Origin: Quercus robur
Lineage: Eukaryota > Streptophyta > Magnoliopsida > Fagales > Fagaceae
Reading direction: 5' to 3'
Assembly: GCF_932294415.1 (NCBI RefSeq)
Contig: NC_065535.1
Span: 83,101,862-83,165,861, forward strand
DNA: 64,000 bases
Shown here one piece after another: positions 1 to 64,000 of the stretch. The position numbers and the translations under genes were made by a program. The notes below the pieces were generated by a model, which worked only from the letters and a program-made list of their open reading frames with translations, had not been told where the DNA came from and searched no databases. How positions within the stretch are numbered: the first letter of the stretch is position 1; every line of letters begins with the position of its first letter.

Positions 1-1163
1 CTAAAGCTATGAAAATTTGTTTAGAAAATATTTTTAGAAACTTTTTATGAAAAAAGAAAAAAGCAACTGATTTTCCTAACATTGTTTTTTTTTTTAATAT
101 TTCTTATAAAAGTGGTATCAATTTTTTTTTAAATGATTCGTTAACAAATAGTCCTAAGAGCACCCATTAACCGAAACGGGTTTAGCTTATCCCTAGTACT
201 TTTTTAACTGGATATTTTTAAAAATATATATATATATAATGGCAAGTGGTAGTGTGTTTTAATCCCCACATTTTATTTAGTTAGTAAGTGATGTGGCAGT
301 TTCTCATTAAAATAAAATGAGATTCATTTTTAAAAATTACTGAAGGTAAACCAAACCCTTAATCTAAATTTAAAAGAGAGTAAAAGTAAAGGCAACAAGA
401 TTGTTATTATTTCCGTTTTAGACAATGAAAGGATGTACATATACTATTCCTTTTTTTTTTTTTTTTTACAAAAGATAGGCCACAGAGAATAGAAATAAGA
501 ACTAGAAAGGGAAGCAGAAGAGAGAAAAGGCAGGAAAAGTAAGAAGAGTGTAGTTTTTTGCTGTAATGGGAGAAAAAGTAAGAAGAGTGCAGCTTTTGTT
601 GTAATTGGTGGCATGAGGGAAAAAAAAAAAAACAAATTGTACAGAGAAGGGAATAATAAAAAAGAAGGGTAAGTCACAGGAGTCTAAATTTCCTATATGT
701 TGTTCTGGAAGGAAAGAAATGGGTAAATTTTAAAGAATCAAACCTTCTTAGTAACCAAACCTTTTTGAGTTGTTTTCTCTTTACATCTGTTTGTATTGTC
801 AAATTTTTTTTTTTTTAATAAATGCCTTTTCTATGTTTGAAATAAAAATTATCATGTGGTTTAATTGAATAGAAGAGAAATGTCTCAAATTGAGATCAAT
901 GAAAAATTATAACACTAAAAAAAAAAAAAAACATCATTATACACGCAAAGCATGTGAGATTAAACTAATATAAGTAAAGATTATGAAGGGATTCAATCTG
1001 ACAACCTTATAGAAAGATGGATGTGATAGTTATCTCTAAAGGCAACTGAGAAATAAATAAATAATTATTTAATTATTTTTGCCATAATGATTAGCATATT
1101 TCATGTTGTGAATACTAGAAGTAAAAGATAATTATCTCATATGACAAGCTACTGACATCTAGA
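1..1163. other. AT-rich spacer, no gene seen
   Basis: No coding sequence or RNA gene is supported. The stretch holds long T and A runs near 450-470, 805-820 and 915-932. The predicted frames here are low-complexity translations of homopolymers. Confidence 0.6.
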
Positions 1164-1245
1164 GTCGCTTTGGCCGAGTGGTTAAGGCGTGTGCCTGCTA
1201 AGTACATGGGGTTTCCCCGCGAGAGTTCGAATCTCTCAGGCGACG
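1164..1245 (+). tRNA. tRNA-Ser, anticodon GCU
   Basis: This is a nuclear serine tRNA of 82 nt that reads AGC/AGU codons. The 7-bp acceptor stem pairs GTCGCTT (1164-1170) with AGGCGAC (1238-1244), followed by discriminator G at 1245. The D arm contains GGCCGAGTGGTTAAGG. The anticodon loop CTGCTAA carries GCT at 1197-1199. A long variable arm (GGGGTTTCCCC) marks it as a class II tRNA, as expected for serine. The T arm has GAGTTCGAATC, which also serves as the B box of the internal RNA polymerase III promoter. A TTTT terminator follows directly at 1246. There is no intron and CCA is not encoded, as usual for a nuclear plant gene. Confidence 0.95.
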
Positions 1246-1562
1246 TTTTGGACAAATTTTTGCAATTAAATTTTGATAGTCTCCTCTCCTTTCTACGATT
1301 TTACGATTATTCTTTACCAAGTGTTCGGTTGTTTCCCCCAAACAAGAACATATTGACAACTTAAAAAGAAAAAAAAAAAAAAAACTTTATTAATATTTAA
1401 TATTTACATATCTTGTTACATGCTCAAAGCTAGCTAGCTAGAAACGTACTAAATATATATGTACCATTTTTTTTTTCTTTTTAATAAGTGAGTTTGATTC
1501 CAACAAAACTATAAAATGTGATCTAGGGAATTGTTTAATTAAGTTTAACACAATGGGGTTTA
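1246..1562. other. Spacer between tRNA-Ser and peroxidase 3' end
   Basis: AT-rich with A runs near 1368-1385. It probably contains the 3' UTR of the convergent peroxidase gene. No other feature is seen. Confidence 0.5.
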
Positions 1563-2995
<1,433 letters not shown>

Positions 2996-3091
2996 TTGCA
3001 CCAGTAAGATACCAACAAATTGATTCTAATTATATTATCCGAATTCTCAGTTCTCACTACCAACTGCGAACCACTACTTAAAATCCAAGAC

Positions 3092-3099
3092 TATATATA
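3092..3099 (-). promoter_or_regulatory. Probable TATA box of the peroxidase gene
   Basis: The minus strand reads CTATATATAG about 97-104 bp upstream of the peroxidase ATG. This is a sensible distance for a TATA box with a 60-80 nt leader. The transcription start itself cannot be seen. Confidence 0.5.
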
Positions 3100-3384
3100 G
3101 ACACATGGCTTGGTAAAGCTACTTTGTTGCTTGCCTAGTTGCCTGTCCATTTCATAAAAGTTTGGGCTTCAAGCTTTTGCTAGTGGAGACGCGTGGGACC
3201 AATACAAGAAGGTGGTCTCCATTTCATACTGTACTGTCTAGTTTGTGTTCTTTTGGGGACCCAGAGATAGATTGAAGATCATATTGTAATGAAGAAGAGG
3301 TAATATTGCTATCCTTGATTCTTTAGCTTTATTCCTTGACGCGTTCTCTTCTCTCTGTGTCTAACAAACCCGCGTTTTCTCCTT

Positions 3385-3985
3385 TTAAATGTTTTCATTG
3401 TCATTGTGTTCACATTAGCAATTTTACATACTGTGTTTGCTGCACATTTGCATGGATTTTCTTAATCACTTAAATGTAATCACTATGCTTAGCCTTTAAG
3501 AGAACTCTTGGAGTAAATAACTTGATGAACATCTCACAGTGTGAGTAATTCGACATTTTTAATCTACATTTTATTTAAAATATGGTAAAGTAGCTAGCCA
3601 CGTAGGCGTTACATTATTCATGCATATAGAGAATTATATGCCTTAATTTGCTCCTTTGATTGTTTTCATCGTGTTCACATCAGCTTTTATAAATTGTGTA
3701 TTAGGTACTCCCGGAGTACCATAAATGCGTACTCTCTCCTTTCACATGAATGGTGGGTCCCACCATGAATTTAATTAATGGAACCCATTATTCATGTGAG
3801 AGAAAGGAGTACGCATTTATGATATTCCGGGAGTATACAATAATTTCCCACATGTGCATGGAACTACTTAATCAGTACTTAAAGCAATTATTATGTTGCA
3901 ATTGATAGAATTATTAATTTGAGTTTGATGAGCAACACAATGTGACTAGCTAATTGGCATTCAATCTATATTTCATTTAAAATAT
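3385..3985. repeat. Diverged direct duplication (two copies of about 210 bp)
   Basis: Segment 3385-3593 and segment 3655-3985 are related in the same orientation. Shared blocks in the same order include TTTTCAT..GTGTTCACAT.AGC, CATGGA..TACTTAATCA, and CATTTTATTTAAAATATGGT (3'-most block, one or two differences). The second copy is longer because it carries the Stowaway-like element at 3708-3833. Confidence 0.55.
3708..3833. mobile_element. Stowaway-like MITE with TA target duplication
   Basis: A 126-bp fold-back element. The left end CTCCCGGAGTACCATAAATG is answered by an inverted CATTTATGATATTCCGGGAG, and the pairing continues through GCGTACTC..CTCCTTTC and CATGAAT. It is flanked by TA on both sides (3706-3707, 3834-3835), the TSD of the Tc1/Mariner superfamily, whose plant MITEs start CTCCC. 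No coding capacity. Confidence 0.75.
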
Positions 3986-3991
3986 GGTCAA

Positions 3992-4210
3992 GAGTTTATT
4001 TGGATACCATTTATTTATTGAAAATTGAAAATTTATTACTAAAAATATTGTAGTAAAATAATTTTTAAATATGAATAGTGCCGTATGGGACCCAGCAAAA
4101 TATATAATCTGCGTTTATCTTGAAGTTGGCTGAAAAGTGCACAGTTGCCGTGGGACCCACCTTTCAAATGCCAAACGCAGAACGCCAGCTGAAATGTGCA
4201 ATCCAAACTC
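3992..4210. mobile_element. hAT-like MITE, GTTTGGAT family (copy 1)
   Basis: About 220 bp, bounded by GAGTTTATTTGGAT on the left and ATCCAAACTC on the right. It contains GTAAAATAATTTTTAAAT and a GTGGGACCC box. A second copy with the same internal words lies at 62634-62852. Superfamily assignment is tentative, since no clear 8-bp TSD is visible. Confidence 0.5.
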
Positions 4211-4258
4211 ATTCCAAGTAGCCACCTAAACATTCATTCGCATAAAGTATTAAAAAAT

Positions 4259-4378
4259 GCTAAAGTTATACCGTAAAATTTTATCCCATAAAGTTTACAA
4301 ACTACCATGACAAATTAATGTGATTAGTGACACATTAGTTTGTAAAATTTATGTAAGAAAATTAATAGTATCTCTAAT
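4259..4378. mobile_element. Possible small fold-back MITE
   Basis: Imperfect inverted repeat: ACCGTAAAATTTTAT..AAAGTTTACAAACTA on the left is answered by TAGTTTGTAAAATTTATGTAAG on the right. There is no defined TSD. Confidence 0.3.
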
Positions 4379-5781
4379 ATCAATCATAGACAATTATACA
4401 TATCTACAAGACTAGCAAGTGACATTTATTCTTTAACATTTTATTTTAGTTTAAGGTGACGTTTTATATATCAGTCTATGATCAACCCTCACCTTAGTGT
4501 GGAAGGATGCTCTTTATTTCAAATTAATTCATTTCATAGTTTAAAATAAATAAAATTATTGTTTCATACACTCTCTAATGTACACATAGTACGCATAATG
4601 TACACACTTTCACAATAACTTTCACATTTTACATAAGTTTTCTTGTATCATGCAGTGTTTGCACTTTATACATGTATGATATATTCCAATAAATAGGCTC
4701 GAACAGTACCAACAACTATGTGAAATTGTGAACAGAATAAAAAAATTCGGCGCTTGATGCATGAAATTGCATCGATGGGACAAAAAGAAAAGTAGAAAAT
4801 GTTAGGTGATAAGCAATTTAATACGAATAAATGTGGTTTATTTGTGGTATCTTATCCGTATCCCTTTAGCTTTTCTAATGGTATTGGAGATGTTTTTTTG
4901 TAAAATAAATATAAATACATATGTATAGACTATAGTGGCAAGTGGCAACCATCCATTACCCCTAACAAAGTTGGGATACTGTCTTTATAATTTTGGTACA
5001 GTCAGAGAACCATTTTCTTTATTCCTCCAGCTTCATGTATTTCAATTTCTTTTGGTGCTTTGGATACAATTTCATATTTATTTTCCATACTTTTAGCAAC
5101 TTTCACATGCGTTGAATTGAAAAATATATCAGTGCATGCAAAGGCGTTTCAAGAACCTTCATATGGAAAATAATGGAATTCCACCTATTTTTCCTAATGA
5201 TATGTGGCTTAAGCTTATTACTTTTAATTTAGGCGGTAGTAGAGAAAGGTCCTGTCCTGCTTAAGTTTACTACTTTTAATCTTGTAAAATGGTAACAAAT
5301 GCGGTATTGATTTATGAAATATTTTTAAAAAAATTTGTGAAGAAAAAAAAAATTTTAAACAACTTTTTATATTTTTCATAATATTAATGGTATTAAAACC
5401 GGACTCTTTAATCTTTTATTATCCGTTTGTATCCAACTGTTTCATTTAGCTTTTAGCTTCTTCTTCTTCTTCTTTTTTACTTATACACAACTTTGAAAAT
5501 TTTTTTTTTTAATCACAAGTATACTTTATCATATTTTTAGCAGAATATAATAATAAGAGAAAAATCAAATAAGCTAATTGTGGGTTGAGTTTTAACAAAT
5601 ACTCCAAGGCCGGGCAGGCTGGCCCATCACAACCTAAGATCTCAAACCCACAAACATGTATGGCTTAGTTTAGGTTGTTGGGCTCGAGCAACAAATATTG
5701 AAACTTTTTGGAGCAATGGCTATATCATATATTTGTAATTGTTGCCCCCCACCCCCCAATCCAGCGCACATGCCTCATTCC
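4379..5781. other. AT-rich spacer, nothing recognised
   Basis: No gene, RNA gene or clear element. The only features seen are short homopolymers and a TTC run near 5458-5475. Confidence 0.5.
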
Positions 5782-5784
5782 TTA

Positions 5785-6274
5785 GGGCATGTTTGGTAGA
5801 CTGTAATAGATGTTGTAATGTAATAATTATTCCTATGGTTTAGTTATTCTTTAGTTTGGTTATATTTTTATTACAAAGAATAGTCATTCCTTATGAATGG
5901 CTATTCTTCAAAATGAGGAATAATTATTCCTCTTTAAAAGGTTGTATTAGCTATTCCTTAGTAAGTGCAATAATTTCAAAACTTAATATATTTCCAAATA
6001 AACAAACTTTCCATATACATCTAACAATTATAAAAATAAAAAAATCATAAAAAATAACACATATCTCTCTTAAATATAAAAATAATAATTTTTAAGGAGA
6101 TACAATTGTATAAGTAAGATATTTCCTAAAATAAATCTTATGTTTCATTCTAATGTTATAACTCACAACCAAACTAATGAATAGGTTTAGTTATTACATT
6201 ACAACATATTTTATTCCTAGTAATGAAGATTACAATTCCTATTGTAATCCTCAATCAGTATACCAAATGTACCC
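5785..6274. mobile_element. PIF/Harbinger (Tourist-like) MITE with TTA target duplication
   Basis: A 490-bp element with ends GGGCATGTTTGGTAGACTG and, inverted, GGGTACATTTGGTATACTG. It is flanked by TTA at 5782-5784 and 6275-6277. The inner arms also mirror each other (GTTGTAATGTAATAA on both strands). The TTA TSD and GGG ends indicate a non-autonomous Harbinger element. The small frame inside it (5856-6050) is not a gene. Confidence 0.75.
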
Positions 6275-6519
6275 TTAGTAATTCAGAATAGTTGTCACTT
6301 GTCAGGCGTAGCATAGGCTAAGAATTGCTTCAGGCCCAACTTTATCTTAGCCCAATTTTTTCCCCCTCTTAACTAGAAAGATTTTAATATCGTACCAAGG
6401 CAACCAACAACAAAACAGATACAATTACTATCCTCACAAATCCTTCCTAAACTACTAAACTGCTAGAGGATTACAAAGCAAAATCATTCCATTAATAAAA
6501 ACATGCTTTTCTTACCAAG

Positions 6520-7230
6520 AGTATTTTGAAGGTTCCAGGAGTATTTTTTATTATTTTGAAGGTTTCGAGATATTTTAAATAATTTGGTGATTTTTGGGGT
6601 GTTTTAGTCATTTTTTACATTTTGACGAGGGTATTTTGGTCATTTAGTGATTTCAAAAGTATTTTCATCATTTTAGAAACATCAAAGGTATTACGGTCAT
6701 TTTAGAGGTTTCTTGGGTTTAGTCATTTTGAAGATTTCATGGCATTTCGGTGATTCTAGGGGTATTTTCGTCATTTTAGATGTTTTGGTAGTATTTTGGT
6801 TATTTTTTAGGATTTAGAGAATTATTGGTCATTTTAGAGGGCTTCGAGATATTTCGGTCATTTTAGAGACTTTAAAGGTATTTTGGTTAATTTAGAAGCT
6901 TCTTGGATATTTTGATCATTTTGTAGGTTTAACGGGTACTTTGATCATTTTAGGTGTTTCTAGGGTATTCTTTTCTTCTTACTTTTTTTTATTTTTTTTT
7001 TTTATTTTTTTTTTTTTTATTTTTTAGTGTTTCTAGGGTCTTTTGGTCATTTTAGAAGTTTTGTATTTTTGGATCTTTCAAGGGTAATTTGGAAGTTCTA
7101 AGTGTATTTTGGTCATTTTGGACACTATAAAGATATTTTGGAGTGTTCAAGGTATTTTTGACCCTTTTGACAGTTCATGTTTGTTTGTTTGTTTGTTTTT
7201 TTTCATTTGATAGGTTTTAGGATTATTTTT
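6520..7230. repeat. Degenerate minisatellite, TATTTTGGTCATTTTAGAGG-type unit
   Basis: Roughly 700 bp of imperfect tandem units of about 35-40 bp, each containing a variant of GGTATTTTGGTCATTTTAGA followed by GGTTTC or similar. At least fifteen recognisable copies occur. Near 6975-7028 the array is interrupted by T-rich sequence, and GTGTTTCTAGGGT stands on both sides of it. No coding potential. Confidence 0.7.
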
Positions 7231-8103
7231 GTTCATTTCTTAGGTTATTGTAATTTTTGAGGTTTTTGGAAGATTTTCAATCAATATATATAATTTGAAT
7301 TATTCATAAGAATGTTATGAACCAAACAAGTATAAGAATGTTATAATTTTGAAACCCGATAGGAATGTGATTAATGAACCAAACGTTGTAACCTTATATT
7401 GCTAGAATGTGATTCCAAGGACATAAATCTAACAATAGAAAGTAATTTAGTCTTCCACAAACCAAATGCCCCCTAAGTGAATAGATTAGTAATATTCTAA
7501 ATGCTTTTACAGCCCTCAATATTCCATTTGAAAATAATGCAATTATTGTTCTGTTCATTGGAGTTCGTTGAGCTGGGCTGTGGATGCTGAGAAACAGACT
7601 ATTTGAAAGCACCATATCAATTAAACCTAAACAAAGTCTCCATAGAAGTGAACAAAGTTAATGAACTATGAAAAAAAAAAAAAAACAAAACTGGAAAGAG
7701 GAGGGTGAAGTCAAAAGTTGCGGCTGGTGGGTCTCTCATTGTGGGTGTATTTACAAAATTGCTATCATAATTCTGTTTCCATAATTTGAAAACACCTAAA
7801 ATATGTTTTCAGTTTTTATAACTCATCACTAAAAAATCAGAGAATTGAGTGATGGAAACAAAAACTAGAAACAATGCCAAACATACTTCTCAACCGTGGG
7901 ACTCACATATTTTGAGTTATGGGTAATGGAAATAGAGTTATGAGTAATGGAAACTGAAAATTCAAACAGTCCCTTAGCATCTCCTCTTTATATCAGGGTA
8001 AATGTTGACTTGGTTGTTTGAGATAGTCATGTTGTTTAGTGGTAGTTTGTATGGACTACAAGGAAGTGATCTCTCTTATTTGGACTGAATTTGTTAGATG
8101 ACA
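7231..8103. other. Spacer with possible degraded MITE remains
   Basis: No gene. CCAAACGTTGTAAC near 7380 and ACCAAATGCCCCCTAAG near 7460 resemble MITE ends, and 7780-7975 contains imperfect inverted words, but no element boundary can be defended. Confidence 0.4.
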
Positions 8104-8106
8104 TTA

Positions 8107-9091
8107 GAGCATTTACAGCAGTGGAGCTAAAAAGCTATAATGCTATTTTAGCTCCACCAATATAGCAAAAAAGGCTTGTAGCAGTGAAGCCAAACCCATA
8201 AAATTTAGCTGATTTGCTACAGTGCACATCTATAGATAGATGTGCACTGTAGCATTCATCTAAAAAATAAAAAATAAAAATTTAATCCAACTCCCAATTA
8301 AAATAATAAAAACTCACTTTATTTTTTTCATTCTTTTATTCTCTCACCGTCTCAGTTCTCTCAAGCTCTCATCTCCCAACCCACTCCACGCCGTCGCCGT
8401 CCCAGCCCACGCCGTCGCCGTCGCTCCTTACCACCATTCTTCCTTTGTTCAACCTCACGAAATGCCTGTCCTCCTTCACCAGCCTCTCGTTCATGTCCTC
8501 GCCTCCGGTGAACGACACCGAAGGGCACTGTAGGAACACGAACCGGCTAAACGGCATCGGACTGGTGAAGAGAATCCACTCCCCGACATTGGAATCGCCT
8601 CGATGTCTTAGCCGATCCTTGGAGTGGCGGTGGAGAGCGAAACCGCCAGCGAAACCGAGCGCCGGAGCGATGAATTCCAAGGAATTGACGGAAGGGAACC
8701 GAGAAACTAGGGATTGGAAGAGGTCTTCGAACTCGAACTGGGAACAACGGAGGAGCGAACTACGCGTCGTTTGCTTGAGCCTTGATTTGGGTTTTTTTTT
8801 TTTTTTTTTTCTCTGCTGTGGACTGGTGGTGGAGGAAGATGTTTGTGCTGTGTGGTGGTGGTGGAGGATGTTTGTGCTGTGTGGTGGTGGTGATATATTA
8901 TTTTATTATAGTAGAAATATTATTATTTTATTGTAGTAGAAATATTATTTTATTGTGATGAATATATTATTTTATTGTGTTGAAAGCTAAAATAAATCCA
9001 CTGCTTTTAGCATGTGTGTAGGTAAAATAGATAAAGTAACTTTTGGTGGAGCTAAATTGCTAAAAATTTAGCTCCACTGTTGTGGATGCTC
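8107..9091. mobile_element. PIF/Harbinger-type element carrying a gene fragment, TTA target duplication
   Basis: A 985-bp element flanked by TTA (8104-8106 and 9092-9094). The left end GAGCATTTACAGCAGTGGAG and the inverted right end GAGCATCCACAACAGTGGAG form terminal inverted repeats of about 50 bp, continuing through TTTTAGCTCCACCAA. It lacks a transposase and is non-autonomous. The AT-rich arms surround a GC-rich centre (about 8350-8760) that encodes a fragment of a plant gene, listed separately. The GC contrast with the arms and surroundings is sharp. This is a Pack-type element of the Harbinger superfamily. Confidence 0.75.
8445..8755 (-). pseudogene. Captured gene fragment, EMB8-like alpha/beta-hydrolase N-terminus (tentative)
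   Basis: On the minus strand an open frame inside the Harbinger element reads through DLFQSLVSRFPSVNSLEFIA, then GEWILFTSPMPFSRFVFLQC, then NERLVKEDRHFVRLNKGR. It then dissolves into low-complexity GDGVGWDGDG before a stop at about 8369. This composition is protein-like and unlike the flanks. From memory it resembles the N-terminal exon of plant uncharacterised EMB8-like alpha/beta hydrolases, upstream of the catalytic fold. I could not test that. No catalytic residues are included, so it cannot be an enzyme. It is best read as an exon piece captured by the transposon; whether it is transcribed is unknown. Confidence 0.5.
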
Positions 9092-9094
9092 TTA

Positions 9095-9301
9095 GACCGC
9101 CTATTTGGGTTGAAGTTAGAAAGTCCTCCTTGCAGTTATAAAGTAAAGGCAAACGAAATGGGGTTCAAAAACATTATTTTCGAAGGTTACACACTCAATG
9201 TAATCAATAGTATATCAAAGCTACTCCTATGATAACAACCAAGTCTTATTCCTAAATTTTTAGAGTTGACTATGAATCCTTAATAGATTAATTAGGGTAA
9301 G

Positions 9302-9333
<32 letters not shown>

Positions 9334-9420
9334 TCTTTTGTCATTTTATCTTATTCAAAGTCATACTATTAGTTACCTTTTTATTTGATATATCCTATCT
9401 TTTTACCACTTTTATTAATG
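9095..9420. other. Spacer with (TA)n microsatellite
   Basis: A TA run occupies about 9303-9331. Nothing else is recognised. Confidence 0.5.
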
Positions 9421-9712
9421 TTATTTTTGAATTTCCTTTAGCTTTTTCATATCCTCAACTTGAGTCAATCCTCTTCTCACTATTGCATTAAATGCTTTCC
9501 TATGAATATGACCAAATAATTTCAAGCGATCTTCTTTTATCTTTTCATCGATAGGGTTCATCCTATCTTTAAGTGATTTTTTTCATTTCAAATCATATCT
9601 TTCATTATATTTCCAATTATTTATCATAACATCCTTATTTTACACTCATTTTATGAATATATTGCTTTTTAACTGTCCAACATTCAATCTCATAAAGCAT
9701 AGCTACTCTTGA
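9421..9712 (-). pseudogene. Decayed RTE-type LINE fragment (C-terminal end of the polyprotein)
   Basis: The minus-strand translation gives AMLYEIECWTVKKQYIHKMS, then after several stops RMNPIDEKIKEDRLKLFGHI and HRKAFNAIVRRG. These match the well-known tail of plant RTE-like reverse transcriptases (LLYG.ECW..KK, then EKM.E.RLRWFGHV.RR). The segment is AT-rich and stop-ridden and lacks the catalytic reverse transcriptase part, so it is an old 5'-truncated copy. It is a different LINE clade from the two L1 elements further along. Confidence 0.6.
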
Positions 9713-9956
9713 ATCATTTTATTTTTGATAGGCTAATCATGTTACTCATGTTTTTAATAACTCCAATGTATTAGCAGTTTAGCACTACCTACAGCTAATT
9801 GGGCTACTCTTTGTAAAATGTTCACATCTGGGAATGTGAAAAATATGTATTTTATCTCTCAAAACACCGTTTGATCTATTTTACATTCTTATTTAATGAT
9901 ATACCACACATTCCAGTCTTTATTTTACAATTCATCACATTAAAATAATTTATAAC

Positions 9957-9983
9957 ACCTGCACCAACAACTTTATATAAATT

Positions 9984-10029
<46 letters not shown>

Positions 10030-10040
10030 ACACCAACAGC
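9957..10040 (+). mobile_element. Poly(A) insertion with imperfect target duplication
   Basis: ACCTGCACCAACAAC (9957-9971) and ACCTACACCAACAGC (10026-10040) flank TTTATATAAATTTTCTTTTT followed by more than 30 A. The repeats match at 13 of 15 positions. This looks like a short, older retroposed 3' end. Confidence 0.5.
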
Positions 10041-10144
10041 ACAATGAGAGAGATGGAATAAAAAAAAAAACCTATTAAACTATATAACTTGCTACAGTAG
10101 AGTTTTATTTTTACATCTTACTGTAACAAGTTGTATAATTTGTT

Positions 10145-10357
10145 GGAGTAATTACATTTTACCATCCTAAACTATATCTCAAATTATACTTTATACCATA
10201 AACTTTCAGAATGCATAATTAGCATCTTAAACTATAATCTATGTTACACTGTGTACATTGCTGTCAATTTTGCCGAAATCTTGGATGAAAAACTAAAGTT
10301 TAGGTTGTAAAGTGTAATTGAGAGTATAGTTTAAGATGATAAAGTATAATTTCTCAT
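10145..10357. mobile_element. Fold-back element
   Basis: The left arm (ACCATCCTAAACTATATCTC..TTATACTTTATACC) and right arm (GAGAGTATAGTTTAAGATGA..AAAGTATAATT) are inverted copies of about 60 bp around a short spacer. It is a MITE-like palindromic repeat without coding capacity. Related words recur just downstream to about 10520. Confidence 0.5.
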
Positions 10358-11915
10358 TTATTTTTAAAGAATTGAGAAGATAGACAATTATATTTTCACG
10401 TAGTGCCATCCAAGTGACAGCATAGTGCAAAATGTAACATGGATTTAAGGCTCAAATCAAACATTTAAAAATTATAGGGTACAAAGTATAATTGTAAGGA
10501 TAATTTAAAGCATAAAGTGCAGCATCCCTAATTTGCTGCAACAATGCATTCCAGTGGGAACATTTTTTGGTGAATTTTTACGTATTTGGAAATGCTTTTT
10601 CATTTTAGTTCGATTTTGAATTCCCACATGGATATGCTCAATCTCGTCTGTATGGTCAATGAAGGAAATAGCTCAAGAAATTATACAATTTTCTTGTAGA
10701 TCATATCATTTATCTACTATTCTACTAAAAAATTTCCATTTGTTTAAAATTGTTAAGTCAGTAATCAGTATCTATTTAAAAAAAAAAAATTTAACTCAAC
10801 AATTTTAAACAAATATAAAATTTTTAGTGGAATGATGAATCACGTCATTTGTCCACCTTCCTTATCATTTTTCAATATCTTCTCACTGCTTATAATTTTT
10901 CAATATCTTCTCACTTCCTCTTTTGGTTCAAGTTCCCAATAAGAGTTTTTTAATGATTAAAAAATAAAGCAAAATAAAAATAAGTAGTACGTGTGTCGGT
11001 GTGTGTGTCTGGGTGGTCCGATTTGTTGCAGAAAAATAATAGCTGGCCGCAAGTCGAAGCAATATGGTCAAACAAAACTGCCTGGTTACAATTGGCATAT
11101 AGTAGGGTACAGAGCGTAATCGTCAATCAATTTAAAGTTGCTATTTATGGAATATGCTCTTTGAATATGCTTATCAACTTACTACAACATCTTTTCAGGT
11201 TTAGGTCCACAAGATATAATTTGACAGCAACAAAAATCTTTATCTGAAGAATTTTCTAATCGGGAAAAGTCAGTATGAAAATTATTTTTGTAAATCTATT
11301 TCTTCGGCTCGACCAACTAGTAAGAGGCTTGAAGTCTAAGTGTATAACGACGTTAAGCTACAAACTTAGTTATAGTCTAAGTCCACAGTTTTATTTATAA
11401 AAATTAACATTGTTTCATATTTTAAAATTTTAATCGTTGAACTATATATTTTTTTTTATGCTTTTAACATATATCAAATTTATGTCAATTAGATATTATT
11501 TACTATATGATTCATAAACTTATTTTTTATGCATAATTTTAGACTATATGATTCATAAAAATTTACAATTTAAACAATTAATTGATGACAAAGTTATGAA
11601 TTTTTAAAATTCTAGAAATTTTGCAAGCATGGAATATATAAGAAGAAAATGTAATCCAAATGTGAATTTGTCAAAATTTACATCCAATAAAAAAATATTA
11701 GGTGAAGTTGTAATCGAACCAAATTTGTAGCCAAACTTTGTCTAACGGTATTTCTAATTTATCTATGATCCTAAATCACTCAATAAATTCAAACAGTACA
11801 TTTTTTAGCTACGCACCTATAGGAACATTCTTACAGATTAAGGCAACCGTGTACAATGAATGTTTGGTTGTCGAGACTCAAGAGCCTTAATCAATGTATG
11901 AATTCCTCTTCTTAC
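10358..11915. other. AT-rich spacer, no gene seen
   Basis: The predicted frame at 10993-11247 has no recognisable motif and no splice context. Nothing else can be supported. Confidence 0.5.
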
Positions 11916-11916
11916 T

Positions 11917-12113
11917 TATTATGAATACAAATTCTCTATACTACATTTTGTGTTCCACTTTATATTCCATCAATCACAACTTGTCACGTATTTATTTTTC
12001 TATTTTAAACTTTAGCTATTTTATAAGGAAAGTTAAATAAATAAATGACAAGTTGTAATTAGTGAAATATAAAGTAGAATAAAAAAATGGTGCAAAGAAT
12101 TTGTATTCACTTA
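11917..12113. mobile_element. Fold-back MITE
   Basis: The left arm GAATACAAATTCTCTATAC..CACTTTATATTCCATCAATC is matched inverted by GTAATTAGTGAAATATAAAG..GAATTTGTATTC on the right. The arms are about 80 bp with a short loop. No certain TSD. Confidence 0.5.
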
Positions 12114-12115
12114 TC

Positions 12116-13292
12116 ATAACCTGTAACAATTAAATTATTGAAAGAAAGAAAAAAGGCTTTTTTTTTTTTTTTTTTGAGAACTAAAAATGACTTTAATTAT
12201 GGAGGAAATTTGATTCTTTTCATTAGTTGGTTTTATTTTTTTCCAAACTTTTGGAAACATTTTTTTTATTTAATTTTTTGTATAAAATAATTTTTTATTT
12301 TTGGAATCAATTCAATAGTTACAAATAGTGGGATTTGCATTTTACATATATCTGTTGGTAATATCAAGAAATGTTAGTTAAGCTACCACTTTTGAAAACA
12401 TTTCAAGGATAAAGAGGCAGGGGATCTCTTTTTCTTTTTTCTTTGTTGAGGGGAGGGGGGTTGGTACTTCGTGGGTTGGTTGGGAATGAGGGTTGCTTTG
12501 TCTAAACGCTAAAGAACTCATGATTTAAAGTTTTAAACACGGCAGACAATTGGAGGTGCTACAATCGTATTATAATAGGCTCGGCCTACTCTGTATCTGG
12601 TCATTAAGCTTTAACTAATCCAACCACTCTTTGTGAGGAAACACTTTATTTTGCAGTTCTGGCCATGAATGTGAACCCAAGAATTTTAGAACCTTGTGAA
12701 TAAATGTCAGAATTTGGAGTATGCTACATATGTCTAATACGGTAAGAACAAACTTCTGGCCACTGCTAAGAAATGGAAGAAGAGGGCTTCTCTTAGGATT
12801 TGATCCTCGAACATGCCAGAATAGGACATCTCTTAGGATCTGATACTTGAACATGTCATTTTCTATTTTTGGCTTACAACATTGATTGAAGAAAATTCGA
12901 ACCCAGATTCTCTTCTAGGGGAGAAGCGACCACTGCCATTAAAAACTACAAGACACTGGCAACACGCCAAGTAGAAATACTTCCTGGCACCAAATGGTCC
13001 AACTTCAAAAACAGCTAAAGATTTTGCTTTAGGTTAAAATAAAATGTAAACCAATATTCTCGTTCCCAATTTGAAGACGCTACTTTCTTCTATAAAAGGC
13101 GAGTATTATACAGAACTTATGATTCGATTGAATTCATTTCAGGTCGAGTTTAGCATTTTACATCCGTGTTAGTATCTAAGGCATCATAATAGATGCATTA
13201 AAAAAAAAAAAAAAAAAAAAAGAAGAAGAATAAAAAGGAAAATATAAGAAACAATGGGAAACACTCATCACAATTCCTTCCTCAAAATACAA
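12116..13292. other. Spacer and 3' flank of the SPX gene
   Basis: A poly(T) run ends in TTGAGAAC near 12160-12182, like a LINE tail, but no flanking duplication is seen. A duplicated CATCTCTTAGGATCTGAT-like phrase lies near 12785-12845. The 3' UTR of the SPX gene probably reaches into the right end. Confidence 0.4.
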
Positions 13293-16200
13293 CTACTTGG
13301 CAACTTGTTCCAGAACTGGAACTTTATTCCATGTTTCCTCAATTGCACTAAATTGCAGTGGTGGCAATGACAAAGGGCCAACAGTTGAGCTTCCGCTCCG
13401 AATTTCCTTCAAAACCCGTAGTGCTGATATAGTGCTCTTCATATATAAGCTCTCCATATACTCAATCTCTGCAAGTTCCTTTGGCACTCTGAGCAGACTG
13501 TTGTTATTGGTAGCGTCAGAAGTTGAAGGATCATCATCCCCATCAGCTACCACTGTTGAAGCTGGTGGTTCACACTTGGGGAAAAGTCCGTCCAGCATTG
13601 CCTCACACTCCTTCACAAGCTTGTAGAGCATGTCAGTGGTGAAGAAGGGCTGTTGCAAGACCTTTTGAATGAAGGGCAAGCGAATGAGGGCACCAGTTCT
13701 TTTGTCATACTTCTTGAGTATTTTGACCAAACCTGTTAAGACCAAATTAAGGTGTCATTAAGTCAATCTAGCCTTTAAGACATTATTATATTCTAAGAAA
13801 CCAGTTACTTTAAGGGATCAACCCCCTATTGATTGTATAATATTGTTTTATTCTGAGGACATTGTGCATGCTGGTGTGCTTAAACGTTACATTTTTAAAC
13901 CCATCTTTTATGTAACAGTACTATCATACACATCTGCCCATTTGTGAAGAAACATAAATTATTATTCTACTTGATTTGGATGATACTTTTTGCATAAATG
14001 ATATAAAATCATTTAAGCACACGATTAAAGAATTATAAACAATTATAAAACATAAGAGATAGAACATAGAATCTAATGCCAATCCAATTTGTTGATTAAT
14101 CAAATCAAACTAAATATATCAAAACTACCAAAACTAAGAATTTAATAAAAAATTTATTCCTTAATGGCGTAATTGTAAAGGAGGTTAAAATATCAAAAGA
14201 ACCTTTGAATCTTCAAAAATTCATTTGAATTGAAAATATTAAAAGAACATGGCCATTGTCAAAATATGAATTCAAGCAGAATTCATACTATTATAATCCA
14301 AAGAATAATTTGGGCATAGTTATCCTTTGTATAAAAAATCAAACAAGTGTACATATTTTTATTCGTCAGGAGATAACAAGCATAAGTAGCAAACCGTTCA
14401 TGTTAAGGTATATGCTCAAGTGTAAATCATTAACAAAGGCTTTCCTCCTAAGAAAAGCTAAAATTGAGGTGACAAATTGTCTCACAGAATATTCGTGAAA
14501 GCAGAGTCAAAAGTAAGCATGTGAACCACAGAAAGGAAATGAACAACCTTTACACTAGATATATTTTATCCTGTCCCTTAATTAATCATTTTTTTTTTAG
14601 CCAAAAAAAAAAAAATTTAACCACTTCTCCTTTACATTAAAGATACACGTAAAGTAAAGTAAAATTACCTGTATAGTTAAGGGCGCTATAATTCTCCAAC
14701 AAAACCATCTCTCCGTGGAAGTCCACAATCTCCTTCCGAATTTTTATCATCTCTTCATTAAAATCCTTTGCTTTTGCCACCCTATCTTGTAACTCCTGCA
14801 ATCAACCACAAGCACAATTGTCAACACCAATACCAACTACTATGCTCATTCATCTTTCTTTCATTATTTCCCATACCAAGTTCATACAACAGCGGATAGG
14901 TGAAAAGTACACATGTTGAATTCACTAATTTTCGCATCCACACAACACATGTATAAGATGGACTGTGATGATTAGCAAGTTGAATGGTAGCAATGTTTGA
15001 TCCCATAAAAATGGTAGTATTGAAAGTGATTTTATTTTTAAGAGATATCCAATCAGATTTTAGAACATACATGAGTTTAAATCAGTCAATTTAAACTAGT
15101 CAACCACTCAGTTGCAATGGACTGTAGACAAACATCTGGACAACTAATGATAACATTTTCCTAATTTTTTGTTAGTACATGAAGAGTTGGTGTTGTCTCG
15201 ATTCCACCAATAATTATCTCATGTGTCTGCTCCATTTCAAATGTTGTGGGGCCCAAAATCTGTGAGCAGACAAAGGCAATACCTTCTTTGATCCCTCAAC
15301 CTATGCATAAGATGAACCATGCTTATTGTATTTATCGCAAAATTGGATAGTCTAATTTTGTTAGTAAGTAGGTAGGAAGTTTTATTTGATCGGTTGATCC
15401 CATGAAAATATTAGGAAAGAATTTCAGCAATAGTTGCCCACTTGAACCACTTTTGTTTCTAATAGACTCAAAAAATAAGAATCAAATCTCAGAACACAGA
15501 TGAGTTTGAAACAACTCAGTGAGACTTTCGTTTCTAGTAGACATGAAATGGGAATCAAATCTTAGAACACACGAGTTTGAATCAACTTGGTGACACTTGT
15601 TTCTTGTAGACTTGGAAATTCAGATGAGTTTAAAGCGATTCCATATTTCCATGACACTTCTGTTTTTAATAGACCTTGAAATTGGAATCAAATCTCAGAT
15701 GAGTTTAAAGCGACTTTAGTGACATTTTTGTTTCTTCTAGACTTGGAAATCCGAATCAAATCTTAGAATACATACACAGTTTAAAGTAAATCTATGACAC
15801 TTTTGTTTCCAATAGACTTGAAAACTAAAATCAAAGATCAGAACAAACAAGTTTCAAGTAACCAGGTGACACTTTTGTTTCCAATATACTTCGAAATTGG
15901 GATCAAATCTTAGAACACAATTGAGTTTAGATTGTGTTGTTTGATCTCACAACCCATAGATTAAGATCAACAACTATCATGATTTTCGCTAAACTATATG
16001 ACAAAATGTACTTATTTCTTGTTTAAGTTTGACCCATAATGATAATTAAAATAAATAAATAAATAAATAATATAACTTTACGTGACTTATAATATATTTA
16101 ACTACACTAATGAGTTTGCTCCTAAACAAACTAAAGATAACATTATTTTATGTTAACAGAGAAAAACAATGAATTACTTGACTCCAAATCAGAAGACAAC

Positions 16201-17130
16201 TTTCGTAAATATTAATACTAAAACCATAGAACACCAATGAAATAAAATCAAAGAAAAGGAAAAGATGGAAATTTGGGATTAGTGGGGACTGAGTCACAGA
16301 CATTTTTCTAGTTCTAGTTCTAGTTCTGTTCTACTCTACTAAAATACTATAAAATACAAAAGCTAAAGCTTGTTAAACTAACGGAACCGTTACAATAACG
16401 GCCCGTAACAGTAAACGAGGAAAACCGTCCACGTGAGCAGTAATAACTGCGCACAGTAGCAGCATCACTCAAAAGTTGGCGGAGGAGCACGTTAGCAACA
16501 AGAAATATTCCCAGCGCACGATAGCTTAAGATGCGCACGTTTATGGACAACAACGACGTCGTTTTCTAAAATGTTTATCCTGGAATTCCTAACAGCTTAA
16601 AACTAATTTCAGATAGATAATACTAATATTTTTAGTTTGTTACCAAAAACAAATTCAGATAATAATAATAACAACAATAATTAATGAAGAGTTTTATTAA
16701 TTAATGAAAAGAATCTAAAAAGTTTCTAAAAATCACTTTCCTGGTTAATAAGAATCAACGCTACCGTGCTTATTTTCTCGGCAACCAAACACGTCATATA
16801 AAGAAGAAGAAAAAAGAGAGGAAAAAGCTTTAATACCTTCAATCTGATAATGTATTCCTCCTCTTTCTCGACGAAGAAGGAGTTGAATTTCTCGAGCTCG
16901 TCCTCGAGCAAGGTTTCGAAATCGATCTCCTCCTTGGACATGCCGTCTCCGGCGCCGATTTCCGCAGCGTCGCCGGAGTCGAGCCTGGCGCGCTTGCTAG
17001 GCCTCTCGCCGCCACTCTTAGGCTCAATAAGCTTCAGCTTCTTCTTGAGCTCCTTATAGGACAAGAACTTGTCTCGCCATTCAGGTAGCGTCTCCTCGAT
17101 CTGATTGCTCAAACTCTTCCCGAATTTCAT
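13293..17130 (-). CDS. SPX-domain protein, SPX1/SPX2-type (3 exons)
   Basis: Inositol-pyrophosphate sensor. In plants these small SPX proteins bind PHR transcription factors when phosphate is sufficient and so restrain the phosphate-starvation response in the nucleus. Exons on the minus strand are 17130-16837, 14795-14669 and 13732-13293, all GT-AG, for 861 nt and 286 residues. The SPX domain spans about residues 1-165. It has the N-terminal helix MKFGKSLSNQIEETLPEWR, the lysine cluster KELKKKLK (26-33), and the C-terminal helix KILKKYDKRTG (144-154), whose lysines form the ligand pocket in this family. A variable acidic and serine-rich tail follows. There is no EXS, MFS or RING domain, which sets it apart from PHO1, PHT5 and NLA. 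Length and intron positions agree with SPX1/2 rather than SPX3; the exact orthologue is not decided. Intron 1 is 2,041 bp and contains tandem repeats. The sequence shows no defect. Confidence 0.92.
15442..15925. repeat. Degenerate tandem repeat inside SPX intron 1
   Basis: Seven imperfect copies of a 60-82 bp unit begin near 15442, 15524, 15594, 15654, 15722, 15797 and 15869. Each contains a variant of CTTTTGTTTCTAATAGACTT, then GAATCAAATCTTAGAACACA, then GAGTTT. It lies about mid-intron, away from the splice sites. Confidence 0.7.
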
Positions 17131-17313
17131 TTCTAGAAAAAAAAAAAAAAAAAAGAGTGTGTGTGTGTGTGTGTGTTTGTGTTTGGTTGGAGAGAAAAAA
17201 GAAAAGAAAAAAAAAAAAGGAAAGAGAATGCGAAGGAAAATGAGGGAAAATTGAAAGGAAGGAGCAGAAGATAGAGAGAGCGAGCGAGCGAAGTTGATAT
17301 AACGGTAAGGAGA

Positions 17314-17321
17314 GAATATTC
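17314..17321. promoter_or_regulatory. P1BS motif (PHR1-binding site), copy 1
   Basis: GAATATTC fits the palindromic P1BS consensus GNATATNC. It lies about 185 bp upstream of the SPX start codon. PHR factors are known to activate SPX genes of this type through P1BS. Function here is inferred from position and motif only. Confidence 0.6.
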
Positions 17322-17335
17322 GAGGGGTATAATTG

Positions 17336-17343
17336 GAATATCC
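17336..17343. promoter_or_regulatory. P1BS motif (PHR1-binding site), copy 2
   Basis: GAATATCC fits GNATATNC and lies 22 bp centre-to-centre (about two helical turns) from copy 1. The pairing increases confidence that both are real PHR sites controlling the SPX gene. Confidence 0.6.
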
Positions 17344-17409
17344 GTTCGTTTCTGAAGAGTATATCTCGGGTTTTATTCCTTTTCCAGACAGAGAGAAAGA
17401 GCTTTTATT

Positions 17410-17419
17410 TATTATATAG
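17410..17419 (-). promoter_or_regulatory. Possible TATA box of the SPX gene
   Basis: The minus strand reads ACTATATAAT about 285 bp upstream of the ATG. If used, the two P1BS motifs would fall in the leader. The region between is GA/CT-rich, as in many plant 5' UTRs. Low certainty. Confidence 0.3.
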
Positions 17420-17439
17420 TATTTATTTTGCCTTTTTTT

Positions 17440-19796
17440 TTTTGGGGGGGGGGGGGGTATCTGTTTTTGCTGTATTGGACAGGCCACGTGTGCAGTATTT
17501 AAAATCACATACTTTAAAGAGCTGTGAGAGAGAGAGAGAGTTTGTGAAGCCGGATTGGTTAGTGTAAAGTTCACAAATGAGCTGCGTTTTCTATGGCAAC
17601 TTGTGAGAAAAAATAAAAAAAATCTTCTTTTTTTTTTTTGGGTGGATGGCTTGGAATTCATGTGTGATTGTTTTTACATGGATTCTCTTCTTTTGGAAGT
17701 GTCAACTTGAATAAGAATCGAGGCCAACTATTAGTGGTTCTAGACTAGAGCATTAAGATTATATTAATCATTCTCATTTGCAATTTGAGTTGGCATTGAC
17801 CTTTTTTTTCTTTTTTCTTTTTTCCTTATAAATTTATTTGTCTGCATTTGACAATTTAATGGATAAGAGTGTTGAGGTTTAAACTTGGACTTTTTCATTT
17901 AAAGCATTATAAAGTAACGGTTGAGTTACGAGATTTTTTGCTATGTTTATTAGAAGCAGATAAAAATTGACCAAAATAGTATCTAGAAAAAAAATGAATT
18001 TTAAAAATTGTATATAAATATTTTTTTTCCCTAGAAAAAAAAGCTAATCTGCTTTAAGCCTTTATGCTTGGTAAGACTTATATTTGATTTTGATGGTTTG
18101 AATCAATAATCACTTCTCTATGACCTTCAACTGCCCACCAATATAAAATAAGAATTAAAAAAAATAAGAATCACCAAATCAACAGATAAGTTCTGCTTAT
18201 ATTGTTTATAGTATTGCGTGATAGGGGAAATCAATTAGGTACCAAAGCTTGTTTCATTGTATAGTTGTGTTAATGCAGTATTTTATTATTATATTTTTGA
18301 AAGATACTTTAGCTAAAAATAAACTAGAAAAAGAAAGATGAATGCTATGGGGGAACAAAAACCACAAGCAAATGGGATAACCATGCCTCTATCACAACTA
18401 GAGTGAGTAATCCAATAATAAAGACTCACTTAGTTGAGACTTTGGAGTTCATATCATTATTTGGAAACGTCAAGATACAATAGTGTTGGTTCATTCTCAA
18501 TTCCTTTGGCTAGTGCTACTCTTACCCTATTAGAGCTAAGGAGGTTAGAAAAATTATTATAATATATGGTATCAATTAACTTTTCAAAGTGAACATATTT
18601 TTGGAATATCCTCAAAATAGAAAAACAATACAAAATTAGGGAAAGTATTAATCACTATTAAAATTGAATTCCGTTGACTTTACCAAAATGATGAACACTA
18701 TTTTGAAATATCCTAAATATAATACAATACAACAATACCAAGGAGTATAGGATAATGTTTTTGTCTGAACCAATTTAGAGGAAAGTTCTTCCGATCTACT
18801 AGGTGGTAACTTGAAAAAAATTATCCACATGACCTACTTAATATTAATGTAATTTGTTTAAATGATTTAATAAATTATGTGATTTTATATAAGGGTTAAT
18901 TTTATAAATCGAACACATAATAGGTCTTTTTGGAGGAAATTTTTGTTTATAGAGCATGACATTTTCTAAAAAGTTAGGGTTACAACAAAAATTCACAATA
19001 AATACTCAATTCACAATCATACATGAGCCATTAAAAAAAAAAACACAAAATTAAATTGCAGATTATGGTGAGCCCAGGTGCAAGTGAGAGAACTTCTTGT
19101 GATATTGGTTTTATTGTAATTTTCTTTTTAAATGAGGCCCACTTCATTTCTCATTATTAATGAAATGGAATAGGATTTCTTTTATGGAGGATAATGATAT
19201 TTTATATTTTTATCTTATATAATCATCACAAGATATCCATTGTCAAAAGACGTAAAAATCATTTATTACGATTCCTACTATTGTATTAAATATATATTAC
19301 AAATATGTTAGGTTTTGTTTTATTTTATTTTTACTTCTTAAATAAGACTCATATTAGTAGGTTTAGTTAGCTTAACTAGTAAGGTGTTTTTTTGTTTAAT
19401 AAAAAATATTTTATCCAAACCTTGTCTACACCATAAAAATTGATTGATGTCTTAACCTAATTATAAAAAAAATTTTATTTTAGAGTGGATGCCATTAGTT
19501 GAAATTTATTGTGTATATATACACGGCATAACTCTTTATTGATGTTATACTATTTATATATTTTTTTTTAAATATGGTACTCATCAAATTAAAATATCTT
19601 TTAAATGATGTATCTCAAATATCTTTTTAGTTAATTTTTTTTTAATAAAAATAAAAGTTTAAATAAGATTGTGTAAGATTTGAATGAAATGAGAAGATTG
19701 AACTCATTATTATATTATAAAGTGGGGGTTCATACTTCATATTGAAAAAAATATATATATATATATATATATATTTTTCCTAAGAATTCAACAATT
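17440..19796. other. Spacer, no gene seen
   Basis: Contains a G homopolymer near 17444-17457, a GA run near 17527-17540, and a TA run near 19751-19772. No coding or RNA gene is supported. Confidence 0.5.
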
Positions 19797-19801
19797 AAAA
19801 T

Positions 19802-20503
19802 TGTGGGGCCAGAGAACTTCCGACCCGGCCCATTTTCCACTAGGGCCTAGGGCCCGTGCCGAGGAAGGTAGTTGCCGAGGATGAGTAGGGAAAGACCAAA
19901 TAGCCTAGAGACGTAGCCGAGGATGACCCTGTCCTCGGCATCCCAAGACTCCGAAGGGAAGAGAGACATGTCATCAAGGGTAGTCTCCAAAAGGCCCCCA
20001 GAAGAAGAGGCGAGTAGAATGGGACCCACGTGGGGGTACGGTGTGGAGGTGGTTCAAGGTAAATACGTCCCCTCCGCATTTAATGCGTCTACAAACGTCC
20101 CAACCATATTAATGAGAAAAGACGCCTGAACAGTGTGGTTTCGATTATTGCAACTAACAAAAAGTAAGGGGAAGCGGCTGATGGGACAGGTACTTGAATA
20201 GGCACCTGCCTGATCAACAGGTGGAGGGCCAGGATCAGCCAAGAGGGGTTATATAATGTGAAGACTGATGCGCCAAAAAAGGGGCTGGGAAAAAAGGCCA
20301 AGAACCAGAGCCTCCCAAACCGTCTTGAGGAGAAAGACTCCCCGAGCGAACATGGTTTAACTCTGTATGAACACCACGACTAACCACCATTCAGTGACCA
20401 AGTTCTAGCCTTTTAAACCCACACTCTACAAATTATATTGTTTGGGCCTTTTTACGTGCGAACCCAATATCATTTTGTGGTTGTTACAAATTGAGTCCTT
20501 ACA
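19802..20503. mobile_element. Solo LTR with 5-bp target duplication AAAAT
   Basis: A 702-bp LTR begins TGTGGGGCCAGAGA and ends CCTTACA. It is flanked by AAAAT at 19797-19801 and 20504-20508. The same terminal words and many internal ones (CGAGGACGA-like, TTTTTACGTGCGAACCCAA, GTTACAAATTG) occur in the 614-bp LTRs of the element at 29352-33590, so the two are related. With matching TSDs and no internal region, it is the product of LTR-LTR recombination. The open frames inside it are not genes. Confidence 0.88.
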
Positions 20504-20508
20504 AAAAT

Positions 20509-21729
20509 AATAGTAAATTTTAGTTAAAAAAAAATAAAACAATAAGAGTATAGAAGAGTTTTTATAATATAAAAGGAATATATATATATATATATATATA
20601 TGAATCTGATATAATCGTTGTCAATAATAAGAAAAGGTATATTCTGTATATATCTCTTATAACATGGGAATCCCATCAATGTATAGGACCCACATGTCAT
20701 GAGAGGGCTAATTATATAAACATAGGAAACAAAAAAAATATCCTTTTCCCCATAATAGAAAGAGATTTTAATATTTCTTTGTTGAGGTGGGAGCTATTTA
20801 GAATTTAAGACTAATAAAGCTTAGCTGAAGAAAGAGAGAGGTTAGAAGCCGAGCCAAAGTGAGTAGCTTTCCTTATTTATGACGCATGGCATAATCCCAA
20901 GGAATTTGGAATATCCAAATCACTTCCCGATAAAATTGGGTTTTATTTAAATAATCATATGTCTTCGTGCAATTGCAAAGCTTTCATCTTTGTTTGTGAC
21001 GGCAAGGTCAAATGTCAATTATATTAGAGGAAAAGTTTATTCGGAGATAAGATCTCAAAAGTGGGACTCACCATTTTCACACGCAATGAACGTGTCCGAG
21101 TATGCACATTCAATTTTTGAAGCTTACACTTCTCCAAAAAATAATTCAAGGTTATAGGTGGGATTTTCATTTTTGGGACTATTGTTTTCTCTTGTTTGGC
21201 CTTTCCAAGAGAAGATTCGGATTTGTCTTTAGGATATTCCATATTTGGGACTTGGATTCTAGAGAGAACGTAGTACTATGTTCTTGGAAATATGGTCCCC
21301 TCAAATTACTCCACTTTTGTTTTTTTTTTTGGTTTCTTTCCCATTCTATTATTTTCTTTCATTAACAAGAAGATTTATATATTTTTTTTCCTTAGAAAAC
21401 CATCCCTCATTTTCAAAGTTTCTTTGAATCTTTCTTTTACTTTCACTTGTTGCACCATAAATGATTTTAATTCCTTTTTTGTAAAGTTTTTTTCGTACAC
21501 TTTTGTCTTGCCTCTTCATTGTGCACAGAACAAAATCTTCCATAATATAGGGGAAACTAGAAGAACTTTATTCTAAATGTAAAGATGGGTTTGATGTAAT
21601 ATGTACAATTGTACATTGCCAAGTTAAAGCACCTTTACAATTTTTGTTTTTATTAGTTTGAGTCAAAAAGATTTGGTTTCAGATACAGAGTGGGAGTGTG
21701 GGATAGTGTGAAGAGCCATGCACTTGCAT
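20509..21729. other. Spacer, no gene seen
   Basis: A TA run lies near 20578-20601. The frames at 21024-21576 are T/A-rich shadows without motifs. Confidence 0.5.
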
Positions 21730-21737
21730 GATTTGAA

Positions 21738-21781
21738 TTTTTTTTGTTTTTGAGAAGAAAGACATCAACTTTATTCAAGCA
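21738..21781 (-). mobile_element. Very short LINE 3' end (about 44 bp) in reverse orientation
   Basis: Read on the minus strand it is GCTTGAATAAAGTTGATGTC, then TTTCTTCTCAAAAACAAAAA. It therefore has an AATAAA signal followed by a TTCTCAAAA tail like the 3' end of the LINE at 22281-28023. GATTTGAA occurs on both sides (21730-21737, 21782-21789), a short possible TSD. Confidence 0.5.
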
Positions 21782-21996
21782 GATTTGAAGGTTTTTTTTT
21801 TTTTTTTTTTTTTTTGGTTTTGTTTTAAAGTTATGATAGTATTTCAAATTTCAAATTTCAAACTTACAGCATCTGGTTCATGATGATCACTTTTTATTAT
21901 CAGGTCAAAACACTAATTGAATTTGATTTTTTATAATAATATGTTATTATAAAAATACATTAACACACAACTAAATTAAAAAAAAAAAAAAAAAAA

Positions 21997-22055
21997 AAGT
22001 AATCCGCGTTCATTTTTTTTTTTTTTTTTTTTGAGAAGAAGTAATCCGCGTTCAT
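21997..22055 (-). mobile_element. Tail-only LINE insertion with 17-bp target duplication
   Basis: AAGTAATCCGCGTTCAT stands at 21997-22013 and again at 22039-22055. Between them are only 25 bp: 19 T and GAGAAG. On the minus strand this reads CTTCTC plus poly(A), like the last bases of the nearby LINE (ATTCTCAAAAC). It is an almost completely 5'-truncated retroposition event. Confidence 0.8.
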
Positions 22056-22175
22056 GGTGCAAGTTAGCTTACTTCTTAAATATAATGATATAAATTGTAT
22101 AAGAATATTTTAATTTTGCACATGTGTGCACATTTTGTACATACACTTGCTCATGCGTACGTGTGTGTGCTCTCT

Positions 22176-22221
<46 letters not shown>
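22176..22221. repeat. Compound (CA)n(TA)n microsatellite
   Basis: CA repeats from about 22176 run directly into TA repeats ending near 22221, just upstream of the LINE insertion site. Confidence 0.9.
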
Positions 22222-22477
22222 GATATAGATGTATTAAATCTAGACTCGTTTTTTATTAACAAGAGATTTCATTAATCAACATCCAAAAAGTTTTTTCTTT
22301 TTCTCGCCCTAGTTTCTCCCTGAGACACTAGAGCGTAGAACCTACCTTATCTTCCCCGGAATGATAAACCCTCCCCCCTGCTGAATCCTCCATAGCAGTA
22401 GGGTTCCTTGACCTCCGTTCTCCTTTACGTGTGGTCTACTCTCTTTATTCTCACTCTTTCATTATTGATTAACCTCC

Positions 22478-23884
22478 ATGGACGAAATCCTTTACGACTG
22501 GAAAAAATTATCACTGACAGATGAAGAAGATGTTAAGCTTAGTCTATCAAGATCCAAAAATATACGAAGAAAGGAGTATATTTTGGCTGCCAAGTTCCTC
22601 ACAAAAAGAGCTCTCAACGTGGAAGCCATAGGCCGCACGTTCAAACCTCTATGGAGAGCCAAAAAAGATTTCAAAGTTCGCGAAGCCGGAGATCACATTC
22701 TATTATTCGTCTTTGAACTCGAAGCAGATGCAGAACGGGTTCTTGCCAATGAACCCTGGACTTTCGATAAACACGCAGTCCTTCTTCAGAGGTTTGATGG
22801 TTCCACACCGCCGAGATACCTAAGATTCACAAAACTGAAATTTTGGGTGCAAATATACGGTTTGCCGATAAGTATGTTGGATCCAGAGACGGCAATTGAA
22901 TTAGGAGAATCTCTCGGTCAGGTAACACCATGTGCGAACCCAAATGAGTTGGTGGGGGGTGATTTTCTACGTGTTCATGTGGAAATCGATGTTTCAAAGC
23001 CTCTCTACCGGGGTCGAAGAGTCGCATTGGATGATAACACTGAACAATGGATTTCATTTAAGTATGAAAAGCTCCCAAACTTTTGTTACTGGTGTGGTCT
23101 GATTTCTCATGACGGGAAGGACTGTGACCTCTGGTTAGCAAGGAAAGATACAAGGAACACAGAACCTACGGAGTACGGACCGTGGTTGAGAGCGATGCCT
23201 TTCAACCCAGGGAAAACTTCTTTCACCGTTGTCTCTGGTATGGGCGACGGACTGGGAGGAGCATCAAAGCTAACAAAAACGACAACTGATACGGAGGTTC
23301 GACCAACCGGAACGAGCACGGTAAGATCCGATCCCGGCGAGAATAACGGCGAGAACCGGCTTCAGGTACCCGATATGGAAACAAGTAAAACAGGGGCGCA
23401 ATCCTTGCCAGAATCCCAGAAAAGCCGCATCCCAATAACTGAGGTAATAACGTCCAAATCTACATTATACACTTACCATACTGATTCATTTGACTTTGAT
23501 GCGCAGATACAGGAAATAGACGTTGCTCTTGGGACTGTTGACAGCTGTGAAAATCACGTGGCATCTACTTCAATTGATACTACTCAAGTATTAGCAAGCA
23601 ATGATGCCACGGTAACACCCTCCATGCCAGATCACACCCAAATAAGTCAGGAACAAGCACCTCACGTGGCAGCCAACAGAACTTTGCGATCTTGGAAAAG
23701 GTTAGCACGTGATAGCACTATGGAAACTGAATTTACTCAAGAACCCACGACCACAAAAAGAAACAGAGACGAGGAGTCGGAAGTTCTTCCCGAGTTACCT
23801 TTCAAAAAGATACAGGTTTCAAAGGAAGATTGTCAACAAAATAAAATGGTGGAGGCTGCTCAGCAGCCCCGCCAAGCACAATGA
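22478..23884 (+). CDS. LINE ORF1 protein, DUF4283 plus CCHC zinc knuckle
   Basis: A 468-residue RNA-binding protein presumed to coat LINE RNA. The N-terminal part (about residues 30-190) is the DUF4283 domain typical of plant L1 ORF1: KRALNVEAIGRTFKPLWRAK, then EPWTFDKHAVLLQRFDG and KFWVQIYGLP. It is followed by WISFKYEKLPNFCYWCG and the zinc knuckle C-x2-C-x4-H-x4-C (CYWCGLISHDGKDC, near residue 202). A polar, low-complexity tail ends KMVEAAQQPRQAQ. The frame is fully open. Its stop codon overlaps the ORF2 start in ATGA (23881-23884), which suggests ORF2 is made by termination and re-initiation. This is a transposon gene, not a host gene. Confidence 0.9.
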   Translation: MDEILYDWKKLSLTDEEDVKLSLSRSKNIRRKEYILAAKFLTKRALNVEAIGRTFKPLWRAKKDFKVREAGDHILLFVFELEADAERVLANEPWTFDKHAVLLQRFDGSTPPRYLRFTKLKFWVQIYGLPISMLDPETAIELGESLGQVTPCANPNELVGGDFLRVHVEIDVSKPLYRGRRVALDDNTEQWISFKYEKLPNFCYWCGLISHDGKDCDLWLARKDTRNTEPTEYGPWLRAMPFNPGKTSFTVVSGMGDGLGGASKLTKTTTDTEVRPTGTSTVRSDPGENNGENRLQVPDMETSKTGAQSLPESQKSRIPITEVITSKSTLYTYHTDSFDFDAQIQEIDVALGTVDSCENHVASTSIDTTQVLASNDATVTPSMPDHTQISQEQAPHVAANRTLRSWKRLARDSTMETEFTQEPTTTKRNRDEESEVLPELPFKKIQVSKEDCQQNKMVEAAQQPRQAQ

Positions 23885-26800
23885 GTCTCTTAGTATGGAA
23901 CTGTCGTGGGCTTGGGAACCTGCGTACAGGGAAGGAGCTTGAAGTTTTGATTCGGGCTAAAGATCCCTCCGTCGTGTTTTTAGCCGAAACATGGGCGGAC
24001 GAAGCTAGGCTAAAAGAAGTCCAAAGGAATATCAAGTTTGATAATTTGTTTTACGTGGAAAGAAATCATAGAGGTGGTGGGGGTTTGGCTCTATACTGGA
24101 AGAATTCCACGGATGTACACGTAGACTCATTCTCCAAGTATCATATAGATTCAATTATCAACAAAGGCAATGATGAAGCATGGAGATTCACAGGTTTTTA
24201 TGGAGAACCAGCAACTCACATGAGAATTGAAGCCTGGAATAAACTCCGACTACTCAACACGAAACACAACCTCCCTTGGCTATGCGCTGGAGACTTTAAT
24301 GAAATCACCAGACACTCAGAAAAATTGGGGGGTAATAACAGAAGCCAAGCTCAGATGCAACTTTTCAGGGATGTCATAGATGAGTGTGGATTCCTTGATC
24401 TCGGGTATGTAGGCGATCAATTCACTTGGAGAAAGCATTTTGCAGATGGTCACTCACTGTGGGAAAGATTGGATCGAGGTCTGGCCAACCATGATTGGTT
24501 CATGAAATTCTCAGGTTCAAAAGTACATCACCTGCACTCAGACTCTTCAGATCACTTACCACTATGGATCACCTTGGATGGTTTAGATATTCCTACATTC
24601 TCTAAACCATTTAGGTTCGAAGAAATGTGGCTCTCAGACCGTGGGTGCTCAGAGATTGTAGAAGCGGTGTGGCTTTCTAGGGAAGATGGAGATGTGCAGG
24701 ATCATGTCATTCGTAAAATAGACAAATGTGGTAAAGAATTAAGAGATTGGAACCGGAATTGCTTTGGCAATGTTAGAGTGGTGTTAAGTCGAAAGAGAAA
24801 GGAGTTAAAAGATGCTGAAAAAATAGCCATGAGATCCGGAAATAATCAACAGGTCAGAGAATTGAAGAAGGAAATTGCTGAGTTGGTTGATAAGGAAAAT
24901 AGACTCTGGTTCCAGAGATCCAAAGTCTTGTGGGCAAAATTTGGAGATAGAAACTCAAAGTTCTTTCACAGCCAAGCTTCACAAAGGAAGAGGAAAAATC
25001 TAATCCGGAAGCTTAAGGACTCCAATGGCCATGTGTTTGAGGAAAATGAGGGGATAGCGGAATGTCTAGTGCAATACTACCAGAATCTCCTCAGTTCAGA
25101 AAACCAGCAAATTTGTGACTCAGCTACAGACTCAATCCAGACAGTGATTACTGAGGAAATGAACTCCAAGCTCTCCTCTGATTTCACTCATATGGAGGTA
25201 AAGCAAGCCATTAACCAAATGGCCCCACTTAAGGCCCCTGGGCCGGACGGTATGCCTCCTCTCTTTTATCAACACTACTGGAATTTAATTGGTGATGATA
25301 TATCTAACACGGTGTTGCATTACCTTAATTCTGCCTCTCTACCTGAACACCTCAATCACACCTTTATCACACTCATTCCAAAAAAGAAGAATCCTGAATT
25401 TGCATCTGAATTTAGACCCATAAGCTTGTGCAATGTTTTGTATAAAATTTTCTCTAAAGTTCTAGCTAATAGACTTAAGAAAATTTTGCCTAATATTATC
25501 ACTGAGAATCAAAGTGCTTTCACTAAGAGTCGCCTTATTTCTGACAATATTCTTGTAGCTTTTGAGTCTTTACACAGTATGCAGAGACACTCAGGGAAGG
25601 AAGGTTACATGGCCATTAAGCTGGACATGAGCAAAGCATATGATAGAGTGGAGTGGGGGTACTTAGAATCTGTCATGGTAAAAATGGGGTTCACAGATCA
25701 TTGGATCAAACTCATGATGTTATGTGTCAAGACGGTGACCTATTCAATACTGGTGAATGGGGAACCTAAAGGCATGATCACACCAACAAGAGGCATCAGA
25801 CAGGGCGACCCCTTATCCCCCTTTCTATTCTTACTCTGTACTGAAGGTCTCAATGGGCTTCTTCTCCAAGCAGCTCACTAAGGACATATTAAGGGTTACT
25901 CTCTTTGTAGAAATAGTCCACGTCTAACCCACCTTTTGTTTGCAGATGATAGCTTGCTGTTTTGCAGGGCCACCAACGAGGAGTGCCAAAGAGTTTTGGA
26001 TATTCTGGATGTATATGGGAAATGCTCAGGTCAACGAATTAACCGTAGCAAGACGACAATCTTTTTTAGTAAATCTACGAAGGTTGAGTCTAGAGATCAA
26101 ATTAAATTGGCATTGGGAATTCCTGAAATCATTCAGTATGAGAAATACTTGGGGTTACCTTCGCTGGTGGGTAGAAACAAAAAAGCAAGCTTCAATTATA
26201 TAAAGGAAAGGGTATGGAAAAAACTGCAAGGGTGGAAGGAGAAACTTCTTTCGCAAGCTGGAAGGGAGATTCTTATAAAGGCCGTTGTTCAGGCTATTCC
26301 AACCTACACCATGAGCTGCTTCAAACTCCCAGTTGGACTTTGTTCTGAAATTGAAAGCTTAATAAGAAGGTTTTGGTGGGGGCAGAAAGGAGAACGGAGA
26401 AAAATCCATTGGGTGAGATGGGACACACTTTGTCTTCCAAAAAATGAAGGCGGAATGGGTTTCAAGGATCTAGCTAATTTCAACGATGCTCTCTTGGCCA
26501 AACAGGCTTGGAGATTACTTCATAATAAGGATTCTCTATTCTATAGAGTCTTTAAAATGAAGTTCTTTCCAAACTGTAGTATATGGGAAGCTCAAGACTC
26601 TAGCTCTGGCTCACATGCTTGGCATAGCATATTAAAAGGAAGAGATGTCCTACTGAAGGGCGCAAGATGGAGGGTTGGGAATGGAGAAAATATTAGTATT
26701 TGGAATGACGCTTGGTTACCATCACAGGAGCACCCAAGGGTCCTTTCAGACATTGTTCCAGGTTTTGAAGATGGAAGAGTTTCTGATCTCATTGATCCGA

Positions 26801-27978
26801 GTACAAGAACTTGGGATGCAAATTTAGTGCATGGCTTATTGTCATCTGAAGAAGCTGCACTGGTTCTCAGCATCCCACTGAGCCGTACCCCAGTGGAGGA
26901 CAAAATCATTTGGCCCTTCACCCCCTCAGGTAACTATACGGTAAACTCGGGTTCCAAGTTCCTAGCCAAACTAAACTCTATGTTGGTTCCTGCAGGTAAT
27001 CCTCAGCAGCAAAATGAGGTTTGGAAGCTGATTTGGGAGCTTAATGTTCCAAATAAAGTACGAAATTTCATGTGGCGGGTTTGCAAAGAAGCCATTCCAG
27101 CAAAGCACAATCTATTGAAGAGGAAGATCCTAAATGAAGATAGATGTGAACAATGTGGAGTGGAGTCCGAAACAGCTGCCCATGCACTTTGGAATTGTAC
27201 CAATCTGGACGAAATTTGGGATAACACTCCAGGTTTTGAAGACCGTGACCAACTGGGCATCTCAAACATCACGGAACTAGTCAAGGTGACGCATGAAAGA
27301 AGGATGAACACGGAGCTCATGGCTATGGTGATGTGGACGGTATGGCACAGACGGAACCAACTCCGAGTAAACTCCAACGTCCTTCCCAAAGCCCAGGTTT
27401 TTCAACAAGCAATGCAGGTCCTTGAAATGTTCCAAAGGAGCCAACAATCCCTCATCAATCATGCAGCGAACATGAGAACTCAGCAGCATATTCAGTGGCG
27501 TCCTCCTCCGGATAATTGTGTAAAATTGAATTTCGACGGTGCCATTTTTCAGGAGTTGGGCAAAGCTGGTTTGGGTGTGGTTGTCCATGACTCTCATGGA
27601 AACGCCATTGCCTCACTGTCTGAACAAGCCTCACTTCCATTTGCACCAGTCATTGTGGAAGCCATGGCTGCTGCTAGAGCGATTACTTTCGCACAAGAAC
27701 TTGGTTTTAATGAGTTTATGCTTGAAGGAGATTCAGAAGCAGTAATAAACACCCTTCGTAGCCCAGAAGCTTCATTGACAACTTATGGTCATCTTCTTGA
27801 ATCTGCAAAATCCACTCTAGTTACCAGCAAATGTATTGCTTTTTCCTATATTCGTAGAAGTGGTAATAGAGTAGCACACAACCTAGCTAAACATGCTAGA
27901 CATGTTAGAGGTTTGTCGGTGTGGGTGGAGGACATGCCACCACACCTCTATGATGTACTTTTTGCTGATCCCGGTTGA
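23881..27978 (+). pseudogene. LINE ORF2: endonuclease, reverse transcriptase, RNase H; one in-frame stop
   Basis: Polyprotein frame of 1,365 codons. The AP-type endonuclease (residues 1-235) has WNCRGLGN, FLAETW, GDFNEI (about 137) and SSDHLP (about 221). The reverse transcriptase has APGPDGMPPLFYQHYW, FRPISLCNVLYK (about 510), KLDMSKAYDRVEW (about 581), RQGDPLSPFLF (about 639) and the catalytic FADDSLLF (about 686). A zf-RVT segment (about 1050-1107) contains RCEQCG and HALWNC. A C-terminal RNase H (about 1215-1360) has KLNFDGA, EAMAAARAI, LEGDSEA and RVAHNLAKHA. The frame is continuous except for TAA at 25879-25881, between RQGDP and FADD, which would remove the catalytic aspartates. Otherwise every motif is intact. 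Either a recent inactivating mutation or a single base error could explain it. Confidence 0.9.
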
Positions 27979-27985
27979 TTTTTTC

Positions 27986-27991
27986 AATAAA
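27986..27991 (+). promoter_or_regulatory. AATAAA polyadenylation signal of the LINE
   Basis: AATAAA lies 8 bp after the ORF2 stop and about 20 bp before the tail begins (ATTCTCAAAACAAAA). Confidence 0.6.
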
Positions 27992-28043
27992 TTAGTAGTC
28001 TTCATTCTCAAAACAAAAAAAAAAAGAGATTTCATTAATCAAC

Positions 28044-28893
28044 CCCAAAAATCCGTACAAAAGTACAAAGCACTAGCTGTAAACTAGCTAGAAGATCAAG
28101 AAAACACCTCCCAATCAGAACTACAGCAGCAACTATAAAATTATGATCACCAAACACAGCAAACCACCATGGCTAGATCAAAGATAGACAAATGTATTAA
28201 TTAAACCTTAGCTTCATATTTACTCACCAATATCTATCACGTTTTAAACAATTATATATGTAGTTTGATTAGAATTTAGAAATCTTGATTTTGGTATGGT
28301 AATGAAAACAGGTTGTAACTAAGAATTTGCTATTCTCGAAGTGAACAATTTCAATTTGTTTCTGAAACGATATGAAGCAAAGCTAATATATACTATTTGG
28401 AATTTACCAGGAACTCTGTGCTGCATGAACTGAACTTGGTTTTCATATACGGGAGGGGAAAGAAGATAAAGTACACCATTTTTATTAATTCAAGAACTAA
28501 GGAGGCCAGGAGCAATTTCTAAGAGAAGGATTAAAAAAAAAAAAAAAAAAAAAAGGAAGAAGAGAAGAAAAATATGTGTAATTTTTTAAAATTGAAGAGA
28601 TAAATACTGAAAGACTAATCTCCAATTTACAATTACATGATACAATAGTCTGAATCACATAGTTGAAATATAGAAGGAGTGTTATCCTGCCAATTATTCT
28701 TGCTCTCCTGGAAGAATAAAAAAATATTATACATATATTCACGGGAAGCATATAAATTAGAATTGCATGCTTGTGTATTAAAATAACACATAGGTTTAAA
28801 TTACATCATATATAAATTTGGTTAATATAATGTTGCATCACCGAGTACTTTTTCCTAAGTATTTCATCAAATGTGTAATAATTAAAAAACTTA
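28044..28893. other. Spacer, no gene seen
   Basis: An A run lies at about 28531-28552, without flanking repeats. Nothing else is recognised. Confidence 0.5.
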
Positions 28894-28951
28894 CATCATG
28901 TGTAATTTCTTCTCCAAAAAAAAAAAAAAAAAAAACCATCTTGTGTAATTT
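28894..28951 (+). mobile_element. Tail-only retroposition with near-perfect 15-bp target duplication
   Basis: CATCATGTGTAATTT (28894-28908) and CATCTTGTGTAATTT (28937-28951) differ at one base and flank CTTCTCC plus about 19 A and a C. Confidence 0.65.
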
Positions 28952-29240
28952 AGATTTAATCTCATAAATATAAAGGTTAATGCTATACCACAACACTTTT
29001 TATTTTTATTTTTTTGAGAATCAATGCTACTAATATCATTATCCAAAAAATAATAATAATACCTATTATTTATGATTTTAACAATTACTCTGCTAGATTA
29101 TGTGTTTGCTTTGTACAGTTTATACTTATGTTAAATTTCTTAGTAGCAATATATCATTTACAATCAAATCTCTAATTTTAGGCATTGTTTAAAATATAAA
29201 AAAATTGAAATTTTAATATTTTATATATGAAATAAGTATC

Positions 29241-29288
29241 AATTAATGATTATGTTTTTTTTTTTTATAGAAAGAATTAATGATTATG
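29241..29288 (-). mobile_element. Tail-only retroposition with 14-bp target duplication
   Basis: AATTAATGATTATG stands at 29241-29254 and 29275-29288. Only 20 bp lie between them, which on the minus strand read CTTTCTAT plus 12 A. Confidence 0.7.
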
Positions 29289-29351
29289 CTAATATTTTGC
29301 AAGTGCGAGAAATGATGAGATAATATAATCTTATAATAATATAATAACAAT

Positions 29352-29965
29352 TGTGGGGCCAGAGAGTTTGTGACCCCAGCCCATTTCATGTTAAGGCCCA
29401 AGGTCTGCGCCGAGGAGATACAGGGCCGAGTACGCATCATAAGAGTCATAGACGGTCTAAGGAAATGGCCGAGGACGAGCTCCTGCTCGGCATACCATAA
29501 ATGCCCCTAAAAGGAAAAGTGATCACAGTGCGGGAACAGCACAAGTAAAAGGCTGCCAAAACTGCAATAAAGCATTCTGCGCATGACAGAGCCATGCCTT
29601 TCAACTTTTACAACCACCCCCAACCACTCTGGGTATGGGCTGATGGGACAAGTATCAGTCTTGGAAAAAGTCGATCCTACACGTGGACAAAGGATAAGGA
29701 ACACAGGCTAATATAAAAAGAGGGACAAGCAATCTGAGGAAAGAGGCTGAGAAAAATGGCCAAAAACCAGAGCCTCCCAACCCGCCTCCAGGAGAAAGAT
29801 TCCTAGAGCGAACACGATTTAATTATGTATGAACACCACAAAAAATCCACTGTCTGGTGACCAAGGCCTAGCCTTTCAAATCCACGCTCTATAAATAATA
29901 TTGTTTGGGCCTTTTTACGTGCGAACCCAACATTATTATGGGTCGTTACAAATTGTGGCCTTACA
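29352..29965 (+). repeat. 5' LTR (614 bp)
   Basis: Begins TGTGGGGCCAGAGAGTTT and ends GTGGCCTTACA. It contains a TATA-like CTAATATAAAAAG near 29710, a plausible core promoter. It is the same length as the 3' LTR. Confidence 0.93.
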
Positions 29966-29967
29966 AT

Positions 29968-29985
29968 TGGCGCCGTCTGTGGGAA
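29968..29985 (+). other. Primer-binding site, tRNA-Asp-like
   Basis: TGGCGCCGTCTGTGGGAA begins two bases after the LTR. The first nine bases, TGGCGCCGT, match the complement of the 3' end of plant tRNA-Asp(GUC) plus CCA; the rest diverges. Confidence 0.65.
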
Positions 29986-30202
29986 GGACTTGTGTCTTGA
30001 CACTGGTGGTGGGTTGATACAATCCTTCACATCATTTTCAGCAGCCGGATATAGTGTTTTAGCATAAAGTCCCACTAGGGGCTACGTTTCTTCACTAGGG
30101 GCTGCGCTTTGTAGCGTCAGCAGCACGGATGGTTCTAGGGGCTTGGCCGAGGAGCTAATCCCCTTAAACCAAGGTCCCACGCCATAGCCGAGGGGATAAT
30201 TC

Positions 30203-31246
30203 CCCCAACTACTTAAAAATCAAGTTTTGGACAGAACCAAGGTATTGCATGGTCCTCGGACTCATACCTATGGGGAAACCAACTACTTAAATATCAAGTT
30301 TTGGACAGAACCAAGGTATTGCATGGTCCTCGGATTCAAACCTATGGGGAAACCAACTACTTAAATATCAAGTTTTGGACAGAACCAAGGTATTGCATGG
30401 TCCTCGGACTCAAACCTATGGGGAAACCAACTACTTAGAAATCAGGTTTTTTATAGAACTAAGGTATTGCATAGTCCTCGGACTCAAACCTATGGGGAAA
30501 CCAACTACTTAAATATCAAGTTTTGGACAGAACCAAGGTATTGCATGGTCCTCGGACTCAAACCTAAGGGGAAACCAACTACTTAAATATCAAGTTTTGG
30601 ACAGAACCAAGGTATTACATGGTCCTCGGATTCAAACCTAAGGGGAAACCAACTACTTAAATATCAAGTTTTTGACAGAATCAAGGTATTGCATGGTCCT
30701 CGGACTCAAACCTATGGGGAAACCAACTACTTAAATATCAAGTTTTGGACAGAACCAAGGTATTGCATGGTCCTCGGACTCAAACCTATGGGGAAACCAA
30801 CTACTTAGAAATCAGGTTTTGGACAGAACCAAGGTATTGCATGGTCCTCAGACTCAAACCTATGGGGAAACCAACTACTTAGAAATCAGGTTTTGGACAG
30901 AATCAAGGTATTGCATGGTCCTTGGACTCAAACCTATAGGGAAGCCAACTACTTAAATATCAAGTTTTGGATAAAATCAAGGTATTGCATGGTCTTCGGA
31001 CTCAAACCTATGGGGAAACCAACTACTTAAATATCAAGTTTTGGATAGAACCAAGATATTGCATGGTCCTCGGACTCAAACCTATGGGGAAACCAACTAC
31101 TTAAATATCAAGTTTTAGACAGAACCAAGGTATTGCATGATCCTCGGACTCAAACTTATGGGGAAACCAACTACTTAAATATCAAGTTTTGGCCAGAACC
31201 AAGGTATTGCATGGTCCTCGGACTCAAACCTATGGAAAAGTCAGCT
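30203..31246 (+). repeat. 74-bp tandem repeat, 14 copies
   Basis: The unit is AACCAACTACTTAAATATCA, AGTTTTGGACAGAACCAAGG, TATTGCATGGTCCTCGGACT, CAAACCTATGGGGA (74 bp). The TATTGCATGG landmark recurs at 30243, 30317, 30391 and so on to 31205, keeping exact 74-bp register through 14 copies with only scattered substitutions. It lies inside the LTR element, between the primer-binding site and a second repeat block. Confidence 0.95.
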
Positions 31247-31459
31247 ACTTAAGAAGAATTCTAAGTTGTTCAATCCTCGGATCAAATACTAGAAAAGGTT
31301 AAGACTATGAAAGTTATTAGGAAGATAGTGAAATGCCTTATTACTCAGCAACCTGCAGGGGCTGTTCATTTTTAGGTTATATGTCCTCGGATGATTACCT
31401 CCTACACCGCACCAAGCATTCAGCTGTCATCTCGGCTATTTTGGGGTATGTATCTTTTT

Positions 31460-31830
31460 CCCAGGTCGGCATTATTGTGCCAAACAACTCTATTAAGTTC
31501 ATAATAATATATTTTTCTTAGCAAGGGTTTCGACCCTAAGTATCATTTGTTCAAGTTGACATTATTGTGCCGAACAGCTCTCATAAGTTCATAATAACGT
31601 CTTTTTTCTTGGTAAGAGATTTCGGTCCTAAGTATTGTTTTCTAAGGTCGGCGTTATTATACCAGACAGCTCTAATAAGCTCATCGTAATATCTTTTTCT
31701 TTTCTCCTTAGTAAGGATTTCTGCCCTCAGTATCATATGTTCAAATCGGCATTATTATGCCGGATAGTTTCAATAAGCACAGAGCAAGGACTTTTTATTA
31801 ACTGGGATTTCGGCCCTAAATATCGTTCAT
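31460..31830 (+). repeat. Second tandem repeat of about 90-100 bp, four imperfect copies
   Basis: Each unit runs TCGGCATTATTGTGCC.AACA, then CTC.AATAAGTTCATAATAA, then TTTTTCTTAG.AAGGATTTCG, then CCCTAAGTATC. Copies begin near 31466, 31556, 31650 and 31745. They are more diverged than the 74-bp array. Confidence 0.75.
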
Positions 31831-32000
31831 AGTATAAAAATAAAAAAGAAGTCGCAGGGTAATACGTCTATTCACGGCATAACTATTTCAAAAAGAAGAA
31901 ATAGAATATACGAAATAAAGCAACGATGACTTTTATTAATATAAAGAGGTATTACAATGAAGAAAACGAAGGGCTTAAACAAGCCTATATAGAAAACGAA

Positions 32001-32651
32001 TTACAAAAACAATAAAAAACAAAACAAACAAACACCTAGAAATCTTTTTAAGATCTGCTCCCAAGTCTTTCCAAGTTTTGCCTCAGTAGCACCCATATTG
32101 AGAGGAGGACCTTCCTTGGTGGAAGAGGAGAAGAAGAGGAAGAAGGAAAAGCACCAGGATGGATCTAGTGAAAGGAAAGAAGAAGAAGGGGAGGCAAAAG
32201 GAGGCGCCAGTGAAGGAAGAGAGGAAGAAGCAGGGTTATTTTGTCCCTGCATCAATCCTGACTCCAAACATGCTGGTGCCATATTAGCTATGCTCATAAG
32301 AGAGTGGCTGGTACTGATAATGGGTGACCCCAGCTCAGTCGCACCAAGAGTTTGATGTGATGAGCCCCTACTTCGGATTTTGGCTGAAGGGAGGATGAGA
32401 GGTATCTTGAGTCTCTGCCATCCCTGCCCTGACTGAGCCATTTTAAACTTCAGGAGAACATAGCATTTCTGGGAAGGGTATGGTCCCTTCATTCCCGCTC
32501 CTATCTTGAACGTATCACAATTCAAAGTATAAACTAGCAGATAAAGGAAACTCTGGGGGAGACTAAAGGTTTCAGACCTTAAAATGATTAAAAGGTCTCT
32601 GTGTAAGAAAAGTAACCTCTTGCCTTTCTTCTTATATGAAGGACGAAACAA
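32001..32651 (-). other. Antisense open frame of 216 codons inside the LTR element
   Basis: The frame runs antisense to the element, between the repeat arrays and the 3' LTR. The product is serine/proline/phenylalanine-rich (SSSLPSLAPPFASPSSSFLS), and no domain is recognised. Tat-lineage elements are known to carry extra antisense frames in this position, so a real element-encoded product is possible. A chance frame opposite a purine-rich stretch (32098-32240) is equally possible. Confidence 0.35.
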
Positions 32652-32957
32652 GAGGCATTTAATCTATCCAAATTTCCAAGGAAATCTGTAAACGAGAATA
32701 TACCCACTCCACTTCCCCACGCCGTCGATAACCGTCGAATTTAAATGGTCTCGTAAAGGGAAATCATTAAAGGCGCGTTTCGGATAACGAAACGGCAAGA
32801 ACGCAGCATGAATGAATTCAGAAGAATGTCTCGTAGTCCGGTGTGTTTCCTGGATAGATGAAGAGGCACCCACATTGATGAAGGGCAGATCTAAACAGAC
32901 TGCAATAAAGGTGTGGCATTACCCAAAACCCTCCTCTTCGACCAAGAGGTCGGACAG

Positions 32958-32976
32958 CAGGATTTTGAGGGGCTAT
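32958..32976 (+). other. Polypurine tract region
   Basis: AGCAGGATTTTGAGGGGCTA lies directly before the 3' LTR. The GAGGGG core is the likely plus-strand primer. Confidence 0.55.
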
Positions 32977-33590
32977 TGTGGGGCCAGAGAGTTTATGACC
33001 CCAGCCCATTTCATGTTGAGGCCCAAGGCCTGCGCCGAGGAGATACAGGGCCGAGTACGCATCATAAGTGTCATAGACGGTCTAAGGAAATGGCCGAGGA
33101 CGAGCTCCTACTCGGCATACCATAAATGCCCCTAAAAGGAAAAGTGATCACAGTGCGGGAACAACACAAGTAAAAGGCTGCCAAAACTGCAATAAAGTAT
33201 TATGTGCATGACAGAGCCATGCCTTTCAACTTTTACAACCACCCCCAACCACTCTGGGTATAGGCTGATGGGACAAGTATCAGTCTTGGAAAAAGTCAAT
33301 CCTACACGTGGACGAAGGATAAGGAACACAGGCTAATATAAAAAGAGGGACAAGCAATCTGGGAAAAGAGGCTGGGAAAAATGGCCAAAAACTAAAGCCT
33401 CCCAGCCCGCCTCCAGGAGAAAGATTTCTAGAGCGAACACGATTTAATTATGTATGAACACCACAAAAAATCCACTGTCTGGTGACTAAGGCTTAGCCTT
33501 TTAAACTCACGCTCTATAAATGATATTGTTTGAGCATTTTTACGTGCGAACCCAACATTATTATGGGTCATTACAAATTGTGGCCTTACA
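32977..33590 (+). repeat. 3' LTR (614 bp)
   Basis: Colinear with the 5' LTR, with about 27 substitutions counted by eye, and followed by the TSD ACAAT. Confidence 0.93.
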
Positions 33591-33595
33591 ACAAT

Positions 33596-34560
33596 AAATA
33601 ATGTTATTATTGAAATACAAATATAATGAAAAACTTTTAAGTTATATAATATTGCAAGGAATTACACTTCGTATTTCTTAGAAATAATATACTATATATT
33701 TTTGCTTAAAAAAAAAAAAAAAACCCAAACTAAGGATAAGAATATTCCTCACTATTCAAGTTCCCTTATGCTCCTCCATGCCGACCTACCCTACCTGCTC
33801 TTGAAAGCTGTCTGTCCATCCTTATTCTATTTATAATCTCCCAAACGGTAACATGTGTCATGATCATAAAAATGTGATTTTTTTATATATATTTTAATTT
33901 ACACTATTTTTCATTAAATATAGATAGTTGTAAATGTCCGCTTTAATTTAAAGTGTACCTAGTAATATGCTCCCTTATTTTATCGTAATTAATAAGGACT
34001 TACTCCCTCTATTGTATTTTCTATCAAATAATAGAGAGAACTGTTTAATGTTTATTATGAAAAGATAAGGAAAATATTACCAAGTTTTTGAAGATGAGAG
34101 GCAGCACTATGCAAACTTTAGAGAGAGATGTAAGGCAACACAACTTAGAAGGAAAGCAATGAAATTCAAAAGAGAGGCAATGCAATGCCAACTTTGACAA
34201 TGCAAGACAACATGACTTTGAAGGGTTGCAATCCAGACTACAAAAATGCAAGGAGATACCACCAAGCCTTTGAAGATGTTAGGAGCTACGTACCACCAAG
34301 ACTTTATACGTGAAAGGTAGAACTACTTAGACTTTAAAGATGAGAGAGAAAGCACATTTTAGAGATGCCAAGAGACATTCTCACAATGATGTTTGCTTTC
34401 ATGGTGACTTTGCATTCCTTTTGGTTGCAATGTCTTACAACGATGTTAGCCTTCATACGGTAGCATTGTCTTCTTGTAGCGACTATCTCATAGTGATGTT
34501 CACCCAAAACTATGATTGCACTTAGTGTGACATACCAAGTTTTACCTGTGTTGCACTAGA
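33596..34560. other. Spacer, probably part of the neighbouring retroelement relic
   Basis: From about 34040 there are loose repeats of GAAGATGAGAGGCAGCAC..CTTT-like phrases. No protein is supported. The left LTR of the gag-protease relic was looked for here and not found. Confidence 0.35.
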
Positions 34561-34569
34561 GAGAGATTG

Positions 34570-35115
34570 AGTCATCACGTGGTTCAAGAAAGTTTTTTTT
34601 ATCAAGTCAACACGTAGTTTAGGAGGAGATTTTTTTTTTTTTTTTTTGAAGATGTGACTGAACTCAGTAAATGATACCAAGCTGCCTACATACCTGAAAT
34701 GGGATCAAGTCAATACGTAGTTCAAAAGGGGATTTTTTTTGAAGATGTGACTAAACTCAATAAATGATACCAAGCTGCCTACGTACCCGAAAGGAGATCA
34801 AGTCAATACGTAGTTCAGAAGGAGAGTTTTTTTTTTTGAAGATGTGACTGAACTTAGTAAATGATACCAAGCTGCCTACGTACCCGAAAGGGGATCAAGT
34901 CAACACGTAGTTTAGAAGGAGATATTTTTTTTGAAGATGTGACTGAACTCAGTAAATGATACCAAGCTGCCTACATACCCGAAAGGGGATCAAGTCAACA
35001 TGTAGTTTAGAAGGGGATTTTTTTTGAAGATGTGACTGAACTCAGTAAATGATACCAAGCTGCCTACGTACCCAAAAGGGGGATCAAGTCAACACGTAGT
35101 TCAGGAGGAGTTTTT
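34570..35115. repeat. Tandem repeat of about 94 bp, five copies
   Basis: Each unit contains GAAGATGTGACTGAACTCAG, TAAATGATACCAAGCTGCCT, ACGTACCCGAAAGGGGATCA and AGTCAACACGTAGTT, followed by a variable T run. The GATACCAAGCTGCC landmark is at about 34673, 34766, 34863, 34958 and 35051. It lies 3' of the minus-strand gag-protease relic, within what is probably the same element. Confidence 0.85.
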
Positions 35116-35358
35116 TTTTTGGTGTTTTGTGTGTGTGTGTGTGTTTTTTGTTTTTGTTTGGTTTTCAACCTAGCGAGCTTTTAATACCCTAACTTTTGCC
35201 TAGGTTGCCTTTAAAAGGTTTTCAACCCAGCGGGCTTTTTTTTTTTTTTTTTTTTTTTTAATTTTATGAACACTTTCAAAAGTAATGGGAGAACATCATG
35301 TACTCTTTAAGTGTTGAAGTAGGCAGTTTTAGGCTCTTACCAAGGAGCATTTTAAAGT

Positions 35359-38300
35359 TCAATCATAGTAATGTTTCAAGAATTTGTCGTTGATGGGGCT
35401 AATTCTCAAACCATCTTCAGTTGTATTAGTGTTGATTTCCTTCAATTCCTCAACTGTAGCTTGTATGCCTTCTTCAAATATGGGTGGAGCATCCTTAACA
35501 TCATCTTCGACTTCTTGGTTTATGGGCACCATTGTACGCCTTTTTATATTCAAGGCTTCTCCAGTATTCACTTCCCAAATGGTTCTACGTTTCATACAAG
35601 ATGGAATGGAGCTTCGAATCTCATTCAAATCTTGATCAACAATAAGTGTGTCGTTAGCACCTCTAAGAAGGAAATTTGTCCTCTCATTCTGCTTTCGTCT
35701 TGCCTTTAAATCTTTTGAGAGTCGAGAAAGGATTGAATGACTGAGCCTTGTGAGAACTGAACCTCGAGTGCCAACTTGAGAAGGGGTTGAGTGACTGAGT
35801 CTTGTGAAAATAGAGCCTTGAGTGTCAACAACAGAGTTATCTTCTTGAGTCCCTAACCTATCAAAGACTGAGATATGTGAAGTGGGTCGCCCAATGCGAT
35901 TAAAAACAGATGATTTCTTTGATAGATTCGAAAATTGTTCTTCTTCCTCATAATTTGCCGAAATTACAGAAACACTAGCTTTTCCGGGGAATATGAACAA
36001 GAGTTGGTGGGGTGTATCCAATTCCAGCCTTAGAACTTGTTACACTGAAACCTTTAGCCTTTGACACTTTATGTTCTTCTTTTCCAGAGGCTTCAGGGAT
36101 GAGCTTACCCAAACCACTTGGCTTTTCATGGTCATAACCAGCTTTAGCCATGAGTCTATATGCATTAGGGTTAAAACCCTCTTTGGTTAGTTTGGTGGGC
36201 AAAGTCCCATGTTCAACATTCGGTCATTGGGATGGTCTTGTGAACCCTTTCAATGGTTGGCTTGAGATTCTTGATTTTGTGATTTTAGCAACTGGGAGAG
36301 CTAATCCCTGCAGATCTTCCAATACTGACTCTCCATCTCTTGAAAATGGTGATTGACCCTCTTTTCTTTTGGTGACTGGGACATAGTGTAACATAGGAGC
36401 TACCTTAGTTGCTTTAGAAACTTGATGCTTCTTCTCTTCTATGGAAGTCTTTGTTTGCTTGGTTTCCTTCTCCTCAATTGGCTTGGCTTCCTTCTCCTCA
36501 ACTGGAGAGTCAATCCTTGAAGTTTTGTAATGGAGGTTTACGTCTTTGCTAGATGGTGAAACAATGACTTGTGCTTCTTCTAGCATATCATCTTCCAAGT
36601 AAAATTTTGCATCAGCAAAATGTGATTCAACTACAGTAAAGGGCTTGTGATCAGCTACTATCTTCTTAACTTGTCCATTTTGGAAATATTTAAAGCATTG
36701 GTGATACGTAGATAGCACAACACCATGCTCATGCAACCATGGTCTTCCAATAAGCACCTTGTAAGTGGTCTTGGCATCAATGACATGAAAGAGCGCACTT
36801 GATTCCATTTCACCAATGAGCATATGAAGTCTAATCTTTCCAATAGCTCTTTGTCCACCTTGATTAAAGCCTTGAATCATCAATTTATTGGGAAGTAGTT
36901 CATCCAAGGTGATTCCAAGTTCTTTCAATATTTTGAGTGGAAGGATATTGACTGCAGATCCACCATCAATAAGGATACGATTGACTTCTTGTTCTTGAAT
37001 GTAGCCAGTCACAAATAAGGGACGATTTTGAATCTTGGATCCCAACAAACGATCATCATTAGTGAAAATGATTGAAGACCAATATGCTCTATACACAATA
37101 GCTCGCTCTATTTCTTCCTCACTATCTGAAGAGTCTTCTTCACCACTTACTTGATAACATGTAAGAGATGAAAAGATATAATTCTCGGGAACTGGCACTG
37201 GGGAGAAAGCTATTTTCACCTCAATAGGCTCAAATGAGCCAAATTGAATGGTGAAATAAGTAGAAGTGGTTGTTGAGGCTACCATGGCTAGATTGGCAGT
37301 TGCAACTTCATCATCAAACGTGATCTTTCCTTGATGGGCTAGCTCCATGATTTTATCTTTCAACACAAAGCATTGTTCTATGGGGTGGCCTATTAGGCGA
37401 TGATACTTGCAATACTTGGGATCATTTGTTTGGTCAGCCTCTTCAGGACGTTTCATCTCCGGTAGCTCAATCAACTTCAACTTAAGTAGATGATCCAACA
37501 TGTTGGAGATATCGGAATCAAGGAATGGATATTGCTTTTCTTACATTTCTTGTAAGGTTGGTCTTCTTCTTCTTTCTTGTGTGAGAGCATATGTCTGTTC
37601 TTTTATCTTGGGTTTAACTGGAACTTTGAGAGGAGCAGTAGTTACAATCAAAGACTACTTGTTTTCCGGTTTAGGAGGGAATTTGCCCCCTTTGCGAGTA
37701 TCTTGTCTTTCTCTCCCATTGTAGGGTTCTTGAACAGGCGGGCCTTGGTGACCATTGGAAGCAATACTAAGCTCCATGTCATGAGCACGTGTTGCTAATT
37801 CTTCAAATGTTTTAGGCTTTATTCCTTGAAGAATGTAGCTTATAGCCCAATTCATTCCTTGAATGCACATCTCAATTGCAGAAGCTTTAGATAATTGATC
37901 CTTGCAGTTGAGACTAAGATTTCGCCACCGTTGAATGTAATCAATGACAAGCTCTTCTTTCCACTGCTATGAATTGGTGAGTTCTATTATGCTAACAGTA
38001 CGTCGAGTACTATAAAAACGGTTTAGGAATTCTCGCTCCATTTGATTCCAACTATCAATGGAGCCGGGAGTTAGATCGGTATACCAATCAAACGCATTTC
38101 CCTTCAAAGAGCGAACAAATTGCTTGACCATGAGATCCCCATAAGTTCCAGCATTGTTACAAGTTTCCACAAAGTGAGCTACAAGTTGCCTTGGATTGCC
38201 TTTACCCTCAAACTGTTGGAACTTCGGTGGCTGATAATTTTGAGGCATCCTCAAGAGATCTATCCTTTGAGTGTATGGTTTAGCATAGGCAATGGATGCT

Positions 38301-39052
38301 TGACTTCCACCCCCAACTTGGTCTTTGATAGCCTCCTTGATTAACTCCTTGAGCAGGTCAGGAGAGATAGACCCCTCTGTAGAGAAATTGAGATCCTTTG
38401 TTGAATTTTCAGGTCTGTCATTATGGGTTTGTTTCGGCCTAAAGCTTTCATCTTCACGATTCAATCCAGATGTATTCCCCATCTTATCCATTAGGAGAGT
38501 TATTTGTGCGTCTCTCATTGCTTCCCTTTCTTTCATAGACTTCATTAATTCTTCTAAAATCTGGGCTATAGTCGAGACTTGTTCCTCCAAAGATGTTATG
38601 TTAGTCATCATGACTAGCATGGCAAATGAGCTAACAGAACGAGGAGAATCCCTAAGCTTGGAAGCAGGAATATCATCTAAAAAAGAGAATTCAGAGCCAT
38701 CAAGTGCTTTGTTTTCTTCTTCAGCTATTGGAACTTCTTGGATTGATTCCAAAGTTTGAGACAAAGCTAGCTGAGATAACATTTCTTTGACAAGATCAGC
38801 TACGTCTTTGCTTGCCCCCTGTGTAGATGAAGTTGTTTGCGACTTCTGAACTTTAGAAGTGTTGAGAACAAGTGAGGGCTGGGGAATGGATGTTGTTTGA
38901 GCATAGACCTTTGCAAGAGCTTTTGTTCTTCTCCTTGTCATAGGTCCAGCATAGGAAGCGTCAGAACTTGACGAAGAGTTTGAATCCATTGTAGGATCGA
39001 CTTCACTTGTTCCAAAAAGAGGGTTGTTGATTTGAGTCTTCTTTGAAGCCAT
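35359..39052 (-). pseudogene. Ty3-type gag-protease relic, frame-broken, no reverse transcriptase
   Basis: Minus-strand remains of a plant Ty3/gypsy polyprotein. The gag starts at 39052 (MASKKTQINNPLFG) and includes the retrotrans_gag core (KQFVRSLKGNAFDWYTDLTP, then FLNRFYSTRRTVS). It continues in the same frame through in-frame stops at about 37967, 37655, 37540 and 36224. A knuckle-like CKYHRLIGHPIEQC lies near 37410. The aspartic protease has RILIDGGSAVNILPL and LIGRPWLH. A further segment, KASVSVISANYEEEEQFSNL, with repeated SVFDRLG-type motifs, lies in another frame (36021-35359), so there is a frameshift near 36000. After that, where reverse transcriptase should begin, the sequence changes to the tandem repeat at 34.6-35.1 kb. 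Non-coding in effect, and probably a gag-bearing non-autonomous element or a deletion derivative. Confidence 0.8.
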
Positions 39053-39105
39053 AGGGCTTCAAAAGATGTGACAATTTGATGAAGAAGAGATGAGAGGTAG
39101 AGATT

Positions 39106-39123
39106 GTCCCACTGGGCGTGCCA
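39106..39123 (-). other. Probable primer-binding site of the gag-protease relic
   Basis: The minus strand reads TGGCACGCCCAGTGGGAC between the probable LTR edge (…GTTTACA) and the gag start. The matching tRNA is not identified. Confidence 0.5.
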
Positions 39124-39129
39124 AAAATT

Positions 39130-40214
39130 TGTAAACACAAATTTTTCTCAATTGTAGAAAATCAAACAATTGAAAAGAAATAGAGTTTGCAAATATAAAT
39201 TTGTATTGATGTATAATAAGTACAATCTCTATTTCAATTCTTTTACAAAAGAATACCCTCTGATTCTATCTTCATTGAATTTGACTCGAACAAGAATCTT
39301 TTTGACTTTGGTTGGAAGATGGATTGAACAGTCTTCACAACAAATCTCTAGCTTTGAGCTTATTAGAGATTTGTTGTTCTTCAAGTCTTCGAACGTGAAG
39401 GCTCTTAGGTTGAAGTTCTTCGGGGCTTTAGAAGCTTGATTCGTTGAGCTTCATAGATTTGGGTTTGTTGAGGTTTATGGAGGCTTTTTAGCTTAATTCC
39501 AATAGAACTTCAAAGAACTCGAACCAGAGATCTTCTTGATTTTGATTGGAAGATGGATTGAACGATCTTCTCAACGAATCTCTAGCCTTGAGCTTGTTAG
39601 AGATTTGTTGTTCTTCAAGTTCTTCAAAGTTTCTTGAGACAGAATTTCTCCAGAGCTTAGGCCTCTTGAAAACTTTGTGTCGAAAATGAGAGGGGATGTT
39701 TTCTATTTATAGTGATTTTAGAGGATAAGTTCCACTTTGAATTGATATACTTGAAAGTATGTAGTAGACTTTTGATTGGCCCAAATTCTTCTTAGAGATA
39801 ATTATCTCTATTTATCTATTTTGACAAATATCATTTTTTGATAAAGATAATAATCAATAAAGATAAATAATTATCTCTATTTAATTTATTTTAATAAAGA
39901 TAATTATCTATCAATTTTGAATAGAAAATTTATCTTTATTTTATTTATTTATAAAGATAATTATCCATAAATTTTGAATAGAAAATTTATTTTTATCTTG
40001 CGGGCCGAATGACATTTGGCAAATTTTAATATGCCAATGTGATGTTAATTTGGATGACACATGTCATCATTTGACTTAATTAATTTAATGACATATTAAT
40101 TTGGAATTTGTCACTAAATTTTTGATGTGGTAATTGGCTTGACAAATTTTTGCCTCCTACACACGTGTTTGCATATGTTAACTCCAATGCAATGAGTTTG
40201 GTCACGTGTCTACA
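39130..40214 (-). repeat. Probable 5' LTR of the gag-protease relic; outer edge uncertain
   Basis: The inner edge reads TGTAAACACAAATTTTTC on the plus strand, next to the primer-binding site. A plausible outer edge is GTGTCTACA at 40214, but no second LTR or TSD confirms it. Inside, segments 39283-39385 and 39512-39624 are direct copies (GGAAGATGGATTGAAC, CTTGAGCTTGTTAGAGATTT, GTTGTTCTTCAAG). Confidence 0.4.
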
Positions 40215-41769
40215 TTATGTCAATTTCAATGCACTGGAGCTAAGCATTATCCATATTTTTATTACTAAAACTTATAAATTTATAATCTTAATCCATTAAA
40301 ACGAGTTAGCTTTACTACACGTAAAGATGTAAAGATGAGATGTGCAATGAGTTTGGTCAGCCAATGGAAATTTCTTATGGGTTCAAGTTCAACTCTTAAA
40401 ATAATAATGATAATAATAATAATAAAAGAAAAATCCACAAGTTAATTAGCAGAGGGTGACATTTCCCAAACCTAAAGAAGGGTTGGGCCTTCATTTGACT
40501 CAAACTAGTACCAAAACTCAATCGGAGACTAAACAATGAGGGAGATACCTTATGGGCTCGTGTTTCGAAGGCGACTACTAATCTCATAATCAATCTAGGC
40601 CTTTTTCATGTGGTAGTTGAAGGAATTGCTATCGAATTTGGGCTTCTTGTAAAGGATTTATACCGTTGCCAAATGGGCATAGATGGGTTATGAATAGTGT
40701 GGCAGTTCATTTTCTTTCATATTGTGCTTGAAAGTTTGAAGGGATAGAAGAGAAGAAGATACCTTATCACATGCACTTAGCGCAAAATGAGGATTGTTTT
40801 TCTTTTCGGAGGCAAATGGTTATTCCTTCTTATTGTTTGGATGTTTTAAAAATCAAAATACGAAAAAAAAGGAAATGATAATACATTATATAATTTGACA
40901 AATATATCATTTTTCTATTCATCTTTTGTACTTAACTCTTTTATTCAATTTAAAGGAATAGATATTAATCAAAATCATAAGGGTTAAATTGGCAATTTAA
41001 TTTTTATTTAATTTTTAAATAGACGTGGAACTTTTCCCCTTCCCCTCCAAATTCCCCCGATTTTATTAGGAAATTAATAATGAGGAGTTTGGAGGGTATC
41101 TCACCCCCTCAAAATCCTCTCAAACCCAGCTTCCCCCTCTCTTCAATAAATAAAAAAGAAGGTTAATTAAACAAGTGATTAGGGAAAGCAATGGGTCATC
41201 GTTAAGTTTTATGAGTGATACTAGGATACTAAAAATTTTAATTCAAAAGATTTAAAATATATTGATGTATCACTAATTACATAAAATTAATTTAAATATT
41301 CATTTATTAGGTTGTTAAAATCTATCAATCATATTCTTTGCCATATCAATTTGTAAACAATTTGAAGTAAAATTCATAATAGCTTTAGCATTTTTTTTCC
41401 TTAAAACAAAAAGAAAAGAAAAGAAAAAGATTTGTGTAAATATATTAAATATGGGCATTCAAAATTTTGTGCAATAATATTAGAAGTCAATAAAAAGTTA
41501 AACTTCTTTCATGTTATGTAATATTTATATTATAGATATTGTATATTTTAAACTAAGTACTCCATTTCATGTGTTTGGATTTTGGATTAACTTTTTCCCC
41601 TTAACTTATTAATTAATTTATTTATAAACAGATTTTTAAAGATTCACGTACAATTATACTTTTATCAAATAGAGAAAAAAAAAAGTGAATAAAAATTTCA
41701 ATAAAAAACTATTCAATCCGTGCTTTTCAAAAGCATATCTTGTTAAATTATCTTCATATTGTTGTATTA
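40215..41769. other. Spacer, no gene seen
   Basis: The frame at 40396-40593 is short and motif-free. Text near 40600-40740 faintly resembles a transposon RNase H tail but is too decayed to call. Confidence 0.4.
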
Positions 41770-42092
41770 GCATCTTCACCGTCCTTTATTTTGGTCCCAG
41801 GAATTTATGCTGATTGCAATTTCTGTATTTTCTCGTCTTCAGAGTTTTTATTTTTATTTTTTGAGTAAATAGTAATACTTATTAGAATATATATAAAAAT
41901 AGTAATATTAAAAGTTTTAAACCTGATTTATAATACATTATTTAACAAGAGTGCAACTATAAAAGAGTCTAAATAATATGATATTATAAGTAAAATCAAT
42001 ATCAAGAACTTCGGCATATAATAATATTCACATTTGTATTCATTAATATAAAGTTAAATATGGTAAAATTATGTAATCTCTCATGCCAATAC

Positions 42093-42127
<35 letters not shown>

Positions 42128-42433
42128 ATACAAAAAAAAAGATATTTTTCTAGGAATTTTAATACATTTTTATAATGTGGTGTCAATAATTGACAATTTG
42201 ACATACATGAAAGTGATGATTTTTGGTGTAACACAAGTTGCGAAGAATTTATGTATATAATATTACAAACAAGAACATAGGACAGGACAAAGGACTAACA
42301 TGAGCTCAACGCTTTTTTTCTCTCTAGGTTCTCCCAGGAGTCCTAGAGGTGAAACTTTTTCGTCTCTGTACGAACAGTTCTCTCATCAACACAGTAGAAA
42401 CATTTTGGTTTTACAGTTCATGGTAAGATAGTC

Positions 42434-44029
42434 ATGGAGGATATCTTGAATAGATGTGCGAGCTTACAGCTATCAGAGAAAGAGGGAGCAGAGGTTATTA
42501 TAGATGCTCCAATGACAGAAAGTAACAGAGTGTTGGCCAGAAAGTTCTTCACGAAACGGCGTGTGAACCTGGAGTCGGTGGCTCAGGTTCTAAGATCGAT
42601 CTGGAAAACAAACCAGAGCTTCGAGGTTAGCGACTTAGGAAATAATAAGGCTCTCTTTCTTTTCCAAAATGAGGATGATGCAGATAAAGTTCGACTTCAA
42701 GGCCCTTGGTCTTTTGATAAATACTTCCTTGCTCTGCACAAGCTGAAAACAGGGGAAGCAGTGAATAAGATCAAATTTGACAGGATGGCGATATGGATCC
42801 AAATACACGGCATCCCAACCATGTTCCAAACCAAGGAGGTGGGGTACAGCATAGGGTCCACCATTGGAGCGGTGGAAAGTGTGGACGCAAATGAAAAAGG
42901 CTTCTGCCTTGGAAGCTTCATGCGCATAAGGGTAATGATAGATATTTCAAATCCGTTGTGCAGAGGCCGGAAGGTTCGACTGGGAGAATCAAGTCAGTTC
43001 TGGGTTGACTTCAAGTACAAGCAAATGTCAATATTTTGCTACCTTTGTGGTTTGGTGACTCACGATGAAAATGATTGTTTGGTGGGGCTTCGCCGTACTG
43101 AACGGATGAATGTAGAGGACAAGCCGTATGGGCCATGGCTGAGAGCAACTCAGGAAAGACTTCAGAAACCTCAACTTGTCTTGGCACCATCTCGGGACAG
43201 CGATACAAAGGTACAAAAGAACCCAGACCTCCATAGTCAGGCTGGCATGGGATCGGACCGGCTTTCGCAAAGCTCAGTGAAGGGAACTGATCTCCAAACG
43301 ACGGCAGTAAAGGTCAATGGAAAAGGTGAAACTGACGTGGGGACAGTGGTCGCTTCTACCGAGGCAAAAATCCCGCAAATCCCTCACGAGCAGCGAGGCA
43401 GTCAGTTCGAAGAGCAACTAAAGGAGATAGACGCAGCGCTTTTTGGGGATACGGCTGACACAACAAATCTCCATAAAGCTGTGCTGAACACGGGTGTGAC
43501 TGAGATGATTCAAACAAATGATCAGAAAACCCATACGCAGATGAAGGTGGAAGGAGATGCCAGGAATGATGGGCCCCAGGAAATGTCAAAAAGCAACATG
43601 CCAACTATTGGGCCACAACCACATCATGGGCCAGCAAATAAAGCCCAGGTAAACCTTTCTACTCTTCCTCCTTTTAATATGGACCCAACCTCATTGACTA
43701 GCCCCACAAAGCCTAAACCGAAAAAGTCCAGCCCAATAAATCTAAAGAAAGACCGTGTAGGACTAGCCATGCAAAGAAAAGAAAATGTTTTACGTAGAGG
43801 GACAGTAAGGGTGAAAAGTGATGACTTGGGGACGGGCACCATGATGGAAGTAGAACAAAATGAAAAGAGTGGCAAGCGTAGAACTCGATCCCCCTTGAAA
43901 GATGTTTCGGGTTTGGTGGAGAATGTGAAGAGGAAAAAGATAGAAGGGGATGTCATGGCCCTTAGCAAAATCATGGCTCATGAGTTGGGATCGGTGGTGG
44001 CTGCGGGTCAGCCCCGCCGGGAACAATGA
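42434..44029 (+). CDS. LINE ORF1 protein, DUF4283 plus CCHC zinc knuckle
   Basis: A 531-residue open frame. The DUF4283 part reads RVNLESVAQVLRSIWKTN, GPWSFDKYFLALHKL and AIWIQIHGIPTMF. The zinc knuckle is CYLCGLVTHDENDC near residue 201, preceded by FWVDFKYKQMSIF. The tail is long, basic and proline-rich (TKPKPKKSSPINLKKDRVGL) and ends AAGQPRREQ. Its layout is the same as the ORF1 at 22478, but the sequence is clearly divergent. The stop overlaps the ORF2 start in ATGA (44026-44029). The frame is fully open although ORF2 is broken. Confidence 0.9.
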   Translation: MEDILNRCASLQLSEKEGAEVIIDAPMTESNRVLARKFFTKRRVNLESVAQVLRSIWKTNQSFEVSDLGNNKALFLFQNEDDADKVRLQGPWSFDKYFLALHKLKTGEAVNKIKFDRMAIWIQIHGIPTMFQTKEVGYSIGSTIGAVESVDANEKGFCLGSFMRIRVMIDISNPLCRGRKVRLGESSQFWVDFKYKQMSIFCYLCGLVTHDENDCLVGLRRTERMNVEDKPYGPWLRATQERLQKPQLVLAPSRDSDTKVQKNPDLHSQAGMGSDRLSQSSVKGTDLQTTAVKVNGKGETDVGTVVASTEAKIPQIPHEQRGSQFEEQLKEIDAALFGDTADTTNLHKAVLNTGVTEMIQTNDQKTHTQMKVEGDARNDGPQEMSKSNMPTIGPQPHHGPANKAQVNLSTLPPFNMDPTSLTSPTKPKPKKSSPINLKKDRVGLAMQRKENVLRRGTVRVKSDDLGTGTMMEVEQNEKSGKRRTRSPLKDVSGLVENVKRKKIEGDVMALSKIMAHELGSVVAAGQPRREQ

Positions 44030-47000
44030 GTGCATTAAGTTGGAACTGTAGGGGGCTTGGGAACCCCCTCACAGTTAAAGCACTCCACAAAATAGTGAAG
44101 GAGGAAGATCCCACATTAGTCTTCTTAATGGAGACCAAGTTTGATGTTACTGAGATGAAATGGGTACAAAGGAAGCTAGACAGAAAACAGGGGCTTGTGG
44201 TGCCTTGTATTCGACCGGGGGGGGGGGGGGTGGGCTTGCTCTCCTATGGCAGTGCTCTACAACTGTGGAGGTCCAAACTTACTCTCCCAACCATATAGAT
44301 GCTATCATTTCGGAGAATCAGGGTGCAAGGAAATGGAGGTTTACCGGTTTTTATGGGCACCCCGAAACTAGTAGACGCAATGAATCTTGGACGTTGCTCT
44401 CAAGGCTCAGTAGTCGCAGTGACTTACCTTGGGTGTGCATAGGGGATTATAATGAACTCATGTTTGCAAGTGAAAAGGAGGGTGGTAATACTAGACCTGA
44501 GGGTCAGATGAAACAATTTCGGGATGCCATAAATAAATGTAAACTCAGGGACTTGGGGTACAAAGGCTCGGCTTTCACTTGGCGGCGTAGATTGGGCAAC
44601 CGTGGGTGGATACAAGAAAGATTAGACCGTGCTCTTGTCTCCACCAATTGGGTTGGGATGTTCCCACGTTCCAAACTCCTACATATTGCTTCCTCTACTT
44701 CTGACCATAGCATTCTTCTCCTAAAGGCAGCCAACCCCCCTCGACAGAAATTTAGGCATTCAAAACTATTTCGCTTCGAAGCCATGTGGCTCATAAATGA
44801 GGCGTGTAATGAGGTGGTTCAGGAAGCGTGGGCAAGAGGTGTAAACAGGGGCTCTCAATGGCCAATTGCTAGCTGCCTGGAAGAGTGCCAATCCGCTCTA
44901 ATGTCATGGAACAAAAATAGTTTTGGTCATGTGGGTAAAAGAGTCACTGCTCTGCAAAAGAAGCTCCAAATTCTGGAGAATTTGAACATGGGGGGTACAG
45001 TGTTGAATGATATTCATGAGGTTAGATTAGAGTTAAACAAAGCTCTTGCCATGGAGGAAGATATGTGGCGTCAGAGGTCAAGGAATAGTTGGTTGAAAGC
45101 AGGGGACAAGAATACGTCTTTTTTCCACACTAAAGCATCCAACCGCATGCAACGTAACACTATAGCCAGGGTGATGGACTCCAATAACACATGGATTGAA
45201 GATGAGGAGCAGATTGGTCTTGAATTTGTACAGTACTTTGCTGGCCTCTTTACCTCCTCTGACCCTCGGATTGAGGGGGAGCTCATCAATGCAATTCAAC
45301 CGAAGGTATCGGATAGGATGAATGCCTCTCTGATCAGAGATTTCCAAGCAATGGAAGTTGAGAAAGCCTTAAAACAGATGCACCCCACGACGGCCCCGGG
45401 CCCGGACGGTATGCCCCCCTTATTTTACCAACATTTTTGGCCTACGGTCAGAGAGACTGTTATATGTAATACCTTAAACTTTCTTAACCACGGCATGGCC
45501 CCGCCCAAGCTCCATGAGACGCATATTGTGCTCATCCCAAAAACGAAAGATCCGGTAAGGGTCACAGACTACCGTCCAATAAGCTTGTGCAACGTAGCTT
45601 ATAAATTGGCTTCAAAAGTGGTGGCAAACAGAATGGAGGTAGTGCTGCAGGAAGTTGTAGGTGAAAACCAAAGTGCATTTGTGGCAGAGAGATTAATCAC
45701 AGATAATATTTTAGTGGCACATGAAGTGATGAATCATATTGGCAAACGTAGAAAAGCCAAATGTGGGGAAATGGCGTTGAAATTAGACATGAGTAAAGCA
45801 TACGACCGGGTTGAATGGGAGTGCTTAAAGCAGATAATGCTAAAACTTGGCTTCCATGGGCATTGGGTGCAAATTGTAATAAGGTGCGTGTCGTCGGTCT
45901 ACTATGCAGTGAAAATTAATGGGAAGCCTTGCGGAGAAATACGTCCGTCACGTGGGCTTCGTCAGGGCGACCCACTCTCTCCATACCTCTTCATCATCTG
46001 TGCAGAGGGTCTATCTACTCTAATCCATAGTTCAGTTAAACGGCAGAGACTAAAAGGTGTGGCTGCCTCGCGTGGGGGACCGAGCGTGTCTCACCTTTTC
46101 TTCGCTGACGATAGCCTCATTTTTGGGAGGGCCTCATTAGAGGAATGTGCTGAAATACAGAGGGTGCTTCATGTCTACGAGAAGTCATCAGGACAAATGT
46201 TAAATCGGTCGAAAACCTCTTTATTTTTCAGTCCTAACATAGCTGAGGGGTTAAAGGAGTCAATTAAGGCTATGTTCGGGGCAGTTGAGATTCGGCCTCA
46301 TGAATCCTATCTCGGGCTGCCATCCCTGGTGGGCCGATCAAAAAGCAATACTTTCACCAATTTAAAACAGAGGGTCGCAAACAAAGTGTCGGGATGGAAG
46401 GAAAAACTTTTGACTACTGCTGGTAAGGAAATTTTGATCAAGGCGGTTGCCCAAGCAGTACCGTCTTACTCCATGTCTTGTTTTCTCTTGCCGAAGAAAT
46501 TATGTGATGAACTCACTTCCCTGGTTTGGCAGTTCTGGTGGGGCCAGGTTAAAGATGAGAAAAAGTTAGCTTGGTTAAGCTGGGATAAGCTGTGCATGCC
46601 AAAGGAATTGGGCGGTATGGGGTTCAGGGACTTGAGGATGTTCAATTTGGCACTCTTGGCTAAGCAAGGTTGGAGGTTACAAACAAACTCTTCTTCCTTG
46701 TTTGCCCAAGTGTTTAAGGCGAAGTATTTTCCCCACTGCTCTTTCTTAGAGGCAGATTTAGGCCGCCGCCCCTCCTATGCCTGGCGGAGCATTATGGCGG
46801 CACAAAGGGTGGTGAAAAGGGGAACGAGGTGGCAAATAGGCTCGGAGGAGAGTGTACGGGTGTGGTGTGACAAATGGATTCCTAAGCCGTCTTCCTACAG
46901 TGTGGTCACTTGTGAAGAAGCTTGTCCTAATGTTGCTCTGGTTTGCGACCTCATAAACAGAGCATCCATGGAGTGGAAAGCTGAGCAAATCCGCGGCTGC

Positions 47001-48180
47001 TTCACAGAGGAGGAGGAGGATGCGGATGCTATTTTAAGCATCCCTCTAAGCTTGAATCGGCCCAAGGACAGATTGATATGGGCGGAGTCTCCAAGTGGAA
47101 AATTTACGGCTAAAAGTGCATATAGGCTAGCCTATGAGGCGGATTTTGGTGGCAGCAAAGCAGATTGTTCGAACCCATCGGTGAGGAAGAACATATGGAA
47201 GGGGCTGTGGAAAATGAATCTTCCCCAAAAAGTAAAGCATTTTGCTTGGAAGGCAGCTAGAAACATCCTGGCTTCTAAAGAGGCACTACAGCAGCGGCAC
47301 ATTGCAGTGGAAGGTGGCTGCGCTCTATGCAGGAACTTGACGTAAAATGTTATCCATATTCTCTGGTTTTGTGATCATGCCAAGGATGTGTGGAACTCGA
47401 GTAAGCTCTCGCTTCCTTTTGATATCGAACCTAATTGGTGTTTTTTGGATATTATGGAAAAGCTTCTTCAATATGAGGAAGTGCACCCCGGCCTGGCCGA
47501 ACGGTTTGTCTCAGTGTGCTGGGGTATCTGGAAAGAAAGAAATGTAATCCGGACGGGTGGAAAGAGTAAACCTGGTAGGGTCACTTTGAAAACCTCCCTT
47601 GGTCTAATGGACGAGTTCCAGATGGCCAATGAGGGTCCACAGAAGCCAGCTGCAGTAAGCCCTGAACCAATTCGCTGGGTGCCTCCACCACCTGGTCAGT
47701 ACAAGGTAAACTCTGATGGGGCTGTGTTCGCGATCCAGAGAAAGGGGGGGGCTGGGCGTGATGATCCGTGATAGCAATGGGAATGTGATCGCTGCTCTAA
47801 GCAGCCCCACAGTGGGTCCCCTTGGCGCCCTTGAGACGGAAGCCAAAGCAATGGAGGTTGGCATGCACTTCGCTCTTGACTTAAACATCCGTGATGTGGT
47901 GGTTGAGTGTGATGCGCTGGCTGTCTTCAATGCAGTCCAAGGTTTAGCGTCTCCTTGCTCTTCGATCCTCTTCATCGTGGACAGCATCCTCCAGCAATCT
48001 CGTTGGTTCAGGTCATGTTGTTTCACCCATACAAAAAGGCAGGGAAATGTCCCTGCCCACATGTTAGCACAGTATTCCAAGTCTTTAGTTAGTTACGTTG
48101 CTTGGGTAGAATGTTGCCCGAGCCATATTGAGCAGGCCTGTGCTCAGGATATTGATGTAACTACTTTTCTTATCGCTTGA
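44026..48180 (+). pseudogene. LINE ORF2 with two G-run frameshifts and one stop codon
   Basis: Endonuclease, reverse transcriptase and RNase H polyprotein spread over two frames. It opens with SALSWNCRGLGNPLTVKALH. The frame shifts at the 14-G run 44217-44230 and continues with FTGFYGHPE, GDYNEL and STSDHSILL. The reverse transcriptase has APGPDGMPPLFYQHFW, YRPISLCNVAYK, KLDMSKAYDRVEW, RQGDPLSPYLF and FFADDSLIF. The zf-RVT part has GCALCR. A TAA stop lies at 47343-47345, just inside zf-RVT, after which the same frame continues with VIHILWFCDHAKDVW. A second shift occurs at the 8-G run 47745-47752. The RNase H end is in the other frame, with GLGVMIRDSNGN, ETEAKAMEVG, VVECDALAV and GNVPAHMLAQ. 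The catalytic residues remain, but the frame cannot be translated through. Confidence 0.9.
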
Positions 48181-49194
48181 ATACAAGTTCAGTATTTCTT
48201 ATCAAAAAAAAAAAAAAAAAAAAGGACTAACATGTGTCCACTTTAAGGTACGCATCAATAACGTGTCCTCTTTGGTGCTCAAGTTACGCGTCAACCCTTA
48301 AGTAATCTTGTCAATCCTTTTCTTTGGTGAACCATACAGCCTGTCAAGGATGTTCATTTTCATTTCACATACAATGTAGTGATGCACTGCAAATCAATAA
48401 TTGCAACACAAAAATTTTTGCTCATAATCCATGGCATCTTTACCGTCCTTTATTTTGGTCCCAAGAATTTATGCTGATTGCAATTTTTGTATTTTCTCTT
48501 CTTCGGATTTTTTATTTTTATTTTTTGAGTAAATAGTAATACTTATTAGATCACATACGAAAATAGTAATATTAAAAGTTTTAAACCAGGTTTATAATAC
48601 ATTATTTAATCAGAATACAACTACAAAAGAGTCTAAGTAATATGATATTATAAGTAATATCAATATCCAGAACTTGGACATATAGTAATATTCGCATTTG
48701 TATTCATTAATATAAAGTTAAATATGGCAAAATTACGTAATCTCTCATGCCAATACCTCTCTCTCTCTCTCTAAATATACATATATATATATATATATAT
48801 AATGCAAAAAAAGAGACATTTTTCTAAGAATATTAATACATTTTTATAATGTAGTGTCAATAATTGACAATTTGACATACGTGAAAGTGATGCTTTTTGG
48901 TGTAACACAAGTTGTGAAGAATTTATGTATATAATATTATAAACAAGAATATATATATATATATATATATAGGATAAGACAAAGGTCTAACATGTGTCTA
49001 CTTCAAGAAACGCGTCAATGACGTGTCCTCTTTGGTGCTCAAGGTACACGTCAACCCTTAAGTAATCTTGTCAATCCTTTTCTTCGGTAAACCATACAGC
49101 CTGTCAAGGATGTTCATTTTCATTTTACATACAATGCAGTGATGCACTGCAAATCAATAATAGCAACACAAAAATTTTTGCTCATAATCCATGG

Positions 49195-49536
49195 CTCTGC
49201 CGCTGGAAATTTTTGACATAGAAAATATAGGAAACGTGCTTGGAAATGGGCACTAGTACTTGAGGCCGAGCAGTGTCAGAAGCCGAAGTTCCCCATTAAG
49301 ATTGAAATCTAAGCACAGTTAATGGGTTTGGGCTATCTTTAGAGAAGGTTAGGCCAGGCATGCTGCTGTAGTTTTTGAGTGCTCCAAGTCCCAGCCCAGA
49401 TTGGCCCAAACCTCTGGCCATTCGGTTTCTTTTGCTTCGCTTCCATAATTGAAAATTTCTTACAATAGTAGTTCGGCCTATAGGATCGTGCAGGGCCCTG
49501 TAAAATAATGTAGAAATGTACTGTATAAGTATAAGC
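49195..49536. other. Spacer, no gene seen
   Basis: The antisense frames at 49296-49590 overlap the edge of the next DNA element and show no motif. Confidence 0.4.
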
Positions 49537-49546
49537 AAGCAAATCA

Positions 49547-51030
49547 GGCCTAAATGGCCGAACACCACCTTTTCCTAAATTTATTAGCAAAAAAATACTG
49601 TTTCGGAACTAAATGGGGATTTACTACTTTTTCTAGTACTCAAGCTCACTAAACTCGAGTTTCTTATTTTCTTTTCCACTGTGACATGATGACATGGATA
49701 TCTGGGTATTAAAAATTCCACGTGAAAATGTTCATTAAAAATAAAAAAAATAAAAAATTACACCTGCTAACAAACGGCTTGTATTTCTGCGGTTGGTCGA
49801 ATCTCCTCACTAAGGACCAAGCTTGGTTACATGAATTAAAGTAAATGTCAGAAACAAATCTACAAACCCAAAACACAACATTTCAACCATCAAGTTTCCC
49901 AAAAAAAGAAAAATCGTTCAAGAGCTAAACTTCTCAACAAATGAAACCCATTTCTTCCCCATAAAAGACATCAATATAGACATGCAGACTCATCTTAAGC
50001 CTTCAAAATTTGATGTAATTTTTTTCAATCATTAAAGAAATCCAACAAACACAGCATAATCCAGTATTTGGTTGGAGATAGAGAAAGCCAAAAAAAAATA
50101 AATAAATAAAAAAAAAATAAAAAACTTTTTAAGACTAAAAAACAGAGCTTTATGCAGAATAATGTAATAGGTTCAACATGACCGCAAAATTGGAAATTTC
50201 AACACTAGCTTTCTTTACTGTTTCCTTTTTAAGTATTTCCACAGCAACAAACAACAAAACAGAAACCTTTATAGCAAAAACCTTCACAAAAAATCCCACA
50301 AATACCCAATCTCCTTCTCACTCTCTCAATCTCGCTATCAACTCACTCTCACTTTCTCAATCTTGCTACCATCTCACTCTAACTCTCCCACAAATACCCA
50401 TAAATTCTCACAAATACTCACAAATACCCACAAATACCCAATGCTCAAACTGAAGATGCAAACTGAGCGAGACATACCTTGTGACTCCAAACTGAAGATG
50501 CAAACTGAAGATGCAAACCGAAGATGCAAATTGAAGATGCAAACTGAGCAAGATTGAGACTGAGAGGGCGACCAAGACCGAGAGGGAGACTGAGAATGAG
50601 AGCGAGAGCGACACTAAGAATGAGAGCGAGAGTGAGACTGAGAGGGAGATTCAGAGCGTGTGGGAGAGTTAGAGTGAGATGCAGCGAGATTGAGAGGGAG
50701 ATTCAGAAAGTGAGTGATGAGAGAGTAAGCTGAGTGGTATCTAAGTGTGGGTAACAGGGGTTCAATGAGTTTAAGTGTGGGCAACAAGGGCAATACTCGG
50801 GTTTAATGGGAATAGACTAGAACAGTACTTGAGCCCATGAAGCTCGAGTACCAACTAGAATTTTTTAATACCAAGATATCCATGTCATTGTGCCACGGTG
50901 GAAAAGAAAATAAGGAACTCGAGTTTAGTGAGCTCGAGTACTAGAAAAAGTGGTAGATCCCCATTTAGTTCCGAAACAGTGTTTTTTTGCTAATAAATTT
51001 AGGAAAAGGTGGTATTTGGCCATTTTGGCC
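49547..51030. mobile_element. Mutator-like element, about 170-bp TIRs, 10-bp target duplication
   Basis: A 1,484-bp element flanked by AAGCAAATCA at 49537-49546 and 51031-51040. The outer ends GGCCTAAATGGCCGAACACC and, inverted, GGCCAAAATGGCCAAATACC begin inverted repeats of roughly 170 bp. The repeats include CCACCTTTTCCTAAATTTAT, GTTTCGGAACTAAATGGGGA, CACTAAACTCGAGTT and ATGGATATC. Long TIRs and a 9-10 bp TSD are the Mutator signature. There is no transposase. The interior carries simple-sequence blocks instead: CACAAATACCCA units at 50385-50440, a 12-13 bp GAAGATGCAAACT unit at 50450-50550, and GAGAGCGAGACT-type purine repeats at 50550-50710. Confidence 0.85.
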
Positions 51031-51040
51031 AAGCAAATCA

Positions 51041-52065
51041 TCTCTAATTTTTTGTAATTTAAGCCCACAAAAACATATGTTCCATTCATCGTCGTGGCCC
51101 CAAGTGAATTCTATGGTTATGTTAAGTGGAGTATTTTTTTCCAAGCTCTATGACTCATGAGTATCCTTTTTAACTTGGCCCTTGGAATCCATTAGGGGCT
51201 CAAGTCTTTGTAGGCTATACAAAGGGAGGTTGTCCTTCCCTTTCCTTAAATCTTCTTGGCCTCATATAGGTGAGATTTGATTTTAATAGTCATTTTGGAT
51301 GAAGGGAGAGAGAGGAGGGAATAGAATAGAGTTGGCTATAAATCACTAATTTGACAATAAGAGACTTTGATATTTATGTATATTAAAGATGAACAAGTGA
51401 CCTTATTTCTCTCAAACCACATCTATTTGATCGACTTAAACCATGATATTTATTTATTTATTTTGTAGATAACAATATCATAAACATATTCTTAAAATTT
51501 CGTGGCCATTGGTAGTGTGACGTGAGAGATAAATCAAACCTTAGTTTTACCTGAAACTTTGTGCCTTGTATTTTGCAAAATAAATTCATGGTTACGGGGA
51601 AAAAAAGCATGCTAGAATCTACATCTCCTAAGCTTTTGAAAGGAATTTAGTTTGTTTAATTTGGATGAGAATTGAAGGAGATACGAGAGACTGAAATTTA
51701 CATAGAAGTTATAGAATATTTTTCAAAAATGAGGGTTTCTTGAGGTTGAAGATGACACTTTAAAAGTTAAAACCACGCCCACTCTTGCCCAAGAGAAGAT
51801 GTGATCTATAACTTCATAGAAGTACCAAATGTTTTCCATAATTTTTTGATAATTTTTTTGAAATTAATTAATTTATTTTTAAAATTCAAAGATAGGGAGA
51901 GTGAGGGAATTTGGAACTTGGAAAAAAATTAATATTTTTCATGGGAAATTCATGTGTTTTATTTTATTTATTTTGGTAGTGGAGGCGTAATATTTTGGCT
52001 TCAAGTTGGCCTCCAGTTTAGTTTTGAAAGTCTAAATTGATGAAAATATATTGTTCCTTTGTTTT
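51041..52065. other. Spacer, no gene seen
   Basis: No frame or element can be supported. Confidence 0.5.
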
Positions 52066-52066
52066 T

Positions 52067-53066
52067 TAGACGAAACTACAATATTGGTCCATCAAGTTTA
52101 CTATCGGAGTACAATTGGTTTCTCAAGTTTTAATTGAGCACAGTTGATTCTTCAAGTTTAAAAAATGAGTTGTATTAGTCCTTTTACAAACAGCCATTAA
52201 TGGTGTTACTTACGTGGTTAATGGAACAATGATTTAACATTTTTTTTAATGACTTGACATTTTTTTAATTAAAAAATTACAATAACTAGTTTCCATTTTA
52301 GATAAAATCTAAAGCAAACTGACCCGGTCGAAATCGAATCTAAAATCACAACTCGGTTACAAATTCTCGTCAGTTCATTCCTTACTCAACCTACTCCTGA
52401 CAATTTTCCTCCTAAATGTCGTTTTCTCACATGCAACATCAATGATCAGTCTTGGGAACAACTTGACACTCTTGTCTTCGTGTGCAAGCTAATTGGTGGT
52501 GGTAATAGTGCTGCAATTGATGATGATGGTGATACTCTCTATTGGGTTTCATTTGATAATTTCGAGAGGGATGATTTGATTATTCTCACTTACAATTTGT
52601 TTACAGATGAGTGGAGGGCAGTCTCTACACTTGTGATGAAATTTTTGGGAATAAAGAATGAATCATTGATCGTCGTCCTCATAGTCCGTAAATCTCTCTC
52701 TCGCGCCATTGTGCATTTGTGAAACAAAAATCAAATAATGAATGGGATTTAATTTGTAACCGGGTTGTGATTTCAGATTTGATTTCAACTGGGTCAGTTT
52801 GCTTCAGATTTGATCTATAGTGGAAACTAGTTATTGTAATTTTTTAAATTAAAAAAATGTCATGTCATTAAAAAAATGTCAAATCATTAAAAAAAATGAC
52901 AAGTCATTGTTCCGTTAGCAACGTAAGTAACATAACTAATGGCGGGTAGCAAAAGAACTAATATAACTCATTTTTTAAACTTGAAGGACCGACTATGCTC
53001 AGTTGAAACTTGAGAGATCAATTGTGTTTCGAGGGTAAACTTGAGAGTCCAACATTATAGTTTCAC
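52067..53066. mobile_element. DNA element with about 300-bp inverted arms around a gene fragment
   Basis: The left arm 52067-52365 and right arm 52750-53066 are inverted copies. GAAACTACAATATTGG pairs with CCAACATTATAGTTTC, CATTTTTTTAATTAAAAAAT with ATTTTTTAAATTAAAAAAAT, and GATTTTAGATTCGATTTCGA with the corresponding inner words. The arms are moderately diverged. The centre (52363-52722) is a coding-like fragment. Arm length suggests a Mutator-type or fold-back element; a TSD could not be fixed. Confidence 0.65.
52363..52722 (+). pseudogene. Gene fragment, possibly F-box/kelch-type, inside the inverted-repeat element
   Basis: An open frame of about 119 codons sits between the two arms. It reads through PPKCRFLTCNINDQSWEQLD, then AAIDDDGDTLYWVSFDNFER, then LTYNLFTDEWRAVSTLVMKF. 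Alternating hydrophobic strands with D-x-LYW and DEW.AV resemble the kelch/F-box-associated repeats of plant F-box proteins. That resemblance is from memory. No start context or F-box is present, and the frame ends just before the right arm. Best read as host sequence captured by the element. Confidence 0.45.
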
Positions 53067-53067
53067 C

Positions 53068-53102
<35 letters not shown>
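53068..53102. repeat. (ATT)n microsatellite
   Basis: About eleven ATT units directly after the right arm of the inverted-repeat element. Confidence 0.9.
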
Positions 53103-54395
53103 GACAATTCCCACTCTCAATGAGCGAGAGAGAGAAGTTCACCACTTACGCTAAAGATGTCAATGTCAAAAGTTTTTTTTAGGGGCTGCATATAGAGATG
53201 TGTTTATATTAACATGTTTCCAAGTTAAATATATATATATATATATATTTATATATATGCTCATATAATTTTTACTTAAATTATATGGAGATTGAACATG
53301 TTTATTTTATATTATAATTAAGTGAAAATTTATTCTTTTCTAATAGTTTAAAATTTTGGGACAAATAATACTAAGGGTTCATAAAAACCTGAGTTCAGAA
53401 ACTTTAATTATTATTTAAGGGTCACTTTCAAGGCATTCTTTTCTATAATTACCTAGTGTATATTGGATGAGAGAATTATACACACTCGAGAGAATAATCA
53501 AATGCTCAAAAGTGCTATGGACATTTTTGTTAAAAATGAAAAAAAATAAAAAAATTATCAATTAAAATATTGTACAATCAGAAAATTAATAAGAAATTGA
53601 CATGAAGCACCAAAAGAAAATGACAACGAGAAGATATAACAAGCGCCATAGGACTCTTGGCAGCTCCTTCTTCAAAGCCATGGAAATAGCCTTTGAATTG
53701 CATTAGGACCTACGTGGAAAAAGTCTAGCACTTGAGACTTTTCTCCCCTTATTCATGATCAGCTTTTGAGGTTGGTTACTGTCACTTTCGTGCTTAGTTT
53801 TTTGTTTTTCAAGGTCCAATCGCGTGGAGAGATTGTGACCTAACCTTCACGGCGAATTAAACCTCATGTAAGTGCTCTATTTCATTACTTTAGCTTATAT
53901 AGCAAGCCAATTAGGGTAGGTAAGACCTTATACAGTGTCAGCTTTTCTGGTAATATTTGGGGAGGGGTAGCCTTTAACGTAACCACTAGGACAATGACTG
54001 TGGTCCTCCAATTAACCTATAGTACCATGCCCCTATAAAATAAATTTGACTTTAACCAATAAGGTCTCCTTTTACAACATTCAGCAAAAACAAAAAAGTT
54101 CTTCTTTTACAATAATGTAGTCCAAAGAGTGATGGCATTAATGAAGCATAGTACCATAAATTATCCCAGTCAAATTTTCTATACTATCTAGCACTATAGC
54201 ATTCAATACTTTTCAATATGGATTGGAAATGAGTAAGTGGTTTTACAAGGTAGATGGTAGAGGTCAATATTTTATTTGACCACATATGGTTATTTACTTC
54301 TTCTTCTTTCTTTCTTTTTTAATTTTTTTTATGAAAGTTTAGAAAAGCATATATGGTCTATATATGCAACGTGCTTTTGCATGTTTTATATACTT
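53103..54395. other. Spacer, no gene seen
   Basis: A TA run lies near 53229-53249. Nothing else is recognised. Confidence 0.5.
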
Positions 54396-54452
54396 AATAT
54401 GTTACATTAAGTTCTTATCAAAAAAAAAAAAAAAAAATATGTTACATTAAGT
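54396..54452 (+). mobile_element. Tail-only LINE insertion with perfect 17-bp target duplication
   Basis: AATATGTTACATTAAGT stands at 54396-54412 and 54436-54452. The 23 bp between are TCTTATC plus A. TTCTTATC followed by A is exactly how the LINE at 42303-48220 ends, so this is most simply an insertion of that family truncated to its last 7-8 bases plus tail. Confidence 0.85.
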
Positions 54453-54839
54453 GCTTCAATGTAACATGTGCTTTCCTTTTCTTTGCAGAGAAAACTTAGT
54501 TGTAGGGTTTTATTCACATTAATTAGAGAGATTATCTGGCTTGCAAATATCTGAACTGAGATATGGGTTGCTGTTGCCTCCGCCAATAACTATACTCCAT
54601 TTCTTGTGAGTTGTGACGGGGACGTTTGGAAATTAAGAGTGTAGCTAGCTATTAAAGCTTAAGTTTTACATTAACTTACACAATATTTATTCTTATCATT
54701 TTTTTTTGGGTAATGTGCCATAAGATGTAGGACTGTGAAACGTGAATAAAACACACCAGGAATTATTTAAAAAAAAAAAAAACCAAAAAATTTCACTTAG
54801 CGTATATGCCACATGATATTCTTGAAAGATGCGGACACC

Positions 54840-54894
54840 AAGTATTCAAATTTTACCCCATCAAAAAAAAAAAAAAAAAGTATTCAAATTTTAC
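54840..54894 (+). mobile_element. Tail-only retroposition with perfect 17-bp target duplication
   Basis: AAGTATTCAAATTTTAC stands at 54840-54856 and 54878-54894. The insert is CCCATC plus about 15 A. Confidence 0.82.
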
Positions 54895-55340
54895 GCACAA
54901 ATCGTACAAAGCATAGACATTCTTGGTGTGATGTAACAATTTTTCTCATAATTATGTGTGTTGGAAAATTATCTCAAAATCTATATTTTAACTTGATTAT
55001 ATATTTGGGTTTTCTTAATGTAAAAGGAAGATCTATTTATTATCAACAAAATAATTGGTCTTCCCTTATTAGAAAAGTAATATTACATTTCTTATTTACC
55101 AAGAAATATGAGTCACAGCCTTATGTGTGTTTGTTTGACATTGTTGTAAGAAGAAAAGCTTTAACTATATAGCTATAGCTTTAGTAGAGCTTTCGCAATA
55201 TAAAATTTCAATTGAAATGTTCTTTAGCATTTTAAGGGTTTGGCAAATTAAGGTGAGTAAGATTTTAAAGTTTTGAATTTATAAAGTATGTATAGTGAAT
55301 TTAAGGTGCCCGGGCCGTAAAAGTTCCAGATTTTAGCTTT

Positions 55341-55402
55341 AAGCTTATACTTAATTTCATTCTCAAAAAAAAAAAAAAAAAAAAAAGCTTATACTTAATT
55401 TC
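55341..55402 (+). mobile_element. Tail-only LINE insertion with perfect 18-bp target duplication
   Basis: AAGCTTATACTTAATTTC stands at 55341-55358 and 55385-55402. The 26-bp insert is ATTCTC plus about 20 A, the same terminal word (ATTCTCAAAA) that ends the LINE at 22281-28023. Confidence 0.87.
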
Positions 55403-58400
55403 GGCTTTAGTCTGGACCAATGTTCCTCTCATAAGAGTAGAATATAAGACTTTTATAGTGGCTTTGGTCCAAATGGTCCCTCATAGGAGAAGAAGATAAG
55501 AGACTTTAAAGGAATTTGAGTAAATTTTTTCAAGGAGTAGTTTCATAGGTTTTTTTTTTTAGGTTGAAAGATACTGGTGCATGTGATTTGATAGTGTGTC
55601 TATCACTCTATTGTTTGAATAAGAGGGTACCACTGGATATATTGAGCATAAGGTTTTCAATTTTGTGAATAAGTACTTAATGTTCATTTGCAAGTATTGG
55701 GACTTGGGTTTAGTTTGTATTTGTAAAAGATTTTGTTCGTAGCTAGCTGTATTTGTTTTTGCATGTACATATATTTATGAGAGTTTGTGAGTTTAGTTTT
55801 TGAGGTTTAGTTAAGTAGAGTTTGGTTACCATTATTTATGAATGTAGGCATAAAAAGTTTGTCAAATAGTTACACACCTACCGCTTTGCCGTCATGTATG
55901 GATTTTTATTTGATTGTTAGTGTGAATGTGATCCTCCTAGGCCCAAATTCTAGCAGACATGAAACATAGTTTCAAGGCCGTTGTTATTGACATTTGACCC
56001 TATACATATATAGATGAGCACTGAATTCTAATTTCAAAGCTAGTACAGACATTTGGTGGGAAATCTGGAACCATACTGATACTAACAGAAACTCCAATGA
56101 GATGACTAACCAACCACTTGGGCATCCTAGTCGTCTTATTTTTTGACATTGGGTTCGTTAGGTCTATGCCGCGGCACTGTATTTCTTGGTTTTTCAACGA
56201 CAACCAGACAACAAATTTACTATGAACTTTCAATTTTATATGCATATAAACCTAATGATTTATATGCATAAATGGCCTACTAATTAATGGGTTACTCATT
56301 TGTTGATCCATGTTGTATTATTGGCTTAAACCGTGCATATGTCTAGCTATGGGCACGTACCCTGGTTGCCCTCTTTGTCTTGTATGGCTTATTACCTGTC
56401 ATATGTGTGACCTTAGTCCCCAATATTTGTCGAGCATGCATCATGAATCAAATTGCCCAGCCAATTGTAGTCTTATGCTAGTGACTGTACGTAGAAAATC
56501 TATCAGAGACTTGAAAATTTCTTGCTCAATGTGAAAAAGTTGCTTAATAATTTAGGGTAAATTTGGAAATTCAAGATTAGGGTAAAATTTCTCAATGTGG
56601 GCCATAGTTTAAGTACAGGGTAAATTGGGAAATTCAAAAAAAATTTAAAGTCTTTTTTTAATCATCTATTTGAGAAGAGATCACTATAAATAATTTGTAT
56701 TTTAGGAGAGGTGAGTTGTCTAAACTAGAGGGGATGAGTTTAATAATTGAATACCACAAAGACGGTATAATTTTCCCAATATAAATCCCAATGCACATAA
56801 TTTGAGTAAGCTACTTTCACAACAAATTCTAGATGATAAGATCTTTTTGCTGGTTTTAATCTGAACCACGCACTATCGAAATTACTTCTTTTTTCCCTCT
56901 ATCAATAATAACTTATTATTTAAAATTTGTTAAGAAAATTTTGTGAACGCAACATTTCTTACAAAATTTCCACGCTTTATTGGATTGGGAGAGTCTTACC
57001 CAAATTTGTGTAGGAAGAGAAGACACCGTTAACATTACAAGTAGAAAGCTACACCACTTTATGTCCATATGGGATATGCTTGATGATCGATGAACACACG
57101 TAATGCATGCCACCACGTACGTTGTGAGTTGTTGGGAACGGAGTTATGGACTATAGCCAAGGCAGTTGAGGCTTGGACCTTAAAAAGGCTAAGTATAAAT
57201 TAGGAACAACTCACGTGCATTTGCGAGGTACTTGGACGGGGCCAGTTTAATTCAAGATTGGATTCAAGAAGTTGGGTCGAAAAAGTTGAAATAAGTTAGC
57301 CAGGGTTGTGATAAAACAGTTGGACAGCCAACAAGGAACACATGGGTGGGTTTAAGAAGAAAAATGTTGTTTCTAACAACTTATTTTATATCAAAATATT
57401 TTAAAATTAATGTGAAATTGATGTTTTTAATCAATGATATTGTAATTTGCTCGACAGGTAAACAAGGGTGTCACCTAATTTGAATTAATTAATTAATGGT
57501 CAAATTTAATGCATGCATGCATGGAAAGTTATGATATATATGTACACATCAGTCACAGTCCTAACATAGATACTCTACCAACTTAAATAAGTTTGTAAAA
57601 AAAAATATATTGTTAATCCTTGTACATTAATTAGTACATTATGATGTTTTCTACAAAAAAAAAAGTACAAGGTCTAAATCTTTCATTCTTATTATAACTA
57701 TTGAAAGTTTCAAAATAAAAAATTGTTGTCTTTGCTTAATTGATAGCTTATTATAATCAGATTCTAGCTTACTTTTTTTTTTTTTGAATGTCTAAACAAT
57801 TGTATGGCAAAATGAAAAATCAATTAACTTCAAACTTTTTAGGATCGCATCTTATGATATATACATATGTGTTGAAGCATCAGAGTTTGGTATATGCTGT
57901 GGCATGGGTTTTATATTAGGTTTTTTTTTTTTTTTTTTTTCCCCCTACTGTTTATTCACAGAAAAAGAAATAGAGGGGAAAAAGGAATTGAAAGCATGAC
58001 TTCCCTTCATTCTTGGATGATTTCCTTGCCAATCGATTTTGGGACATTTATTTCAAGGTGATCAACTATATCTTTACTTCCTAAGACAAGTCGCAAAGCA
58101 TTGATATGAGCCATACAATGGCTTCATTTTTAAATTTTTTTTTTTTTTTTTTTTCCAGCCGCCAATTGAAGAACAAAGAAAATGATAAAGATGTTCATAT
58201 CAAACCTTATAAAATTCATCATATTATACTTTAATTTATATATAGCTATAAATTAATCTTAACATTATATTTTCCAGCTGTGCTACGTACCTTTCTTTTT
58301 ATTATTTATTTTTTTTAAATTCATTTCGTAGAGATGCATGTAATATGTCTCCAACTTGCATATGAAATGGTACCGTTTGTGAATGTGAAAATGAGGGGAA

Positions 58401-59653
58401 GATGCTAAAATGGACGTGTGTTTCGCATCTGAGAATGACTCTTTTCGATTTTCATATATATATATATATACACACACACACCCGTCAGCAAATTATTTTT
58501 TCAATTAAATTCAAACATATTATTATATTGAACTTAATTGCTTTAATAAAATAATAATAATATTGTTTGTGCTTTATTAATTAGTACAGTGTACATACAT
58601 GTATTTGAATTTAATTATGGAATACAATATATAGCATCAAAAAAACTTCGTATACCAACATTTTGTCATTTACAATAAATTATAAGAATTTCAATCTATG
58701 GATTCCATTTTTAAATTTTTGGTATTATTATTGGCACGAACATTTGCAGTTGCCTACATTTATATGGGTTTGAGAGGAATGGATGAACACGAATAACATT
58801 ATGAGATAGTTCTTAAAAAAGGTATTCATGACTTTTCACAAGAAAAACAATCAAAAGTGACAGATACCATTAAATAAAAAAATAAATAAACTTAACTTTG
58901 TTGCATAACATACAAAATATGTATATGTGATTTTTAAATGGTGATTGAGCTCTGATGAATACCACAGATCAAATCTTAGCTAGAAACTAAGATTCAATGA
59001 AAAGAAAATATAGGTTATTTTAAGTTTGATTAAAAATTTAATTTTGAGTTCTATTTACTTAAAGAATAGTATTTATCTGATATTGGAAACTGTTTGAAAG
59101 TGTTCATACTTTTAAAAGCTGTAAATTATCTAACGAAAGGGCCGTAATTTTGGCTTACTTTCATGCAACTTTTTGATATCAATAGTAAAATTAATGCTAA
59201 AAATATTTTTTATAAAATATTTTACAATGAAGCAAATGAAGATTTCGGTATTCTAAATTTTATTTATTTATAAAAAACTAGTATTCTGTGGCACATATAT
59301 GCATATCATGGTCAGGTTCAATACCATGTTCAAGGATTTCAGTGAATACTGTTAAAAATAAATTTATTTCGATGTAATCCAAATAAAAATATATCTTGTA
59401 ATTCAAGTATAGTTTGTACCTAAGTTTTGAGCTCGTAGTTTAAAATTAAACAATATCTATTCTCTCCAATAATGTGTCACTTGATGTGACTGTCCAGTCC
59501 AATATTGCATATCCCGTATGCAAAATAGGTTTTCATCATACTGTTAACAAATACACGGGAATGGCTAAGCATATAATCATATATGATGACAAAATTGTTG
59601 GTAGGTGACCCTCTACATATATATATATATATATATATAGCATTATTTAAAAA
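55403..59653. other. Long AT-rich spacer, no gene seen
   Basis: The frames at 56000-56245 (minus) and 56310-56534 (plus) look slightly protein-like but carry no motif I recognise and no neighbouring exons. T or A runs lie near 57775, 57920 and 58138, and TA/CA runs at 58454-58482 and 59620-59640. Confidence 0.45.
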
Positions 59654-59716
59654 AGGTTAATTTCCTTCCTCCAAAAAAAAAAAGAAAACAAAAAAAAAAG
59701 AGGTTAATTTCGTTCC
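59654..59716 (+). mobile_element. Tail-like insertion with near-perfect 16-bp target duplication
   Basis: AGGTTAATTTCCTTCC (59654-59669) and AGGTTAATTTCGTTCC (59701-59716) differ at one base. The insert is TCC plus an interrupted A tract (with single G and C). Confidence 0.65.
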
Positions 59717-59881
59717 AACAATGCCGTGGCTGATGTAGAATTCTAAAGAATTAATATTATCCCAAATATTGGAAATTTTAAATTGAAACGAAACTCTTGC
59801 CTTTTGCTTCAGGGCAGAAAAACTTGAAAAAGAATAATCTTCACGTTTCTTAGCCATATTGTCGGGTCCAGGTATAAATAT

Positions 59882-59945
59882 AATGCAAGACTATATACTT
59901 CTTTTTTCTTTTCATTTTTTGCTGAGAAATGCAAGACTATATACT
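59882..59945 (-). mobile_element. Tail-only retroposition with perfect 18-bp target duplication
   Basis: AATGCAAGACTATATACT stands at 59882-59899 and 59928-59945. The 28-bp insert reads on the minus strand TCTCAGC followed by an A-rich tract interrupted by TG and G. Confidence 0.8.
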
Positions 59946-60062
59946 ATGTAGTATGTACTATAATATTATATAATATATATTTATTTATTTAACCCACTGA
60001 AAGAAACATGTAACTGAACATAGTTCCACATGCTCCAACGTTCGAAGGTGATCCAAGAAATA

Positions 60063-60112
60063 ATGATAGAAACCTTTTTTTTTTTTTTTTTTTTTGAAAA
60101 CATGATAGAAAC
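60063..60112 (-). mobile_element. Tail-only retroposition with 11-bp target duplication
   Basis: ATGATAGAAAC stands at 60063-60073 and 60102-60112 around a T run. On the minus strand the insert is GTTTTC plus poly(A) and G. Confidence 0.65.
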
Positions 60113-60123
60113 TAATTAAAAAC

Positions 60124-60158
60124 GTATCATTCATTAAAAAAAAAAATTGTATCATTCA
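60124..60158. mobile_element. Possible poly(A) insertion with 10-bp target duplication
   Basis: GTATCATTCA stands at 60124-60133 and 60149-60158 around TT, A11, TT. Orientation cannot be told. Confidence 0.45.
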
Positions 60159-60438
60159 CTCAACAATATGAGAAGTAAATTGTAATAGAACACAATTCCA
60201 TTTATTCACTGTCACACTGACATATAACCAAATCTTGAGACATTGATTTGGTTTTGGTTTTATCATATGGGTTTTGCTCTTCACAAAGATATCCCAATTG
60301 CTTATCTTTCAATTTTTCTCTTTGTGCACAGCACATAGTATATATGCTTACGCTACACATATAATTAAGGAAAGTGAACTCTATACAAACACAAGAAGTT
60401 TGTTTCACCATATAATTTAGTAACCATGAGATAAAAGA

Positions 60439-61216
60439 CTAGAGGTAAAGACTTTCCTCTCCTTCTTGAATACCAAATGATGATGATGAAGAAGGGCTAG
60501 GACAATTCCTGTTAAGAAGCTCCTCTATCATTTGCAGTGCAATTCTCTCTTCTTCATCCATTTCTGTTCTCAGTTCAGGCCCTGACATCAATGGTGGAGA
60601 CTGATCGGAAGACAAAGGCAATGAGCTATTTTGAGCTTCATCAGTGGCATTATTATTGCTGTTCTTCTTTCCAAGCTGAACAGTCATGACCCAGTTGGAA
60701 TCAGAACGTTGACCCGCACGTTTTTGCCACACTCCAATATGAGAATTCTCAGTGTCAAGCCTGAGACAAGTCATGGATGGGGAAGGTGCTTTGCTACATT
60801 TTCGAAGCTTAGCGTGTAGAATTTCTGATAAACCACCCTTCGGTGATGATGGAGATTCCTCAGTACTACTCTTTGTTTCCCCAGTCGGAGTCTGTGTTAT
60901 TGGGAAATTGGTTTTGGCATTGCGCCCACTCATCAAAATGGCAGCTTGGTCATAAGCTCTAGCTGCCTCTTCAGCTGTCTCGAATGTGCCTAGCCACACC
61001 CTTCTCTTCCTATCAAACACATAGAATAACAAAATAAACAAAAGGTGTTTGATACAAAAAGTGAAGAAACATAAAAGTTTGAACTAGATATATTAAGCTA
61101 GTTTAGAGTAATGTGGATAAAGTAGGTGAAGCTCACAGTAATGGGTGGCGTATTTCGGATACCCACGAACCCCAATGACGCTGCCTGACGCCTCTGAACT
61201 TCTTTGATTGCACCAT
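60439..61216 (-). CDS. AP2/ERF transcription factor, SHINE/WIN1 clade (2 exons)
   Basis: DNA-binding factor of the clade that controls cuticle, wax and cutin genes and epidermal patterning (Arabidopsis WIN1/SHN1, SHN2, SHN3). Exons on the minus strand are 61216-61137 and 61009-60439, with a 127-bp GT-AG intron, for 651 nt and 216 residues. The single AP2 domain (about residues 7-63) reads [20 protein letters not shown], then [20 protein letters not shown], then [10 protein letters not shown]. The intron splits it after HPL(L), the characteristic position in this clade. The clade's middle motif ([20 protein letters not shown], then [11 protein letters not shown], then NWVMTVQLG) and C-terminal motif ([17 protein letters not shown]) are both present. 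The start [10 protein letters not shown] matches the clade's conserved N-terminus. Everything looks functional. Which SHN paralogue it is cannot be settled here. Confidence 0.94.
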
Positions 61217-61223
61217 GTTGTGT

Positions 61224-61247
61224 GAGAGAGAGAGAGAGAGAGAGAGG
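61224..61247. repeat. (GA)n run just upstream of the SHINE-type start codon
   Basis: About 24 bp of GA (CT on the coding strand) starting 8 bp before the ATG, so probably in the 5' leader. CT-rich leaders are common in plant genes and can bind GAGA-type (BBR/BPC) factors. Confidence 0.75.
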
Positions 61248-61284
61248 CAGTGATAGTAAGGTACAGAGGGAGCAGAGAAAGAAG

Positions 61285-61296
61285 ATATAGTTATAG
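61285..61296 (-). promoter_or_regulatory. Possible TATA element of the SHINE-type gene
   Basis: The minus strand reads CTATAACTATATC about 70-80 bp upstream of the ATG. This is weak evidence; it would imply a leader of about 40-50 nt containing the CT run. Confidence 0.3.
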
Positions 61297-61299
61297 AGG

Positions 61300-62090
61300 G
61301 TGTGAGAAGTGAGGGGTTCTCTGAAAAGGTACGTGCAGTGTCGGCGAACTAAAAGTATCCATTGCCTTTGTATTAAACATTGTCACCTAAACCCTTCCAT
61401 TTAATGTATAGTAACCTCCCCAATAAATGAATGTGCTTGACCTAGCCTGTGCTTGTTTATTGTCATTTATGACTCCGTGTATGTGCAAGCGTCTATGACT
61501 CTATGCTTGTGGGTGTGGGTGTCCCATTATATGAAATATAAATTGCTTTCATATACATGGGCATAGCTAGGCTAGCCATGTATTATTGCTTAGTGGTTAC
61601 CCTAAATAAACAAACACAAAAACAGATAGAACTCATATAGCACAAAAAACGACATATTGTTTTTGATATAATTGAGATAAATTAATTTATTTCTTGATCA
61701 TTTGCTTGTAATCATTGTACAAATAATAATTATCACTTCATGTTAATATGAATTTGATGATGATGATGGACTTCACGTGGCTGAACTTTGTGTAATATTG
61801 CAAAGTATATTTACATTGTAGTTTATTTATTTATTTTTATTTTTTTGTTTTGGGGCCAAACTCCAAAGATGCCCTGGAAATTGAAAGGGCGGCAACGCGA
61901 CTAACGATGACGCAGACTGTAGTACGGACAATGTCAATGTCAAGGGGAAATTGATGCCGTGTCCTCATTTTATTGGTGAGTTCGAATGTAGGGTTTTGGT
62001 TTTATTCATCACTGTCTCTTCTTCCAGTCTTTTGATATGTACTGTCTACTGACGTCTTACCAAATCAAATTGATCTTACAAAATAGAGAA
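61300..62090. other. Spacer, upstream region of the SHINE-type gene
   Basis: No gene. A T-rich stretch lies near 61825-61850. No regulatory motif is strong enough to call. Confidence 0.4.
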
Positions 62091-62092
62091 GT

Positions 62093-62250
62093 TCTCATGC
62101 CACAAATTAATGTATAATTTTGCTCACAATTCGTTTATATGGCGAGTTGTGGTTGATGAAGGAATAATGGTTGGTCACCCTTTTACCAATCACAACTCAC
62201 TACATAGATGAGTTGTGGACAAAATTATATACTAGTTTATGGTATCAAAA
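62093..62250. mobile_element. Small fold-back MITE
   Basis: The left arm TATAATTTTGCTCACAATTC..GGCGAGTTGTGGTTG and right arm CAATCACAACTCACTACATA..GTGGACAAAATTATATA are inverted copies of about 60 bp with a loop of about 30 bp. No certain TSD. Confidence 0.55.
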
Positions 62251-62633
62251 TTTTTCTACAAAATATATTCGCATCAATATATGTTTAGCAAGTTGTGTAC
62301 GGATGAACTCCTTAATTATTAATTTATTTTACTCCAATGTACACTGGTCAGTTTTGGAGGAGTTTTAGAACTGCACTATCGGGGTCGATTTATGTAAAAG
62401 CTTGAATTGCTGATGTATAGCTCATTATGATATTTGATTTGATCGGTGGTGGTTACGAGTTAGTTGTTGACACAAAATTTCTCAAGCATGAACTCACACG
62501 GGTGATTAGGGGATTTAAACACCGAAACTCACAATAAATCTATCTTGTCCATCGAGCTGGCTTGGATTGATTTGAGTTGAGAAGATGTATATCTGCTTCG
62601 ATTTACATGATTACAACATGAGGTGGTTCACAA

Positions 62634-62852
62634 CAGTGACTTAGGTCTATTTAGATAATGTTTATTGCTGAAAACTGAAAACATTATAGCAAAATAATTT
62701 TTAAATGTGTGAAAAGTGCCATAAGACCCAATTTTAAAGTTAGATTTATATTTTTCCGTACTTGCGGGTCCCGTGAACAGTACATTAGATCCAGCCAAAA
62801 AACGCGCACGCCAGCACAAACGCAATGCGTTGCTATCCAAACTAACACTCAA
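62634..62852. mobile_element. hAT-like MITE, GTTTGGAT family (copy 2)
   Basis: Same family as 3992-4210. It contains CTGAAAACTGAAAACATTAT, AGCAAAATAATTTTTAAATG, GGGTCCCGTGAACAGTAC and CTATCCAAACTAACACTC. The left end is slightly degraded (GTCTATTTAGATA). Confidence 0.55.
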
Positions 62853-62990
62853 TGAGAAAAATAGAAATGGAATGGAACACATTTGCTTCGATTTATACAA
62901 GATGGAATGAATCTAAACATTTCTAAATTTGAACAGGGTTGACAATGTGGGGGGAGAGAACACTAAATGGGTAGATTGATTCTACGTACA

Positions 62991-63023
<33 letters not shown>

Positions 63024-64000
63024 TAAAAAAATATAAAATATTAACAATAGATATAATTTCTAAGACATTCTCCAACTTTTTTTTTTTTTTTTTTAATTTT
63101 TAAATTCAATAGTTGAGGAGGGAGAGTTTGAACCATGAATATCTCCTAGAGAATTATTAAGAAGTGTAAGTTGAACTACAAAACTCTTAGCTATTCCAAT
63201 TTATATATTATGCTTTCACGAAATGCTCTTCCTGATCTAAACGATGAAAATGATACTTCCCCTTAAAGTTTATAAAAATGTAATAAGTTTATAGTATACT
63301 CTATCACGTACACTATGACTTCTCTCTAATGGTCTATTCCATATGCATATTTTTAATTCCTTCTCATTTAGAGAAGTGTAATTTCGTACAAAGTTAATTG
63401 GTATAATTTTTTTTTTAAACAGTGTCATTTTGTAAATGTTTCAAAGCACCCTTATTTACATAAAGATTCTTATAAAATAGGATCACATGATGATAATTTG
63501 ATAATAATTCTTTTTTTGGGGGGATGGGGGGTTTGATCTTTTGATATTATTCCCCATTTGTAGGAATAAATTGTGATTCGAAGCCAACTATTCTATTAAT
63601 CTATTTATGAAATTTTGGGGGTGTTTGGCAAATGACAAGATAAATTAATCTATTAATTTATTGTTTTAGTTTGGTTAATTTTTCATTCAAAAAGCCAGTT
63701 CAAAATGAGATAAGATATATTCCCATATAAACCACTTTTTGCTTTAATACTTTCAAATCCATTTCCTCCATTTTTTAATATAAATTTTAGTGTTTTCTCA
63801 TACATATTCCTACAAAAGAAATCAATGTTTTCATGAATTATTTATTTATTTATAATTTTATAATTTATAATTAGAGGGGAAAGATTTAAATCTTGAACGT
63901 ATACCAGGAGGTGTCAATTAATATACAATACAATCTTGACCCCATGAAGTGATATTAATTAAAATTAAAATTGGTTCTGATATGATTCAAGACAAATTAG
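62853..64000. other. Spacer, no gene seen
   Basis: A CT/TA run lies near 62993-63022 and a T run near 63079-63098. The stretches 63100-63200 and 63845-63950 share loosely similar words (GAGGGAGAGTTTGAACC and GAGGGGAAAGATTTAAATC, then GAAGTGTAAGTTGA and GAGGTGTCAATTAA). They may be two very old copies of one short retroelement. Confidence 0.4.

Follow-up and report, generated by a model that had tools for sequence, protein, structure and literature searches.

Copies of L1-type LINEs that are truncated at the 5' end carry a target duplication, a 3' poly(A) and the 3' end of the element, as do the insertions described here, whereas the truncated copies usually keep hundreds of bases of the element. 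Homopolymers made by LINEs and lying between target duplications are also known from L1 insertions with 5' poly(T), in which, in the part of the source considered here, the homopolymer does not stand alone but marks the 5' end of a truncated L1 measuring 99-4697 bp (PMC2837659). Among plants, partial copies of the Sadhu retroposons of Arabidopsis likewise have a 3' poly(A) and direct repeats, but the sections considered describe them as recognised by their family sequence, of which tail-only inserts have none (PMC2848041). Shorter products are on record in humans, where a table of disease insertions (PMC4859970, 124 entries) types at least four rows as 'pA' in the part considered; one of these (NF1) has a 6-bp duplication and three others involve a deletion and no duplication, while the shortest Alu insertion given there consists of 6 bases and A40, with a 1.4-kb deletion and no duplication. 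This kind of LINE activity is easily missed because a repeat finder would call the sites simple sequence and because the size floor of surveys can lie at 50 bp, as in the portion considered of a human-chimpanzee survey that counted only insertions of 50-10,000 bp (PMC2912911).

In the current study we analysed a window of 64,000 nucleotides, the whole stretch of Quercus robur DNA from 83,101,862 to 83,165,861 of NC_065535.1. A sequence-only reading of this window had proposed that a population of insertions consisting of little more than a LINE tail explains many of its A/T homopolymers, and that truncation to under 10 template bases at this density is not known to have been catalogued. Regarding the latter, our literature search, which covered few subscription journals and in which 'poly(A)' was searchable only in other spellings, found no account of tail-only insertions being abundant in plants, and no such class appears in the parts considered of PMC3747384, PMC2848041 and PMC13174262; isolated human precedents are known.

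Results

Tail-only insertions in the window

All pure A-runs of at least nine bases on both strands (n=65) were scanned for flanking repeats, one copy lying where the A-run ends and its partner ending no more than 12 bases upstream of the run. A score of at least 10 around a short insert was reached by 8/65 A-runs, and the runner-up in the window scored 5. When the 5' and 3' flanks were taken from different A-runs, none of 4134 combinations passed, and with Markov-simulated flanks 0.05 cases passed on average, and never more than 1, over 200 simulation runs, against 9/76 tails with the real flanks. Chance and base composition were rejected on these two controls, which do not reproduce the observed repeats; the sequence-only reading had named an equal number of repeats in simulated sequence as refuting its proposal.

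The eight main sites put forward in that reading were all found in place. On the plus strand lie CTTCTCC-A20 at 28894..28951 (15-bp repeats with one difference, 28894-28908 and 28937-28951), TCTTATC-A18 at 54396..54452 (17-bp perfect repeats, with the end-word of LINE2), CCCATC-A17 at 54840..54894 (17-bp perfect repeats) and ATTCTC-A22 at 55341..55402 (18-bp perfect repeats, with the end-word of LINE1). The minus strand holds CTTCTC-A20 at 21997..22055 (17-bp perfect repeats, 21997-22013 and 22039-22055), CTTTCTAT-A12 at 29241..29288 (14-bp perfect repeats), GTTTTC-A21 at 60063..60112 (11-bp perfect repeats) and an older insertion with an A-rich degraded tail at 59882..59945. Seven of the eight combine a pure A/T run of at least nine with a flanking repeat above the threshold; the degraded one, whose 18-bp repeats are perfect, was caught when short-spaced repeats were compiled blind to A-runs, an inventory that recovers the listed sites amid many tandem-type repeats of the window. 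The sites that had been ranked as weaker fared unequally. The one at 59654..59716 (plus strand, interrupted tail, 16-bp repeats with one difference) makes a fair case and is probably an older tail-only insertion, 60124..60158 (plus strand, insert TT-A11-TT, 10-bp repeats) is marginal and represents the eighth passing site of the A-run scan, and 9957..10038 (plus strand, 13-bp repeats with one difference, 22 bases before A35) is doubtful. Seven of the ten tail-only sites of the window (9957 excluded from the ten) lie within less than 6 kb, at 54396-60158.

Resident LINEs and other possible donors

Two LINEs reside on the plus strand of the window. LINE1 (22261..28043) has its body at 22281-28009, its tail at 28010-28025 and a perfect 20-bp target duplication at 22261-22280 and 28024-28043, and LINE2 (42289..48234) has its body at 42303-48203, its tail at 48204-48223 and a perfect 14-bp duplication at 42289-42302 and 48221-48234. 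Both show the organization of plant L1-type LINEs, with DUF4283 and a CCHC knuckle in ORF1 and endonuclease, reverse transcriptase and zf-RVT in ORF2, and from this domain content we take them to belong to the L1-type clade. The Pfam matches comprise DUF4283, zf-CCHC_4, endonuclease, RVT_1 and zf-RVT in both elements and RVT_3 in LINE1, the only one of the two with an RNase H-like domain match. LINE1 ends in CATTCTC followed by AAAACA11 and LINE2 in TTTCTTATC-A20, which agrees with the end-words previously read from the sequence.

A SINE-like family ending in GTTGTAATTATTTCTC-A was found in two copies (94.6% over 93 bases), one on the minus strand of the sampled stretch L022 at 3879-4030 and the other in L123, with target duplications present and inner motifs that we take to be tRNA-type boxes. 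The template of a tail-only insert need not be a LINE, because this family likewise ends in TTTCTC-A, and it is possible that it served as a second donor of tails. The tRNA scan returned one tRNA-Ser and no SINE. With a template part of only 2-20 bases, family assignment is a matter of words that fit LINE ends, TTTCTC being shared with the SINE-like family.

The window also contains a tandem array with a 74-bp unit in about 14 copies (30205-31235), a 93-bp tandem array (34640-35121) near a minus-strand open frame with a Retrotrans_gag match (37967-39052), and minus-strand open frames with an SPX match (16726-17661) and a below-cutoff AP2 match (60439-61041).

End-words before A-tails across the genome

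In the 786-Mb assembly to which the window belongs, occurrences of each word directly ahead of A12 were counted and compared with those of the reversed pattern. The counts were 176 against 37 for TTCTTATC, 1975 against 175 for CTTATC, 2606 against 194 for CTTCTC, 709 against 48 for CATTCTC and 13110 against 1006 for TTCTC, so that LINE end-words occur 5 to 15 times more often than the reversed pattern. For the first four words, 20 matches each were taken in listing order with no random draw (the CTTATC sample skips L034 and L035, which had been fetched earlier, and the CATTCTC sample has two matches in stretch L110), and 13, 8, 7 and 11 of them, respectively, were tail-only at a score of at least 10. 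LINE end-words therefore mark tail-only insertions in 39/80 matches vs 6/79 unselected A-runs of at least 12 (Fisher p 5e-9), which supports the earlier suggestion of target-primed reverse transcription by LINEs. Among the other 41 word matches, LINE1-like ORF2 protein sequence immediately precedes the tail in four, a farther repeat occurs in four and weak repeats (scores 7-9, uncounted) occur in seven, while 25 of the 80 show neither duplication nor LINE homology. A TA/CA microsatellite with a passing score in L110 was dropped, counting as a miss in the 39/80 and being excluded from the 64 insertions characterized below. Further TTCTC matches passed in 5/20 cases.

GTTTTC was included as a comparison word since two tail-only inserts carry it, and for the same reason it is not a clean negative. 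Its count before A12 was 569 against 312 for the reversed pattern (1.8-fold), and 5/20 matches passed, or 3/15 once copies of one repeat were merged; the difference from the LINE words gave p 0.08 on raw counts. Six of the 20 GTTTTC matches (L143, L144, L147, L151, L153 and L160) are one repeat with a GTTTTC-A insert, and three of these six copies show a 14-bp flanking repeat, as if the insert had been copied together with its host repeat. In the set chosen without reference to words, TTCTC or TTATC occurred in 5/20 sites with a duplication vs 10/231 sites without one (p 0.003). As these words account for only five of the 20 duplicated sites, other donors contribute, and several inserts bear words other than LINE end-words, such as TCAT, CAGC and GATGT.

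Properties of templates, tails and duplications

The tail-only set comprised 64 insertions, 44 chosen by words of 5-8 letters and 20 word-free. The template part measured 2-20 bases with a median of 7 (at most 9 bases in 55/64, 6 in 16 and 7 in 15), and in the word-free subset the median was 6, with 17/20 at no more than 9 bases and 7/20 at 6 or 7. Since choosing by words favours 6-7 bases, the peak at these lengths (31/64) speaks for shortness and not for an exact stop, and true template lengths may be slightly greater, bases common to template and repeat having been assigned to the duplication. The whole insert, tail and template together, had a median of 23 bases. Template length and A-tail length gave a Spearman rho of -0.015 (n=64) and of -0.25 (p 0.29) in the word-free 20, a comparison weakened by the slippage through which A-tails change length.

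The flanking repeats have the character of target duplications, being 10-21 bp long and perfect in 44/64 cases, with 22 differences in 975 bases. Moreover, the poly(A) adjoins the 3' duplication, as in a target-primed product. At the presumed nick, where the endonuclease consensus would be T-rich before A-rich, A came first in 37/44 duplications, although the method partly forces this A, and T or C preceded it in 31/44.

Empty sites

The sequence-only reading had proposed looking for alleles lacking the insert, and in paralogues a single target copy was found for four sites. The insert at L059, GGCTTATC-A19 with the duplication AAGTTGCTATTGTA, lies inside a high-copy repeat, and its joined flanks matched in one piece in 40/40 scored copies at 93-96% (of 3253 candidates), two aligned paralogues having a single repeat copy without the insert. 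At L023, 3/3 fetched paralogues were empty, and both the insert and the second copy were lacking in 4/4 fetched, diverged paralogues (74-82%) of the window site 29241-29288 and in the one paralogue (76%) of L006:7503. Because these paralogues have neither the insert nor a second copy of the repeat, the sites are insertions and not products of slippage or tandem duplication. At L050 and L056 the paralogues share the insert, which therefore predates the duplication.

Abundance and insert lengths

Twenty 10-kb stretches taken at even steps along the chromosome of the window (200 kb) contained 175 tails, 11 of which had a short-insert duplication, with 0/1629 in the mispaired null. Two of the 11 are doubtful, namely L022:4768 (15 bases) and L021:774 (which adjoins a second repeat), and the density is about 55 tail-only insertions per Mb, or 45 without these two. 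Extrapolated from this one chromosome, the genome would hold some 43,000 or 35,000. Tail-only density was higher in the window than in the 200-kb sample. The statement that such insertions explain many homopolymers can now be quantified, since 7/36 A-runs of at least 12 in the window and 6/79 in 20 other stretches are tail-only; these insertions account for about 8 to 19% of long A-runs.

Longer inserts were rechecked in the 200 kb among rows of more than 15 bases, with tandem repeats masked and tails already counted as tail-only set aside. Eight rows were left (L007:7236, L016:2796, L016:2925, L017:2929, L021:2829, L022:3879, L022:3324 and L023:1808), two at 15-60 bases, four at 60-200, one at 223 and one at 751. 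L022:3879, the SINE-like copy, is the sole one identified, and up to eight of these rows may be longer insertions. When the window was searched to a distance of 8 kb upstream from each of the 76 A-rich tails, 10 short rows (including the doubtful 9957) and the two LINEs emerged, with none credible between them; inspection assigned the remaining longer rows to low-complexity sequence (17608, 58135) or to the 93-bp tandem repeat (34.6-35.1 kb), and they were rejected. In searches with the LINE 3' ends, 10 of the 11 longest close matches to LINE2 (40/52 candidates scored) start at query bases 1-4 and one at 143, and for LINE1 (40/211 scored) seven start at bases 24-131, corresponding to lengths of 153-260 bases. 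Matches shorter than some 45 bases escape these searches, so that mid-length copies are under-sampled in them. Truncated LINEs and SINEs of the ordinary kind coexist with the tail-only inserts.

Discussion

Target duplications, poly(A) tails, enriched LINE end-words, empty paralogous sites and very short templates were all observed here, and together they point to tail-only inserts as products of L1-type LINE machinery whose target-primed reverse transcription terminated almost immediately, an origin that we consider highly probable. The proposal is thereby retained with qualifications, as the template need not be a LINE, other words occur and ordinary longer insertions exist. The enzyme chemistry can be reconstructed as follows: the endonuclease would nick the target DNA, and the DNA end so released would serve as primer on a poly(A) tail, either that of a LINE RNA or that of another transcript mobilised alongside the LINE. 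The enzyme would then copy the tail and a few further bases before halting, and after cleavage of the second strand the short cDNA would be sealed in, leaving a duplication of 10-21 bp around the word and the poly(A).

Regarding the halt itself, the chances appear roughly even that it represents abortion on leaving the poly(A) and not run-off on a shortened RNA. Human ORF2p, in the portion of the structural study considered here, makes contacts, in part adenine-specific, with 15 bases of single-stranded poly(A); about 20 A are bound at initiation, and good activity is seen from about this length onwards (PMC10830416). By analogy, the plant enzyme may likewise start while bound to poly(A) and often fail past the tail. 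The lack of relation between template and A-tail length would be expected from such abortion, because the point of stopping would then depend on where the poly(A) ends.

The main rival to abortion, which we regard as possible although rather unlikely, is that a LINE, SINE or messenger RNA was degraded from its 5' end up to the tail-bound protein and that the enzyme copied the remnant to its end. Similarly short template parts across different words agree with this explanation, and an enzyme bound to the RNA could protect a remnant about as long as the insert, given the 20 or so A held by human ORF2p at initiation in that same study (PMC10830416). However, a fixed footprint predicts longer tails with shorter templates, and neither the 64 insertions nor the word-free 20 displayed such a relation, although slippage could mask it.

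An improbable alternative is that the tail-only inserts are the shortest members of a single continuous length spectrum formed by ordinary 5'-truncated LINE and SINE copies. The LINE1-related copies of 153-260 bases (7/40 scored candidates) fit such a continuum, as do the SINE-like insert of 110 bases and the few longer candidate rows of the 200-kb sample. Nevertheless, that sample has 11 inserts of up to 15 bases against at most two at 15-60 and four at 60-200 bases outside tandem repeats, and the window has about 10 tail-only sites and two elements near full length, with nothing credible in between. Lastly, an origin of the sites in AT-rich DNA by chance, by slippage during replication or as filler from break repair can practically be set aside, since, although the window is AT-rich (35% GC) and has other short-spaced repeats without A-runs, the mispaired flanks yielded no such sites and the simulated flanks almost none, the word enrichment is confined to the 5' side of the A-run and the empty paralogues contradict it where they occur.

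Taking immediate termination of target-primed reverse transcription as the origin of these inserts, the step from start to elongation becomes countable, because each insert records the point at which the enzyme was released. We tentatively extend this to a wider reading, which is conceivable but on balance somewhat doubtful, that LINE reverse transcription has a commitment step in which poly(A) holds the initiation state and a substantial fraction of events is abandoned within about ten bases of leaving it. Aborted events might then be the commonest product of retrotransposition by number (about 35,000-43,000 if 9-11 per 200 kb are representative) and would continually give rise to new poly(A) microsatellites flanked by target duplications. 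Tail-only inserts offer a concrete birth route for A/T microsatellites, which the duplication and the end-word serve to orient and date.

Compared with known systems, the proposed commitment step resembles the abortion by RNA polymerase before promoter escape. The tail-only inserts themselves share with the human 'pA' and shortest Alu insertions a poly(A) accompanied by 0 or 6 element bases, and the two differ in that the human cases, in the part of the record considered (PMC4859970), are few and mostly deletion-linked, while the oak inserts are abundant and flanked by duplications of 10-21 bp. With these extreme human cases on record, the kind of insertion is known, though not, as far as the literature search reached, its abundance.
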